Shown here: piece after piece, positions 1-64,000 of the stretch
How the letters are laid out: the number at the start of each line of letters is the position of its first letter
How positions within the stretch are numbered: the first letter of the stretch is position 1
Source of the DNA: Suillus spraguei
Lineage: Eukaryota; Basidiomycota; Agaricomycetes; Boletales; Suillaceae
Direction of reading: 5' to 3'
Length of the DNA stretch: 64,000 nt
Assembly (NCBI GenBank): GCA_016800925.1
Contig: JABCPU010000222.1
Span: forward strand, 1-64,000
Program-made: the position numbers and the translations under genes
Notes under the pieces: generated by a model
What the model was told of the DNA's origin: nothing
Database searches by the model: none
The model's input: the letters and a program-made list of their open reading frames with translations, nothing else

Positions 1-1794
1 AAGTTCCTTATGGGTCATTGATGTATCCTGCGTTAAAGAAGATCTGCGTGATAATCACCTAGACACAAAGGCGGATGAATAAGTATTTCAAGCATGCGCA
101 TCGGAGAGGCGGTCGAGTGCTCTGATATGTAAGTATATAAGATAAGATACATCATCTAAACAAACGCGATGGATACTCCAACTAGTTGGTGCAGCAAACG
201 TAACAATTTTGGCTACTGCTTCCAGACGGGTCCCAGCCTGCACCGCAACTAGCGGAAGCATCAGGATCTAGGCAATCATTTAAGCATGTCTTAGCAAGAG
301 CTGCATTCATCCCAGCGGCGGCAGCAAGGATAGTGAGGTAATAGGTGGACTGGATCTGCATGATGTCTGGTGGCCTACGCTATGTATCAGCGATGACTGC
401 CATGCGGGAAAAAAAACTACCTACCGTCAGAGCTTGGTTGTGTAGTATACGCAAAGGTGCTAATGGTGGCACGTCCAGGAAGAGCTAAACGTGAATAGAT
501 ATGAAGTCCAAATTGCCCGAGTCTTCAAGTCAAAGGATTACTCACTAAGTTAGACGGGTGATTGTCTTTGAGGATTCAAACTCAAGTCTGGAGCTTGCCA
601 CATTCAATTTATATCACCGTACGGCAGATCTAGTCCTGCCTAGTAAAAGTAAGCATACGTGGCAGAACGCAAACGGACAACAAACATATGCTAACAGCGA
701 CCAGATGAAACATTTACGCGGGGTATTTCAAGTTTGTCCATATAAGTAGCCAGAATGACACCGAGGGAGCCCAGCTACGTCGCATTCCGCCAAGATCGCC
801 TTTGCCCTGCTGGAACACGAAAAAGACACCATGGAACGAGTGCTGATTGACGGATTGGACGAGATGATGAAATTTTCAAAAAAAAATCAAGGCCCATACC
901 CATCGTCTAGAAAGATACTCCAAATATTTTTCACCTCTTTGTCATGCCATTTCGTTGCTTCCACCGCAGAACGATGGTGGCCCCGAGGCAATGATGTTAT
1001 ATGATACTATTGGACTTCAGGCGCTAAGCATTGCCTGGGCACCTCCGGAAAATACAAGAACGATTTTAGTATACGTAACCTGAAATTCGTGCAACTCGTT
1101 GAGGTCGATCGATTGGCAATTGCGTTACCGCTCGGCCGAGGATGCATTACATAAATTGACTTTGAACTTGCGATGTCACGTTTTGCTGACTTTTGTATAA
1201 AGTCTTCGTTGCTCTTCTCTCCGCATCATATGCAAAGGCCAATCGATAATCTCTCGCCCGTATATCACATTTTATGTAAAGGAAAGAAGATAGCCAAGTG
1301 AGCTCATGATCATGTTGTATTCCGAACAACTCCTTTGAGTCTCTCAACCTCATCAGGGGGTCGCGCGACATTATCTAGCTGACTTACCGTTTTTCAAAGA
1401 TTATAGCTTTGGGTGTACTCTGGGCCGAGCTGAAGAATCTGGAGTTATGTTTCCTTTGTTTACTGCACGATTTATGGACCAAGACTAGTTGTATCGGAAG
1501 TTCGTACGTGTCCACCATCATGCTGACTGTTTTCATTATTTCATTAGCTCATGCAGTGGCTTAGCAGATTGGTCAGTTTTTGAGTGTTTGAATCTTTTCG
1601 GACACATAGATGCAGAGTTCATCCATGCCACGAACCGGACAGGCTTTTCTTCGCTGTTGCTGTTAGCGCCAAACTTTAGTTTCGAGTGCTTTCCTGCAGA
1701 AAATGTCGTCGGGATTTCCATTTATATATGCGTTACGCCCTGGGTCCCAACCCCGGATCTGTCTCCACCTAGCTTCACTCTAAACGGATACCAT
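1..1794. other. No gene recognised
   Basis: I see no conserved protein and no convincing exon chain here. Short open frames of up to 115 codons occur on both strands but match no family I know, and several need non-ATG starts. The base composition is ordinary for the window. It may hold old gene debris like the segments to its right. Confidence 0.5.
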
Positions 1795-1992
1795 ACGTCC
1801 ATTGTTTTGGCATTCACCACGACTGGAAGTCATTGAACTACGTGCGACGTCTCCTGAAGTCACCGAGCTTGCTCTCTGTGGCTCACCTTGCACGACAACA
1901 AAGCTTTTTCCTATATTACGCGTCTTATCAGCCTTCGCGAATTGTATACCATGGTCCCACACAATGCGGAGGTGGCAACCTTTGATGTAGTA
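1795..1992 (+). pseudogene. Relic paralogous to the one at 15.87-16.11 kb, family unidentified
   Basis: The plus-strand reading contains HSPRLEVIE, then ATS, then ELALCG. The minus strand near 16.0-16.1 kb contains HSPRLEVVE, ATS and ELALCG with the same spacing, so the two segments are related. The motif resembles leucine-rich or F-box-type proteins that are abundant in Agaricomycetes, but no F-box was found and the family is not established. No start, splice structure or full domain can be assembled. Confidence 0.35.
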
Positions 1993-4900
1993 GATCGTCC
2001 TTCACAAATTCATGATCCACTCATCCACTTTTGACCTCTGTCAGAAAAATCGTTGAAGGCTGGCTTGTTCAATGTAAGTCGTTGTGGTTCTTGTAAAACA
2101 ATCCTGAAATAGCGCTCGCCATAGGATGTGCCCTGCGTAAGCTGGACAATCGTCCATGTCACAGTCGTCTGGAGCATGTCGAGATGCACGGACCCAAGAG
2201 CGTTGACTATGTGTTCTGTCTTCGTATGTTCACTCACGTGCTTCTCACATCTCAAGGAGGTTCTTCCATCATTTTGTAAGTAATGGCCACGTCTCAAGCG
2301 CCATGATCTTGGAACAGCCCATTTCTGGCGGATACAATCCAGGATTATGTTTCGGGGCCTTGTGACCTTCCTATCATCTCGCGCCAATCTCAAGAGTCTT
2401 ATTTTGGTATTCGACGCTACGAACGGGTGCGGACAACTACCGCGAGTCGCACTTGCGCCTTTGCAGATAATACCGTGCTTGAGGTTGAATCACTCTTGTG
2501 TGTCAACCAAGACGAAGAGCCAAGTGGAACGAGGTGTTGGACTGCATTGGAGCTCATGCCTTGAACAAACAGCCGAGCTTGCGTGTTTGACGTCTAGTCT
2601 CATACTGCTGCACACAACATGAACAATTTCTTGTCAAGCGATTATACTTTCTTCAGGAACGCTCATTTTCTTTGGTCCGGTGTTCCTCAGAAACCTTCAA
2701 GTTGGACGTCTTGTCAAAGGTGGTGTCTGCAAGTTGACGGTGAAAGTAGATTCCGGGTTGGCAAAGGTGAGTGTGAATGGCAACTTGAATGAACAGTGAG
2801 GAATACACTCGACTGCAGATAAAATCATATTTGTATAACTACGCCCCGGCGCTTCATAATGCATATATCCCACTAACGTTACACGCCTACGTCTATCGGT
2901 ATATCCTACAATAATGTGAGTCGTTCAAAAATACTAGTACATGTAGGACGAGAAACTAAAGAACAATACATTTCCAATGAATTTATGTTCCGGGACTTCG
3001 TTTTGATTTGCCGCGTCCTCCCCTCAGTTGGCCCCCTGGCCCCTCTTCAGGATGACTAGTCTCGGGACCTTGTTTCTCAGTGCCACTGTATCTCACTTTA
3101 CTCTCCTTTGCTTGCACATTAGGCATATTATCATGATACAGCTCGTCTTTACTAACATGTTCACTGGCGTAATATTCGCTGGTCCTGGCCCCTGCCTGAC
3201 TCCACTGCCCTGAAGGTGGCTCGTAAGGACGCTGCACCGCATCTGATGTAGCATCGACGCGGTGTATTGTAGGATCTTGTGGAGCTGTTTCGTCCACATC
3301 TTTGAGGTAACTGTCAGCGCTATGAGGCTTGGGAGCGTCCCGATGAAGGATACAAGGGAGCGAATGTGCGAAGAGAATGGTGTAAAGACGAGGCGTAGCA
3401 AGACGTCTTTCTGAGACGCATTGACTGCATTATTCTAAGCATTGAGCTGAGGTTCCGTCGTGTTGGTGTTTTGGTCAGCAGGCGCAATACCAGTCTTGAA
3501 TGAGTCCCATGTGAACTCCTCTTTCAGGGCCGCAGTCGAATTATGTAAAGCTGCTGTTCAACGCTGCATCATGTTATTGCTTCATTCTTTTCGTCCATGA
3601 TACAATTGTGCGACGGAAATGCCGAGTATACGAATTATTCGCGGGGTACACACGATGCCCTCATCCAATCCAACAGCTTGCACATCGATAGTCCATCTCG
3701 TAGGGGGATGTCACATGCCCGACCCAGTACATTCGCCAGGCTCAGAATTGCAGTCCTCGCGAACTCTCTTCTCTAAACATGGTAGAAAGGCACCACGCCT
3801 GGCCGAAAGGTATCAAACAATTCTGGAAATTCACTCGTAAGAACACGATATGAAGCGAAGCACAAAGAAAGTACTTGGTATACGAAGACTACAGTTGGTA
3901 AGTGACGACGTTGTCTCACGATCCACGTAAAAGTGATACGCCACCTATCGGAAAAGGGTGGAAAGAAACAACAGTACCTACCTTGTAAACACTAATGCAC
4001 ATCTGGGAGCGAATCAATGTCTGATGGGTCGTTTTCTTGCAGTACGGTAGCCTGTTGGCTAGACAGATGTCGAAACCACCCGAATACAGGAAAGTAGACG
4101 GCGGTGCATGGTCAATTTTCTCTCATTCCGGTAGTCTGGCAGTGGCTAGTCGCTGTGAGGCACAAATTATCAAGAGGCGCAGAGAGTTAAGAAAGCGTAC
4201 TTTATAGGGACCTTCCGCCCAGGTGAGACTTCAACAACTGGTGCACAACTGTGTCCTTGTACGAGGAAAGAAAGGTGTTGCTGCAGAAATTGCACGATTC
4301 CGTTTGAGGGGGAGGCGAGAAACTCATTTCGAACTGGATACGCACTCAGTCCGGCATTGTGGGGTGAATGAAATTAAGGACTGACATGACCAAACTGGGT
4401 TGCAATCCGCCTAGGGAGAAGGGAGAGTAAGGGGTAAAAGCTGTAAAGTAGCAGGGACCTGTGTACAAGTATCGAATCCAATGCAGAAGAAACAAGAAAA
4501 AGAAACGACATACATATAAGAGATTACGAAGTTTGATCATTATGGGGTTATACCGTATTCATCCGAGAAGAGCAAGGAATATTAATATTGCTAAGGCAAA
4601 GGAACACTGGTTGCTGTGGAGGTGGAGGTCTGGTCGCCATAGGCGTGACAGATATTGGTGGTCTGTGGCGCCGGCAGGAAGATGAGGAGTTGTGGTTGTA
4701 TCAGTCTACTAAGTGGTATAACGAGTCAAGGATGACGCGCACATGTAGTAGAACACAGCGGGCTGGCTTTTGCGTGAATTCGGGTCTGGAAGAGTGTAAG
4801 CACGCGAATAGTAGATGTTTACGTGGAGTGCATACACGCTAGCCTGAGCAACTTGAAGGACGACGAGTGAAATACTTATCGCATATATAAATCTTGCAAT

Positions 4901-5099
4901 CATATCTTCTATGAATGCTGTATAAACTAATTGGCGTGAGTCAGGTAAGAGGACAAGGACCCAAGGCTTCTGAATGTCATAGGAAGCGAGGAGCTAACGG
5001 ACTTGAGCTTGATGTCATCGTGGGTAGCACTGACTAGAAGAGTTCTTCAGCGTCGATACGTCAAACTCGTAGATTGTCTTGGCGTCGTCTGCAGTACTG
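1993..5099. other. No gene recognised
   Basis: This 3.1-kb stretch holds only short frames on both strands without recognisable motifs. Part of 2.0-2.6 kb may be the continuation of the relic at 1.8 kb. No RNA gene or repeat was seen. Confidence 0.45.
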
Positions 5100-6720
5100 A
5101 AGCTGATCAGAATGCGGCTAGGTTTTTTTTTGTTATCGAGAATGATAATGACTAAATGTAGACTTCTACTTTCCACGTTTTGACCTGACGGGCAACTTTC
5201 AAGTCTGGGGAGAATCGAACTGCGCCCACCTCGGCCGCCGTCGATGCTCTCGAACTCGAATGGACCAGCTGCAAGTTTACCAATGTCTGATTTCCAGTAC
5301 CGTCACCTTCCCACTTGCAAGTAGCGTACTGTCTTCGGAGATATATGCATGTGATCCAGCGTGAGTGGCCTTCGAATTTTTTCACGATTCTCGTCTCAAC
5401 TTCGGGTATCTCCACCATTAGTGACAACACATCAACCATCCATTGATACTGTAATTCGACATCCTACGATTCCGCAGTCTCCTTCCCCATCTTGAGATCC
5501 TATTGCCGAGTGGTCTTGTCTCCAGATCCGCTGATCATTGGCTGGCCGTCTGGAAAGTAGGACACAGATAGAATGCTGTCTCCGTGACCCTTCAAATTCA
5601 TTGATGATGTCAGAATCCGTTACCTTCCTTGTAGAAACCGTGCCTACACCTCCGCAAGCGAAACCCAAGTACGAGCAAGAATGTTCAACGGTGCGAAGGT
5701 GGAGTCTTCTTGTGTTGATGTACTATACGACTAACGCTGTCAGTGATTTGAAGATAGCCCCGTGGTAAAACCGAACGTCAGCTGATCCGCGCTGGAAGAA
5801 TCTGGTGTTACCGAGAAATTAGCAGTCGTCGGGGAACGACGTATTTTTGGATATCAGTGCAACTATTGGCCTCAGGGCTCAGGCGCTGCCTTGCATATAT
5901 ATACCTCTAACATGCCCCTTCTGCATGAGCTACTTGTGCTGTGCATGACGCCCTCATTCCATTTATTACATCTGCTTCTCGGCTCAGCTATGGTTCACTG
6001 CTATAACCAAAGTAAATTCAGTCTTTTTCCCACCCAACTTTATCATTGCTAGGCTTCGCTCTGGACACGGCGGGACCACCTTTCCACATCCCTCGGCATC
6101 AAACTGTCCTCAGTACGTGCACATCATACAAATACACATGACCTTGCGAATATGAGGGTTTTTTTGGCAGCTTATGACAATGTTTTTGTCACGCTCTAGT
6201 TACCTTCGAAGCCACAAAAGCTAAAGGTATCTCTGGCACTTAGATCACGCACTCGCCAGCTTGTCCAAGTTCAAAGATATCAATGTAGTTGATCCGAAGT
6301 GAGTGTCCTTCGAATGTTTGCACAATTCCCGTCTCAGTCTCACAGGCTTTCAGCTCCCACGATCGTAATCTCCACAAGCAGTAACAACACAAGGTGTCGA
6401 TAGTGGCGGTATCAAGGGATGGTCGATGATCAACCATCCCTTGATACCGCCACTATCAACACCTCCTCCTTGTAAACACCCTGTGTTTTCCTTCCGCCTC
6501 GCATCCCATTGCCAAGCGGTCTGTCCCGTGATCTGATCATTCACTTGCCGTCCGGAAAGTAGGAATTGTGCCCTCCATGACCCCCTTCTACGTTATTGAT
6601 GGCAGTGTCAGAATCAATTTATAGCAGATACCTTCGTTGACGTGGAAGCCGTGGCTGCGTCTCCGCGAGCGAAACCGTGAAGCAGGCAAGGTATTCTTTG
6701 GATGCGTCGAAAAGTTGCCA
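5100..6720 (-). pseudogene. Tandem WD40-repeat relics
   Basis: Reading the minus strand from about 5.63 kb downwards gives a WD40-like repeat: an EFEG/GHGDS turn, SVSYFPDGQPMISGSGDKTT, then RQ and a TAG stop where the repeat normally has W, followed by DLKMGKE. A second piece reads IVKKFEGHSRWITCI near 5.37 kb. A related unit lies about 1 kb upstream on the same strand (6.6-6.24 kb), with SYFPDGK followed by a stop, then AWQWDARRK, and finally GIVQTFEGHS. In-frame stops and missing linkers show decay. The units also share a flanking segment (5.64-5.80 and 6.64-6.84 kb), so this is a tandem duplication of a broken WD40 gene. It differs clearly in sequence from the WD repeats of the receptor gene at 37 kb. 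Confidence 0.6.
6393..6463. repeat. Near-perfect inverted repeat (32-bp arms, 7-bp loop)
   Basis: The left arm is 6393-6424 and the right arm 6432-6463, separated by GATGATC. The arms are reverse complements except at two positions. The structure lies inside the WD40 relic. It could form a stable hairpin in single-stranded DNA or RNA. Confidence 0.85.
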
Positions 6721-7028
6721 AGGTGAGATCTCCCGGTATCAGTATATCATATGACTGACACTGACAGAGATTTGAAGGCGAGCTCCCTGGTAAAGCTGAA
6801 TGTTAAACCGTCCCCGCTGGAAATACAGATAGTATCTTGGTCTTGAACCATACACTCCGGCTGTGGATACAGCAACGGGGGGCCTTGATGAGCCGATGTG
6901 GAGTACATTCGCGTAAATGAATGTGTTGGCAGATTCGGATAAGGGGTTCTCGTGTTTGTGTCCAAGAGGCCCCTATTTTCTTCTATATACTTCGACTCTT
7001 TTATCTCCGTCTGATTTGCCCCTCTATC

Positions 7029-8108
7029 ATGGCTACCAATCCTCCAGAAGGTTTTGATGATAACAAGTCTGTTGTTAATGCACCTCCCCCGTACGAGGCG
7101 AACCTCTGTCTAAATCATTCAACTTATCATCTTTATTTCCCTTTCTATTCATCAAGCAGCAGGTCCTGTCGCGCATCCGTGATATCGTCCTCAGTCCAGA
7201 TTTCACCCCTTCCTCCGCCACCTCGATTACTAATGCCTGTGCTGCTGATCTTACAGCTAAAAGGTTCTCCACACTTTTACAAGCACCAAATATCGAGGGT
7301 CACACAGCGCTATATTGGGCCAATACTGAATAACCAGCGAGAGGTTTGTCGGCCTTTGCTGGATTCATTTCCAACTTGCCTGTATGCTCTTCCGAATTGC
7401 GTCTCGCATGCATGGCAACTAACGACCATGCGTCGTTCACGCAACTGAAATTGGCAGAAATTGATGGTGAGCCGATTGGTGCTACTGAGAGTGCATTGAC
7501 TTAACTATTTTAATCTACATCAGCCAAGGCGAGGTTTTGAGACGCTCTTTGGGTTGTCCACCAGATGAGATTGAGGTGCATGAAACTGGTAGCAAACATC
7601 AGTTCATCGCTTCTTTCCGTATCGGGATGTTCCAGAAACGCCTGCGCGTCATGCAAAAGTTAAATTATGAATTTGTTGCAGGCGGTGTGTGGCGCAGGTC
7701 TCTTGGGTTTTGTATCACGTTGACATGATGATGCCATGGCCTACAGGACGTATATGGTATCTCCACTTCGATATGGACTACACTTGGAAGTGGCGCATCC
7801 TGTTTGGCCTTTCTTCGCCTAGTACTCCAGTTGGCCTCAGTGCTTTTTTTTGGACAGAAGACGATAGGAAACCTGGCTGTAAATCCTTGCATATGGGGGG
7901 TTCTCAATTCATCGAGACAGTGGTGCCACGCGAGTAAGTTTGTACTTTTATGTGCTCTGACTCATTCGAAGGTACTGATGGATTTACGATTGCTATGGGC
8001 TATTATTTGTCTCCGTGTCGGTTGCACAGATCTAATTACGCTGAAAAATATAAAAACGTAGCTGGCGAGGCTAGCCCAGGTCGTCAATGGTTTTGGGCGA
8101 TTGGGTGA
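7029..8108 (+). pseudogene. Disrupted ankyrin-like family gene
   Basis: The segment starts with ATG (MATNPPEGFDDN) and shows conserved blocks in order: LSRIRDIVLSPDFTPS, GHTALYWA, a block RLACMATNDHASFTQL, LGCPPDEIEVHE, FIASFRIGMFQKRLRV, then RIWYLHFDMD and a C-terminal GRQWFWAIG before TGA at 8106. Plausible introns lie near 7466-7530, 7688-7746 and 7936-8029. GHTALYWA looks like one ankyrin repeat. After it the frame reaches a TAA (TGG GCC AAT ACT GAA TAA). One extra base there and one missing base about 20 nt later would restore the frame, so two compensating indels are inferred. The first intron has no GT donor, only a GC candidate. I read it as a recent pseudogene of a basidiomycete expansion family of unknown function. 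Sequencing error is the alternative. Confidence 0.55.
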
Positions 8109-10932
8109 TGTACGAGTAAGTCTTTAGCTTCCTTAACTCACTCCATGTTATATGATATGTTTGGTACAATCATACTAACGACATATAATGTGAATCTTCT
8201 TGTCGAATTTAACTGACTATGTTATGGCAGGAATCCCGTACATGTGGACCGCGATGGTGCCATACATGCGATGCTAGAGATAACGTGCAAAGATTGAGTA
8301 GTGCGTCGTTGCACTTATTTCTTGCATCAGAAACAAGCGAACGGACAGTTCTTGTTAGCAATATACGAGCAAAATGTGACTTGAAGTTTGTATTTCAATC
8401 TATAAGTATTTGCATAAGGGTACAGCATCATTAAGTATGTGTGAACCTGAATGTTTGAATATTATGCACGAGCTGGTGTGTAATCGTAACTTGATCTACT
8501 ACTAGGGGCCGCGGCGCACTGGATGTCGGATTATTCCATCTCCACTGCTACATACTCTGCAATTACTTTTTAACCTTGAAAGTAGAATGTCTGTCAAATG
8601 TGTTTACAGCAATGTGATGTGTACTTAGCTCACCTTAGCCACGATGTTGATTCAAAGAGCGACTTGTTAATTTCACGCCCATGCCAGGACTTATGTAATA
8701 GCGCGCAGGAATATTGATAGTGAGCGAGTTAACTAGTATGCCAAGGCGTATCAGTAATTGTTGAAGTCTGACACACCAGAGAGAGAAGAGAAGAGGTGGC
8801 CGAAGAATCCGAGAAGCAAGGAGGCAGAGAAGCTGAGGAACATGATTCGAGCGCAAGCCATATTTGGCCAATGGGGTGCGACGCGCTGACGTCGACCAAG
8901 CCCCTGCAATATATGTCAACGAGTTATGTCTAAAAATTTCGTCTTTCTCACTTACCATATAGTTCAGCGCCGTAGCGTAGAAACATCTCAGTTCTTCTTC
9001 AAGAGACTGAGATCGTACCTTGTTCTTATAGCCCTTCTCCCCCCGATCGCTCGCCTGTCATCAAGACATATATTATATGACTGACACTGACGATCATCGC
9101 GATTCGAAGGTGAGCTCCTTGGATATTAGTCCATCCCCGCTGAAAATGCACGTGATTTTGTTGTTGGATCGTACACTAACCGGCTGTGGGATAAAACTAT
9201 GGTGTCAAAAGGGTTTATATGAACTAAGCAGTGATATACCTGTTCGCCTACACTGTAGTGCCAATAAAGACTCGAAGCGCCCACATGATATACAAGAGCG
9301 TACGGCTGCTGCTGCCCGTAGGGAAGTTCTGAGGCACGGCCCCACAGCAGCGCTCGCAGTGAGCAGACCTCTGGTGCTGGCAGGCAAAGTTACCTGTAAG
9401 AGGTCTCGAATGTTATCCCGACCTCAGTTGACTGTCTGGCATGGTTGGTGGAGCAGCTTGGTAAGATAACACTGCCCACCGGGACACCGGGACGGTAAGA
9501 GCCAACACATGCTCTCGTTCTTCATCCGCTGTAAGCGAGCCGCCCGAGAGAGGATCCCCGATCCTCGGTTGAGCTGCCTTGTGTCATAAGCGTACCTTTG
9601 CGGCGGATAGCAGGGTTTATGCGGACCACCGAGTTGTAGGCGTGAGTGCCAACCTCGGCGGTATCATATACAGACGACATTATCGTTAACGAGGAGGTCA
9701 GAGATCTGGACATTTCAGGACGTTGGTAAATGCCAAACCATGATACGTAGGACATTCTTACTTTTATACATACTGGCTAACTTTGAAGTGCAGTTGTGCT
9801 GTGTCTCCCCCGGGCTAAAAAAACCATGTCGACCATCTGTCAGCATCTATCTGATGTGGTCCCATGTCGTGTCTGCTACGTTCTCATTAGTGCACCAAGC
9901 AATAAAACATACGGGGACCCAGCGTGTGATCATGTTCATTCTTGAACTAAATGAAAGGGCGGTAATACGTGCCCTTATCACCGTTAGTTTTCGGCGAGCC
10001 TTCCCAGTCCACGAACGCATTACTGTCCGACCTTCTTTGTTGGAGATGTCACAGGACAGAATCCAATTGGCGCACACCCAGCAGGTAAGTACAGGGAATG
10101 TGCTCGCAGCCTCCCATGCACCCCTATTTATTTGTGTTGAATGAAGAGTGCTGAGAGTGTATGTGACTGGATCACATCTACTTAAACTGCAAGCTGAAAA
10201 ATGGAACTTTTAGCCCGTCAGAAGAGGGATGTACTTGCAAGGCACCTGTAGGGCTACAAAATAACATATCTGCAAAGTTGGCGCTGTACTAAAGCGCAAA
10301 CAGTCATTAAAACCATTGCGAAAACTGTGAACATCCCTGATATTAGGTATTTAATAGCCGCGAATGTACGGAGGTTGTAACACCGCTCACCTAAATCATA
10401 CAGAAGTACCATCTTCCATCCTCCACAGTCACATCTCCACCTGGAGTACTTCATCCAGTCGCTTACATCGTCCCTCCCAGTCTATTCCCATTCAGAGAGC
10501 CCAGTACCAGCGCCTTGCCCGACTGGACATGACCATACGTCTCAACCAATCGTATAGCACTCTTGAAGAAGCATCGTCCGCATGGCGGGCCCCTCCCACC
10601 GTCAGGCTCAACATTGACATGACTCGAGAGGATACTTATGCGCTCCCATCGACGATATGACGATCCATCAGAGTCGTTTCGCTCATCGTCTTATGCGTCA
10701 GAGTCTCTTCCTAGCTCCTGCAATTTGTATACGAACCAGGAGTGCTCTGCAGAGTATCGGGCTGACTCTATTGTGCTGTGATGACATGTTGACACTTGCG
10801 AGCAAGTCGACGATCTAGATCATCGGCGCCACCGCCTTTCGTCGGCATCTCCTTCAGCAATATCTAACCCAAGTACTACCCTAGACTTTCCCTTAGTACC
10901 TCATGCATTCCAGCACTGGGTGCATAAGGCAG
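8109..10932. other. No gene; one WD40-flank repeat relic
   Basis: About 2.8 kb without a recognisable gene. The segment 9075-9200 matches the WD40-relic flank at 6745-6870 (shared ATATGACTGACACTGAC, then a GAAGG(C/T)GAGCTCC stretch and a CCATCCCCGCTG-like stretch), so it is a third dispersed piece of that duplication. The rest holds short frames without motifs. Confidence 0.5.
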
Positions 10933-12145
10933 TTATGAGAGCTGCTGCAGCGCCGTCGCGCGTACTTTGTCCGAGTTTTCATTCCGTACACTTAAACCAT
11001 CCATATTGTTCTCCGGAAACTTGAGCCTGTAACACGGGCCAAACCACTCATTCCATGGCAGATTGGGATCAATGTCGTCTCGAATGCCAAGGGCATATAC
11101 AGTCTCGTAGGTCCAAATACGCGCGACGTTCTTTACTGTATATCCTCCACCTCCAAGAAGGATAAGTGGGACGTTGAAGGCGCGCAGATACTGTACGCAG
11201 TGAGGATGTCCATTGATAGCCAAGTTGAAGTATCCGAGTTCGTCCCCTGAAAGAGAATCCACTCCATATTGTAGGACGACTGCATTAGGTCGATAAATTC
11301 TATGATTTTATTGATTTTTAGCCGAAAGTAGGTGCATACTTGACAAGTACTCGCCGGTTTAAATACTCTCTTGAAAGCTTCGCCGGTGATTTCGTCCTTC
11401 AAGGGAATATCCACCGTGTCCTCCCCTTTCCTCATCCTCAATCCTCCTGAGTTCCGGTACCGGGGAAACATTCCCCGAATTTGTGGAATGAGCAGGTCGT
11501 GACACGGCCTGTGATACAAAATACTTCTTTTACGCTATCACCGTGACGAGAGTCAATATTGATATACAAAAAGCGGGGATGTGTCCTCAGAGGAGCTCCA
11601 GTATGCTGAGGACAATGTCATTAATATAACAGAAGCCTGATGCCTCCCGTTTCTTTGCGTGATGAAGACCACCAGCCCAGTTAATGACGATATCTGAAGA
11701 TATCTGTTGTGGAGCGGCTGTATGCAGAATGCGCGAATAAACAGTCATAGTCGTACATATTGACCCTCCTGCTGATATTGAATAGAAGTCGAATACACCT
11801 CCAAACGCAAGGTTGTCCTCGCCCATCAAGACTGTGCCTGAGGTATTTTATAGGTAATAAGTCCGTCAAGGAGGAATAGCTGATACTCACAACTGGTACC
11901 ATGATAAGATAAGTCAACTCTTTCGCAGTCTCCAGCGTCACACGATTTAGAAAATGTATGTATTCGTCCATATGAAAAGCCGTCATGACTTCGGGAGTAG
12001 CGCGTTTGGGACGCTACGCATGTACTGTGTAGAGTATACATCGTTCAGGAGGTAAGACATGCCAAAATGTGCATTTTTTGAGCATTCCGTAGGCTGATAC
12101 AAGATTATGCGGGATACGCATTCATGGGGTGACGGAGCCCTGCGT
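10933..12145 (-). pseudogene. Class I histone deacetylase (Hos2/HDAC3-like), degenerate
   Basis: The minus strand preserves long stretches of a class I deacetylase: an HNLVSAYGMLKK helix near 12.1 kb, [82 protein letters not shown], a VLQ.GVDSL block and VPLILLGGGGYTVKNVARIW. Lesions are many. A 5-bp tandem duplication (GATAAGATAA at 11903-11912) breaks the frame after ELTY. There is an in-frame TGA at 11438-11440. The N-terminal exon is scrambled around GLRHPM. The C-terminal tail is missing. The zinc-binding D-x-H-H motif reads D-S-R-H (11543-11554), so the first histidine, a zinc ligand, is arginine. The residual frame ends at TAA. It is not a working deacetylase; an intact copy probably exists elsewhere in the genome. 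Confidence 0.85.
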
Positions 12146-13013
12146 ATTTGGACTGGTGTTGCCTGTGATACTGCTTTGGTAGGAAGAAAAAATGTAGAGT
12201 TACGGTAAGCACAACGTTGTAGTAGTAAGCTACCCGCCTCTTTGATATCTCTTGTGCGTTGATGGAAAATGGTCGTATGTTAAGTACAAGTGGATTGATG
12301 CCTACATTTAGGAATAAGCGGGGTTCGAAAACCTAGCTTGGCCAATGGCGGCACGGGGAATGGGCTGTAACCTCCAGGAATGTGTATACCGTTGCACAAA
12401 ATACGTGTACGGTTCGAGCTGTTATCTTGGTTCCGATTCATATTCAACTCCACCGACGGCGCTGAGCCTGTGAACTGGGCTCTACCACCTTGAGCCTTTA
12501 ATCACACAAGAAAGTCCTCGGGAAGAACGTCCGAGCCAATGGTATGTGCATATCGCTCGCTTTTTACTCGGCTCCGTGGAGGAAAATGTATCATCGATTG
12601 GCAATGGATGCATTGACAACTTGAGGGAATTATACCAATGGATGAAGGAGCCTGACCAGAGAGAGCCTATAATATCGTTATCAACCAAGATCCGACTGAA
12701 AGCCACTGTAATGCACTACCTTTTCTCTATGAATCCTAGTTTTAAAACCTGTATTCAAAAACTAGCACCCACCGGGTCAATTTATTCGTGATATACTGCC
12801 ACTCGTTTGCAAGCAAGTCGGCAAGGTTCGCACGCCATTAAAGAGAATCATGTGCTTCGGCAACTTCCGATATGATTCTCCGAAACCCAAAAACGATCAG
12901 AATCTTGTGATCAGGCTTCTACCGGTACCACACCGGCTCTGGTATAAACGTTGGCATATTGGTTGGCCAGCTCCACTTTTCCCTTCCTTCATTCTTTCAC
13001 CTACTCACCGAGC
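12146..13013. other. No gene; upstream of the phosphatase gene
   Basis: Two short overlapping frames of about 75-80 codons (12.48-12.79 kb) carry no motif. The last few hundred bases are the presumed promoter of the phosphatase gene, with a pyrimidine-rich run just before its ATG (12976-13003). Confidence 0.4.
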
Positions 13014-14561
13014 ATGACTTGGTCAGATGTACCAATCTCGATAGACCCGATCATTGCTGACAACGTTTTCATTGGAAAGTATGTAGCCTGTTATTCAGTA
13101 CTATGACCTTATCTGACATAAATGTCAGTCTCTCTGCCGCTCTATCAACTGATGTACGCAAAAAACTTGGAATAACGCACATCCTTTCAGTCTGCACCGA
13201 GTATTCGTCTACAGACCACAATCATCTTACTATACCCGTGCAAGACTCAGAGTACGAAGATCTCCTTATACATCTACCTCGGGGATGCAGCTTCATTCAA
13301 TCCGCTTTGAACCAAGGGGGAAAGGTTTTGGTGCATTGTGCCATGGGTGTCTCAAGAAGTCCCACTATCGTCTGCGCTTACCGTAAGTTTATGTTCCTTT
13401 GTTCCTTGCTTTCTTTGTGGAATACTTAATTTCGCTCCTCCCATGCCCTTAAATGTCAAGTAATGTCCACTCGACAACTGTCTGCTCATGCAGCAGTACA
13501 ATACGTACGAAAACGTAAGATTTGACCTTCCACTTGCTTCATTCGACTCATGATCGTTCGGCTACACAGGTCGACCGCAGATTCACCCTAATTATGGATT
13601 CATGAAGCAGTTGATTGCTTTCGGCGAGTGCCGTTATAAGCCTTCATGCACAAACAGCGAGTATATCGCCTGGAAGCGCAGACAAAATCGAGAAGTATCT
13701 AAATACCTCAACTTGATCGCCGACACCGTACCCGTGATACCAGACCAATTATTCCTTAGTAGGTGCGGCACTCGATCATGTAGTTAAACCGCATTGCAGT
13801 TTACGCCTTTTAATCCCCAGTGATTTCCCTGGAGATCCTGATGCTGCCGAATCACTTCTCTTGGACTTGGGCATGACACATGTGCTTTCCATCTCTTCTG
13901 CACAGCTTCCGAAGCCGGATCTTCCTCTGTTCAATCACTGTTTTATTGATATTCCAAATAATGGTCGCGAAGCTTTGTTGCTTGAGCTTCCGACAGCATG
14001 TAAATTTATCAGCAATGCCATTACTAGCGGAGGCCAAGTGCTCGTTCAGTGTCGTGTCGAGCTCAGAGCTTGTATCGTAGTTTGTGCCTATTGTAAGTCA
14101 TTTTTCTTTCCTCCTTTGATATACTTTCTACGTGACTGTCAATCAGTAATGTTCACGCGCCATGTATCACCACGTCAAGCACTCGGACTTCTTGAATCTG
14201 GTGAGTGTTAAACTTTGGACTCTGTTCAAGTACACATGTTCACGCATGCATCATTCCAGCGCTTCCACTGTATAACCCAACAGACAACTTCTACCATCAT
14301 CTAGACCTTTTTGCAGCGTGCAATTATGTCCCAACGCCCAATAACTTCCTTGTCCAAGCATGGATCTCAGGAAGCACACAGACCTATAAGCCTTCCTTGA
14401 AGAAGAAATCTACTACCACGACCAAAAACGCTACATTGTCGCTTGCGACCACGACGATGACACCTGCAACGGAGCTAAATGTGTTCGATTTTGCAGCGCT
14501 CAGCGAGGTGCTGGCACGGTTTCATTCGACTTCGACGAGCGTGGGTGCTGCGCGCACATAG
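13014..14561 (+). CDS. Tandem dual-specificity phosphatase with a dead second domain
   Basis: Seven exons join to 398 codons: 13014-13078, 13129-13382, 13462-13515, 13570-13762, 13821-14092, 14147-14200 and 14260-14561. All junctions are GT-AG and the phases agree. Residues about 10-150 form a DSP domain with the P-loop HCAMGVSRSPT, so the Cys-Arg machinery for removing phosphate from Ser/Thr/Tyr is present. This is followed by an Arg-rich stretch (QIHPNYGFMKQLIAFGECRY) usual for DSPs. A second DSP-like domain starts at QLFLSSDFPGDPDAAE and keeps the fold motifs (LGMTHVLSIS, VLVQCR.....CIVVCAY). Its P-loop reads QC-R-V-E-L-R-A, lacking the active-site glycine and the SRS residues, so it is a pseudophosphatase. 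The C-terminus is Ser/Thr-rich. No localisation signal is seen. The substrate is unknown; the dead half may bind phosphoproteins or regulate the live half. Confidence 0.85.
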
Positions 14562-15584
14562 TTCGGTTTTAGTATTGCTGCTTAACATGCTCATTTGATT
14601 ATACCCTCTCTCAATCCATGAACAGTACGTCTTGATAATATTGCATCGGCATCTATCCCAGAATTGAGCTAGTATATGTAAAATCGAGGCCACATTCATT
14701 ATGATACACCATCTACATGTACCAATCTGACTACAAGATCTTCCACGTCCTCTTCCTCCGTGTTCTGCGCGCACCTGCACACCTGCACATCTGTCACGCA
14801 CTACCCTTCCTGTATTGACCCTTCATACTTCCCAATCATCTCCTCTGTACCGCCATGCAAAACTTCCTACGTCCTTCGCGAGCCTACCTAGCCATCGATA
14901 TTACCTTTTGAGTAGTTTTTCAATGTTTCTGGTTGTCTGTGTTGTCATCCACTGAGCATTGATGTTGGTCTTCTCATCAATATCCCTAGTTCCCAATCCA
15001 ACGCTGTCTCGCTAAGCCTTGCCGCAAGTCGTCTCAGACCTCTCTACGTAACCTCGGCGCTATCACAACCACAGCGCCAGTCACGCATCACAGCCGCTCA
15101 GGCGCTTAAGCTTGATTCGCGCCTAATATCGCAAAGTACAATAATCACCTAGAAAAATACTTGACAAGTGGCCCTGTCGACCTTCTATGTAACACAACCG
15201 AACTCCAAGCCTACAGCAATTGGATTAAGCGCACGCATGCAAACCTTCCTCTTCAAGTCCAAACCCCCTCCTCGAATTCAACGCCTAGCTTTCTCAAGCA
15301 CGACATGGTTACCAAAAGCACGACCGTGACTAGCAATAAGAGGGCATCCGACTCAGAAGGTAGTCGTATCTGTGTTGCAAACTCCCTCCTAGTTTCTCAG
15401 CTGCAGGCGGATCAATCCTCGTGGTGTCAAATACCAAACCGGGCTTCCTGAGATTAGGGCAAGACGCTAGGAAGGTCACAAAACCCCGAAAAGCGTTTTT
15501 AGGTGGTATCTGCCAGGAGTAAGTGGTTCAAATACACAGGCACTCGCGGCGCAGGGCTCTGAAACCAAGTACACCGCTGTCAAG
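14562..15584. other. No gene recognised
   Basis: The stretch just after the phosphatase stop is its presumed 3' region. The remainder has short frames only; one of 96 codons at 15161-15451 has no recognisable motif. Confidence 0.45.
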
Positions 15585-16114
15585 CTACGACATACAAAAT
15601 GGCGAAAGATTGGCCTTTCCCGGACCGGAGAAGTGCATGAGGGGTGTAACTGTGCAGAAGCTGAATGTATAGTCGATAAGCTCGACACTCTTGGGTACGT
15701 CTAGCAGGGTACGATCCAGCCCGCCAGTGAAAAGAATCCGATCGTTCAGTTTGCGCAGGGTGCGTTCGACGGAGAACGAAGTTCCAGGATACTCGGACAC
15801 CCTGCATGGAACATCCCAGCCTTCTATAAGATTTCCGATCAATGTCAAATCAAACGAATGGGCGACTAATCCATTGTCCAAGCTAGAGACTTGATGCAAG
15901 CGAAAGGTGCCGCGATCCAGGTATCCGATACTTCAAGGTCAGCGTGACCACTTGGACAAGATAAACGTTCATTGCTGAAGAAGGTAAGTACAGGTGCATG
16001 AGGCTTGAGCCCACAGAGAGCAAGCTCGCTGGTTTGAGATGTCGCATGTGCTTCCACGACTTCTAGTCGTGGTGAGTGTCTGCCGAAACCTGATGCCACT
16101 GAAGACATGTCCAC
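15585..16114 (-). pseudogene. Relic related to the 1.8-kb segment, family unidentified
   Basis: The minus strand reads GRHSPRLEVVEAHATSQ..SELALCG (16.08-15.99 kb), then LAWTMD. A frame change leads into a second readable stretch (HSFDLTLIGNLIEGWDVP, RTLRKLNDRILFTGGL) ending near 15585. The first block matches the relic at 1.8 kb, which lies on the opposite strand. The two frames are not joined by an obvious intron, so the gene is probably broken. It may be an F-box/LRR-type protein, but that is a guess. Confidence 0.35.
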
Positions 16115-19073
16115 TGTCTAGAAATCTTCTTCCTTAGATGCCAGACGCAGACAAAAATCAAATGACAAAGTTCACTAGTAAATGACTGTGAACATTGTCA
16201 TGGCACAAATAAACCATCCACTTGCCTCTATGACACTATCACAACGGGATTCGCAATCTAGTCAATCCTGGAGCACAGAAGCCTGACCCCCACCATGTCT
16301 ACAAATTAACGCTACCGAGTCTTGTGGCGTGGTGATCTCATTTCGCTATATATAGCCTTCCGAGGATTTGATTTCGGCAACAGCTGTAGCACCGGTTGCA
16401 AGGCTCCACTATATGTCAGTGAACTCATGCAGAACTTCCTCACCTACCACATCTCTGGATGGTCCTCCATTAATAACCCATTCTTCCTTCGTCGTTAAGC
16501 GAGCCGCACCAAGGAAGACTTGGCGAAGTAAGCACTGGGAACGTGTGCGGTGCGACAATGCGTCACCAAAACATTTTGATCGAGCGCATGATTTTGATCG
16601 TCGGTCCAAACTGGTTGTCTTCGAATTGCAGTGCAGCATGTCTTGGATCACGCGAGGATACTCCCGTGGCCTCTTGCATCGATGCATAAGCTCTCGTTCA
16701 AGCGGTATCTCCTAGAAACAACCATCTTTATTAGAAGAGATTAGTAATATCATTGGCAAACTTCAACTCAGCTGATTTGACGTGCTATTTGACTTGCTAG
16801 TTGTCAGTCGCAAGTGACCAACGATTATTGCCTCCTACCGACGCCGTCTCTTGCTCAGACGGAGTTCCGAGCCCGACGCAGAACAGCTCCTTCTCAAGCT
16901 ACCAACCTATCACAAGGTGGCACCCAACTTTGATCATGCGCAACTCGCTTGAAGGATTCAAAGAATACCTATCAGCACCCGCACATCAACAACATAAGAA
17001 GCATACTCCATCAAACCAGTTGTTGCAAATCGTGTGTAAGAGCAACTAACTCTCGGCATCAATACGAGCGGTTGTCGCAAGGGTGAATCAATTATGCAAA
17101 TGGAACAAATACATGTGGAACATATTTGAGGCACAGACCAGCGCTTCTTGCCTTCCCGCGAACTAACGCATAAACATCTTTTGTCGCGGATATTACCATC
17201 ACTTCCTTCGGATTTGAATTAGGATGAGCTATCCCAGTGTGGCAGTTCTTGATATCCGCCGGCAGGAAGGATCTGGCCCTGATTGGCGTCGGGGTATGGA
17301 ACGTAACTGGGCTGGGGTGAGAGGGGCACATTGCCTGGGGAATATCCGCCGGAAGGAAGTAGAGTGTTCTCTAAAGCAGGCGAACCGGGAGCATATGATA
17401 TTAAGTTTTACCGCCGGGACCTGCACCACAGGCAAGGCTAGGGTCGGGGAAGGACCACAGGCCTCACTTGCTGCAGCGATGGAAGACGTCCAGATTCCCT
17501 TTCCACGGATGGCTTAGATGACCGTACACAAAACGATGGTATCGTAGAGGAAAGCTAAAAGAAGACTACTTCAGCAAACGGCAATTAATTATTCTTACAC
17601 TAGAGACGTACCAAAGAAGATGATAAATGCAGCTGCCTCCGCTACAGTAACCTCATAAAAATTTAGTTAGTCGTGAGATCTAGTAATCAGTATTAATAGG
17701 TGGAAATAGTCGGTCACAGCTACCAAAGACTCACAGCCAGTGTAAATGTATTTCAAGAAAATATTCGGCCCAGCCCGCAGCATCAACAGCGGTACCAACC
17801 CACACCGCTCAGAGGACGACTAGGAAACAATCAGCTAACAAGGAAGCTGTCATAACATTTGATGCACAGAGCCAACCGATTAAATGCAACCACGGATGTG
17901 AAGATTCCGCGGCGCACGCGACCCAAAAGTGAGACTGTCAGTTGCGAGCCCAAATGCGATAAAGCTCCAGTTGACATTTTGATATCCGCGACAACCGACT
18001 GATGCGGGCACAGACGCCAACGATCACAAGAGCCAACACTGAGCTAATGGCTATAAAACACGGTTAGGTTTAATTCAAGGTCCGTCACATGTTAAAATAG
18101 TACAACCACTCACAAAGGATGATGGCACGGAATCAAGCTAAGGACAGGCGGGTGAGAGGAACGAGACACTGAACGTGAAGAGATGACGAAAGCATTTATG
18201 TCTTGACATTATGTATGATTGACATCGCTTGACATAGGACTGATTGATCAGAAGTAATAAATTGAGCCCTAGTTTTACAACACACATGAAGTAAGTTACC
18301 GCCTTATCAAAACACACGATGCCGAAACCATGAAAATACGTGTTCAAGTGACCACTCACAAGTCGTGCAATAAGACATAAATGGGGTCAGAAAAATGGTG
18401 AGATAAACTCCAATGGGGTATAAGCACAGCATCAACGCGTTGGTGATTGTGCGCCTTGAAGATACACCAAGGACTCCGACGAATTGCATCGAGGCGACGT
18501 CATCATCGCTCGGGGTTTCGGGGTTCACAATAATAAATAGAGTCGACAAATCGCACTATAAAATGCTCTTGACAACCTTAGACTCGGCACCAAAAAAAAT
18601 TCAGTCATACCAAAAAGGATAAAAGAGACAAGCACAAACATATGCGTGCTAGCGTGCGGTAGGACGCAAGCTGGCTCCTTGGAGACCATTATCATGCTGA
18701 GCCGAGATCTCACAACGAGGCCTTTATTTAAAGACGCTAAGCACACAAATCGGACAGTTGGGCGCTTACAAAGCAATTATATCGGCATTCCTCTGACGCT
18801 ATACGTCATGCTTTTTGAAGTCTCTAAACTGGTCAACGAGGATCGACAAGGATCCACAGGGTTTTGCGATAAAGCCAGGAACCCCATTGACTTCCATCTT
18901 TGCGCCTCCAGCCAACCACGCTACGCCCACACGGTCCCTAGAAGCAACGGACAGTTTAAATGCACCGTTTGATGAGAAAGTCGCGTTTATGGCATGTCCA
19001 AGACACGCGGCAGACAGGCAGGCAGTTGTTGTCAACAGAGTAACCTTCTAACCAGAAAGGTAAAAATTCCCAT
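16115..19073. other. No gene recognised; possible membrane-protein debris
   Basis: Nearly 3 kb with no confident gene. On the minus strand a hydrophobic stretch (ALMLCLYPIGVYLTIFLTPF) near 18.43 kb and another (ISSVLALVIVGVCA) near 18.04 kb look like transmembrane helices. A 78-codon frame beginning at 19035 lies upstream of them. They cannot be joined into one reading frame by eye. This could be a multi-exon membrane protein or its remains. Confidence 0.4.
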
Positions 19074-20558
19074 TCAGAGGAAGTAGTCCGCAGGAGGTCT
19101 TTTTGCTGGGATAGAACGTACATCCTAATGACACGAGATGATCAGATCACAGCGCTGGATGAAATGCAACATTTCATCCCCGCATATCGCCTTTTGGGGG
19201 AGATCAAAATGCAAGGAACTTACCGAGGGTGCATGGTGGAAAACTTTGTATTCTTGAGCAAGGCGTTCATCTAACTCGAGAATCGAAGCCACATTACCAC
19301 ACCTGTCATAAAACACGATAGGTTAGGAAAGCCGAGACCAATGCAGGGTATCCATTCGATCACTCACCGATAACAGTAATTTGGTGCACTCCACACCGTC
19401 ACTATCATGTTGTCGAACATGAGCTTTATATCCTTCCATGGCTAGTTGATGGGCCCGCGCGATGAGGTCAATAGAGTTGTGGTGAGCAAAGGTTTTAGTA
19501 ATGTCGGCGCCGAAAAGAAAACCAGCGCCCCGCGGAGATAGGCCCCATCCAGTTATCTCTGTTCAAAAGAGAGACATATTATATCGCCATTGACCATGCT
19601 CCCAAAAGACTTAAGGAGTTACGCACCGTCTGGGTCGGACCAAAGGAGGTCACACATTGGACCATCATGAGGGACTTCCTGTTTTCGATCAATAGCGCGT
19701 ATCTAATAGCAGTTAAGAACGCGTGCGCAAAACACGGAGTAATTAAGCATAGTAAACGCACCTGATCAATCGCCTGCAGGTTCGGGCTGAGTCCGCCATG
19801 GACACAGAAAACTCTACCGTCCACGATCGCGCCTAACGCAAGATAGTCAAACACCTCGCAACACCATCTCCACACGTTGGTACTGCCATATTTTCTCTGA
19901 CATTCATCATAGAACCCATACACCTGTGTGATCTGTCGTGACTCGTGGTTGCCCCGGATCAACGTGATTCGTTCTGGATAGCGGACTTTGAGGGCCAGGA
20001 GGAGTAGAAACGTTTCGACACTGTAGAAGCCGCGATCCACGAAATCACCTGTGACAACGGGACATTAAAGCATCAGACAACCGATTGAAACGCACCAGGA
20101 CGCTATGCTTACCCATGAAAAGGTAGTTCGTCTCCGGGCAAAACCCGCCTACCTTAAATAATTCCATAAGATCAAAAAACTGCCCATGGATATCGCCGCA
20201 TATCTTAATCAGAACGCAGAATAAGTATTATCCTAGGGAAGGATTGAGTTGAATTGTGTTCACCGTCACGGGAGAGTCCACGGCTTGAACATTTGCTTCT
20301 TCAATTAGGATCTCACGGGCCTTGAAGCAAAGCCGTTTGACCTGTTCCTCGGATATGGGTTCACATCGTGTGAGCTGGTCTATTTGCCTGTAAGATCAAC
20401 GCGCGAGAAGTACGCAGCGGCCGGACGTGTTTCGTGCGCATTGGATAACGCAATGCACAGAAGCCGGTTTTTGATCGCCAATTACACGTTGTTGCGGTAC
20501 TTTGAGAACAAGCTGTGACGAAAAATGTGAATTCTCACCTGTCGAGATCACTGGGCAT
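19074..20558 (-). CDS. Protein phosphatase 4 catalytic subunit (PP4c/Pph3), one extra base
   Basis: Eight exons are readable: 20558-20539, 20387-20264, 20203-20113, 20048-19762, 19702-19627, 19558-19368, 19302-19224 and 19124-19074. They encode a PPP-family Ser/Thr phosphatase with all metal and catalytic motifs: GDIHG, GDFVDRG, GNHES, the HGG loop, and the RAHQL and WSAPNYCYR segments. The protein starts MPSDLDRQIDQL and ends in PADYFL, the carboxy-methylated tail shared by PP2A-like enzymes. Wording such as [20 protein letters not shown] points to PP4 rather than PP2A or PP6. PP4c acts with Psy2-type subunits in dephosphorylating gamma-H2A and checkpoint proteins. The exons total 919 nt, one more than a 305-residue protein needs. 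The extra base is an A in GGATATAAAGCTC (19425-19427 region), between MEGYK and LMFDN, so the written frame breaks there. It is either a real inactivating mutation or a homopolymer error. Confidence 0.9.
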
Positions 20559-20945
20559 TGCAACCTATCTGATAGACCGTCGACTCGGATGATGCCTTGG
20601 ACAACAAGTTGTAGTACGTGTGCACCGTGGAAACAACGTCACATTAAGGCACGGTACCGCCTTAGTACTGCCACGTCAGATTGGCTCGGAATCCACGATG
20701 CAATTCTTATGAACAACATAATGTACAAAGTATGTATATGCAGGTTAGACACGTAGGTATATGGTAGGTTGTGCAGTAGCGATGTAATACCAAGTAGCGT
20801 AACAGCTGCAGTGTAGAGATAGCAGGAAATGCACGATAGTAATCCATACACAACAGAGACATCGACGGATGGAGAAAAAATCCGGTTACGAGGCAGCTAT
20901 AAAATACGAGATTCACAACAGCAAACAGGAAACAAAGGGTCAGTG
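20559..20945. promoter_or_regulatory. Intergenic region: PP4c upstream and zinc-finger gene 3' end
   Basis: This 387-bp gap separates the stop of the zinc-finger gene from the start of the PP4c gene, both on the minus strand. It must hold the 5' region of PP4c and the 3' end of its neighbour. No defined promoter element is recognisable. Confidence 0.4.
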
Positions 20946-22606
20946 TTATACATAGCCTGTCGAGGGACGCGGTCGCAGAGCGTTATCTGCCTTCCAAGCG
21001 CCTTGGCCCAGGCCGACGTGCGGAGTGTGATAAGGATATGAACTCTGCACCTGGGAATGATGCATGTATGACAGCGATGCGGGCGGTGTTATTGAATGGT
21101 GCATTTGAGGAATCCGGATGTCCCCGCGAAGTACCCTCTCATCCTGAATCGGCGCTAGGACTGGTGGCGGCGAATCATATCTTGGTATGCTCGAATGATG
21201 CGACATGAGAGTGTGACCATATGATCCATGAACGACGCTGTTTTGTGTGCTCATATAGTTACTGGAATGATGATCAGAGACAGGATCCAATATCCCAGAA
21301 CCGTTTTGGTAGGATGCAACCTCATGCGAGTCATCTCGGTAGGCTGAGTAGTTGGGTGTAGATAGCTGAGAGTGTGGAGAGACAGAATGCGGAGATTCCG
21401 GTGATGGTGTGCTGACTGCCTGATAATGTGTAGGATAAGAGTGTGGATGCGAGATGTGCGAGATCGAGAGACGAGATGATACAGACGAAAGGTGGGCGGA
21501 TGACTGCGGAGAGCCATCATGAACATTTTCCATGGGTGATTGATGAAGAGAGGAAGAATGAATACGCGACATGGATGGCTTCTCTCCGTATGCCTGAGAA
21601 TAGTCGTATGAGGGATCATGCACAGCGTGGCCACTGGAAGGCTGAGAAACAGCGGCCGTGACGTAGCCGTAATTAGCTTGCGAGGACTCGTCATAACTTG
21701 GTGTGCTGTCACCATAATGGGACTGGATTGGTGATGAGTGAGATGCGACTTGACCATTGGACATTGCTTGGGAATGTTGGTTGATCATTGATGGGAATGA
21801 GTTCTCGGGAGGTGTCGGCGATCTACTGGATACACTTCCAGAATGCAGGCTATCAGAATATGGAGGTATAGGGAAAGCTTGCACCAAAGGTGGGGGCGAG
21901 TCGGGGGCCGGAGGGATGGCGTGTTCGAGTGCCGGTGGAGGAGAGGGAGTGTCCGACGAATGGCGTTCAGAGGAAATCAATGAGGATGCTGTTCGGCTAT
22001 TTTTTGTGCCAGAACCGCTAATGCCCACGGCACGGGCGATCGCAGCACGCGTTGCGGAGCTTGAGCTCCGTCGTGAGCCAGGAGAGAGATGAATGCGGTA
22101 ACTGTAGAAGAAGAAGAAAACGAAGCTCAGTTGCTGGCCATGAATTGCGGCGATAAAATATGTTGAATAGATGATTGTGATAAGTTATTCAAGAGAATGA
22201 AAATGGAACAGATGCTGTGTGGCACCGATAGTACCACGGGAATAGATATAGCGGCCGGCGATAAAGAATAGAAGTATACTCACTGTTGCTGTAAATTGTC
22301 TTGCCTTGAACAACGTGTTTCGCATCCAGGAAAAGGACACTTGTGATTGCGTTCACCTGTGTGAACACGGAGGTGTCGGGCGAGGTGGCCACTGGTAGTA
22401 AAGCCACGGTCGCACGTCGTACAAACGTGCTTTTTCTTTCCGTTAGCGGCACCAGAAGATTGGGGGGAGTGAGAAAGAGAAGAAGGTGCTGTTGGTGACT
22501 GCGGGGAATGACCAGCAGACTGACTAGAATCTGATAGATACTGTACAGAAGAGTATTGAGTAGAATAGATAGCAGAATCGTGCTTTGTTGAAGTATGGCG
22601 GGGCAT
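20946..22606 (-). CDS. C2H2 zinc-finger transcription factor, Nrg1-like
   Basis: Two exons (22606-22284 and 22101-20946) sum to 493 codons, spliced GT-AG inside a histidine codon so that NLQQ continues as HYRIHL. Two C2H2 fingers lie at about residues 68-125. The first has C-x2-C and HLARHLRVHTGE; the second has C-x4-C, SRQDNLQQ and HYRIH. Fingers of this wording (GFTTSGHLARH, SRQDN) resemble the Nrg1/Rgm1 group of fungal stress and glucose repressors. The N-terminal part is Ser/Gln-rich. The last 350 residues are low-complexity Ser/Pro/His/Tyr-rich with many SPP and HSS runs, typical of a disordered regulatory tail. The start MPRHTSTKHD was chosen because the longer upstream frame is hydrophobic and unlike the family. 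DNA binding in the nucleus is expected; target genes cannot be told. Confidence 0.85.
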
Positions 22607-25600
22607 ATGGACAAAGCAGTAAATTGCAGGGGTGAAGAAGAGACGGAAGGATAGGATTGTACGGATTGCGGAGGAACTGGAGAACAGGCTTTTGAGGAGA
22701 AGAAGTGTCGAGGCAGTGACGCCCAAGTGGAAAATACGTAAATAAGTGCGGTCGCACCAAATAAATGTCTTATATTTGTTATATTGATAGAATCCAAGGA
22801 GAACCTCAATTTTATTTCAATTGAGGGCTACGTTTAGACTTTGGAACTGTCAATTTCGTAACATACAGTTGTTGATAATCACTTGCCGTTTCTTCCGGAA
22901 GCGTACCAAAAAGAGAATATTAATTTCGGAGCGGATGCAGTTTGGGGTGAAAACTTCCGAAGGTCACACTCAGAACCACCTCAGCGCATGATCACCGTCG
23001 AGGAAGACTCATTAATATATAAGAGAGGCTTCTATAAGATATACAACCTACCTGCACTGGATTGTCCTCGATGCTTGCATGCCTGAGGAAACATTTTTGT
23101 ACGTCTTCCTTTTGATGAGTCTATACTAAGGTTGAGTTCTGCCAGATCTGATAGTAAGAGCGTGGAATAGACGCCTTGGACTGACATTTCTTCCTCGCCC
23201 ACGTGAGATAAGTTTCAATTGACCAATCGGCAACGGACCAATCCCGCACACTCCCCGTCTCATTCTTCAGGCACAGTTCTCTTTTCGGGACCGTCCAGAC
23301 CATCCATTTGCGGTTTCGATCGCGATCAACTAAAGAAGTTGTTCTCGTCATTCAACACACGGTAATCGGCTGAATACTACGCCCACTGGCAGAACGATGA
23401 GCGGATGTCGCTCTTCGTTGCCAGCTTGCACCCTCACCATGGATACTATATGTATAATCCTCTCTCCACAAAATGTCTTTCAAAGTTTTCCTATAATAAC
23501 TTGTCAATCATTGAACAAGGTCGCCGTCCTATTAATTCAAAACTCGCTGACCTCCAAAAACATAGTCAACAAAGACATCTTTGACATAATTCAATAGCAA
23601 AAGTAGTTAGTCGTCGATAGGTTGGGTGATCGTCAACTAAAATTCTCTCACACTGAGTTACATCTCTGTCCAACGCCACAAGTCGACTTGCCTTTTCTCT
23701 GATAACCGTGACAGGCGCCGAACTCTATATCATGGATTGAATACACAACACAGACTGCCAGTGACAAAGAAGCCACCTCAATTGATCATATGCTCGGCCC
23801 ATCAGTCACCAACGACGTCCCGTGCACTCCCGTGCAGCTTCCGGATGGATCACGCATGTCAGAAGTCAGAAGACCACATAAACGTCACTTACCAGATCCG
23901 CCTCCGTTAAGTAAGCATAAGATGAGAGCAACCCTGAAGGAGTTAACTCTCTTAACGTCCACCCGTGCCTCGCGCTCCTTCATGTCTCAACAGTCGTACG
24001 ACGGAAATCACTCCGTTTTAGCGTCTCGGGGATACTTGCGGACGCCCAATGCCACCGGCCTGTCCTGCACTCTGGGGTTCTGGAACAACCGTTATGTACA
24101 TGATCTATACCCACGCAGAGATAAATTGTGATGGAATTCTCAACGAATGGCATGACAGGGGGCCAGGCGAAGCTACTGCATCGCCTTGCAGTGCACTAAA
24201 CATAAAATGAAAACATGAAAGTTAGCTCAACTCCTTGATGCGGATTGGCTCATTCAACAACGAAATGATAGACGGCGTTCAAGGGACCGATCCAGGGGCT
24301 TACGAGACCAACCTCTGCCGTCGTAGAGCGGAGCCGTTACGGGACCTGGTCAACGAACGACACAAAAAGGTCTCTCATAACAGAACGTGACATACATACC
24401 TCATATGATTAAAATTCCTTATAGTGATCAAACGTTTGCCCAAAAACAACCTGGTGTCAGACACTTTGACTTGTCATCTAGAAAAAAATATATCACTTTC
24501 GTACAATGCCGGAATCAACAGACATAACGGTTACTTGTCTTGATAGCGTCTGCGGCACCAGCCTAAGACAGTCGATATGAATATTAGAGTAGGCCGTGAC
24601 TTGAGAAAATGTCTTGGAGAGCTCCGAGAGACAAACTCTTGGACACATTAACTGTTTTGGGGATTCACTCACCATCTATTAGTCTGGACTGACGTGAATC
24701 CCTTGGCAGCGCTGGAGCAAAGGTAACGTTCGTGATATGATCAGATTCCACACCAGTAATTCACCATAGCACTTGCACCCACTAAATCCAATGATGCTGA
24801 GCCAGCAGTCAGTCCTCTGGGTAGATCTTCGGACCAAATATATTTTTAGTGTCGCCGTAGTTCCCTATCTGATTTAGACACGACGCGCTTCGAAACGACC
24901 ACCTTATCCCCAACTATCCGTCTGACAGATAAGAACTTTGCTTCTGGCAGTTCACCGCGAAAACGTACATGAAAAAATTCCCTTCGTACCCCAAATATAT
25001 GGTGATCACCTAAACTTTCGTTGACGTCGCGCAACGATAGGATAAGGTTTCGAGTGAAATACCCATTTGGGAGCAAAGTCAGGCATTGCCCGAGGCGCTA
25101 AAACCCTTTGAAAATTCTTCCATGGAAGCTGAATTCAATTATGCATGGAGCCAGTAGTTGGGAAGGGCGGGAGACGCGCGATCGAGTTACCAGAAGGCTA
25201 TGCCCTTGATCTTCAGGGCAATAGTCACTTGACCATCATGATGACCCGGAGAATGCAAAGTCGGGGCAGTGACTGGACAAGGTATTGCCGGGTTCGTAAT
25301 TAGTCGAGACTTCGGTCAAAAAAAAAATCGCATGACGGCAAGCACAGCCAGTAGACAATGAATATTTTGAATGCTTCAACTGTGACGTTAGCAAAAGCCG
25401 TGATACCGCCCTCGCAACCACAATGTTCGGGATCAGACGTAACTTCCGTATATCATGATTGTACTGTACCAGCATATACATGTAAATCCTACGAAGGCCA
25501 TGTCTGCGCAAAGATGAAATAATGAGAGAAACAGGAAGAAAGCTCAAAATCGTGGCATCGTATCAGCTCCCAATCGGCTTTCCCACCTCAAAGCCGTTGG

Positions 25601-25692
25601 TAAAAGCGTGCGAGGCTTCTTGTTTTGCATTACGATGCCAGATTGACTCTCACCCAAATCCAACACTATACACAGCAGCAACCTATGCCAGC
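22607..25692. other. No gene recognised
   Basis: The first few hundred bases are the presumed promoter of the zinc-finger gene, with long purine-rich runs. Beyond it, short ATG frames of 60-113 codons occur (for example 23351-23121 minus, 23790-24131 plus, 25076-24846 minus), but none shows a known motif or joins to another by clear splice sites. A real small gene cannot be excluded. Confidence 0.45.
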
Positions 25693-26619
25693 TTAGAATA
25701 GACGAATCGGTTTGCCCATCGTGCTCTTGATGTGCAGCGACTGGACATTTTGCCAGTTCTTCTTGAGAAGGGAAACAAGAAAGTTAATACCTACGACAGC
25801 GTGAGAGGTAGTCATGGTCACGTGACAGTCAAATTCATACTCATCATCACGTTTGCAAGGACCTGGTCGTCTGTCATTTGGACATGTCCAACGGCAACGC
25901 CCAGACAAAGAACCTTCTTGAGCTGGAACTTAATCGTCGATCGCACTTCGTTGAGCTTGTTCGCTAGATCCTCAGCGTGAGAGATTGGAGTAGGGAACTT
26001 CCCAGCTAGTGATGAAGTTTAGGGCATGACATATCCCCGGATGAACCCTAAATAATTTCACCTTTAGAGAGACCGGGCCCAAGAAGACGAGGGATCTGCT
26101 TGATCAAAGCTTCAGAGGCCAAGAATGCATCGTACTTCTTGGCGAGCTTCTTGACAAGCTTCTTGTTCTTGTTCAGTCTGACAACATGAAATCAGAAATG
26201 ATATTAGGACAGGGTAGATCTTAGCCTTGCTCACTTTTTCAAGTCGTCAACCGACTTGTACTCGAGCTCAATTTGCTTGGCACGATCGATGTCCGCTGCA
26301 TCGGCAAGAATGCAGATGGACATGCGTGGACGAGGGACATTAGGCAGCCTGAGATATGATCGATCAATCACGACCTGTTATATTCGAGAGCCCACACGCA
26401 CTTGACGGTACCAGAGAAACGCTTGTCCTTTTGAGTATCGTAGTTCTTAAGACCGATCTGAAGTTCGATGGTCTCCACAAAGTTACGTCTTTTCTCGCCA
26501 TTGGCGTCAGCCAAAAGGTCCTTGACGGAGCCCCGCACGCTTGCCACTGATAGCTTACTATGTGATAGTTAGAGACAATGGAATCAGGAATAAGCGTGCT
26601 AGAAAACATACGAGCTCAT
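25693..26619 (-). CDS. RPL10A: 60S ribosomal protein uL1 (L10a)
   Basis: Six exons (26619-26612, 26557-26402, 26348-26235, 26177-26062, 26005-25841, 25790-25693) sum to 219 codons, giving 218 residues against about 217 in animals. The sequence follows the family from start to end: [37 protein letters not shown], the lysine-rich [55 protein letters not shown], and the C-terminal [18 protein letters not shown]. It forms the L1 stalk of the large subunit at the E site and helps release deacylated tRNA. The first exon has only eight coding bases before the intron, a pattern common for fungal ribosomal protein genes. The gene shares a short upstream region with the coiled-coil gene on the other strand. 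Confidence 0.95.
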
Positions 26620-26992
26620 GCTTGATGATACTTTTTGGGGGCGGGTGGGATGTTTTGGGTCTTGAGGATGATATGAACGAATAAGGTTCAAGTGGCGGAA
26701 TACATATACAGTGTGACATGCATACGTAATCAAAGATGTATTTGGCAAAGTGTGACCTCTGACATATCGAGCGCTTCGGTGTCGATCTGGCACAACACTT
26801 CGCAGGTCACTATTGGGACATTCCAGAGAATATGCTTCTGTGACTCCGTTCCTTCTGACTCCCAACGTTAAATATTCAATCAGTTATCTCTTTATTTCTT
26901 TTGTTTCTCAATTGTATACTTAGTTATAGTGGTATGTTTCTTCTTTTCATGCTATGACTTGTTCTGACCAAGTTGTTTACATTTCCAAGGTC
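26620..26992. promoter_or_regulatory. Divergent intergenic promoter region
   Basis: These 373 bases separate RPL10A (minus) from the coiled-coil gene (plus), whose ATGs face away from each other, so promoters for both must lie here. On the RPL10A side the sense strand carries a C-rich run CCCACCCGCCCCC about 15-30 bases before its ATG. On the other side there is a T-rich stretch at 26885-26912. No TATA box is certain. Confidence 0.5.
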
Positions 26993-29694
26993 ATGACGGA
27001 ACCTTGGGCTTTCCAGGGTGGGACGCCGCTGTGAGCCATTTTTCTGTTTGGTAAAGCAAATACTGAGCACAGTCAAGATCTGATACCCCTGAATCTGATC
27101 TAGCATCTCTTTCACCTCGAACTGCGCTGCTTTCGCCTCCCTACGAGAACGCCGAGCTGACCAGACCACGCCGTGTCAACAATTCCCCCAACAGCAAATT
27201 TCGTCGCGAGCGGGAACGTATTCACGCAGCTGCGAGTGCTCGTGACCTCTTGCGACTCCTGGTAAACGAGGAGTACGAGGCGAAGCAGACTCGCAAAGTA
27301 CTCTATACTGCATTAGACAGGTTGGAAGCTGAGAGTCGTCGTGCTGAAGAGGCAGAAGTACAACTCACAGAGACTTTGGAACGGTCGAGGTCTATCAACG
27401 AGGCTCGCGTTATTGCCCAGCAGGAAGCAGCTCGGGCGCAGGAGGAACTGAGGCTCTACAAGCTGCAACTTGACAATGCGCAGAGAGAAATTCTCAGAGC
27501 CCAAGATGTTCTCAGAGTCATTGAGGCCCAGAGGGATGACGCAGAGGCTGCGGCTGCTGACGCGCGCTCAAAGGCTCGAAGATTGAATGAAGAACGCTTG
27601 ATTGAGCTCGCGAGGGAAGAGGGTCGAAGACGCGGATATGAAGAAGGTATTCGCCGTGGTCGTAATATAGGTTACCGAGAAGGGCTCGTCATTGGTATTG
27701 ATGATGGTCGGTCTCCAATGCGAGAAGCTACTACCGCTGCCCTTGACAGGGTGGTCGAAGCAGAGGAAGAAGCAGAAGCGGCTTCTGTAGGTTTACCTCC
27801 TCAGCCTGCACCAGCCACGCCCACGCCAGAGGGCCAAACCGCACCAGAAGTCCACCGTGTCTCATCAGATGTCCCAACTTCACTCGATGGTCGTGACTCT
27901 CGTTCTCGTCGTGACTCTGGATCTGATTCCGCCAGTCGAATGAGCATCCCGCGCGCTGATCCCATAGTAATGCCTGTCATGGTTGATCATCCGCGACTCA
28001 GAACAGACCCTTCTATTACTAGCCAATCTTCTCATTCTCATTCACATCCCCAGCCTTGGTATACGTCAGATCGCTCTTCAGCTCGGTCACCCTCAATTAT
28101 ACCAGTCTCAGTACAAAATTCTGTTCCTAGCGTTCAGCATTCAGAGTTCCAAGTCCCGCCGGACGGCTTCATACCAACCCTGGACAAGGACCAGCATATC
28201 TCTCTTCCTCCCCCGCATGAACTTGGCCGCAATATCTCTTCACCGTCACTGTCACAACCTGCCGCTGGTCCGTCCTCAGATTCTGTCAGAACGTTCGACT
28301 ACCCAACTCGCCGTGCCTCTCCGGAATCACAAGCGTCAACGAAGATGTCTATGTCTCAGTCCTCCACCATATCGGCGCTCGAGATTATCGGTTTGCCCAA
28401 TATGACAAGCCGCGACAAACGTCGGGAGCGCAACGGTCTAAGTATCATCCATGAAGATGCAAGCGTCACAGCCGACTACTCCACCGTGGCTGGATCTGAC
28501 GCGGGACACCATCACCATCGTGGTGAAAGACTCAGCGAGAGAGAAACAGACAGCCAGGCTACGAGGCACTCGCGGAGACAGCTATCAAAGCAGAGGCTTA
28601 CTGACGAGCTGAGATCGTCTAATACATCCGAGACTGAGGAATGGGGTCGATATGGCGCAGAAAAGGTTTGCTTTTATACTATGCGAACTGTACTTTGAGT
28701 TGACGAAGGCCACAGACTCGCACGCACAGTTCAAATAGTTCATCCCATCAGCGAACATGATAACACCCAACTCGCAACCTCCAAATTGGGATAACGCTAA
28801 CACACCTCTATCTCAGCATCACCGACATTCAAGGACAGTATCTACTTCAGTCGACGAGAGTCGATGAGATATGAACACCGAAGAGACACATCATCGGACA
28901 GCTCTGTCCCTGAGATAACCATCCAGCCCCCGGTGAGTATCATTACCCTGCCCTAGATAAACGCTAAAACTAAGCCTTGGCAGTCCTGCTCTCCCTCTGA
29001 CGCGCCATCAAGACGTGCATCCATTTCTGGACTACTTAGTCCTGATCACGCCAATCACCCGCTCCCTGTACCTGTGCCTGTTTCGCAGCGTACTCCACTC
29101 GTTCCTACAGTCCCTAACTCTCCCGTTTCAGCGCCTGTCTCGTTGGTAGGGTCCATGTATGACATAGGACAGCTGCCAACCGGTTTTACTGGGAACAATG
29201 GCGCACCGCCTCCAGGGGGCCCTGTCATTCCCCATCTGATTGAGAGAGAAGCGCCCTCGCCACATAGTTCGCTTTACGCACCCGCCCAACCTGAAGGCAG
29301 GCGATCACAAACCCCCCAGTCTTACGTGCCCTCCCCAGTCCCTTCTGATGTTTCCTACCCCGCACCGCCTATTTCAAGGCAACCGACACCAAACGGCTCC
29401 GTGCAGCGTGAAGAGCGTTCATCTACACATGGACGCCGGCAGAGTTTCAGCCAGTCTGCTGGAGTGACGCCTGGCACCCTCCCGCGGTCGCTACAGCCAG
29501 GCGGCGAGGCTTCACGGTCCTCCCGCAAACAACGATCGAATGCGTCAAGTAATTCGCGCCAGTCGTTTGCACACTATGACCCAAGCGTGTACAATGACCC
29601 TGCGTATTTGGCGAGTAACGAGTCAGTACTAATAGATTCTCGGACGGGCGCGAATACGGCTGTGAATGCGGGTGGGTCGAGAAGGACTTCGTAG
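26993..29694 (+). CDS. Coiled-coil, Ser/Pro-rich protein of unknown function
   Basis: The first exon probably starts with ATG at 26993 (MTEPWAFQ). A short intron joins it to a long exon in frame from about 27068 to 28663. That exon begins with polar sequence (SRSDTPESDLASLSP), then about 180 residues of Glu/Arg/Ala-rich heptads (RLEAESRRAEEAEVQLTETL and on). These pass into an Arg/Gly-rich turn (GYEEGIRRGRNIGYREG) and a long disordered Ser/Pro tail. One or more introns lie between about 28664 and 28816, where the frame resumes at FKDSIYFSRRESMRYEHR. Another clear intron is 28932-28982. The last exon carries P-x-P repeats and ends SRRTS. The fold suggests a structural or scaffold protein; similar proteins are annotated only as hypothetical in mushrooms. 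Exon edges at the start and near 28.7 kb are uncertain. Confidence 0.7.
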
Positions 29695-30444
29695 GTGCCC
29701 ATCGCGTTCCCTCCACTTTCGCATTGGAATACTCAAAGGACTGGATGATTGTGTTGCTCAGACTTTTTTTCTTGTTATTCTTGTCGAGCATGGTATTTAC
29801 CGCAGCACGCAACTACTAACATAGAGTAATCAACTGACCAGAAGGTCTGTATATCCACTGCAACTGTTTTCGCTATTTCATTTCAATATGAATCAATTAT
29901 ATCACTGTCAGAATGTTCGAGGATCATGTCCCTAGATTAACCAGATCACATATCTAAGCGAACTGAATAACTGGAGCGTACCTGTATTTTGGTGGGAGAA
30001 TCTGCTGCTTAACTTTTTTCTACATGATACCCAGCACAGCTTCCGTTACAATTTGTTTTTACGGGATGGTCCGTCTCGGTACCCTACGCTCGACGACTCG
30101 ACCCTGCTCGATCTTACCTCGACATGTTCACCAAGCGGCGAGTCCTCGGTGGGCCGCCGCCTATTAGACTGTCAGCATGCCGCTGACATGAAGCGGGTCG
30201 GTTCAAAAGTTGTGACACACATATTAGACTTAATAGTGAGGTTTCAGGCTCAAGCCGGCACAAGCGGCCCTCGACACCCATAACACGGCTCGGACACAGA
30301 CCTGTCAGCCGATGATGACAAAAGCATTTACAAACGTACCATCATACCACGTAGGTAGAAACCAGTTCCAGAGGACAGAGAAGGTCGTGACCGTCGTTTT
30401 TCGGGTTTGAAAACTTTTCTTGTAAATAAGTTAGGGGTTATGTA
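29695..30444. repeat. Duplicated 5' flank of the oxygenase gene (copy A)
   Basis: From about 29930 the sequence matches 33888-34430 upstream of the intact oxygenase. Shared blocks include CATGTCCCTA, a TTACAATTT(G/A)TTTTTACGG block, TTAGACTGTCAGCATGCC, GACAAAAGCATTTACAAAC and TAAGTTAGGGGTTATGTAAT. A shorter part recurs at 52540-52800. It contains no gene. The first 200 bases after 29694 are the 3' region of the coiled-coil gene. Confidence 0.75.
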
Positions 30445-30776
30445 ATGATCAGACAGTGCGATTTTAACTTCCAACTCACATCCTCCATCGATAAAAAATG
30501 TAATCAAATCCCTCATCAGTTTCCTCAAACTCGGAGCCAGAGAACGAGGGTGCTTATTGATGTTCTCGAGAATCACTTCAATGTCGCCCTCCATCCTGTT
30601 CTTATCCGTGCTGTTGAAGAGGGAAACGACGAGGACTGTCAGGAGCAGTTCTTTGCACACAAATATAAATCCTCTGAGGAGAACTTTGAAGGGGGACCTT
30701 GTACTGAGGCACAAATCAGTGGTGAGGCAATGTATTATGGCGCTGGCATGTTTGTAGGACCAAAGAACGAACAGTA
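30445..30776 (+). pseudogene. 2OG-Fe(II) oxygenase copy with two internal deletions
   Basis: This fragment keeps the 5' flank and the first codons (reading FPQTRSQRTR in one frame, equal to the SNSEPEHE region of the intact gene). It then jumps to the C-terminal third (LIDVLENHFNVALHPVLIRA, EQFFAHKYKSSEENFEGG). A second deletion joins that to the last 20 residues (ISGEAMYYGAGMFV). The whole catalytic double-stranded beta-helix, with its iron ligands, is gone. The remaining open frame of about 110 codons is an accident of the joins and is not expected to make an enzyme. Confidence 0.85.
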
Positions 30777-31245
30777 ATGGTGTATAGGGCTCTAGTCTGG
30801 GTAAAAGTTCAAATCAGGATCTTGTGAGAAGGAGAAAGCATATACTAGTACTAGCAGTGCTCACTGGATTATGACTCGATGTTTTATCAGCGAAACAATT
30901 CCGGCCACAAATCATTTTTATGGTATGACCCCGGGGTGCTGTCATCTTGCAAGCAACTATTGAAAGTACAGAGTAATGATACAGGAGACATTTGAAGTTA
31001 AGACCGACGGGATTTCTGAATTGCTCATCACCACGAAGGAGAAGCTGATTCAGTTCTCATCACCACTGCTCGCCTCCGAGTGTCCTAAACTCGATGGGTA
31101 GAAAAATAATTTACACGGTGAGTGATATCTACTTAACCGTACATAGCTAATTTAATTCATCTCTTCCCGAAGACTGAAACTCTTGATAAACCAAGGGTCT
31201 TGTCGATAAAGATATATTGTAAAGTAACAATGTAACGTCTTGTCC
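30777..31245. repeat. Duplicated 3' flank of the oxygenase gene
   Basis: This block recurs after the intact oxygenase (35790-36020), after copy C (51073-51290) and beside the beta-galactosidase gene (43677-43980). Shared words are CACTGGATTATGACTCGAT, TCAGCGAAACA, TTGCAAGCAACTATTGAAAG and GAAGCTGATTCAGTTCT(C/T)ATCACC-like sequence. It carries no gene. Confidence 0.75.
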
Positions 31246-31430
31246 GAGGGGTTCAGACTAAGAGGCCTGTACCTTGCTACCCAGTTCGTATGAACCAGGC
31301 GTACCCAATGTTGGACACCCTCTTACCCATTTGACGTATAACTGAGATCGATATGGTTGAGAGGCGTCGTCAAACACGAAGGACATTAAATCCATCTAGG
31401 ATACCTAAGTCGAACGTCGTAACAAAGCCG
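31246..31430 (-). pseudogene. 3' fragment of a GH35 beta-galactosidase
   Basis: The segment matches 44260-44455, the C-terminal coding part of the intact beta-galactosidase, in the same orientation. Shared strings include AACCAGGCGTACCCAATGTT, CTCTTACCCAT, TTGACGTATAACTGA and TAAGTCGAACGTCGTAACAAA. Deletions remove several short pieces (for example after TTACCCAT and inside the block before AAATCCATCT). Only this 3' end is present, so it is a duplication remnant and not a gene. Confidence 0.85.
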
Positions 31431-31792
31431 GCATAGCACGCAATTACTACGTGCCCAGTGATGACTTGCTACAATGTACATGAAAATAATCAGGATACAC
31501 GACTCCATTGACTGTCCTCTCATTTTTGTTTAATCTATCATCTGTGCCGTATCTTCAGTGTTCACCAGCTATCAACATCAACTAGGACGTATTTGGTTGT
31601 GATGGAAAACTGATGAGCCCTCACCGCATCAATTCCGTGGTGATGCTTGGCATCCTTGATATTAATCCTTATATATATGATAGATATCAATCCCCCTTTC
31701 AGTAATCTAAAAGCACTGGATGTCGTCATGATGATGTTTAGTTGAAACGAACGGCTTCATTCGCCGCTGTCTCGCACCCATCTTCTAACGTC
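31431..31792. other. No gene; upstream of the membrane-protein gene
   Basis: No motif is seen apart from AT-rich sequence including TATATATATGATAGATAT near 31668-31687, about 110 bases before the next ATG. It could serve as a TATA-like element. Confidence 0.35.
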
Positions 31793-33525
31793 ATGCCCAT
31801 AATCTCAAATGATCCCAGTTGGTGGCCACTTATCAATGCGACTCGTATTGGCAGCTATTTTATAGGTTTGTGGAGAACTAGTCGATGATGATGGCGGTGT
31901 CTCGATCTGACGTTGTCTCTGGTTACGCAGTTGCTGCTTTTGCTGGGGTGATGCACGATTGGGGTGCGCACGATATATTACACAACCGTGCTGATATTCT
32001 GATGGTAATTCCAGCCTTGACACTCGCACAAGAGGTAGGTATATGTCATGAACAATGTAGCTATGTAGCTGAGGTTGGTTTTATCATAAGATTGAGCTGG
32101 TCTGGGTGAGCACAGCTCCACCATGGCACTGGAAGAACAACTTTGATCGATTCGAGATAGAGGCAACACTGGTCCCTCATGACCTTTCTGTATCTCAGTG
32201 TACGTACTAAGCTTGCGTTAGAGTGTAGTTGGAAAGCTCAAAAACATCATAGGCGCGCTATCTTGGAATGTTCTATGCCATGTATGTTGATAAAGCTCAG
32301 CAACTGATCTTGTTCTAATGAACCATCGATGCATCTCCCACAATCAGCATCAGTTTACTGAGCATGTCTCTTCACCTTCGCTGTGTTTATTTCTCTGACC
32401 AGCGGCACACAGCCAGTGTTCCAACAATCCCGGTGACAGATGCGGTAAGTCTTCTGCACCAATGCCTGTTTTTCCCCTCAAATTAACCGCAGCACTTTGT
32501 AGGGGTGAGTTTGAACCGTGATCAGCTTTTTTGTTCGCTTTGATGACCACTACAGATGTAAGACTGTCTAGAGTGTGATCCATCCGAGGTCGATCTCTAA
32601 CTGGATTTGCCAGGCCGGATGTTGTACATCACGCAGGATTTGACGAATGTTGTAGTATTTCCGATACTTTGCGGTGAGCTTTGCAGTCGCAAGCCTTCAG
32701 TGATACATATTTTACTGAACCATCTTGCAAGTCATCATGATCGCTCGACTACATGCCATGTATCAACGATCTCGAAAGATGCTAATAGTTCTCGCTGTCA
32801 TCTTCCTGGCTGACAACATTTTCAACGGAGTGATCACCGCAATAGGAATAAAGTATACTTCAACGGGTATGCTTACTTGTGGATCAAAGATGTGCATGAG
32901 GGTCATTGATGAATACCAGAGGCACTCATTCTTTCCGGCACCTATCAGTGCATGATTAGCTATGCGGACGGTATCCCAGTTCTGGATTCCATTACTTGGA
33001 TATTCGCCATTGTGTGGGAAGTCCTCGCACTGTGTCTTGCTATCCGGATTGCTGTAAAACACTTCCGTGAGCTGCGACAACATTCTGCAGGAGGGATCAT
33101 CGGGGACTGTTTCACGGCTTTGATGAAATCTCACGCTATTTACTTTTCGAGGTGAGCTCATATTATGATTACGGTTTTATTTTTCTGCTGAATTTCTGCA
33201 CTGTGCACATACTAGTTTTGTTGCTGTTTCTTGCTTCCAGATCGGTCTTTTGTCTCCAACACTCTCAGCGGTACGCCAATCTATTTCTGACCTCTACGAA
33301 CATAGTTCATTATTTCTATAGGTCCAATTTTCCTTAGAAACTGATATATATTGCGGCTTTCTCCAAATCTTCACGTTCATCCAACTGTTTGTGCTGGGAC
33401 CACGGCTGATCCTCGGTATTCGAGAGTTTAACGCTAAGCTCGTGACCGACTCAGATGCGAAAACCACCATGACTTCAATCGTTTTTCAGGAGCACGTACA
33501 CGTGTCGACTAGCAGCAGTGTGTAA
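31793..33525 (+). CDS. DUF6533-like seven-helix membrane protein
   Basis: The gene can be read from ATG at 31793 (MPIISNDPSWWPLINATRIG) through about ten small exons to TAA at 33523. Landmarks in order are AVAAFAGVMHDWALTLAQE, IELVWRQHWSLMTFLYLS, ARYLGMFYAM, LYITQDLTNVVVFPIL, VIMIARLHAMYQRSRKM, an ILVLAVIFL-type helix, LDSITWIFAIVWEVLALCL, FRELRQHSAGGIIGDCF, FVAVSCFQIGLLSPTLSA, and CGFLQIFTFIQLFVLGPRLI. The tail ends in STSSSV. This order of tryptophan-rich loops and hydrophobic helices is that of the large basidiomycete DUF6533 membrane family, whose role is unknown (often expanded, often near mobile or duplicated DNA). Splice sites between 32.33 and 32.70 kb are the least certain. No lesion was found in the parts I could follow. 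Confidence 0.75.
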
Positions 33526-34430
33526 CGGGAAGTGTTCGATGTGACTCTATAGAAAGCGGAAGAATTTCTTCTATTTATTCAAAGTTTCGTTGTGGTACTC
33601 ATTATTAGACCTTTAGTGTAGATTTGACAGAGAAATAGGTTGAATTCTATGAGATGCACAGCTGCTGCAGCTAACAGGCCTTGGAAGAGTGACAGTTGGC
33701 AATTCCTCTAGCTATCATTGATAGTACTACTAGTAGGTCTCTATGTCACGCTCTAGTAGCCCGCTGTGTTTGTTTTTTGAGCATGTCTAAACTTTTAAGT
33801 CAATTGCAAGAGTTGGAAACTGTTGCATAGACACATTTTGTATTCCAACACACATATCTACACAAAAAACGTGAGTTAATATCGAGGACCATGTCCCTAA
33901 CGTTTACCACATATCTGAGCGCCCGTTACCCCGTTACAATTTATTTTTACGGAATTAGACGCTCGTCCTCGGCCAGGCGACATGCTCAGTGTATTGACAA
34001 GCGGCAAATCCTCGATACCGCCACAAATTAGACTGTCAGCATGCCACTGATGCTAAAGCGGGTTAGTTCAAAAGTTGTGATACATATATTAGATTTAATA
34101 ATGAGGTTTCAGCATTTCAAGCCGTGAGCGGCTCTCGACATCCATAACGCGGCTCGGACACAGACCTGTCCAGTTTGCACCAGCCGTGATGTCGATGAGG
34201 ACAAAAGCATTTACAAACTTACCATCATACCACGTAGATGGAAATCGGTTCCAGAGAGCAGAAAAGGTTGTGACCATGGTTTTTCAGGTCTGAAACCAAA
34301 CTTCTCTTGCTCGTCCGCAAGCAAGTTAGGGGTTATGTAATATGAGGCCTGGCGTGCGATTTTGACTTTTGCCACTCGCCAATAGAAGCCTCTTCAATCG
34401 ATAACCAACTCCCATCTGCCATCGATAAAC
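33526..34430. repeat. 5' flank block of the intact oxygenase (copy B)
   Basis: From about 33888 this matches 29930-30440, and its last 250 bases also match 52540-52740. It must contain the oxygenase promoter. The last 80 bases (TGCGATTTTGAC, then the ATCGATAA-rich leader) are conserved before each copy. The first 350 bases are the 3' region of the membrane-protein gene and hold nothing else. Confidence 0.65.
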
Positions 34431-35789
34431 ATGGACTCAAACACCTCATCGGTTTCCTCGAACTCAGAGCCAGAGCACGAGCTCTCTGTCTTCCAGCGCA
34501 TCGGGGAATATCTCGATTCTTTTTCTGGCTCTACAGCATATGAAGTGCACAGAGAAACCAAGCTCACACGTGCACTCGATAACCTTGCTAGTAGTCCGTT
34601 CGCGTCCTTCGAGAGTATGGTGGATACAGCCACACTTGAGCTGCTTGTCAAGGGAGAGGACGCGGGAACATGGATGGAACCTGCCGTTGCAGTATTGCAA
34701 AAGCATGCAACCCCTTCACCATTCGGCAGGGGAACCGAAACTGTCATGGATCCAACTTACAGGCACGGAACAGAGCTCAAAGCGGATGAGTTCGCTTTCG
34801 ATTCAAAAAAGGATGAGAGGGCATACTACAAAGAGTTCATACAGCACATCCAGGATGAACTCCAGATAAGCATGTTTGTAGGGAAAAGAGCTTATCTCAA
34901 GTTCTACAAGCTCGCCATATATGGCGAAGGAGGCCATTTTGACTGGCATCGTGACTCAACACATAGCGATGCTCATCATGGAACGGTGCTCGTCGCGCTC
35001 AACACGGAGTGGGAGGGAGGAGAACTTCTGTTGAGGCATCAAGGCATTGAGACAACCGCCAACTTGCATCCAAAAAAGTCCGGCGACAAGCTCTGCCCAG
35101 TCGTAGTTGCATTCTACACAGACACAGAACACAAAGTCGTGCCTGTTACCAAGGGCACACGACTGGTCCTCCAGTATGACGTCGAAGTTGTCGACAAGTC
35201 GCCTGAAGATTGGGTTCCTACGCCTAGTTACACTCCCTTGGAAAGGGCTGTTCAGCGTCACCAGGACATTGCATCCCGCATCCACACTTATCCCAACTTG
35301 GACCAGAAGTTGGTGCAGGCTGTCGTTGATGAGATCAGAGCATTGCACAAAGAAGAAGACTTCACTACCGTCGCTTTCCCACTTACTCACCTCTATCGCA
35401 AGGCAAGCGTTAAGAAGAAATACCTTAAGGGAACTGACTCGATGCTTTTCGATGTTCTCGAGAATCATTTCAACGTCGCCCTCCATCCTGTTCTTATCCG
35501 CGCTATCGAAGATGGTAATGGTGACGACTCTGAGGAGCTGTTCTTTGCACACATCTATAAATCGTCTGAGGATAAAGGAGGAGGAGAACAAGAAGAAGAG
35601 GTGGATGAAGAGGAGTATTTTGAGGGAGGCCGAGTTCTCAAGAACGCTTCGTTTCATCTTCCACGGGCCTCTGCGATTGTGCAGCTTTCATTGCCAACCG
35701 GGGTACACCTTGGTAATGATGCGGAGATCGATGGTGAGGCAAGGTATTATGGCGCTGGCATGTTTGTGAAACCAAAGAGCGAAGAGTAA
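34431..35789 (+). CDS. 2-oxoglutarate/Fe(II)-dependent oxygenase (prolyl-4-hydroxylase type), intact
   Basis: A single exon of 452 codons from ATG (MDSNTSSVSSNSEPEHELS). The N-terminal 70 residues are acidic and Ser-rich. The oxygenase core spans about residues 145-255. It contains the iron ligands in GHFDWHRDS (His173 and Asp175), the distal histidine in YTDTEHKV (His234), and the 2OG-binding arginine ten residues later in KGTRLVLQYDV (Arg244). About 200 further residues follow, with a conserved LENHFNVALHPVLIRAIED block, a Glu-rich insertion near residue 390 and a C-terminal GEARYYGAGMFVKP. The enzyme should hydroxylate or demethylate a protein or small molecule using 2OG and oxygen; the substrate is not known. 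No signal peptide is seen, so it is probably cytosolic or nuclear. It is the only intact member of at least five copies in this window. Confidence 0.85.
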   Translation: MDSNTSSVSSNSEPEHELSVFQRIGEYLDSFSGSTAYEVHRETKLTRALDNLASSPFASFESMVDTATLELLVKGEDAGTWMEPAVAVLQKHATPSPFGRGTETVMDPTYRHGTELKADEFAFDSKKDERAYYKEFIQHIQDELQISMFVGKRAYLKFYKLAIYGEGGHFDWHRDSTHSDAHHGTVLVALNTEWEGGELLLRHQGIETTANLHPKKSGDKLCPVVVAFYTDTEHKVVPVTKGTRLVLQYDVEVVDKSPEDWVPTPSYTPLERAVQRHQDIASRIHTYPNLDQKLVQAVVDEIRALHKEEDFTTVAFPLTHLYRKASVKKKYLKGTDSMLFDVLENHFNVALHPVLIRAIEDGNGDDSEELFFAHIYKSSEDKGGGEQEEEVDEEEYFEGGRVLKNASFHLPRASAIVQLSLPTGVHLGNDAEIDGEARYYGAGMFVKPKSEE

Positions 35790-37039
35790 TAGTGTTCAGG
35801 GGCTCTAGTTTCGGTAGATGTTCAAACCAGGACCTTTTGAGATGGAGAAAGCACATGTACTAGTCCGAGCAGTGAGAAAAATACTCACTGGATTATGATT
35901 CGATGTTCTCAGCGAAACAATTCTGACCACAAATCATTTTCATGGTATGACTATCCGGGTGTGTTGTCATTTTGCAAGCAACTATTGAAAGTACATAATA
36001 ATACAGGAGATATATGAAGTCAAGGCCGACGCGCATAGAGAAGTCTCTGGACCCACCGTCTCCTGGAGGTATCGATAAAGCACATGCTACTCGACTTTGA
36101 AGCTTCAGAACTGCTGCCATTCACATCTTATCAAAATCGACCACTAGACAACTCTTGAGTATGAAACGCGATCTCATAAAGACCTAGTCGACGCCAGACT
36201 CCTCGCATATGTCGATGCTGGGAAAAGACCTCCCTTTCGAGATGTGTCGAATATTGTCAGTGGACTCATTTCAGACGCAATGTCATGAATTCAGGAATGA
36301 GGATGGTCTGTCCTTGATGGGTACGGTGTCGTCAGTTTTTCACGCCTGTAAGCTTATATGGCAATCTTTATAATTGTTATACAGTGCTCCCCCATGCGGT
36401 TTTCTTTCCCACCCAACCTCCACTGGCACGACCGACTTCTCAGCCGCAGCCCAACATTGTCGCACTTGTATATCCGAGTCTGTGCCCAGTTCACCATCGC
36501 TTTTTGCTTTGCTTGTCCCAGACACTCGTCCATTTGCTCATTTCCGTCAAGTTTCATGTGTTCTTCCATGCCCCACGTGTCGCCCTCATCATAGTACTAG
36601 CTTGTTGTACCATACTGCACATGCATGTTGTACTGTATGCAATGAACCATGTTCCTTTCCCTTTCAACAACCCAGTCCTCTTAATGTGTGTGCTGTGTGC
36701 AACCGAAACCCGATGACCTTGCAATATGCCTCCGCTGCAATCTTCTCCCGCCATTAAATACATTTCCTTCTCACTTGACGGCATTTTGGATCGCTTGCTT
36801 CATTACACTATAATCGTTCTATGCCCACGAAAGTCTGTTAACTAATCACCATTCCAACACAACTTTCACTCGAACTCAGACCTAATACTATCTATGTACA
36901 TGGAGTTAACTTGCTATCGTACTTGATGTAAGATTCTTTGACGATTCCGGATGATATGCAATTGTTGGAATACGAAAATTGTAATCATGAGCTAAAAGTA
37001 TCTAGTAATTAACTGCGAGGAACAGAAAAGGCTGGAGAC
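35790..37039. repeat. Repeat blocks between the oxygenase and the NACHT-WD40 gene
   Basis: The first 230 bases are the oxygenase 3' flank block. The stretch 36110-36440 matches 49010-49320 (CACATCTTATCAAAATC, then CTCTTGAGTA, GAAACGCGATCTCATAAA, CTCCCTTTCGAGATG). The stretch 36480-36870 matches 43245-43640 (TTTGCTTTGCTTGTCCCAGA, TGTGTGCAACCGAA, CACTATAATCGTTC). The short frames inside these blocks have no motif. The last 170 bases before 37040 are the 3' end of the receptor gene. Confidence 0.75.
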
Positions 37040-40000
37040 TCACTCCTCATAGCACTGCTGCCAGCGCATCCCATGCGCCATGCGACTCAAATCAAGCTCA
37101 ACCCCACGTCTGGGTATCACTAATACAGTCCAAGGATTATAGAATGGTTGTCGAGAAGCGGGTGGCACCCAGAATAAGAGCCGACAATTGGGTCCCATCA
37201 TCCATCCATCCTCTCCCAGAAAAGTGAACGTCCATCTGGGGTCATCATGCGCGGCGTCCACAAGTAGTTCAGCAGTGTCGCGCAGTGCATGAGTTGAGTC
37301 GGATGAGAAGCAAATGAAGTCATCGTCCGTAATATTGGGCGTGGGGACGGCAGCTGTTGGATATTGGATGCAACTATCATGTGGAGAGGATACTGGACAT
37401 TCTTCTTCAGTACGTTTCAATGTCTTTTTAATTGCTGCATGCCAGACTCGGACAGTCACTTCATCATATGAACGCGAAATAATGTGGACTCCATCGCGCG
37501 AGAAAGAGACTGATGTGACCCTTTCAGTGTGCCCCCACAAGGTTTTACCAATTGGTTGCCCTGTTCCGACATCCCACAGTTCGACACTCGCATCACTAGA
37601 ACCAGAAACGAAGCAAGTCCCATCCGGCGAAAACGAGACCGATGTAACCGAATCAGTGTGCCCCTCCAAGGGCTCACCAACTGGCTGCCCTGTTCCTGCA
37701 TCCCATAGCCGAACAGTCTTATCCGCAGAACCAGTTGCGATGCGAATCCCATCCGAAGAGAACGAGATTGATGCAACCCAATCAGTATGCCCCAGCAAGG
37801 GCTCACCAACTGGCTGCCTGGTCCCTGTATTACAAAGCAGAACCATCCCATCCATCAAACTAGTTGCGATGCGAGTCCCATCCGGAGAAAACAAGACTTT
37901 GAGAACCTCTTTAGTGTGCCCCAGCAAGGGCTCACCGACTGGCTTCCCTGTTCCTGTACACCACAGCCGGACAGTCTTATCCACAGAACCAGTCGCGATG
38001 AGTGTTCCGTCGGGAGAAAATGAGACTGAGTTGATTTTATCAGTGTGCCCCCGTAAAGGTTCACCGACTGGATGCCCCGTTCCTGCATCCCACAACCGAA
38101 CAGTCTTATCGTTCAAACCACAAACGATGCGGGTCCCGTCCAGCGAGAACGAAACTGAGTGAAGCCCATCAATCTCCCCCAACAAAAGTTCACCCACTAA
38201 CTGCCCAGTCTCTGTATCCCACAGCCGAACCGTCCCATCCACCGAACCAGTTGTGATGCGAGTCCCATCCGGAGAGAACAAAATTGAGAAAACACAAGCA
38301 GTGTGCCCCAGCAAGGGCTTACCGACTGGCTGACCTGTCGCTGTATTCAACAGCTGCACAGTGCCATTCCTAGAACCAGTCGCGAAGTGGGTTCCATCTG
38401 ATGATAGCGAGACCGAGGCAATCCAATCAGGGTGCCCTTGCAAGAACTTGCTACGTGGTTGGTCTGTAGATACATCCCACAGCCGGACAGTCCTATCTGC
38501 AGAACCAGTTGCGATGCGAGTCCCATCCGGAGAGAACGAGACGGAATAGAGATAACCTGTGTGGCCAGACAAGAGCTCACCGACTGGCTGCCCTCCGGCC
38601 AAATCCCACAACTGGACAGTCCAATCAGCCGAACCTGTCACGATGCGACTTCCATCCGGCGAAAAAGAAACTGACCAAACCCAATCAGCGTGCTCCAAGG
38701 GCTCATGGATAGGCTTCCCGGTCGCCGCATTCCACAGCCGGACAGTGTTATCCACAGAACCAGTCACGATGCGAGTCCCATCCGAAGAAAACGAGACTGA
38801 CGTAACCCAATCAGTGTGCCCCTGCAAGGGCTCGCCAACTGGCTGCCCCGTTGCTGCTTCCCACAACCGAACAGTATTATCATGTGAACCAGAAACGACG
38901 CGAGTCTCATCCGGCGAGAATGCTACTGAGTTAACCTCTTTAGTGTGCCCCCGTAAGGGTTCACCAACTGGCTGTCGCGTTGCTACATCCCACAGTCGGA
39001 TTGTCATATCCGCTGAACCTGTCACGATACGAGTTCCGTTCGGCGAGAATGAGACTGATGAAACTCTTTCAGTGTGCCCATATAAGGGATCACCAATGGG
39101 CTGCCATGTTGTTACATCCCACAGCCGGACAGTCTTGTCGGATGAACCAGACACAATGCGTGTCCCATCCGGCGAGAAAGAAACCGAGTTAACTGTGTTT
39201 GTGTGTCCTAGCAAGGGCTCGCCTACTGGCTGCCCAGTCCCTGCATCCCACAGTCGCACAGTATGATCCATCGATCCAGTCACAATCCGAGTCCCATCCG
39301 GCGAGAACGAGACTGAGTTAACCTCCTCAGTGTGCCCGGTGATCACAGTTTGAACAGCCGTCCAGTTGATGTCACGTCCAGATGCCACACGAAGGGAGTT
39401 AAGAAATCGCCTAGAAAACGTTTTGGATAGAGCAGAGTTGACGGGCGAGAATGGCAGTGCTGATACATAGAGATGAGGTGTGCTGTGCAAGATCATGCCG
39501 CCGAAGACTTGAATAAATCTTTGCACGTCCATTGCAGCGGACGAGGCACCTTCATATCCGATGTGACCCTGCAATTGTGACTGCGCGTGAGTGTGTTATC
39601 TGACACCTGATAAGTATGTACTCACCTTCAACCACTTGGCAACAACCGGAAGGGCGGGGACTGCGCCACTGAGCGCATTGATAAGGCAGAGTACCTCAAG
39701 CCAGAAGAACAATCGCTCATGATCGAAGAATGATTTAATTTCTTTGGGGAGTTCCGGATCGAAGTCAGTTGTTTGTACGTAGATAGGCCAAAATCGACAG
39801 GCGTAGGATAGATGTGGGGAGATGCGCTTTTCAACTCGTTTCTGTAGCCCGGAATCATCGGAGTTTGGGAGATAAGATGATTTTGAATCGCAAATATTGA
39901 AGGAAAGTTCATGTTCCATCACTCGAAGTGATGCGAAAATAAGGTCTCGTTGTACCTTCGACACATCGATGAAGAACTCTCCGCTGTGCGATCGGTCCGT

Positions 40001-42441
40001 CAGGAAATCACGGAAGGATGCATGAAGGGGTCGGATTGGAGTAGATGAGTTGGTGGTGCCGCTTAGCAGAGATCCCATATGTTCTACTATGACCTCTACT
40101 TTGTAACGGTCGCTTTCATCTGGAAAATGGCTCCGCATGGCATTCAAGGAATTCAAAGGGAGGGGTTCTGCTGTGCCAAGGATTTGTCCTATCACGGAAC
40201 GAAACGTTGCTAAACGTGTTTGCTGAAACTCGGGGTTTGTATGTCTATCCTTTCGCATGATCTCTGTCAGAATGAAGTCATACATATCGTACAACAAATG
40301 CTCCCGTTCGACAGGATCGCGGGACACCATAATATTGAAGGACTGATTGGAAGATAAGCCAGCAGGGGGTTCTTCGATGGATTCGCAAGCAAGACGTGCC
40401 CACTCGAAAAGACCATCAGCATTCTTAGCGAGGGATGTGAACTCTTTGCTCCCAAAATGCGAAACCCCTTCGAGCTTCTTCGATACGTAAGAGTAGATAT
40501 CGCGTTCCGCGACTTCTGGTGGAATATCGTTCATGGAAATTTGCAGGATGTGTTGAGCACCAGCAAAAGCATTCTGAATGTCGCGAAACGGACGAGAGGT
40601 GACGATAAATCGGAAGTTCTTTGGGAGCTCTGTGATTTGGGAAACAGAAGGGTTCTGAAGTTTACCGGAAAGAATGCGAAGAAGGTCGCATCGTGTCTTG
40701 GCCACACCACTCTCGTCCAGTGCGTCGATCACAATCACGACAGGGCCCACGGTTGACTTTGAGAGCTTCTGCAGTGGTTCCACGAGAAACTTCTGCCATT
40801 GCTGGATGGTGTCAGCTGTAGTCTTGAGCGCACTGGCGTGCTGAACTGTATCTGCCAACGCTCGCCTCACCCCAGAATCACGGTCTGCTAGATCGCGCGC
40901 GATGGTGGAAAATATCTTCTCATGGCGACGGTCGGCTTCTCGATCTCGGTCGAAACAATAACATGAATCAAGCCCTCCCGCATCGCTGAACCAGTTGGCA
41001 ATCGTATGAGCGATAGCTGATTTTCCCTTTCCTGCAGGGCCAGATAACCACAGCACGCGCGGAACGTCGTCTCCAGTGCTATTGACCCATTCTGTGATCT
41101 GGGAGAGGATTTCCGTGCGCGTCCCTGGGAGGCATTGTTTCCTGGTATCTAGCCCTGCGTTCGCTGCATAAGTTATACCACTGAGGTCCAGTAGCTCGCC
41201 TGAAGAGAAATGAATAATTGTCGCATCAGAAGCAAGCACAATCCCGACCTGTATGGTGGATATAAATAGCTACGTCCCGAGCAACTTGGTCCCTGAAATT
41301 TTGCATGAGCGTATCTAACGTATCGCTGTACTGTTGGATTGCATTATCTGTCTCAGTGAGAATGTCCTTCCCGAGTCTCTTCCCTTTTGTAATAAAAGGC
41401 TTGAGTATGCAGAAAGCGTAATAGCTTGGAGACTCACAGAAACTCTTGGTCTCTGCGTAATCTCTGATGAAACGGGCGCATTCAAGGGTCTGCTGAGATA
41501 TCTGTCCAAGGATACCGCGCATCGATGAAATCTCGTTAATCGTCTCTTCCTGTATCATGAAGCCGTAAACTTGATCCAGCTTCTCGACAAGACGATGCAC
41601 TGTTTGGTCGCGGTCTGATTGGGCGATGACCATCTACACCAATGGCTACTCAGCAGGAGATAGAAACGAACGAAACCAAACATACTTTTGATGCACAAGA
41701 CAAGATCCCCAGTGCAATCTTTGCATATGGATGTACCTGTGGAATGGGATTAGTTTGAACTCAACCAGGAGGAATGGCCCCATACATCCGCGAGCTTCCC
41801 GATAACACTGTCGAATATCTTGAGAGGTTTAAGGTATGTCTCCTCGAAATCACATGCATCGTCGAGATCTGCTGGTGCATTTTGTGCGGCGGATATTCCA
41901 GATGTCACAGGTCCTGAGAGTGGCTTCATGAGTTTTACAGCCTCTTTGGCAGCCTGAAGTGCCGAATGGGGGTTGGCGCCTTGTTCCGCACTGGTGGGAG
42001 CATCCTGAACCTGCACGACAAACAAAATTAATGGAGAACACAAGAACTGAAAGGCGACCTACCTCGATATTCGGAATCGATGAGACACCTTCACATTCGA
42101 CGTTCGGGGGAACAAGGTCGTGACGGCTGCGTGAATCCTTCAAGTTCGAGCGCTTGTGTGCGACATCAGCCTTATCCCAGGACACTCATTGAGTATTGAC
42201 TTTGACTCACAGTGATCTTTTTGATTACACCATTTGTAACCTTCCCCAGAAACCGACGGAATTTAATGCCACGGAGTCTGCCCTAGACAAAAGGATGCAT
42301 TGGTGAGAGTCAGCGTTTTCGTGTGCAACTTCATAAACATCAGCCACATACCGGGCGTTCAACAGGGTCTGTGTTCTTGGATGTCCCGATGTTCAGAGGA
42401 GGGACTGATATTGTGTCCCCCAATTGATTGGCGTCGTTCAT
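37040..42441 (-). CDS. NACHT-WD40 STAND receptor (fungal NLR/NWD type)
   Basis: About nine exons run from ATG at 42441 (MNDANQLGDTISVPPLN). The N-terminal 300 residues are helical and lack a known effector motif (DLDDACDFEETYLKPLKIFD, then DRDQTVHRLVEKLDQVYGFM). A conserved linker (TGELLDLSGITYAANAGLD, CLPGTRTEIL) leads to the NACHT ATPase, with P-loop GPAGKGKSA (about 41020-41045) and Walker B VVIVIDALDES (about 40710-40745). A helical arm follows. After an intron (39625-39569) one exon encodes 15 WD40 repeats of 42-43 residues with high mutual identity (GHT..VNSVSFSPDGTRIV.GS.D.TVRLWD), enough for two seven-blade propellers plus one. It ends with a 120-residue tail. Proteins of this class (HET-E/HET-D type) act in fungal non-self recognition and regulated cell death when the WD repeats bind ligand. 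Both long exons are uninterrupted, so it looks functional. Repeat blocks flank it on both sides. Confidence 0.9.
37420..39345 (-). repeat. Fifteen tandem WD40-coding repeats
   Basis: Within the receptor's last exon a unit of 126-129 bp is repeated 15 times. Strings such as GATGCGAGTCCCATCCGG and CACCGACTGGCTGCC recur in most units. Repeats 5-9 and 12 are the most diverged (for example LEHADWVW in unit 5 and LLLGEIDGLH in unit 9). Such arrays in fungal receptors are known to change by unequal exchange and to be homogenised. Confidence 0.85.
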
Positions 42442-43978
42442 GGCCAATAGTTGGGGTTGATGATCAGCCTGAGTGAAGTAGGGTGCGACAACCGTGGGCC
42501 GGCCCATGTTTGCTGCTGTATTATACTATTGACTTCAGGCGCTAAGGCCATCGGGCGCCATGGCACATCGGGAAACGCAGCGTGATCGAAGGAACGGTTC
42601 AAGTTAGTTATCGAGGATTTGCCTCATAGAGGGGCTGGTCACCGGTCTACGAAGTAGTGGGGAAGTCAATTCATGGACTAGTGCTTGAGGTCGATTGAGA
42701 ACATTCAACAGCGTCGGAATCAATTCCAGGCCCGTGAGCTGTGCCTAGCCCTGTTGTTGCTACACACATGCATGTTGTAGTACTTACTGTATCAGTGTAT
42801 GCATTGACTCAAGTGAGGTCAAACTTCAAATTCAATGTACTTGGTGGCTCACTTCACTTCTCACGAACGAATCTAGAGCTTCAAGTTCTTCAGCTTTCCC
42901 GAGAATCGGAGCATTGTAAATTTGTCCGAGTCACGCCTATGACAGTTTTCATAATGGTTAGTACGCAATCCCACTCAACCACTACCGCCTGAGGCCAACT
43001 CCCTTCCAGATGAGGTTCTATACGATTGACTGTTCTCTTCTCCAAACAGCTTCTCAACTCAAATCCGCATCACGGGCGAGTCACATGTGGCTGCACTCCA
43101 CCAGGCGGATTCCGTACGAGTAGTGAGGTTGATAGGGCATTCTTCCTATGGTACGTGTTTTTTTTCGAATAGTCCTATTAACTACTATGAAGTGGCCTGC
43201 ACGCCGAAGTCACCAATCGAGTTTTATCGGTATTCTCCTTGGTCTCCATTGGTCTTTGCTTTGCTTGTCCCAGACACTCGACCGTCTCCTCATTTGCATT
43301 TTTCCTTGGAAGTTTTGCGTGTTCTTCCATACCTCACGTTGTATGCATCGTCGTACTAGCTGGTTGTTACCATACTGCATATGTTGTACTGTGTGCAATG
43401 AACCATGTTCCTTCCTATTGACTCGGTCCTCTTAACATTTAAATCCCTGTGCACTGTGTGCAACCGAAGCCAAACGACCCCGAAATATACAAATACGCCT
43501 GTGCTACTGCTGCAATCTTCTTCCACCTACGGAAGCCATTGGACACATTTATCTCGCTCAACAGCATCTCGGATGACTTGCTTCGTTACACTATAATCGT
43601 TCCATGCTCTCAATAATCAATTACCCAGTGACCTTTCTATTACTTGGAACTATCTCGAACTCAGACCCAATATTTGCTAGGTCGCAGTGGGAGAAATACT
43701 CACTGGATTATGACTCGATATACTTATCAGCGAAACACTGGCCATGAACCAGTCTTTTGCAAGCAACTATTGAAAGTACATGATAATACAGGAGATATAT
43801 ACAAAGTCAAGGCCGACGGGCTTTCTCACTTGATCATCACCACGAAAGACAAGCTGATTCAGTTCTTATCACCACCGTAGACCCCGCAGTGTTCACCTCT
43901 CTCCTAAACCCGACGGGCAGAGAGGTAATTGGTGATGGGAGTATGGTGGTGATGTCTACTTAACCGTATATAGCTAAT
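42442..43978. repeat. Repeat blocks between receptor and beta-galactosidase
   Basis: The receptor promoter lies at the left edge. The stretch 43245-43640 repeats 36480-36870, so direct repeats of nearly 400 bp bracket the receptor gene. The stretch 43677-43978 is the oxygenase 3' flank block without an oxygenase before it. The ORFs here (up to 97 codons) show no motif. Confidence 0.75.
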
Positions 43979-46900
43979 TTAATTCATCTCTCCCAAAGAC
44001 TCATAAAACTCCTGAGAAATCGGCCGTCCTTCAGGCGACCAAGGAGGGTTATTAGTCTTAATATCGCCGACACCACCTTCGTACACGCCGTCGATGGTGA
44101 GTTGCAAAGTTGGAGTGACAGCTTGCCGTTCCATGACCCACAGCGCGACAGCAACAGTACTGTACAAAAGTCAGTAATCATCACAGATCTCGGTCACGTC
44201 AAGGGTCGTACTTTGTGCCATTATAGTCCAGAATACCTTGATGGACAGGGAACTTATACTGGGGCCTGTACCTTGCTATCAGCCTAGCTCGTATGATAAA
44301 TTGAACCAGGCGTACCCAATGTTCGACACTCTCTTACCCATCATCCATCCATTGACGTATAACTGACATCGATATGGCTGCGAGGTGTTGTCAAACACAA
44401 AGGACATTGGAACATCAAATCCATCTGGGATACTTAAGTCGAACGTCGTAACAAAGAACCCAACACCCGCAGTAGCGTTGGGCAGACCCTCAGAGAGGTT
44501 TCTTAGTGCCCAAGAAGAGGTATCAAACCCGGGTAAGTGCCAGCCCATGCGTTCACCATAGAGACCTCCTTCATTCAGCACCCCGCGTACCTTGTCGGGA
44601 TAACTGTGCCGTCATGAGCATGAGCTGACGAGGTGATCATGTCAGAAAAAGGAAAACGCACTTAGTGTATCCGCCAACTTTACCCTGAACCTTCCATGCA
44701 TCGAAGTTTCCAGTATTGAGCATGAAGCCACGGACACCACGAGGGGATTTCTCAGCTAAATTCGTCTTCAACATCAGAATAGCTTCAGTCTGAGTTCAAC
44801 GTGTGGCTTACAATCTGCCTCATCGTGGCCCATATTATCCTGAAACTGTCGTCAATGGCAACAACGGCCTAGAACACGAGAACCTACCTGGAGGATAGTA
44901 ATGACGTTGTCTTGCCCGTAAAGCAAAGATCCCACAGGGAAGTCGAACTTATCATCCGTTTCGGCGCTATGTAGCTGGGGTTAGTAACGCCCTCGGATCA
45001 TACTCATGATGATGATTTACCCTCCAGATGATGTGCTCAAGAACACGTCGTTCACCCAAACACTGGCAGCGAAAGCTACTCAACGCAATCAGCATTCAAA
45101 TCACTTTTACTCCCTTAGACCCACCTGAGCCCCCATTGATGGAGAGCTTGACATACTGTGTGACTTCCAAGGCATTGAAGTGCCCACGCCAAAGTACGAT
45201 GTTCTCGCAGCTGTTAGTCAATAAGCTTTAATAAAAGACGCGAGTCAGACGATGACTAACTATTCATAGTCACAACCATAGAGAACCCCCCGTCGCCGTA
45301 GTAAGGCAAGGGCATGTTCGTGGCAGTGTGATTAGCAACAGTCCAATTAGCATCAGAAAATTCGCTGCGGATTTCTGGTAAACTGTCTGCATATCTCCAG
45401 TTTGTAAGCGCGGGCGGAGCAAATCCATGACCCGTGGATGAGGTATTCAGTTGTGCAACGAAGCCTCCTTGGGAGGTTATATTTGAGGCCGCAGCAACAT
45501 CAGATGAGATAGGAATTCCGTTCCATGTAACCGTTGTCACATCGTCAGGCGCAATGACTATAAGTTGAACACTATCGTTCAAGTCGCCACGAAGGGCAAG
45601 CGTCGATCCAGTCATTGTCGCGTTACGAACTAAATAAGGACCTCCAACCAGGATGGAGGAATTCGTGCCAAACTGCCAATAATTGGCAAACTCGACAGAA
45701 TCATGGGCAGAAATTTCGGGCGACCAAAACGTTCCGGCGGTGTCGGTATCACTATAGAGGATAACCTGCTCGCTGGAATCCCAGAGTGTAATAAATTCAG
45801 GAATGCCCAAAGGAAAAGTGACAATAGTGACGCCATTGGGGGATACTGAAACTCCTGCCCATTGTATACGAGGCGTACCACTCAATATCAGAGCAACCTC
45901 TGACTCGGATGTAGGGTCACCATAGAGGAAGAGGACATCTCTCCCACCAATCCGGCCGGCAAAAAGAACCTGAGCTGTAGAGTAGATAACCCTCGATGAC
46001 CCAAATGAGTAGTCAGTGACGACAATTTTCGATTGCCTGCCCGCGAGTGTGATGCCGGATGTGAGAGTGGGGACCTCAAAGTGACCAGCAGAAGTAGTGA
46101 CATTCAGCTTGAAGGTGGTTACGTCCCTAACGAAATTGTAAACACTGGAGTCAATGTGACGGCATAATATGAGCTCACTTTGACGTGGAATCACCTTGTC
46201 TTGCGATGTAGAACGACGCCATTGAGTCGGGGTTTGTTAACAAAGTTACGAAGGCAGCCGTATTGGAGACAGAAACCGTCCCGGTAGTAGTGTCTCCAAC
46301 CCAGTCTGTCTTGTAGAAATCTGAGGAGCTTCGCAAGAAGAGACCCTGACGCTTAAGCTCCGGATACTTGACACTTAGCTCTCTGTTCTCTGCAATGGCA
46401 CTCCCATAGTCGTACGAAGCTGTAGTTGATTAGTTATTGGTTTCACCGCTAGAGGCATAGAATCTCACTGTAAACTCCGGGGTATGAAAGGGCACCCCAT
46501 GAAGTTCCTCTGTAAGCGTGTTGAGCTTCATACAAAGTAAAAGAATGAAAAACTTGCCCGTATAGCATGTAGTAGTTAATTATTTTTGCGTTGGACGCCC
46601 AAAGATTAAGGTTGAAAACATTCTCGAAATCGGCTCCTATGAGTATGCGGCATTGATCGTAACCTGACAGGAAGGTCATGTGAAGGTATGACCAAAGCAT
46701 AGACAAATGACTTACCTGCCGTTGAACCCCAGCCATCGAAAGAACCACCCTGGAACTCTGGAAAATACCAAGGTTGGCCAGGGTCAACATCTGAATGTTG
46801 ATTTAGTATCAGGTGTAAAAGGTATCAGTATAAATTGCATACATTCGTGATAGCTATAATAGTTCGTGACAACCGGGTTCCAGACATCTGGGTTGGAACA

Positions 46901-48090
46901 GTCAAACCCTTGCGGGTAAGAATCCATACTTGAGGACAATGATTATGTCAACACTAGCTCAACTGTCTCATAAATGAACTTGCCCGTAGATATTCACGGC
47001 ACCCTATACGCCGTGGAACTCAACATAACAGTCATCTGGAAATCATTAAGCTTACCGTTCCATTGATCCACGCCCTATTTTCTCCTGAATCGTTGGCGGT
47101 AAACGGGACAACAATACCAGAGCTCGAATAGAATGTTTCCAGCTCGCGAAAGTATTCTGCATGCGTGTCTGGTTCCTGGAAGTATTCATTGTCTTTATGT
47201 TGTAATTAAGCTCAACTGGATCACACGGACACGTCAAATGTGAAGGCCACTAACCGATCTGGATTGCTAGAAATGAAGCGACCATTAGACAAGTTAATGC
47301 AAAACATGATCAACGCCGGCTTGCCTATTACCGGTCCGCCTTGGGTCACCTGGTAAGGAGCGGTTTCGGTAATGATACCATGCACGTAGTCCTGCCAAGC
47401 TGCATTCCAGTCCGTCGCGTTCGTCCGCAGTTCACCTGCAACCTCTGATGTTATCCAGTGTGCAATACCTCCTGCAGTCGTCTCTGCATTGATATAAGGT
47501 CCTGATCCTCATTAGTAATTACCCGTTCAAAACACAAAGGATCATACCTGGACGTAGGAAAATCCATATGCCAGTTTGTTTCGCAGCCTCATAAAGGGGC
47601 GTCAAAGCACGGTAATCATTGAAGTCAATAATACCAGGAGAGGGATTGATCAGAGCCATGTGAGAATAAACACTGATAGTGTTAAATCCAGCAGCCTTCA
47701 CTTTCTGGAGGATATCAAGCCATAGTCCAGGCACAGGCAGTCGAAATGTGTGAAACTCTCCTGAACTAGGTGTACAGTGTAAGTGTACGAAATGTGGTCT
47801 GAATGTTCGTCGAGTACTCACTGAATGAAAATGCGCTGTCCTTTGATAATTAAGCTATACTCATCCCACAGAACATCGTTTGTACGTCCGTTCCCAGTGA
47901 AACCTTCCGGCACATCTACTACTGGTTCTGCCCTCGAGAAATCAAGATGAGACGCCGGGGAGAATATATTCGAGGGCCTATCTGACGACACCATAACGCA
48001 CAGAACTGAGACAATTACAAGAAGTACCCATGACAGTCCACAACTCCGGTTGGAGAACCTAGACGTTGCAGGACTACTGAGGGGTGGCAT
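43979..48090 (-). CDS. Beta-galactosidase, glycoside hydrolase family 35
   Basis: A gene of about 1000 codons with many small introns, from ATG at 48090 (MPPLSSPATSRF) to the stop at 43979. After a short N-terminus comes a hydrophobic helix (LSWVLLVIVSVLCVMVSS) that is either a signal peptide or a signal anchor. Then VLWDEYSLIIKGQRIFI, SGEFHTFRLPVPGLWLDIL, KAAGFNTISVYSHMALINP and TGIWIFLRPG mark the GH35 barrel. The acid/base glutamate is in GGPVIAIQIDNEYF (codon 47187-47185), built from three exons including a 12-nt micro-exon. The nucleophile is in WYFPEFQGGSFDGWG (about 46.76 kb). The beta domains and jelly-roll modules follow, ending with TVAVALWVMERQAVTPTLQL. It hydrolyses terminal beta-galactosides of plant cell-wall pectin and hemicellulose outside the cell. 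No lesion was seen in the exons checked. Confidence 0.85.
47255..47266 (-). other. 12-nt micro-exon in the beta-galactosidase active site
   Basis: Exon CAATCCAGATCG encodes the end of an Ala codon, Ile-Gln-Ile and the first base of the Asp codon of IQIDNEY. The intron before it (47324-47267) starts with GC (donor GGCAAGC) and ends TTTCTAG; the intron after it (47254-47193) is GT-AG. Skipping the exon keeps frame but deletes four residues beside the catalytic glutamate. Confidence 0.7.
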
Positions 48091-49704
48091 GTCGGATTGT
48101 AGCAACTTGAGATCCACTGCATCAAGTGTTGCTTTCCCGTTCTCAGTATTACCAAGTGCATTTATACTGTGTATGGTGTGACCTGGGTGCACCCAGGTGG
48201 CACCCCTACCCAATCCACATGTAGATAACATTCTGAAGGTCCGTTGGCACCAGTGCGGGTCAGAGTATCGCCTGTGCGAATGGATCCGCAGATAGTACGG
48301 ATCACCCGCAGGTGACAAATCGTACATAGTACGGAATGACAGATACAAATTAGAACTTGCAGGAAATGATGGGTAGTACACAATATCTACGACCATCGGC
48401 AAGCAGAGTTTATTTCAACGGCATCAGGCCGCGGCCTGGATCTTGGTGCTGGAGACATGCGGAGCATCGAGGGATGCTTCAATTGAGTCTGGAGAGATGG
48501 AAGTGTCCTCGGTATCAAGTACTGCAGGCAGGAGCCCATTTACTAGTTGCCGCTGTGCGCTGCAGTCTTGAGGATGCATGGGTCGTGGTTGGTACTACTA
48601 GTGACGAGATTATCGCATGAGATTCTGGCGGAAATCATGGTAGTTTCCGCTCGATATACACTTACATAATAATCGAAGATGTGTGTGACACGCTTGCCAT
48701 ACCATCAACTTCAAGTTCAATTGTACTATGTATGATGACTTGGACTACTAGTATCCTAGTCTCTTGTAGCACTATGGCGCCTGGCACTGAGTCCATGATA
48801 GTGTGTCACTAGCACAAGTCAAATTTCAAATTCAGTGCGAATGAAGCTTCCTCAAATCTCGCTAGAACGGTTGCTAGCGTTCAACGTTGCAACGCCAAAC
48901 TCTATCCATCGCATGACTCACTTGCCAGCGAGGTTCCATGCTTTATCGCCTGGAGGCATTGATGAAGCTCACACTATGCGACTCAATCTAGTATCGTAGC
49001 TTCGGTACTACTGCCATTCACATCTTATCAAAATCAACCACTAAATGACTCTTGAGTACGAAACGCGATCTCATAAATATCTAGTTAATGCCAGACTCGC
49101 CGCATATGTTAATACTAGGAGATCACCTCCCTTTCGAGATGTCTCGAAAATTGTCAGCGGACTCATCCCAGATGCCATGTCGTGTGTCCCCCAGGAAGGA
49201 GGATAGTGTGTCATTAAGGAGTGCGTCATCAATTTTTTACGCCTAGAAAATTATATGACAATCTTTATAATCAGTGTTACACAGTGCTCCCTCATGCCAT
49301 TTTCAATCCCACCTGACCACTAATGTGCTATCTCACATTGGAAGACAATTGAACATACTCTTCTCTCCATTTCACTCGACGGCATCTTGGATGACTTGTT
49401 TGGTTGCACTATGATCGTTCCGTGCTCTCAAAAATCTGTCACCTAGTCACTTGTCACTCCAACTACCAACCTGTGATCAGGTGCAATATTTGCTAGTATA
49501 CAAATCGACTCGTTATCATACCGTTGATGAAAGGTTCTTCATTTCCACGTTCAGTTGTACCTGAATATTTGAATATTGAATGCCAGACAGACTCAGATCT
49601 TGCCGACGTGCCGTCCATAAGTTAGGGGTATGGTCACCAGTGAACACAGGGGACTGCTTGCGATTTTAACTTAAATCTTCCGACCAATAAACACTTCGGC
49701 GAAA
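48091..49704. repeat. Repeat blocks upstream of the beta-galactosidase
   Basis: The left edge holds the galactosidase promoter. From about 48940 to 49320 the sequence matches 36050-36440, and 49330-49480 matches 36755-36870 and 43540-43650. Near 49610-49700 the leader typical of the oxygenase copies appears (GTCCATAAGTTAGGGGT, TGCGATTTTAAC). No gene is seen. Confidence 0.7.
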
Positions 49705-51072
49705 ATGTTCACCATCACAATTGAGGATTACTCAGACTCCTCATTCTCAGACTCCTCATCAATTTCCTCGAACTCAGAGCCAGAGAATGAGCTCTCCACC
49801 TTCGAGAGTATCGGGCGATATATCGATTATATTTCCAGTGCTACCACAGCATATGAAGTGCACAGAGAGACCAAGCTCACACGCGCACTCGACAACCTTT
49901 CCGGCAGTCCGTTTGTGTCCTTCAAGAGTCAGGAAAATGCAGCCACATTAAAGCTGCTCGTCAAGGGAGAGGATGCAGGGACATGGATGGAACCTGCCGT
50001 TGAAGTGCTGCAAAAGCATGCAACCCCTTCACCATTCGGCAGGGGAAAAGAAACAGTCATGGATCCAACTTACAGGCACGGAACAGAGCTCAAAGCGGAT
50101 GACCTTGCCTTCAGTTTGGATGATGAATATAATATCCTCACAGATGGTTCGTGCTACACATCCAGAGAGAACTCCAGGCAAGCATGTTCGTAGGCAAAAA
50201 TGTTACCCTCAAGTTATACAAGCTCGCCATATATGGCGAAGGGGGTCATTTTGACTGGCATCGTGACTCCACACAAAGCGATGCTCATCATGGAACGGTG
50301 CTTGTCGCACTCAACACGGAATGGGAGGGAAGAGAGCTTATGTTGAGGCATCAAGGTGTCGAAACAACTGTCAACATGCATCCAAAAAGTCCGGCGACCA
50401 GCTCCGCCCGGTCGTGGTTGCATTCTACACAGACACAGAGCACAAGGTCGTGCCTGTGACTAAGGGCACGCGACTAGTGCTCCAGTATGACGTCGAAGTT
50501 GTCCAGCAACCGCCTGAAGATCGGATTCCTCTGCCTGGTTACACTCCCTTGAAAAGGGCTGTTGATCGTCACCAGCATATTCATATTGCATCCCACATCC
50601 ACACTTATCCCAACTTGGATCAGAAGTCGGTGCAGGCTGTCGTTGATGAGATCAGAGAATTGCACAAAGAAGGCATCCATATCGTCGCTTTCCCGCTGGC
50701 TCACCTCTACCGCAAGGCAAGCATTAAGAAAAAATAAAATATCTCAAGGGAAGTGACTCAGCGCTTTTTGATGCTCTCGAGAATCATTTCAACGTCGCAC
50801 TCCATCCTGTTCTTATCCGCGCTATTGAAGATGGTGAAGGGGATGACTCTCAGGAACTGTTCTTTGCACACAAGTATAAATCGCCTGAGAAGATTGAAGA
50901 GGAACCTTCGAGTGGCGGAGTTCTCGAGAACGCTTCATTTCATCTTCCACAGACTTCTGCAATTTTGCAGCTTTCATTGCCAACCGGGATGCACCTTGGT
51001 AACCAGGCAGATATCAGTGGTGAGGCAAGGTATTTTGGCGCTGGCGTGTTTGTGGAACCAAAGAGTGAGTAA
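49705..51072 (+). pseudogene. 2OG-Fe(II) oxygenase copy C, three frameshifts
   Basis: The copy starts with ATG (MFTITIEDYSDSSFSDSS) and follows the intact gene to the end, including HFDWHRDS, DTEHKVVPVTKGTRLVLQYDV and GEARYFGAGVFV before TAA at 51070. The frame breaks three times: near 50130-50150, before the helix that reads ELQASMFVGK; at 50383-50388, where CCAAAAAGTCC has one A fewer than the intact copy; and at 50727-50741, where AAGAAAAAATAAAATATC has extra A residues and creates a stop. All motifs survive in pieces, so the loss is recent. Two of the three changes are in A runs, so consensus error must be excluded. Confidence 0.85.
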
Positions 51073-51448
51073 TGGTCTTCAGGGGCTCTAGTTTCGCTAG
51101 AAAGAGATATTCGCATTCAAATCAGGACTGAAGAAAGCATATGTAGTAGTAGTACTAGCAGTTACACAATGAATCGTGATTCGATGATCTATCAGCGAAA
51201 CAATTACGACCACAGATCATTTCCATGGTTCGACCCTGGGTTGCTGCTGTCATTTTGCAAGCAAGTGTTGAAAATACATAGTATAGGGCGTAGCTATTTT
51301 GACGCGGCATTGACAAGCCACTAATGAGGCCACGGTGTCAAATCATATGATATACATGACAGAGTTAGGAGCATAGTACATCAATACCTTCGCACCGTTG
51401 AACGTATCAAAAGAATATTGGCTAGTACTTGACTAGACAGTAAGTATT
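51073..51448. repeat. Oxygenase 3' flank block, copy C
   Basis: Matches 30777-30990 and 35790-36000 (TATCAGCGAAACAATTNCGACCACA-like sequence, TTTTGCAAGCAA). It diverges after about 51290. No gene. Confidence 0.65.
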
Positions 51449-51613
51449 CTATCCATGTCCTACTTTCCAGAGGGCCAGCGAACGATCAGAGGATCTGGGG
51501 ACAAGACTACTCGGAAATGGGATCTCAAGGTGGGAAAGGAGATTGAAGAATCGCGGTATATCATATATCTCCGGACTTGCGATGATAGTACAGCGCAGAC
51601 ATGGACACTTTAG
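51449..51613 (+). pseudogene. Isolated WD40-repeat relic
   Basis: The plus frame reads LSMSYFPEGQRTIRGSGDKT, then TRKWDLKVGKEIEESR, and ends CDDSTAQTWTL with TAG at 51611-51613. It is clearly the same family as the WD40 relics at 5.5 kb (SVSYFPDGQPMISGSGDKTT...DLKMGKE), 46 kb away, and on the opposite strand. Here the tryptophan of WDLK is kept. Less than two repeats remain, so it is a fragment. Confidence 0.7.
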
Positions 51614-52118
51614 GTCAAGCGTGGGAACCTTGATGTGGTTCGCGAATCGCGAATCGCGGTTGACGCGCCTGTGACGCGGCATCCGAGCCAACTTCAACTC
51701 CTCAAAGTTTCTACTATCCGACTGAATCAACTCCCAGATCAAGTTGCGTGGGTTCATGATCATTTCTCCATAATTTTTTTCATCATAATGGATACATCCT
51801 ACTGGCCAATTAGCCAATGATTATTTTCCTGGTACCGACGAGTGACACGGCTGGCCCGGGTCTGACTGCGGTGCAAGGGTGGAAATGCATGATCATTCGT
51901 TCTTTTATTAATCTTACGGATACCTACTATTAACTAAGTCAGCAAATGACAATTTTCTTTTCCTTCCTCTCTGGACCCCTCTCTGAAGCACTCCGATGTT
52001 TAACGGGCACACATTCTTCAACTGGCAGCGAAGGGCAGCGTTTCACGGGCCCAATTTCTTTTTCGGCCAGCTATGACTTCGAATAACCCGTCCGAAGATG
52101 TCATCAGGGTTATCGGGC
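51614..52118. other. No gene recognised
   Basis: About 500 bases without a motif or a clear repeat match. Confidence 0.4.
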
Positions 52119-52636
52119 TTATTGAATAGAGCGAGTACTTAGCATTTTAGTCACTTTAAGTTCACTCTCATTGTAATATCTTCCCGGAACCCATTCATTA
52201 GGGATATCGAGGTTCCACCGCCTGAGATGTTGACCAGCATCCAAACCCCACAGCTGGTTGCCTCCAGGTCCTCCTTCGAACATCCTTGCTTCTAGTGCGG
52301 TCAGAGGTCTACTGTCAGCCACAAAGCTGTCGGCAGGATAACTTATCAGTGAGATCAGTCCAAGCCATCCTCAACAGCTTGCTATCATTCCATTCCTCGT
52401 TCCGAACTTGGACGCGTCTTTTGAAATAACTAGCCTTTCGATGAGAGAAAGCATGTACCAAAGGTATGCCAACCGAGCCATTTTTTGATAGACTTGATCT
52501 TGATAGTGACTCTGTTCCAGCATTTGCCTGCGAGCGGCTCTCGACATCCAACGCGGCTCAGACACAGACCTGCGCCAGTTATGATGTTGATGACGATAAA
52601 AACATTTATAAATGTATCACATACTACATAAACCAC
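52119..52636 (-). CDS. Conserved-looking hypothetical fragment
   Basis: Two adjacent minus-strand frames may be exons of one gene. The upper reads VGIPLVHAFSHRKASYFKRR and EEWNDSKLLRMAWTDLTDKL. The lower reads PLTALEARMFEGGPGGNQLW and DIPNEWVPGRYYNESELKV. The tryptophan-rich wording looks like real protein, but I cannot name the family, and the upper part overlaps the duplicated 5' flank of the next oxygenase copy. It may be the 3' remains of a gene cut by the duplication. Confidence 0.3.
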
Positions 52637-52802
52637 CAGTCCCTCGCCTCTTGCCCTTGTCGTCCATAAGTTAGGGGTGTGGTCAATTTATGTAATACGA
52701 TCAGACCTCCTGACCAATGAACAAGCATGCGATTATGACCTTTGCTACTCGCTCATAGTCCATTGATAACAAACTCACATCTTCCATCAATAAATATCGG
52801 CG

Positions 52803-53589
52803 AAAATGCACTCAGATACCCCCAGTCAGATAGTCACGTCTCATCAAGTTTCGTGGACCCAGACTCCTCATCTGCAGACCCCTCATCGGTTTTCTCAAAC
52901 TCAGAGCCAGAGCATGAGCTCTCCATCTTCCAGCGCATCGGGGGATATCTCGATTCTTTTTCTGGCTCTACAGCATATGAAGTGCACAGAGAAACCAAGC
53001 TTACATGTGCACTCGATAACCTTGCCAGTAGTCCGTTCGTATCCTTCAAGAGTCAGGAAAATACAGCCAAATTTGGGCTGCTCGTCAAGGGAGAGGATGC
53101 GGGGACATGGATGGAACCTGCCATTGGAGTATTGCAGAGGCATGCAACCCCTTCGCCATTCGGTAGGGGGGAGGAAACTGTCATGGATCCAGCTTACAGG
53201 CATGGAACGGAGCTCAAAGCGAATGAGCTCACCTTCTGTGTGAAAGAGAATAGGGAATTGAGATCTTATCTCAAGCATTTCAAGAGCCACGTCCAGAATG
53301 AACTCCGGAAAAGCATGTTCGTAGGCAAAATCGTTACCCTCAAGTTATATAAGCTCGCCATATATGGCGAAGGAGGTCATTTCGACTGGCATCGTGACTC
53401 CACGCATAATAATGCTCACCATGGAACAGTGCTCGTCGCACTCAACACGGAATGGGAGGGAGGAGAGCTTATGTTGAGGCATCAAGGCGTCGAGACAATT
53501 GTCGACATGCATCCACAAAAGTCCAGCAACGAGCTCTGGCCAGTTGTGGTCGCATTCTACACAGACACAGAGCACAAAGTCATGCCTGT
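52803..53589 (+). pseudogene. 2OG-Fe(II) oxygenase copy D, 5' part
   Basis: The leader matches copy C up to GGCGAAAATG, but that ATG (52806) is out of frame with the body. The body frame reads SNSEPEHELSIFQRIGGYLD through the iron-binding GHFDWHRDS to TDTEHKVMPV and then leaves homology at 53589. A stop follows within three codons. The 3' part resumes at 54419 after an insertion of about 830 bp. The copy is therefore dead twice over: start out of frame and body interrupted. Confidence 0.85.
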
Positions 53590-53601
53590 CAAGATATGAC
53601 T

Positions 53602-54218
53602 ATCGACGTCACTTTTTTTTTTTTTTTTTTTTTTTTTTTTGAATCCTTGTTTTGTGTCCGTTGGGGCGGAGCCCTATGATAGACATTACATGCGGTATTT
53701 ACTCTAATTGATGCATATGTGCGTGTCCGTGGATGTTGGGTCGTGTTCAATGGTCCTGGCCGAGGCGCGGACGTTAACACCAGCTTAAGGTGAAAGGGGG
53801 GGTTGTTGCAGGGATTGGGGTGCGTCTAGCTGTTTTTGTCGTTCTTGTCCTTTGGTGGTGATACGTCTCCGAAGGTTGGCTCGAATCTTTTCGTTTTGGC
53901 TATGAATGTGAACAGTGACTTTAGACATTCAGCGTCATTGAGAATGTGCTTCACATGGTGCGCTCTCGTTCCTAGTTCTTGTCTGAGTATGTTGCGTTGT
54001 CTGGTGTATGCTGGGCAGGTGAGAAGGAAGTGATGGACTGACTCGTTTCCTTCGTTGCATTGTTGGCATGTTGCTGTTTCTGACTTCGCTATACGGTGTA
54101 GGTGTTTGTTGAGAGGAATGTGTCCTGTTCTGAGCTGGAAGAGAAGCGAGCTGTGACGACGCGGGAATTGATCAATGAGTCCTGCGAAGTGTTTCGACGG
54201 AGCGGATCGACGTCACTC
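53602..54218 (-). mobile_element. 5'-truncated LINE (Tad1/jockey-type) with target-site duplication
   Basis: A 12-bp direct repeat ATCGACGTCACT flanks the element (53602-53613 and 54207-54218). Just inside the left copy is a run of about 27 T (53614-53640), the poly(A) tail of an element lying on the minus strand. The remaining roughly 590 bp end with the C-terminal part of the reverse-transcriptase polyprotein, which makes it a classic truncated target-primed insertion. Its position inside oxygenase copy D explains part of that gene's split. Confidence 0.9.
53826..54205 (-). pseudogene. C-terminal remnant of LINE reverse-transcriptase polyprotein
   Basis: An open frame with no ATG start reads SKHFAGLIDQFPRRHSSLLF, then QLRTGHIPLNKHLHRIAKSE, and a zinc-binding C-x2-C-x8-H-x4-C motif (CQQCNEGNESVHHFLLTC) before a basic tail and TAG at 53826. 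The phrase LLFQLRTGHIPLNKHLHRI followed by that cysteine-histidine motif is characteristic of the end of basidiomycete LINE ORF2 proteins after the RNase H domain. Reverse transcriptase, endonuclease and RNase H are absent through 5' truncation, so it cannot move by itself. Confidence 0.85.
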
Positions 54219-54418
54219 TCGTACGTACTCATCCTTTTCTTTTACATACGCAATCACTCTTCGATACATGCTTCAGACACGTTTTCCTTTGATTCTCCGT
54301 CTTAATCAGCATATTAATACCTCTCACCGTCGAATATTGTTGAGTAGTCTTTTGACCCAATGTGAAGTCTTCGTTCTTGTCCCTCATCCCTGGTCCGAGC
54401 CTCTTAAGATCTTCACAA

Positions 54419-55047
54419 TGCCCGTGACCAAGGGCATACGACTGGTGCTCCAGTATGACGTCAAAGTCGTCCAGCAAGCGCCTGAAAAGTGGATTCCCCC
54501 GCCTAGTTACACCCCCTTGACGAGGGCTGTTTATCGTCACCAGTACATTGCATCCCACATTCACACTTATCCCAACTTGGACCAGAAGTTGGTGCAGGCT
54601 GTCGTAGACGAGATCAAAGAACTGCACAAAGAAGGCATTACTACTGTCGCTTTCCCGCTTATTCACCTCTACCGCAAGGCAAGCATCCAGAAGAAATACC
54701 TCAAGGGAACTGACTCAGCGCTCTTTGACGTTCTTGAGAATCATTTCAACGTTGTTCTCCATCCTGTTCTTATCCGCGCTATCGAAGATGGCGAAGGGGA
54801 TAACTCTTCGGAGCTGTTTTTTGCACACAAGTATCAATCGTCTGAGGAGAATGAAGGAGAGCCTTCTCATGCTAAAAGACGGAGAAGTAGAGTTTTCAAG
54901 AATGCTTCGTTTTACCTTCCACGGGCCTCGGCGATTCTGCAACTTTCATTACCGAACGGGGTGCACCTTGGTAATGAGGCCCAGATCAGTGGCGAGGCAA
55001 GGTACTATGGCGGTGGCATGTTTGTGGAACCAAAGAGCGAGGCGTAA
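54419..55047 (+). pseudogene. 2OG-Fe(II) oxygenase copy D, 3' part
   Basis: Homology resumes with MPVTKGIRLVLQYDVKVV, continues through YPNLDQKLVQAVVDEIKEL and LENHFNVVLHPVLIRAIED, and ends GEARYYGGGMFVEP with a stop at 55045-55047. The frame is open for the whole part and matches the intact copy to the last residue. It holds the 2OG-binding arginine but neither the HxD iron ligands nor the distal histidine. It could in theory be translated alone, but no promoter or start is indicated. Confidence 0.8.
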
Positions 55048-55270
55048 TAGTGTTCAGGACCTCTTTTTTTTGGTAGAAAGAAAGATTCGCATGCAAATTA
55101 GGATTGTTTGATATGGAGAAAGCCTATGTATTAGTACCAGCGGTGAATACAAACACTACTAGTTTTCCTGTCGGATTCTTTCCAGTTGAACAACCTCTGC
55201 AAGCCGCTGCCGCGCTCTCGGCGATTTACCGTGAGCTATCCTGGTTGTTTTTGAATCCCGGGGGAGAGAA
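55048..55270. repeat. Decayed oxygenase 3' flank
   Basis: The first 100 bases resemble the 3' flank block (TAATAGTGTTCAGG, ATATGGAGAAAGC, a TAGTACCAGC(G/A)GTGA-like stretch). Nothing else is seen. Confidence 0.5.
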
Positions 55271-55274
55271 ACGA

Positions 55275-55476
55275 ACGGCTAGATGGAGAGAGATACTTGG
55301 GTGTATGGTTCGACGCACAGCAATGCTCACCTCGGAACGTACTCGACACAGAATGGGAAGGAGGACGAGCTCCGGCTGGTCATGGCCACATTATATGTGT
55401 TGTGCTAATGTATGAGTCAGAATATATATTGTTGAAGCAAAGTATTTTGGCGTAGGCATATTGGTGGAACCAGATT
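55275..55476 (+). pseudogene. Fifth 2OG oxygenase relic
   Basis: A faint copy. The stretch 55300-55385 aligns with the iron-binding region of the other copies (CGACGCACAGCAATGCTCACC against CGTGACTCCACGCATAATAATGCTCACC, then ACACAGAATGGGAAGGAGGA). The stretch 55424-55470 reads VEAKYFGVGILVEP, matching GEARYFGAGVFVEP at the C-terminus. Everything between is missing. Frames are not continuous. Confidence 0.6.
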
Positions 55477-55803
55477 GCAAAGACCCTCCATGGTGTCCGG
55501 ACAACGGACGTGACGAGTGGGAGAGAGACACCACGAAGTGGGACAATCCCGTTGAATTTATCAAAAGCGACGAGGTTTCCGTACTACAACATTTGTAGTG
55601 TCGCTACTAGTGGGGCGAATTTGAGCTTGACTCGGCCCGGAGGAATCAGCGACCGAAATTTATAAATTCCCATGCAAATTCAAGTTGCGTCCTGCAACCA
55701 CAACATTGACAGTCCAGTGCTTTGTGCGTACATACCTGTTCTCAAAGACTCAATTTCATTAACTTGTGGAACGCCTCGTCTACTGGAGGAGGTTCGAGTA
55801 TTG
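55477..55803. other. No gene; upstream of the 55.8-kb gene
   Basis: No motif or repeat recognised. It must include the promoter of the next gene. Confidence 0.4.
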
Positions 55804-57184
55804 ATGGTGAATGGTGCTAGTGACCTGAAACGAACGAGGGAGGACCAAGATCCTGATGACGGTCAGCACGAAATTTCATCACACGCCATACAATTCTCAC
55901 ATCACCTCAATTATTTTTAGAGCAGATAGTACCAACTCACCGGAAAAAAATTCCAAGGCAGAATGATCAACCTTCACTTTCCGTTGCAATTGGCAGTGCT
56001 GTTGAAAAGGATACCGAAAGCGATGATGTCGAACCTGTAGATCCTCATTCGAACGCTTTATGTTCAGCACTGCCCAATGATGCCTGCGGGGATACTATCA
56101 ACTCTTTGCTTGACCTCACTTCTTTAGACTCTCAGGATAGCATATCCGCTCGTTTTGACTCGTTATCACGGGCTTTATTGTCCGAACATTATCTTTCAGT
56201 CGTTCATGACAGCTCTCAGACGGACTATGAAATCCTTGAACTAGAATTTTACCTTCAGAAGTCAGGCTGCCACGAAGACCCATTCACTCACGGAAGTGTA
56301 GAGCAAGAGCACAGCGGGCAGTGGTGAGAATTTACTCTTGAGTTGTTGTATAAGAGATAGTTCAAAATGGCTCTCACAGGTATTTTCATCGTGCACCGAA
56401 GCGCTCAAACTCATCGCAAGCCAATCTTGCTGCCACTGTAGCAGGAGGTTATCGGGGTGGCACACGTAAAGGTCTTGATTTGACTTTTGGTGGCCCCGTG
56501 TGCACGCAAACGTCTTCTACTGTGGAGGCTCACATCATGTCAGGAATATTGCGAGGTGGTGCTCTTCTGCGCACCATACGTCGAGTTCAGGACCAGAAGG
56601 TTATCTCAGGACCTTCACTCCTCGTCGATGAGATTTTGCGCGTATCCGGTGCCTCGAATATCAGCGAGCTTGTGTCCGTTAAGTGGAAAGGGGACATTGC
56701 TGCCCTCTCGATCCCGAGCCAACCGAGGGGAGTTTATATGTACTTGCGCAAGCGACCTGCATCAAGCTTTGTGACCTCACCCGTGTTCCGTTCTCCACGC
56801 ATTGGACTCGATCTTTCTAACCCATATACCAAAGCCAACCCCACACATCCACGAATTGTCTTCGTGGGCAAATTGTATCGGTACTTCACTCATCCAGACC
56901 TTCTCATTGCCAACGGGCGCACCCAAACGTTCGTAGGACTATACTTGGCCCTTGTCGAAGAAAAGAAATACGAACCCGGTTCATACCAGTTCCGCAACGA
57001 ACTAATTAAGCTAACGGGAATCAAGTACATGACTCTTGTTAAGTATGTGTTGGACTATGAGTTCGGATTCGAGAGAGGGAAGTTGGAGGAGTTTGTCGGG
57101 GCCGCTGGAAAAGGTACTTCGGCCTCTGCGTCTGCATATATTAGGATGATGGGCACGCTCGCAAAGGTGCTCGACATTCCATGA
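55804..57184 (+). CDS. Conserved protein, possibly methylpurine-DNA-glycosylase-like
   Basis: Three exons (55804-55861, 55921-56323, 56380-57184) give 421 residues with consistent phases. The first 100 residues are polar (KRTREDQD, HRKKIPRQND). From about residue 117 the protein is well ordered: SLSRALLSEHYLSVVHDSSQ, TDYEILELEFYL, HEDPFTHGS, QWYFHRAP, GGYRGGTRKGLDLTFGG, then GGALLRTIRRV, ISGPSLLVDEILRVSGASNI, SPRIGLDLS and a helical C-terminus (FRNELIKLTGIKYMTLVKYV). The order LLR..., SGPS-L, RIG, F..P is reminiscent of the Pur_DNA_glyco (AAG/MPG) fold, which excises alkylated purines. The similarity is weak and no catalytic Glu can be assigned. The gene itself looks intact. Function should be treated as unknown. 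Confidence 0.75.
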
Positions 57185-57387
57185 AATGATCATGTATATT
57201 CGAGTATCTGTAAGTTCCACCTTGAGTCCTGCTCTAGTGCTACAGCTCACAAGCTTATTTCCGAGGTAGAATGAATAATGAATATGTCGAATGATAATTG
57301 AATGGGATTGCATCACATTCTAAACAACATGCTCATCTGGGATGCAAGATCAGCATAGATGGTAAGATGTGACAAGCACGATGACAT

Positions 57388-57633
57388 TTACCTTCGGTAA
57401 AAGCGTTCATAACAATCTCGACAAGGCTTATCATATGGCACCGTTTTTTGCACGGACATGCTCGTACATGCTATTGCCGGTTCCTTGCCACGCCGCCCAG
57501 CTGCATACCACTGCTTCCAGACTCGCTCTCCTTGTCTCCTCTCCTCACATTTGTAGATATGAGGTTTAACGGGTCCAGCCATGCGCCTGCACGGGCAAAT
57601 ATAGACGTACTGGACCTCTGTGATTTCGCACAT
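57388..57633 (-). CDS. Small cysteine-containing hypothetical protein
   Basis: An 81-codon frame from ATG at 57633 (MCEITEVQYVYICPCRRMAG) with Cys-x-Cys, KCEERRQGERVWKQW and a C-terminal CRDCYERF. Small basidiomycete proteins that begin MCxxx and carry scattered cysteines in zinc-like spacing are common and unnamed. The frame may continue by splicing at CGAAG/GTAAAT. It lies tail-to-tail with the preceding gene, about 200 bp away. No function is proposed. Confidence 0.45.
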   Translation of the reverse strand: MCEITEVQYVYICPCRRMAGPVKPHIYKCEERRQGERVWKQWYAAGRRGKEPAIACTSMSVQKTVPYDKPCRDCYERFYRR

Positions 57634-58113
57634 GACAAGGATAGTGGTGTGTTTGGGTGAACACTGAGGGGTGAGCGAGTTTTTTAAGTTATGTTTGTGG
57701 TGGTATGATGGTTGTGTTGTACTTATACCTAGAGCAGGCGTGCATGCCACAAAATCCACTGGCCTACGGTGAAAGTGTGCAAGGTTCTCATTGGACAGGG
57801 AATGTGAATTGACCAGTGGACCGTCCACAGTGGCATGGTGCATTGTGCTTATTCATCAGTGACTCGTTGCCGTATCGCGCCATACATACTTCAATGCCGG
57901 CCATTCTCATCTCCATGAAACTGAAGTACAATGGCCACCGCCTCCTAGGCCAAGGTCAGCCTGTGACTCGTGTGTATTTCTAATCGAGTTGACAGTATGG
58001 AATATTCGTATTGTTTCTAACACCTCCAATATACACCTCCTTCACGCACTACACCGTATCTGTGAAGCAGTCATAAATGCGAGGTCAGCCAGTTACACTG
58101 AAATGTGCTTACA
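57634..58113. other. No gene recognised
   Basis: About 480 bases with no motif; the left part is upstream of the small gene at 57633. Confidence 0.4.
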
Positions 58114-58335
58114 TCAACAGTATACACAACCAGATAAACGGACCGAAGGGCCGCTCACTTCGATTGCATTTGCCGCGCACATAGCTTTCCACTCTTCGAC
58201 GTTCTCAACTGAGCCCTTTTGCTGAGCTCTCTCAATACTCTTCTGCCATATACATATGATATCAACATATTTATCCCTTGAGACTACGGTCTTGCACTTT
58301 GAACAAAAGGTGACGGATAATGAGCTTTTACACAT
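58114..58335 (-). CDS. Small hypothetical protein with a C-x2-C pair
   Basis: A 73-codon frame from ATG (MCKSSLSVTFCSKCKTVVSR). It has a CSKC knuckle, a helical middle (SIERAQQKGSVENVEEWKAM) and CAANAIEVSGP near the end. It resembles the other short MC-starting frame at 57.6 kb in style, not in sequence. A following exon is possible. Coding status is uncertain. Confidence 0.35.
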   Translation of the reverse strand: MCKSSLSVTFCSKCKTVVSRDKYVDIICIWQKSIERAQQKGSVENVEEWKAMCAANAIEVSGPSVRLSGCVYC

Positions 58336-58654
58336 CGGACTTGCGATGATGGATTGGAACGTTTTAAAATGAGATGGAGAAATCCATCAAGAGCGCCTGT
58401 ACTTATATTTTGTGGAAGCCTAGTGTGGACGACACCAATTGTGGCGCTTTCAGACCCACACATGAGAGATATTGGCCATAGTGGATATTATTGCCACGAC
58501 CTAGGCTGTGCCAAGGCTGGCCTAAGGATGACTTCAATTTATAAAGCTTCAGCACCTACACATATTGAAGACAATCGACTGCGCTAATGACTGAGCGAAG
58601 AAGTGGTGATGTTCCAGAAGGTATTAGCCTGAGGCGTTGATCTCCATTGAGTAG
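58336..58654. other. No gene; 3' side of the permease gene
   Basis: No motif seen. A frame of 77 codons on the plus strand looks random. Confidence 0.4.
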
Positions 58655-61095
58655 TCAATAAATACGTTTAGCTGCATAAGATAGCCAGGTTCGCCACCCA
58701 GGGGTTACCGTGCCAGCAGCGCTCTCCTCATCTTTTCCTTCACGATCTCGGATCACTGCACCTTCTCCAGGTTTCCAAACAGCATCGGTTTGTAAGTCTA
58801 CCTCGAGTAACGGCACGAAATGCTGCCGGATTCCAAGTCCAAATCGCTCATAGAGAGTATAGCCAAGGTATAGGACAATGTAAAGAGTGACGCCAATGTA
58901 TGTGGCGACGACGTTCTAACGTGAATGTGATGAGATGAGGGACACATCAGCGAAAGGTGGCTGCATGCATACCTTGGCCTCAAATGGCTGTTCTCTGACC
59001 GCCGAATATCCTTCCGCAATGAACATCAGTAAGGCGAGTACAACGACTCCAGCAGGTAACAAAGGGAAGAAAGGCTGAGTATAAGGCAAATCCAACAACG
59101 AGCGCCCCTGAGCTCGATACGCCGCACGAAAACGCAGAGAGATGAGACCTATAGAGCCCCATACAAGCAAGGCTGATATTCCTGTGAGATTGAGCAGCCA
59201 AGTGAACACCATCCCTTCCCCCCATATTGTTGTAAGGAACGTCACAGACGACACTACAAGCGCCATGCTACACCGTCAACGCACATCGTCAACGCACTCT
59301 ACGAGCATAAAGAGATAGCGCAGACTCACACGAGTGCAGGCACAGGAACGCCTCGACTGGTTACCCAGCCAAAGAGGCGAGGCGCCTGACCAGATCTGGC
59401 CAATGAGAGAAGCATGCGTGAACTCGCATAGAAACATGAATTTGTAGCGGATAAAACCGCAGTCAAGAGGACGGCATTGACAACGTGTACAGCGGCGCCA
59501 AACCCAGCACGCTGGAACACCACAGTCAGTGGAGAGGCCGTCACATCTGAGTCTGATGGCAGATCGAAGAGATGGGCGATGAGCGATGAATACTGTTCCA
59601 GATTCATAACTCACTGTCTGCTGCACTAAGTAAGGTAGGGTCTTGCCAGTTGATGCAAAGTCCAATGGTGAGGATGGTCAAAATGTAGAAAAGGACTATT
59701 CGGAGGAAAGTAGCCTTGATAGCCCGAGGAACAGTTTTATGCGGTTTAACGGACTCTCCAGCAGCAACTGCTACCAGTTCGACACCGCCGAAAGAGTAAA
59801 AGGCGTACACGAAAGTCTGAGCGAAATTTTGAAAGCCACCAATAAAAGCTTGGCCGTTGCGAAAATTCGATAAACCCTTCAAGTAGATGATATAAGCAGC
59901 CACATTACTGACGAACACTGTGCTTACGGGTCCAGGATGACCTTTTACTCCTCCCCAGTCGTAGATGAGCCCAGTAAAGATGAAAACTATAATCATGAGG
60001 ACCTTGATGAGAGCAAACCAGTACTCAGACTCTCCTGTTGCAGACTAGCGTCAGAATATCTGGCACGCATACCCAATAACTACACACCGTAAACTCGAAC
60101 GTGAATTAGTTGAAGTAAGAAAACAGGGACAATAATGACGAGCGCCCATTGCCAAGCCTGGACATGCGGTGCCCAAAACTGATTAAACGTCCTGTCAGCA
60201 ATTTTCTCAGTATATCGGGAACACGATAAATGAACTTACCTGTAGGATGATCGCAGCAGCAGTAAGCTCGCTGGCTGACCACCATAACAAACGAGTAAGT
60301 CGGTCGCCTCCTCAAAAGAATGAAACTGGACAGAAGTGATGCTCACGTATTGAAAGACTCCTGAACAAAAATGGATAAACAACGTCAGACTTGTCAATGA
60401 ACTTGTAATTCATGCTAGAGACAGAAGTACCACTGAAACCAATAATTCCACCCTGTTCTCGAAAATCCTCCAGTCAGCATAAAAGGACATCAAGGTAGAA
60501 GTACGTACCTAACGTAAATCCTAGCGCGGGAGAGACGAATCTTCTGCCTAAGACGGAGAAAGCACCTGATACGGGGAACATGGCAGACATTTCTCCCCTC
60601 CAATTGGTTTCATTCAGTTTGAACACAATGATACAGTATTAGAAACATACAGGCTAATCACGACGCTGTATACAAACAGACCAACAACAAAATACGAGAG
60701 CAGAGCACTACCTGGCCCAGCCAAAGCAATAGCCTTGACAAAAGAATCAAAGTGGTTACAAAGGACGCGCTCACATGAGAACAAAGTGACGCTTACAGAT
60801 CCAGCACTCAAGAAAATACCCGTCCCAATGGTCCCTCCGATCGCTGCGCAGATTCCAGAAAGTGTTTTCAGTACACGGCATCATTGGCCATAGATACCAA
60901 GTGCGTCTGCAGAGCTTCAAATGAACACTCACCGATCATCATCAGGTGTCTGCTCTGCATTGCCCTCTTCGTTTCATTTTCGGTAGACGCGTCGCGGGAC
61001 CCAACGATGACCCCCTTCCAAACACTAGTCAATGTCTTAGATGCAACCTCATCGTCTACTGGCGCCTCATCCGGAAGTACCGCATCTTTTTCCAT
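58655..61095 (-). CDS. Amino-acid permease (APC superfamily, YAT family)
   Basis: A multi-exon gene from ATG at 61095 (MEKDAVLPDEAPVDDEVAS) to TGA at 58655. After a polar cytosolic N-terminus comes the family signature RAMQSRHLMMIAIGGTIGTG (helix 1), then FLSAGS, a hydrophobic GPGSALLSYFVVGLFVYSVV, GEMSAMFPVSGAF, SFGGVELVAVAAGESVKPHK and PRAIKATFLRIVLFYILTI. Later come SATNSCFYASSRMLLSLARS and RGVPVPALVMALVVSSVTFL, and helices reading LLNLTGISALLVWGSIGL and AGVVVLALLMFIA. Twelve membrane spans are expected. The protein imports amino acids across the plasma membrane by proton symport. The wording is closest to the fungal YAT group that includes Dip5 and Gap1. The substrate cannot be fixed. The exons I followed keep frame; the small introns at 60.3-60.7 kb were only partly traced. 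Confidence 0.85.
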
Positions 61096-62200
61096 ATCGT
61101 TCACCGAGAAAGATTATCGTCTCACAGCCGTTGGCTTGCTTATCGGGACACTGGCCGACAAACTTGGAGTGACACCACGCTGACGAGAACGGTATGCGGC
61201 AAAGAGTGTCGTGCGGTACGCCTTTTCCTGCGTGTCGAGTGGTACAGAAATTTCAAAATCCCAGGTAGCTGTAGTGCTGAGCTGTATTAGTATAGGCAGT
61301 GTATGATCCGGCGTCAGAGCGCTCATCGGTATTTCAACCCGATTAGGCTACCGAGATGACTTTGGCGGCACTCCCTGTGTTTTCGTAGTAGTTTCTATGT
61401 TCTCGGAGAGTACGCGAACATAAACAAACCACTGCAAAAACACGGCTTCAGACACGAAAGAAAGACATTCCAATGCGTTTACCGAGTCTTATGTAATATA
61501 ACAATTAGTCAGCCAAAAATAAACTTGATATGGGAGCGAAACGACCATTAACATGTTCCTCCGAGTCAATCGGTTATAGATGGACGATACAGTGACAGAA
61601 TGCGCTGGAATGGTAGTCTAGAGACTACTTTCCAAGTATCATATTCGGCGGGGACGTCGGGCAAGGCTAATGTGACATGGACAAGGAAGTTAACTCTAAG
61701 ATTCTTCCAAGTCGCCAATGCGTGATAGATCTTTGAATAAACAGGGTACAATCATCATCTACTCTTGACATAAAGCGGCTAGTTACGTATCATTATCTAT
61801 GAGTCCTGGAAGTTGGATGCACCGGATCCGAGTCTGGGGTGATCCCGTCGTCTTACTATATACACAAAGTAAGGTATGACATCCGAACATCAGTCCACAT
61901 AAGATGCTAAAACTAGAGACACAAAGTGGGTATTGACCTACATACATGGGGCCAGCCGAATAGAATACCATAGTAATACGATTGCATAGCATCGCGAAAA
62001 CCAAGAGTATCTCCACACTACTACAACGAAAGCAGGTTCGACAAGGGTTTCACAGGGTAGCCAGCCCACGTTAAGGAATATTAGCCGATTATAAGAGCTC
62101 TAACAGTAATGTAGGAATAGGAGATGAAAAATGGGGAGAAAATATGAGGCGTGTACGCTCGTGGTGGGTCGTAGTGATGGTAGATGAATCGCCAGAAAGC
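61096..62200. other. Intergenic: permease promoter and P450 3' region
   Basis: About 1.1 kb between the permease start and the P450 stop, both on the minus strand. Short frames show no motif. No repeat of the central island occurs here. Confidence 0.45.
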
Positions 62201-64000
62201 TCACTGAGCTCGTGGGACGAATGTCAGTTTGCATTCCATCGAAGCAGGAAAGATAACCTGTAAAAAAGCGCATAAGTCAAGTCCTCGGACAGTGATCACA
62301 AAGAGAGTCAATTACAAACGAGTCCTTGATTTCCATACTTCGCTCGTTGGTCTCAGGAGGAGCCACAACATCAAAGTTCCTCGCCACAGTAGCCACCGCG
62401 ATCCTCAACATCATCTGCGCCAAATTCTGGCCTCCGCAGACGCGTGGGCCTGTTCCGAATGGTATGAGGGATTGTGCCATCTTGAAAAGATGTTCAGCGT
62501 TCCCAGGTCTTTCGAGCCAGCGCTCAGGAAGGAAGGTCTTCGGAGAGGGGAAGATGGATGCGTCGCGGTGCATAGACCAGCCTTGGGTGGCAACAACAGT
62601 ACCAGGAGGAAGTGCGTAACCCATGAGATCAAAAGCTTCGTTAATGGCGCCATTCTTGGACGTGGAAGATGGAACGACGCGTTCAAGGGGACTTGGTACG
62701 GCGCTGTATAGCCGAAGACCTATAACATGTGTAATGAGAAAGACGTAGATTAAAGCGAAGCATAGCCTGACCTTCTTTCACGAAAGCGTTCAAGTAAGGA
62801 AGCTTCTGCAAGAGAGCAATATCGGGAATAGCATGCGGATCAGGCATCGCTTGGTCCAGTTCGGCCTGAAGCTTCATCATAATATCTTGCCTGCGGCTAA
62901 GCTCCCAAAAGAAGTAGGACAACGAGTTTGATGTAGTATCAGACCCTGCGATCCTAGGGATATCAATTTAGCTCATGATATAGGCGGTCGAACGAGATAT
63001 CAACGCATACATATGTCCCATCATTTCTGAAATGATATCGTGGTCAGGCATGGCATGTTCAGAGGAATACTTGTGCTGGAGAAGGCGTCGCAACATCGGA
63101 ATCTTCTCGGATTCACCAAGTTTTCCTGCATTTAACTCTGCTCGCATCTCGTACACGCGTGCACCAACGAACTTAAGAAGAGACGAGAATCAGCTTCATT
63201 CTCCGCATTGAAAGCATAGAGAGGGAACAACCTCGCCCATAATCTTATCAGAATCGCACATCTGGCGCCACCGGTTGTTGGGAATACGGCAGATCAAATT
63301 CCACACCCAAGGGGGTACAGCGCTTCTCTGCAACCCCTGTCAGTCTAATTTTGATGCAAGGTCGATCGCCTTACGATAATGCCTCGCTTTGGGAAATCCG
63401 CAATCGCGGTGGCCATAGAATCTTCGACGCCCGCAATCCATTTACTGAGAGCACACTGTCGGTAGCCATGAGAAGACGCAATAATAACGTCAACCATATA
63501 ATGGCGGAACAATGCAAGACAATCCAAAGAATGTTTGCCCCCAATATGTTCTAGAACCTGGAATATGTGCATTAAAAGGGAAATGTCATGCTAATTTTCA
63601 GGGGCATACCGAAATAAGCTCGAGGGTATAATCATGCACCTCGGGCTGAAAAAGAGCGAGATTAATGGGGATATAGTGAGGGGCATAGCCCTTTCTCCGG
63701 GTGACATGTCCCTCATGGTCCAATGTTGTCATACTGGTCAGGAAATCAGCATGTATGCACGTTTAACAGATTTCACTGCACACTCACGCATGATCATTCT
63801 CATTGCTAAATGGACTCATGAGCTAAAATCGCGTCAAATACAATATAAACGCACGTTAAAAGACTCTTATAGAAGGTGCTCTTGTCAAATTTGTGGACTG
63901 AGTAAATGCTTCTCATGGACGTCAGGTCTTTGAAGATGACCTTGTTTGGAGCGATACGAACGACGGGGCCATACTTCTCGAAAAGGCGGTGATTGGTCTT
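62201..64000 (-). CDS. Cytochrome P450 (N-terminus beyond the window)
   Basis: The reading enters at 64000 with LFEKYGPVVRIAPNKVIFKD and runs through many exons to TGA at 62201. Later landmarks are SLSYFFWELSRRQD after the I helix near 62.9 kb, KLPYLNAFVKEG joined to LRLYSAVPSPLERVVP (the K-helix E-x-x-R), the PERW region in FLPERWLERP, and the heme-binding FGTGPRVCGGQNLA with the cysteine thiolate. The last exon reads VIFPASMECKLTFVPRAQ after an intron with acceptor TTTTTTACAG. It is a microsomal monooxygenase; the membrane anchor is not in the window. Substrate unknown. Exons between 63.0 and 63.9 kb were only partly traced. Confidence 0.85.

Follow-up and report, generated by a model that had tools for sequence, protein, structure and literature searches.

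What process has filled about 25 kb of the Suillus spraguei genome with copies of one oxygenase gene, and does the NLR-type gene lying among these copies reveal anything about their function? The stretch of DNA analysed here (the window) comprises 64,000 nt, positions 1-64,000 of contig JABCPU010000222.1, in an assembly of 86.2 Mb and 1256 contigs. Searches with blastn and tblastn reveal, inside ~25 kb, one open 2OG-Fe(II) oxygenase gene (B), three decayed coding copies (A, C and D) and one scar composed only of flank sequence (X). No other oxygenase match was found in the 1256 contigs at E-values up to 0.001, apart from this locus and its haplotype contig. An earlier note had counted five oxygenase copies, one of them intact; B is indeed open and A, C and D hold coding remains, but X carries flank blocks and no oxygenase coding sequence. 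We consider it likely that the island is a lineage-specific birth-and-death array of the oxygenase gene, and that NLR turnover and transposons have likewise shaped this region. The array is a clear but mostly ordinary instance of gene birth and death. It is not described in the titles and abstract openings of the part of the literature searched, which concerned Suillus and Rhizopogon genomes, Suillus NLRs, fungal NLR-WD40 proteins and agaricomycete 2OG-Fe enzymes; a search pairing Helitrons with NLRs found no paper.

Copy B (34431-35789, plus strand) is a single open frame of 452 aa with a PF13640 domain, and the database protein P0004 matches it over its full length at 99.3% identity. Its 5′ flank (33998-34430, plus strand) is common to A and partly to D; by blastn, the region 33998-34481 is 72% identical to 30132-30548 of A and 75% identical to 52514-52630 of D. 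Downstream of B lies the oxygenase 3′ flank, block r (35790-36034, plus strand), which is common to A, X and C and whose start is also present in D. The relic A (30132-31427, plus strand) retains 5′ flank with the first codons (30132-30548), remnants of coding sequence inside 30471-30777, a 3′ flank as far as 31009, and a remnant of the tail of a GH35 gene (31264-31427). In blastn alignments A lacks the part of B at 34482-35442 and a second stretch near 35576-35706; the breakpoints are approximate, as a global alignment with B places the gaps elsewhere (1023 and 120 nt). Scar X (43243-44019, with matches to 44456) consists of a block q′ (43243-43672), 11 nt, and then a 3′ flank r′ (43684-44019). 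It contains no oxygenase coding sequence detectable by tblastn at E-values up to 10.

The two remaining copies are longer. Copy C (49746-51072, plus strand) is a pseudogene that, together with its 3′ flank (49746-51283), is 80% identical to B over 1,598 columns. Its coding sequence is broken into four frame pieces in the window; three of these (112, 98, and 107 residues) are 100% identical to the S. spraguei protein P0015, which is not among the best seven matches of the fourth. Copy D (plus strand) is divided into a first part (52514-53589), made up of a 5′ flank remnant (52514-52630) and the first half of the gene (52875-53589), and a second part (54419-55145), made up of the second half (54419-55047) and the start of the 3′ flank. 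The two halves are 84% and 81% identical to B, respectively. Haplotype comparison, Pfam searches and alignment resolve the intervening segment (53590-54418) into two insertions. An older insertion of ~225 nt, bounded by an imperfect 8-nt direct repeat, cut the gene at codons 237-239, and a 592-nt LINE-like insertion (53614-54205, minus strand) lies inside it. This second insertion contains poly-T, the repeated 12-nt sequence ATCGACGTCACT, and a zf-RVT remnant (30.0 bits, cut-off 27.5), all features that a truncated minus-strand LINE would be expected to show.

The E-values against B are so low (0 for C, 9.5e-225 and 1.1e-175 for the halves of D, and 8.5e-35 for the best piece of A) that the likeness within the array is not due to chance. 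We built a phylogenetic tree of 40 rows, comprising 37 of the 120 listed homologues and copies B, C, and D. In this tree the S. spraguei copies and the near-identical P0004 and P0015 form a clade (99/98) beside sequences from S. subluteus and S. subalutaceus; within the clade, the order in which B, C, and D branch is less secure, with B joining C at 90/80. Since this clade stands apart from the other Suillus proteins sampled, the duplications probably took place on the S. spraguei branch. Between copies, dS is 0.33-0.39 and dN/dS is 0.34-0.42, which is consistent with long constraint preceding decay. Homologues are found in related species as well. Counted as clusters at 90% identity among the best 120 of 144 homologue rows, and thus as lower bounds, there is at least one cluster in each of nine Suillus species besides S. 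spraguei and in R. salebrosus, at least two in each of S. clintonianus, S. subluteus, and S. lakei, and at least five in each of R. vinicolor and R. vesiculosus. Four R. vinicolor homologues have the same 15,169-base contig as their longest and so probably lie on one scaffold. In the tree, three of the R. vinicolor proteins are paired with proteins from R. vesiculosus, indicating that the Rhizopogon expansion is separate and predates the split of those two species.

A second haplotype shows that the array is still changing. Contig C696 carries X, C, D, the NLR gene and the GH35 gene in the same order as the window, and differs from window positions 35720-64000 by 183 substitutions in 27,376 aligned sites in four blocks (~0.7%). 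A frameshift and TAA near 50727 in copy C are common to both haplotypes; the additional frameshifting indels occur only in the window, and the C696 allele is left in two frame pieces. Both haplotypes likewise contain the ~225-nt insertion in D, and only the window contains the LINE-like insertion. In C696, a 15.5-kb block (817-16297) replaces window positions 36535-36809. This block contains repetitive arrays and two frames with Pfam matches to Helitron_like_N, one of which also has PIF1 helicase domains. C696 further contains a 273-nt insertion with inverted ends in block p′; its end sequence is also the one with which the 15.5-kb block starts. Decay therefore continues, as the haplotypes differ by the indels in C, the insertion in D, and the Helitron-bearing block. 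No second haplotype of A or of nearly all of B was found in the assembly: window positions 26500-30100 match only themselves, and positions 31440-33990 match only themselves and relatives at ≤72% identity.

Two unrelated genes on the minus strand are interleaved with the oxygenase copies, as the earlier note had reported and the coordinates confirm. The GH35 beta-galactosidase gene (putative limits 44282-48414) has several exons; three of the four exon pieces tested matched Pfam domains (Glyco_hydro_35, BetaGal_dom2, dom3, and ABD2), and a paralogue at 83% identity lies on contig C527. The 3′ flanks of A and X continue into sequence matching its 3′ exon (e.g., 31292-31426 in A is 51% identical over 51 residues to the exon at 44282-44611), suggesting that the duplicated segment extended past the oxygenase. 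The second gene (approximate limits 37040-42058) has the architecture of a NACHT-type NTPase followed by WD40 repeats. It comprises a WD40 exon (37040-39595), a putative 45-nt intron, a NACHT exon (39599-41269), and two putative N-terminal exons of approximate limits (41229-41633 and 41753-42058). Pfam assigns NPHP3_N at 89.5 bits (cut-off 24.8) and WD40 at 522.7 bits (cut-off 27); the NACHT model scores 21.8 bits, below its cut-off of 26.7, and the two putative N-terminal exons have no match above cut-off to HET or any other Pfam model. A stop between the NACHT and WD40 frames was rejected as a mark of a pseudogene. It falls in the 45-nt stretch, which has intron-type ends (GTGAGT...CAG), so the two frames are readable as one gene. 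In C696, a 10-nt deletion at 37502 shifts the C-terminal frame, whereas the NACHT-WD40 part in the window is readable throughout. Allorecognition NLRs of the HNWD (het-d/het-e) type are defined by near-identical WD40 repeats. Here, among 13 windows of 300 nt spaced 129 nt apart, with one step of 255, the 12 others were 63-75% identical to the reference window, and near-identical repeats were not found.

The flanks tell two stories. The earlier note had described recognisable 5′ and 3′ flanks for each copy and a single oxygenase cassette. This holds for the 3′ flanks, but the 5′ flanks are of two kinds, and several blocks prove to be flanks of NACHT-WD40 genes that occur elsewhere without an oxygenase. 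The first kind of 5′ flank is found in A (30132-30548), B (33998-34481), and partly D (52514-52630). The second consists of blocks p (36059-36413) and q (36491-36887), which also follow B; X carries block q (as q′), and C is preceded by p-q (p′ and q′′, 48899-49496). When the whole assembly was searched with 36059-36887 and 43100-43700, the blocks turned up on six further contigs (C403, C314, C502, C174, C125, and C6), and we inspected stretches of four (C125, C314, C502, and C403). Sequences of the blocks at 36.1-36.9, 43.2-43.7, and 48.9-49.5 kb adjoin NACHT-WD40 genes, identified by NACHT matches, on C125, C314, and C502. C125 and C314 each contain two directly oriented copies, separated by 6.6 and 6.9 kb, of a ~0.9-kb segment that includes block q and, judged by its match to 36671-37407, the tail of an NLR gene; on C502, p and then q stand between the N-terminal end of an NLR gene and an NLR tail. 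The p block on C403 has no NLR or oxygenase match within the 4.5 kb inspected, so p is not strictly tied to NLR genes. Taken together, p and q belong mostly to the flanks of NLR genes and not to those of the oxygenase; that they stand without an NLR at 43.2 and 48.9 kb suggests that NLR copies have been lost there.

The earlier note had inferred serial segmental duplication in a fast-evolving region, and this is supported by the S. spraguei clade of copies, the common 3′ flanks and the differences between haplotypes. These observations fit the following history of a birth-and-death array. The duplicating unit, one oxygenase gene with the 3′ flank and at times part of the GH35 tail, would have been copied repeatedly on the S. 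spraguei branch, most likely via unequal exchange between repeated flank blocks. In the same stretch, NACHT-WD40 genes and the repeated intergenic blocks that belong to them would also have come and gone. The oxygenase copies, long under purifying selection, would then have been lost one by one: A and X by deletion, C by frameshift, and D by insertion. B is presumably the only functional copy that remains.

It is tempting to read more into the company the oxygenase keeps. The earlier note had seen in the oxygenase a candidate accessory or conflict-related gene. In one reading of this kind, the oxygenase would be an NLR partner (a guarded host protein, decoy or effector) with copies expanded via allorecognition or microbial conflict. 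Oxygenase copies and NLR-flank blocks are indeed interleaved at three places, the haplotypes differ in the readability of the NLR gene, as is also expected of conflict genes, and gene neighbours of fungal NLRs are described as possible functional partners (het-S/nwd2; PMC10197012). However, the NLR belongs to a very large family in S. spraguei: a NACHT-region search that scored 78 of 432 candidates gave at least 82 match rows, among them those of the window, of its allele and of fragments. By a hand estimate from these rows, ~0.02 to 0.13 NLR genes per 25.5 kb are expected by chance, so the one observed is no strong excess. Agaricomycetes had a mean of 72 NLR hits per species in PMC4986451. 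The adjacency is therefore weak evidence for a conflict role. Moreover, C125, C314, and C502 have NLR loci and no oxygenase match, no second oxygenase locus exists in the genome, and the four R. vinicolor homologues, apparently on one 15-kb scaffold, would leave little room for NLR genes between them. The conflict reading is left without direct support, and we regard it as improbable. Slightly bolder, and very improbable in our view, is an enzyme-receptor conflict module, in which a P4H-like hydroxylase with its own C-terminal domain would be modified, guarded or used by the NLR and co-amplified with it, with common breakpoints and joint turnover; the haplotypes already differ in which partners are intact.

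The oxygenase unit might instead be a mobile element or be carried by one, such as a Helitron or composite transposon. The island or its allele does contain Helitron, LINE-like, and MITE-like insertions, but the genome contains no copies dispersed to other loci and there are no inverted repeats of ≥40 nt in 25-60 kb; the lack of copies elsewhere makes a mobile cassette very unlikely indeed. Finally, that the repeats are duplicated or misjoined haplotypes is exceedingly unlikely and was rejected: the assembly does hold the haplotypes separately in part, and C696 starts within the last 70 nt of the B allele, but pairwise differences among B, C, and D amount to ~16-21% in blastn alignments, against 0.7% between haplotypes, and the common gene order in C696 argues against a simple assembly artefact.

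With the birth-and-death array as the favoured account, what does the surviving gene encode? B matches 2OG-FeII_Oxy_3 (PF13640) at 39.6 bits (gathering cut-off 27), and the residues of its HxD...H and R motif, H173, D175, H234, and R244, are kept in 70, 73, 68, and 67 of 73 aligned rows, respectively. As in the superfamily at large, the first three would form the iron triad and R244 would be the basic residue that binds 2OG. NCBIfam gave weak matches to Fe2+-dependent dioxygenases, far under cut-off, for three of four proteins. The full-length structure model (pLDDT 86.5) is predicted to contain a double-stranded beta-helix fold of the P4H/PHD2/PiuC type: residues 52-256 match the structures of these enzymes, with other small 2OG enzymes (e.g., the SnoN epimerase) tied. 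B very probably encodes an active Fe(II)/2OG hydroxylase whose catalytic domain resembles that of prolyl hydroxylases, most likely acting on a protein or small molecule; a P4H-like fold alone does not establish a proline substrate. The C-terminal part is also conserved, with L332 present in 73 of 73 rows and K333, D336, and G443 in 72. It is mostly confident within the full model, scores only 73.5 when modelled alone, and probably lies against the catalytic domain, where it would contribute to the shape of the substrate site. It has no convincing match among solved structures, which is no proof of a new fold, and Ofd1/Tpa1 chains, which like OGFOD1 have a second, C-terminal beta-helix domain, are not among the matches listed in the structure comparisons. 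Searches of solved structures with the B sequence returned only two designed repeat proteins over one short stretch, and a profile search returned one chance-level match.

In this ectomycorrhizal mushroom, gene birth and death can be followed in good resolution at a single locus, where the comparison of two haplotypes catches pseudogenization under way. The locus draws attention to an uncharacterised mushroom oxygenase family. It also illustrates that NLR flank repeats can be mistaken for, or become, part of the duplication unit of a neighbouring gene. As S. spraguei is described as a white-pine specialist in PMC5065116, its species-specific gene families are of potential interest for host specificity.

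How does the island compare with known systems? Like fungal NACHT-WD40 NLR clusters, whose clustering in Sordariales is described in PMC12258605, it combines NACHT-type and WD40 domains with many paralogues and repeated intergenic blocks in a tandem-like arrangement. Unlike them, it is mixed with an unrelated enzyme array and holds one readable NLR gene and leftover flank blocks. The P4H, PHD2, and PiuC-YbiX enzymes have the same predicted catalytic domain fold and motif as B; they share only ~10-22% identity with it in structural alignments, and B has in addition its conserved C-terminal part of ~196 residues. For bacterial and archaeal relatives, a genome contig scan gave 13 stretches fitting the pattern, none of them confirmed. 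Other counterparts are fungal PF13640 dioxygenases (Suillus, Rhizopogon, Armillaria, Mycena, and others), which are homologous to B over nearly its full length and have both its catalytic motif and its conserved C-terminal part; Suillus and Rhizopogon rows are 43-79% identical to B, and other, lower-ranked rows 34-41%. Among the best 120 of 144 homologue rows, the other named Suillus species have one or two clusters, whereas the S. spraguei locus grew to at least four copies of the gene before it decayed.

Two NACHT-WD40 gene loci on other contigs of the same assembly, L022 (C125:28500-36300) and L023 (C314:292800-300600), carry direct repeats of ∼0.9 kb on both sides of the gene. These repeats include block q, one of the repeated flank blocks, and are spaced 6.6 kb apart at L022 and 6.9 kb apart at L023. 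The two loci are 95% alike across 6.7 kb, and this likeness in sequence suggests that an NLR unit spread recently.

WD40-like coding remnants also lie within the window, at 5203-5595 on the minus strand and 51437-51715 on the plus strand; positions 5467-5577 and 51443-51553 match over 111 nt at 86% identity in opposite orientation.

The second haplotype of the right-hand part of the oxygenase array, on contig C696, contains a 15.5-kb Helitron-bearing block (C696:817-16297; loci L009 and L010) that is allelic to window 36535-36809. Its frames encode Helitron_like_N and PIF1 helicase, and it also holds long repetitive arrays. Two MITE-like elements share the inverted end CAGGAAATTCACACATTCCTT: one (C696:818-1101) stands at the start of this block and the other (C696:28706-28978) lies within block p', the repeated DNA upstream of oxygenase copy C. 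For copy C itself, the S. spraguei database protein P0015 (window 49746-51068) appears to be a gene model spanning the frameshifts of this pseudogene.

Copy A's 3′ flank includes an 85-nt stretch (window 30982-31066) that recurs at more than 10 further places in the assembly and is probably a small dispersed repeat. Between copies A and B lies a multi-exon gene (window 31440-33990) belonging to a large dispersed family (at least 41 match rows, with 40 of 299 candidates scored). The single exon piece searched gave no Pfam match above the cut-off; the gene presumably resembles a fungal multi-pass membrane protein.
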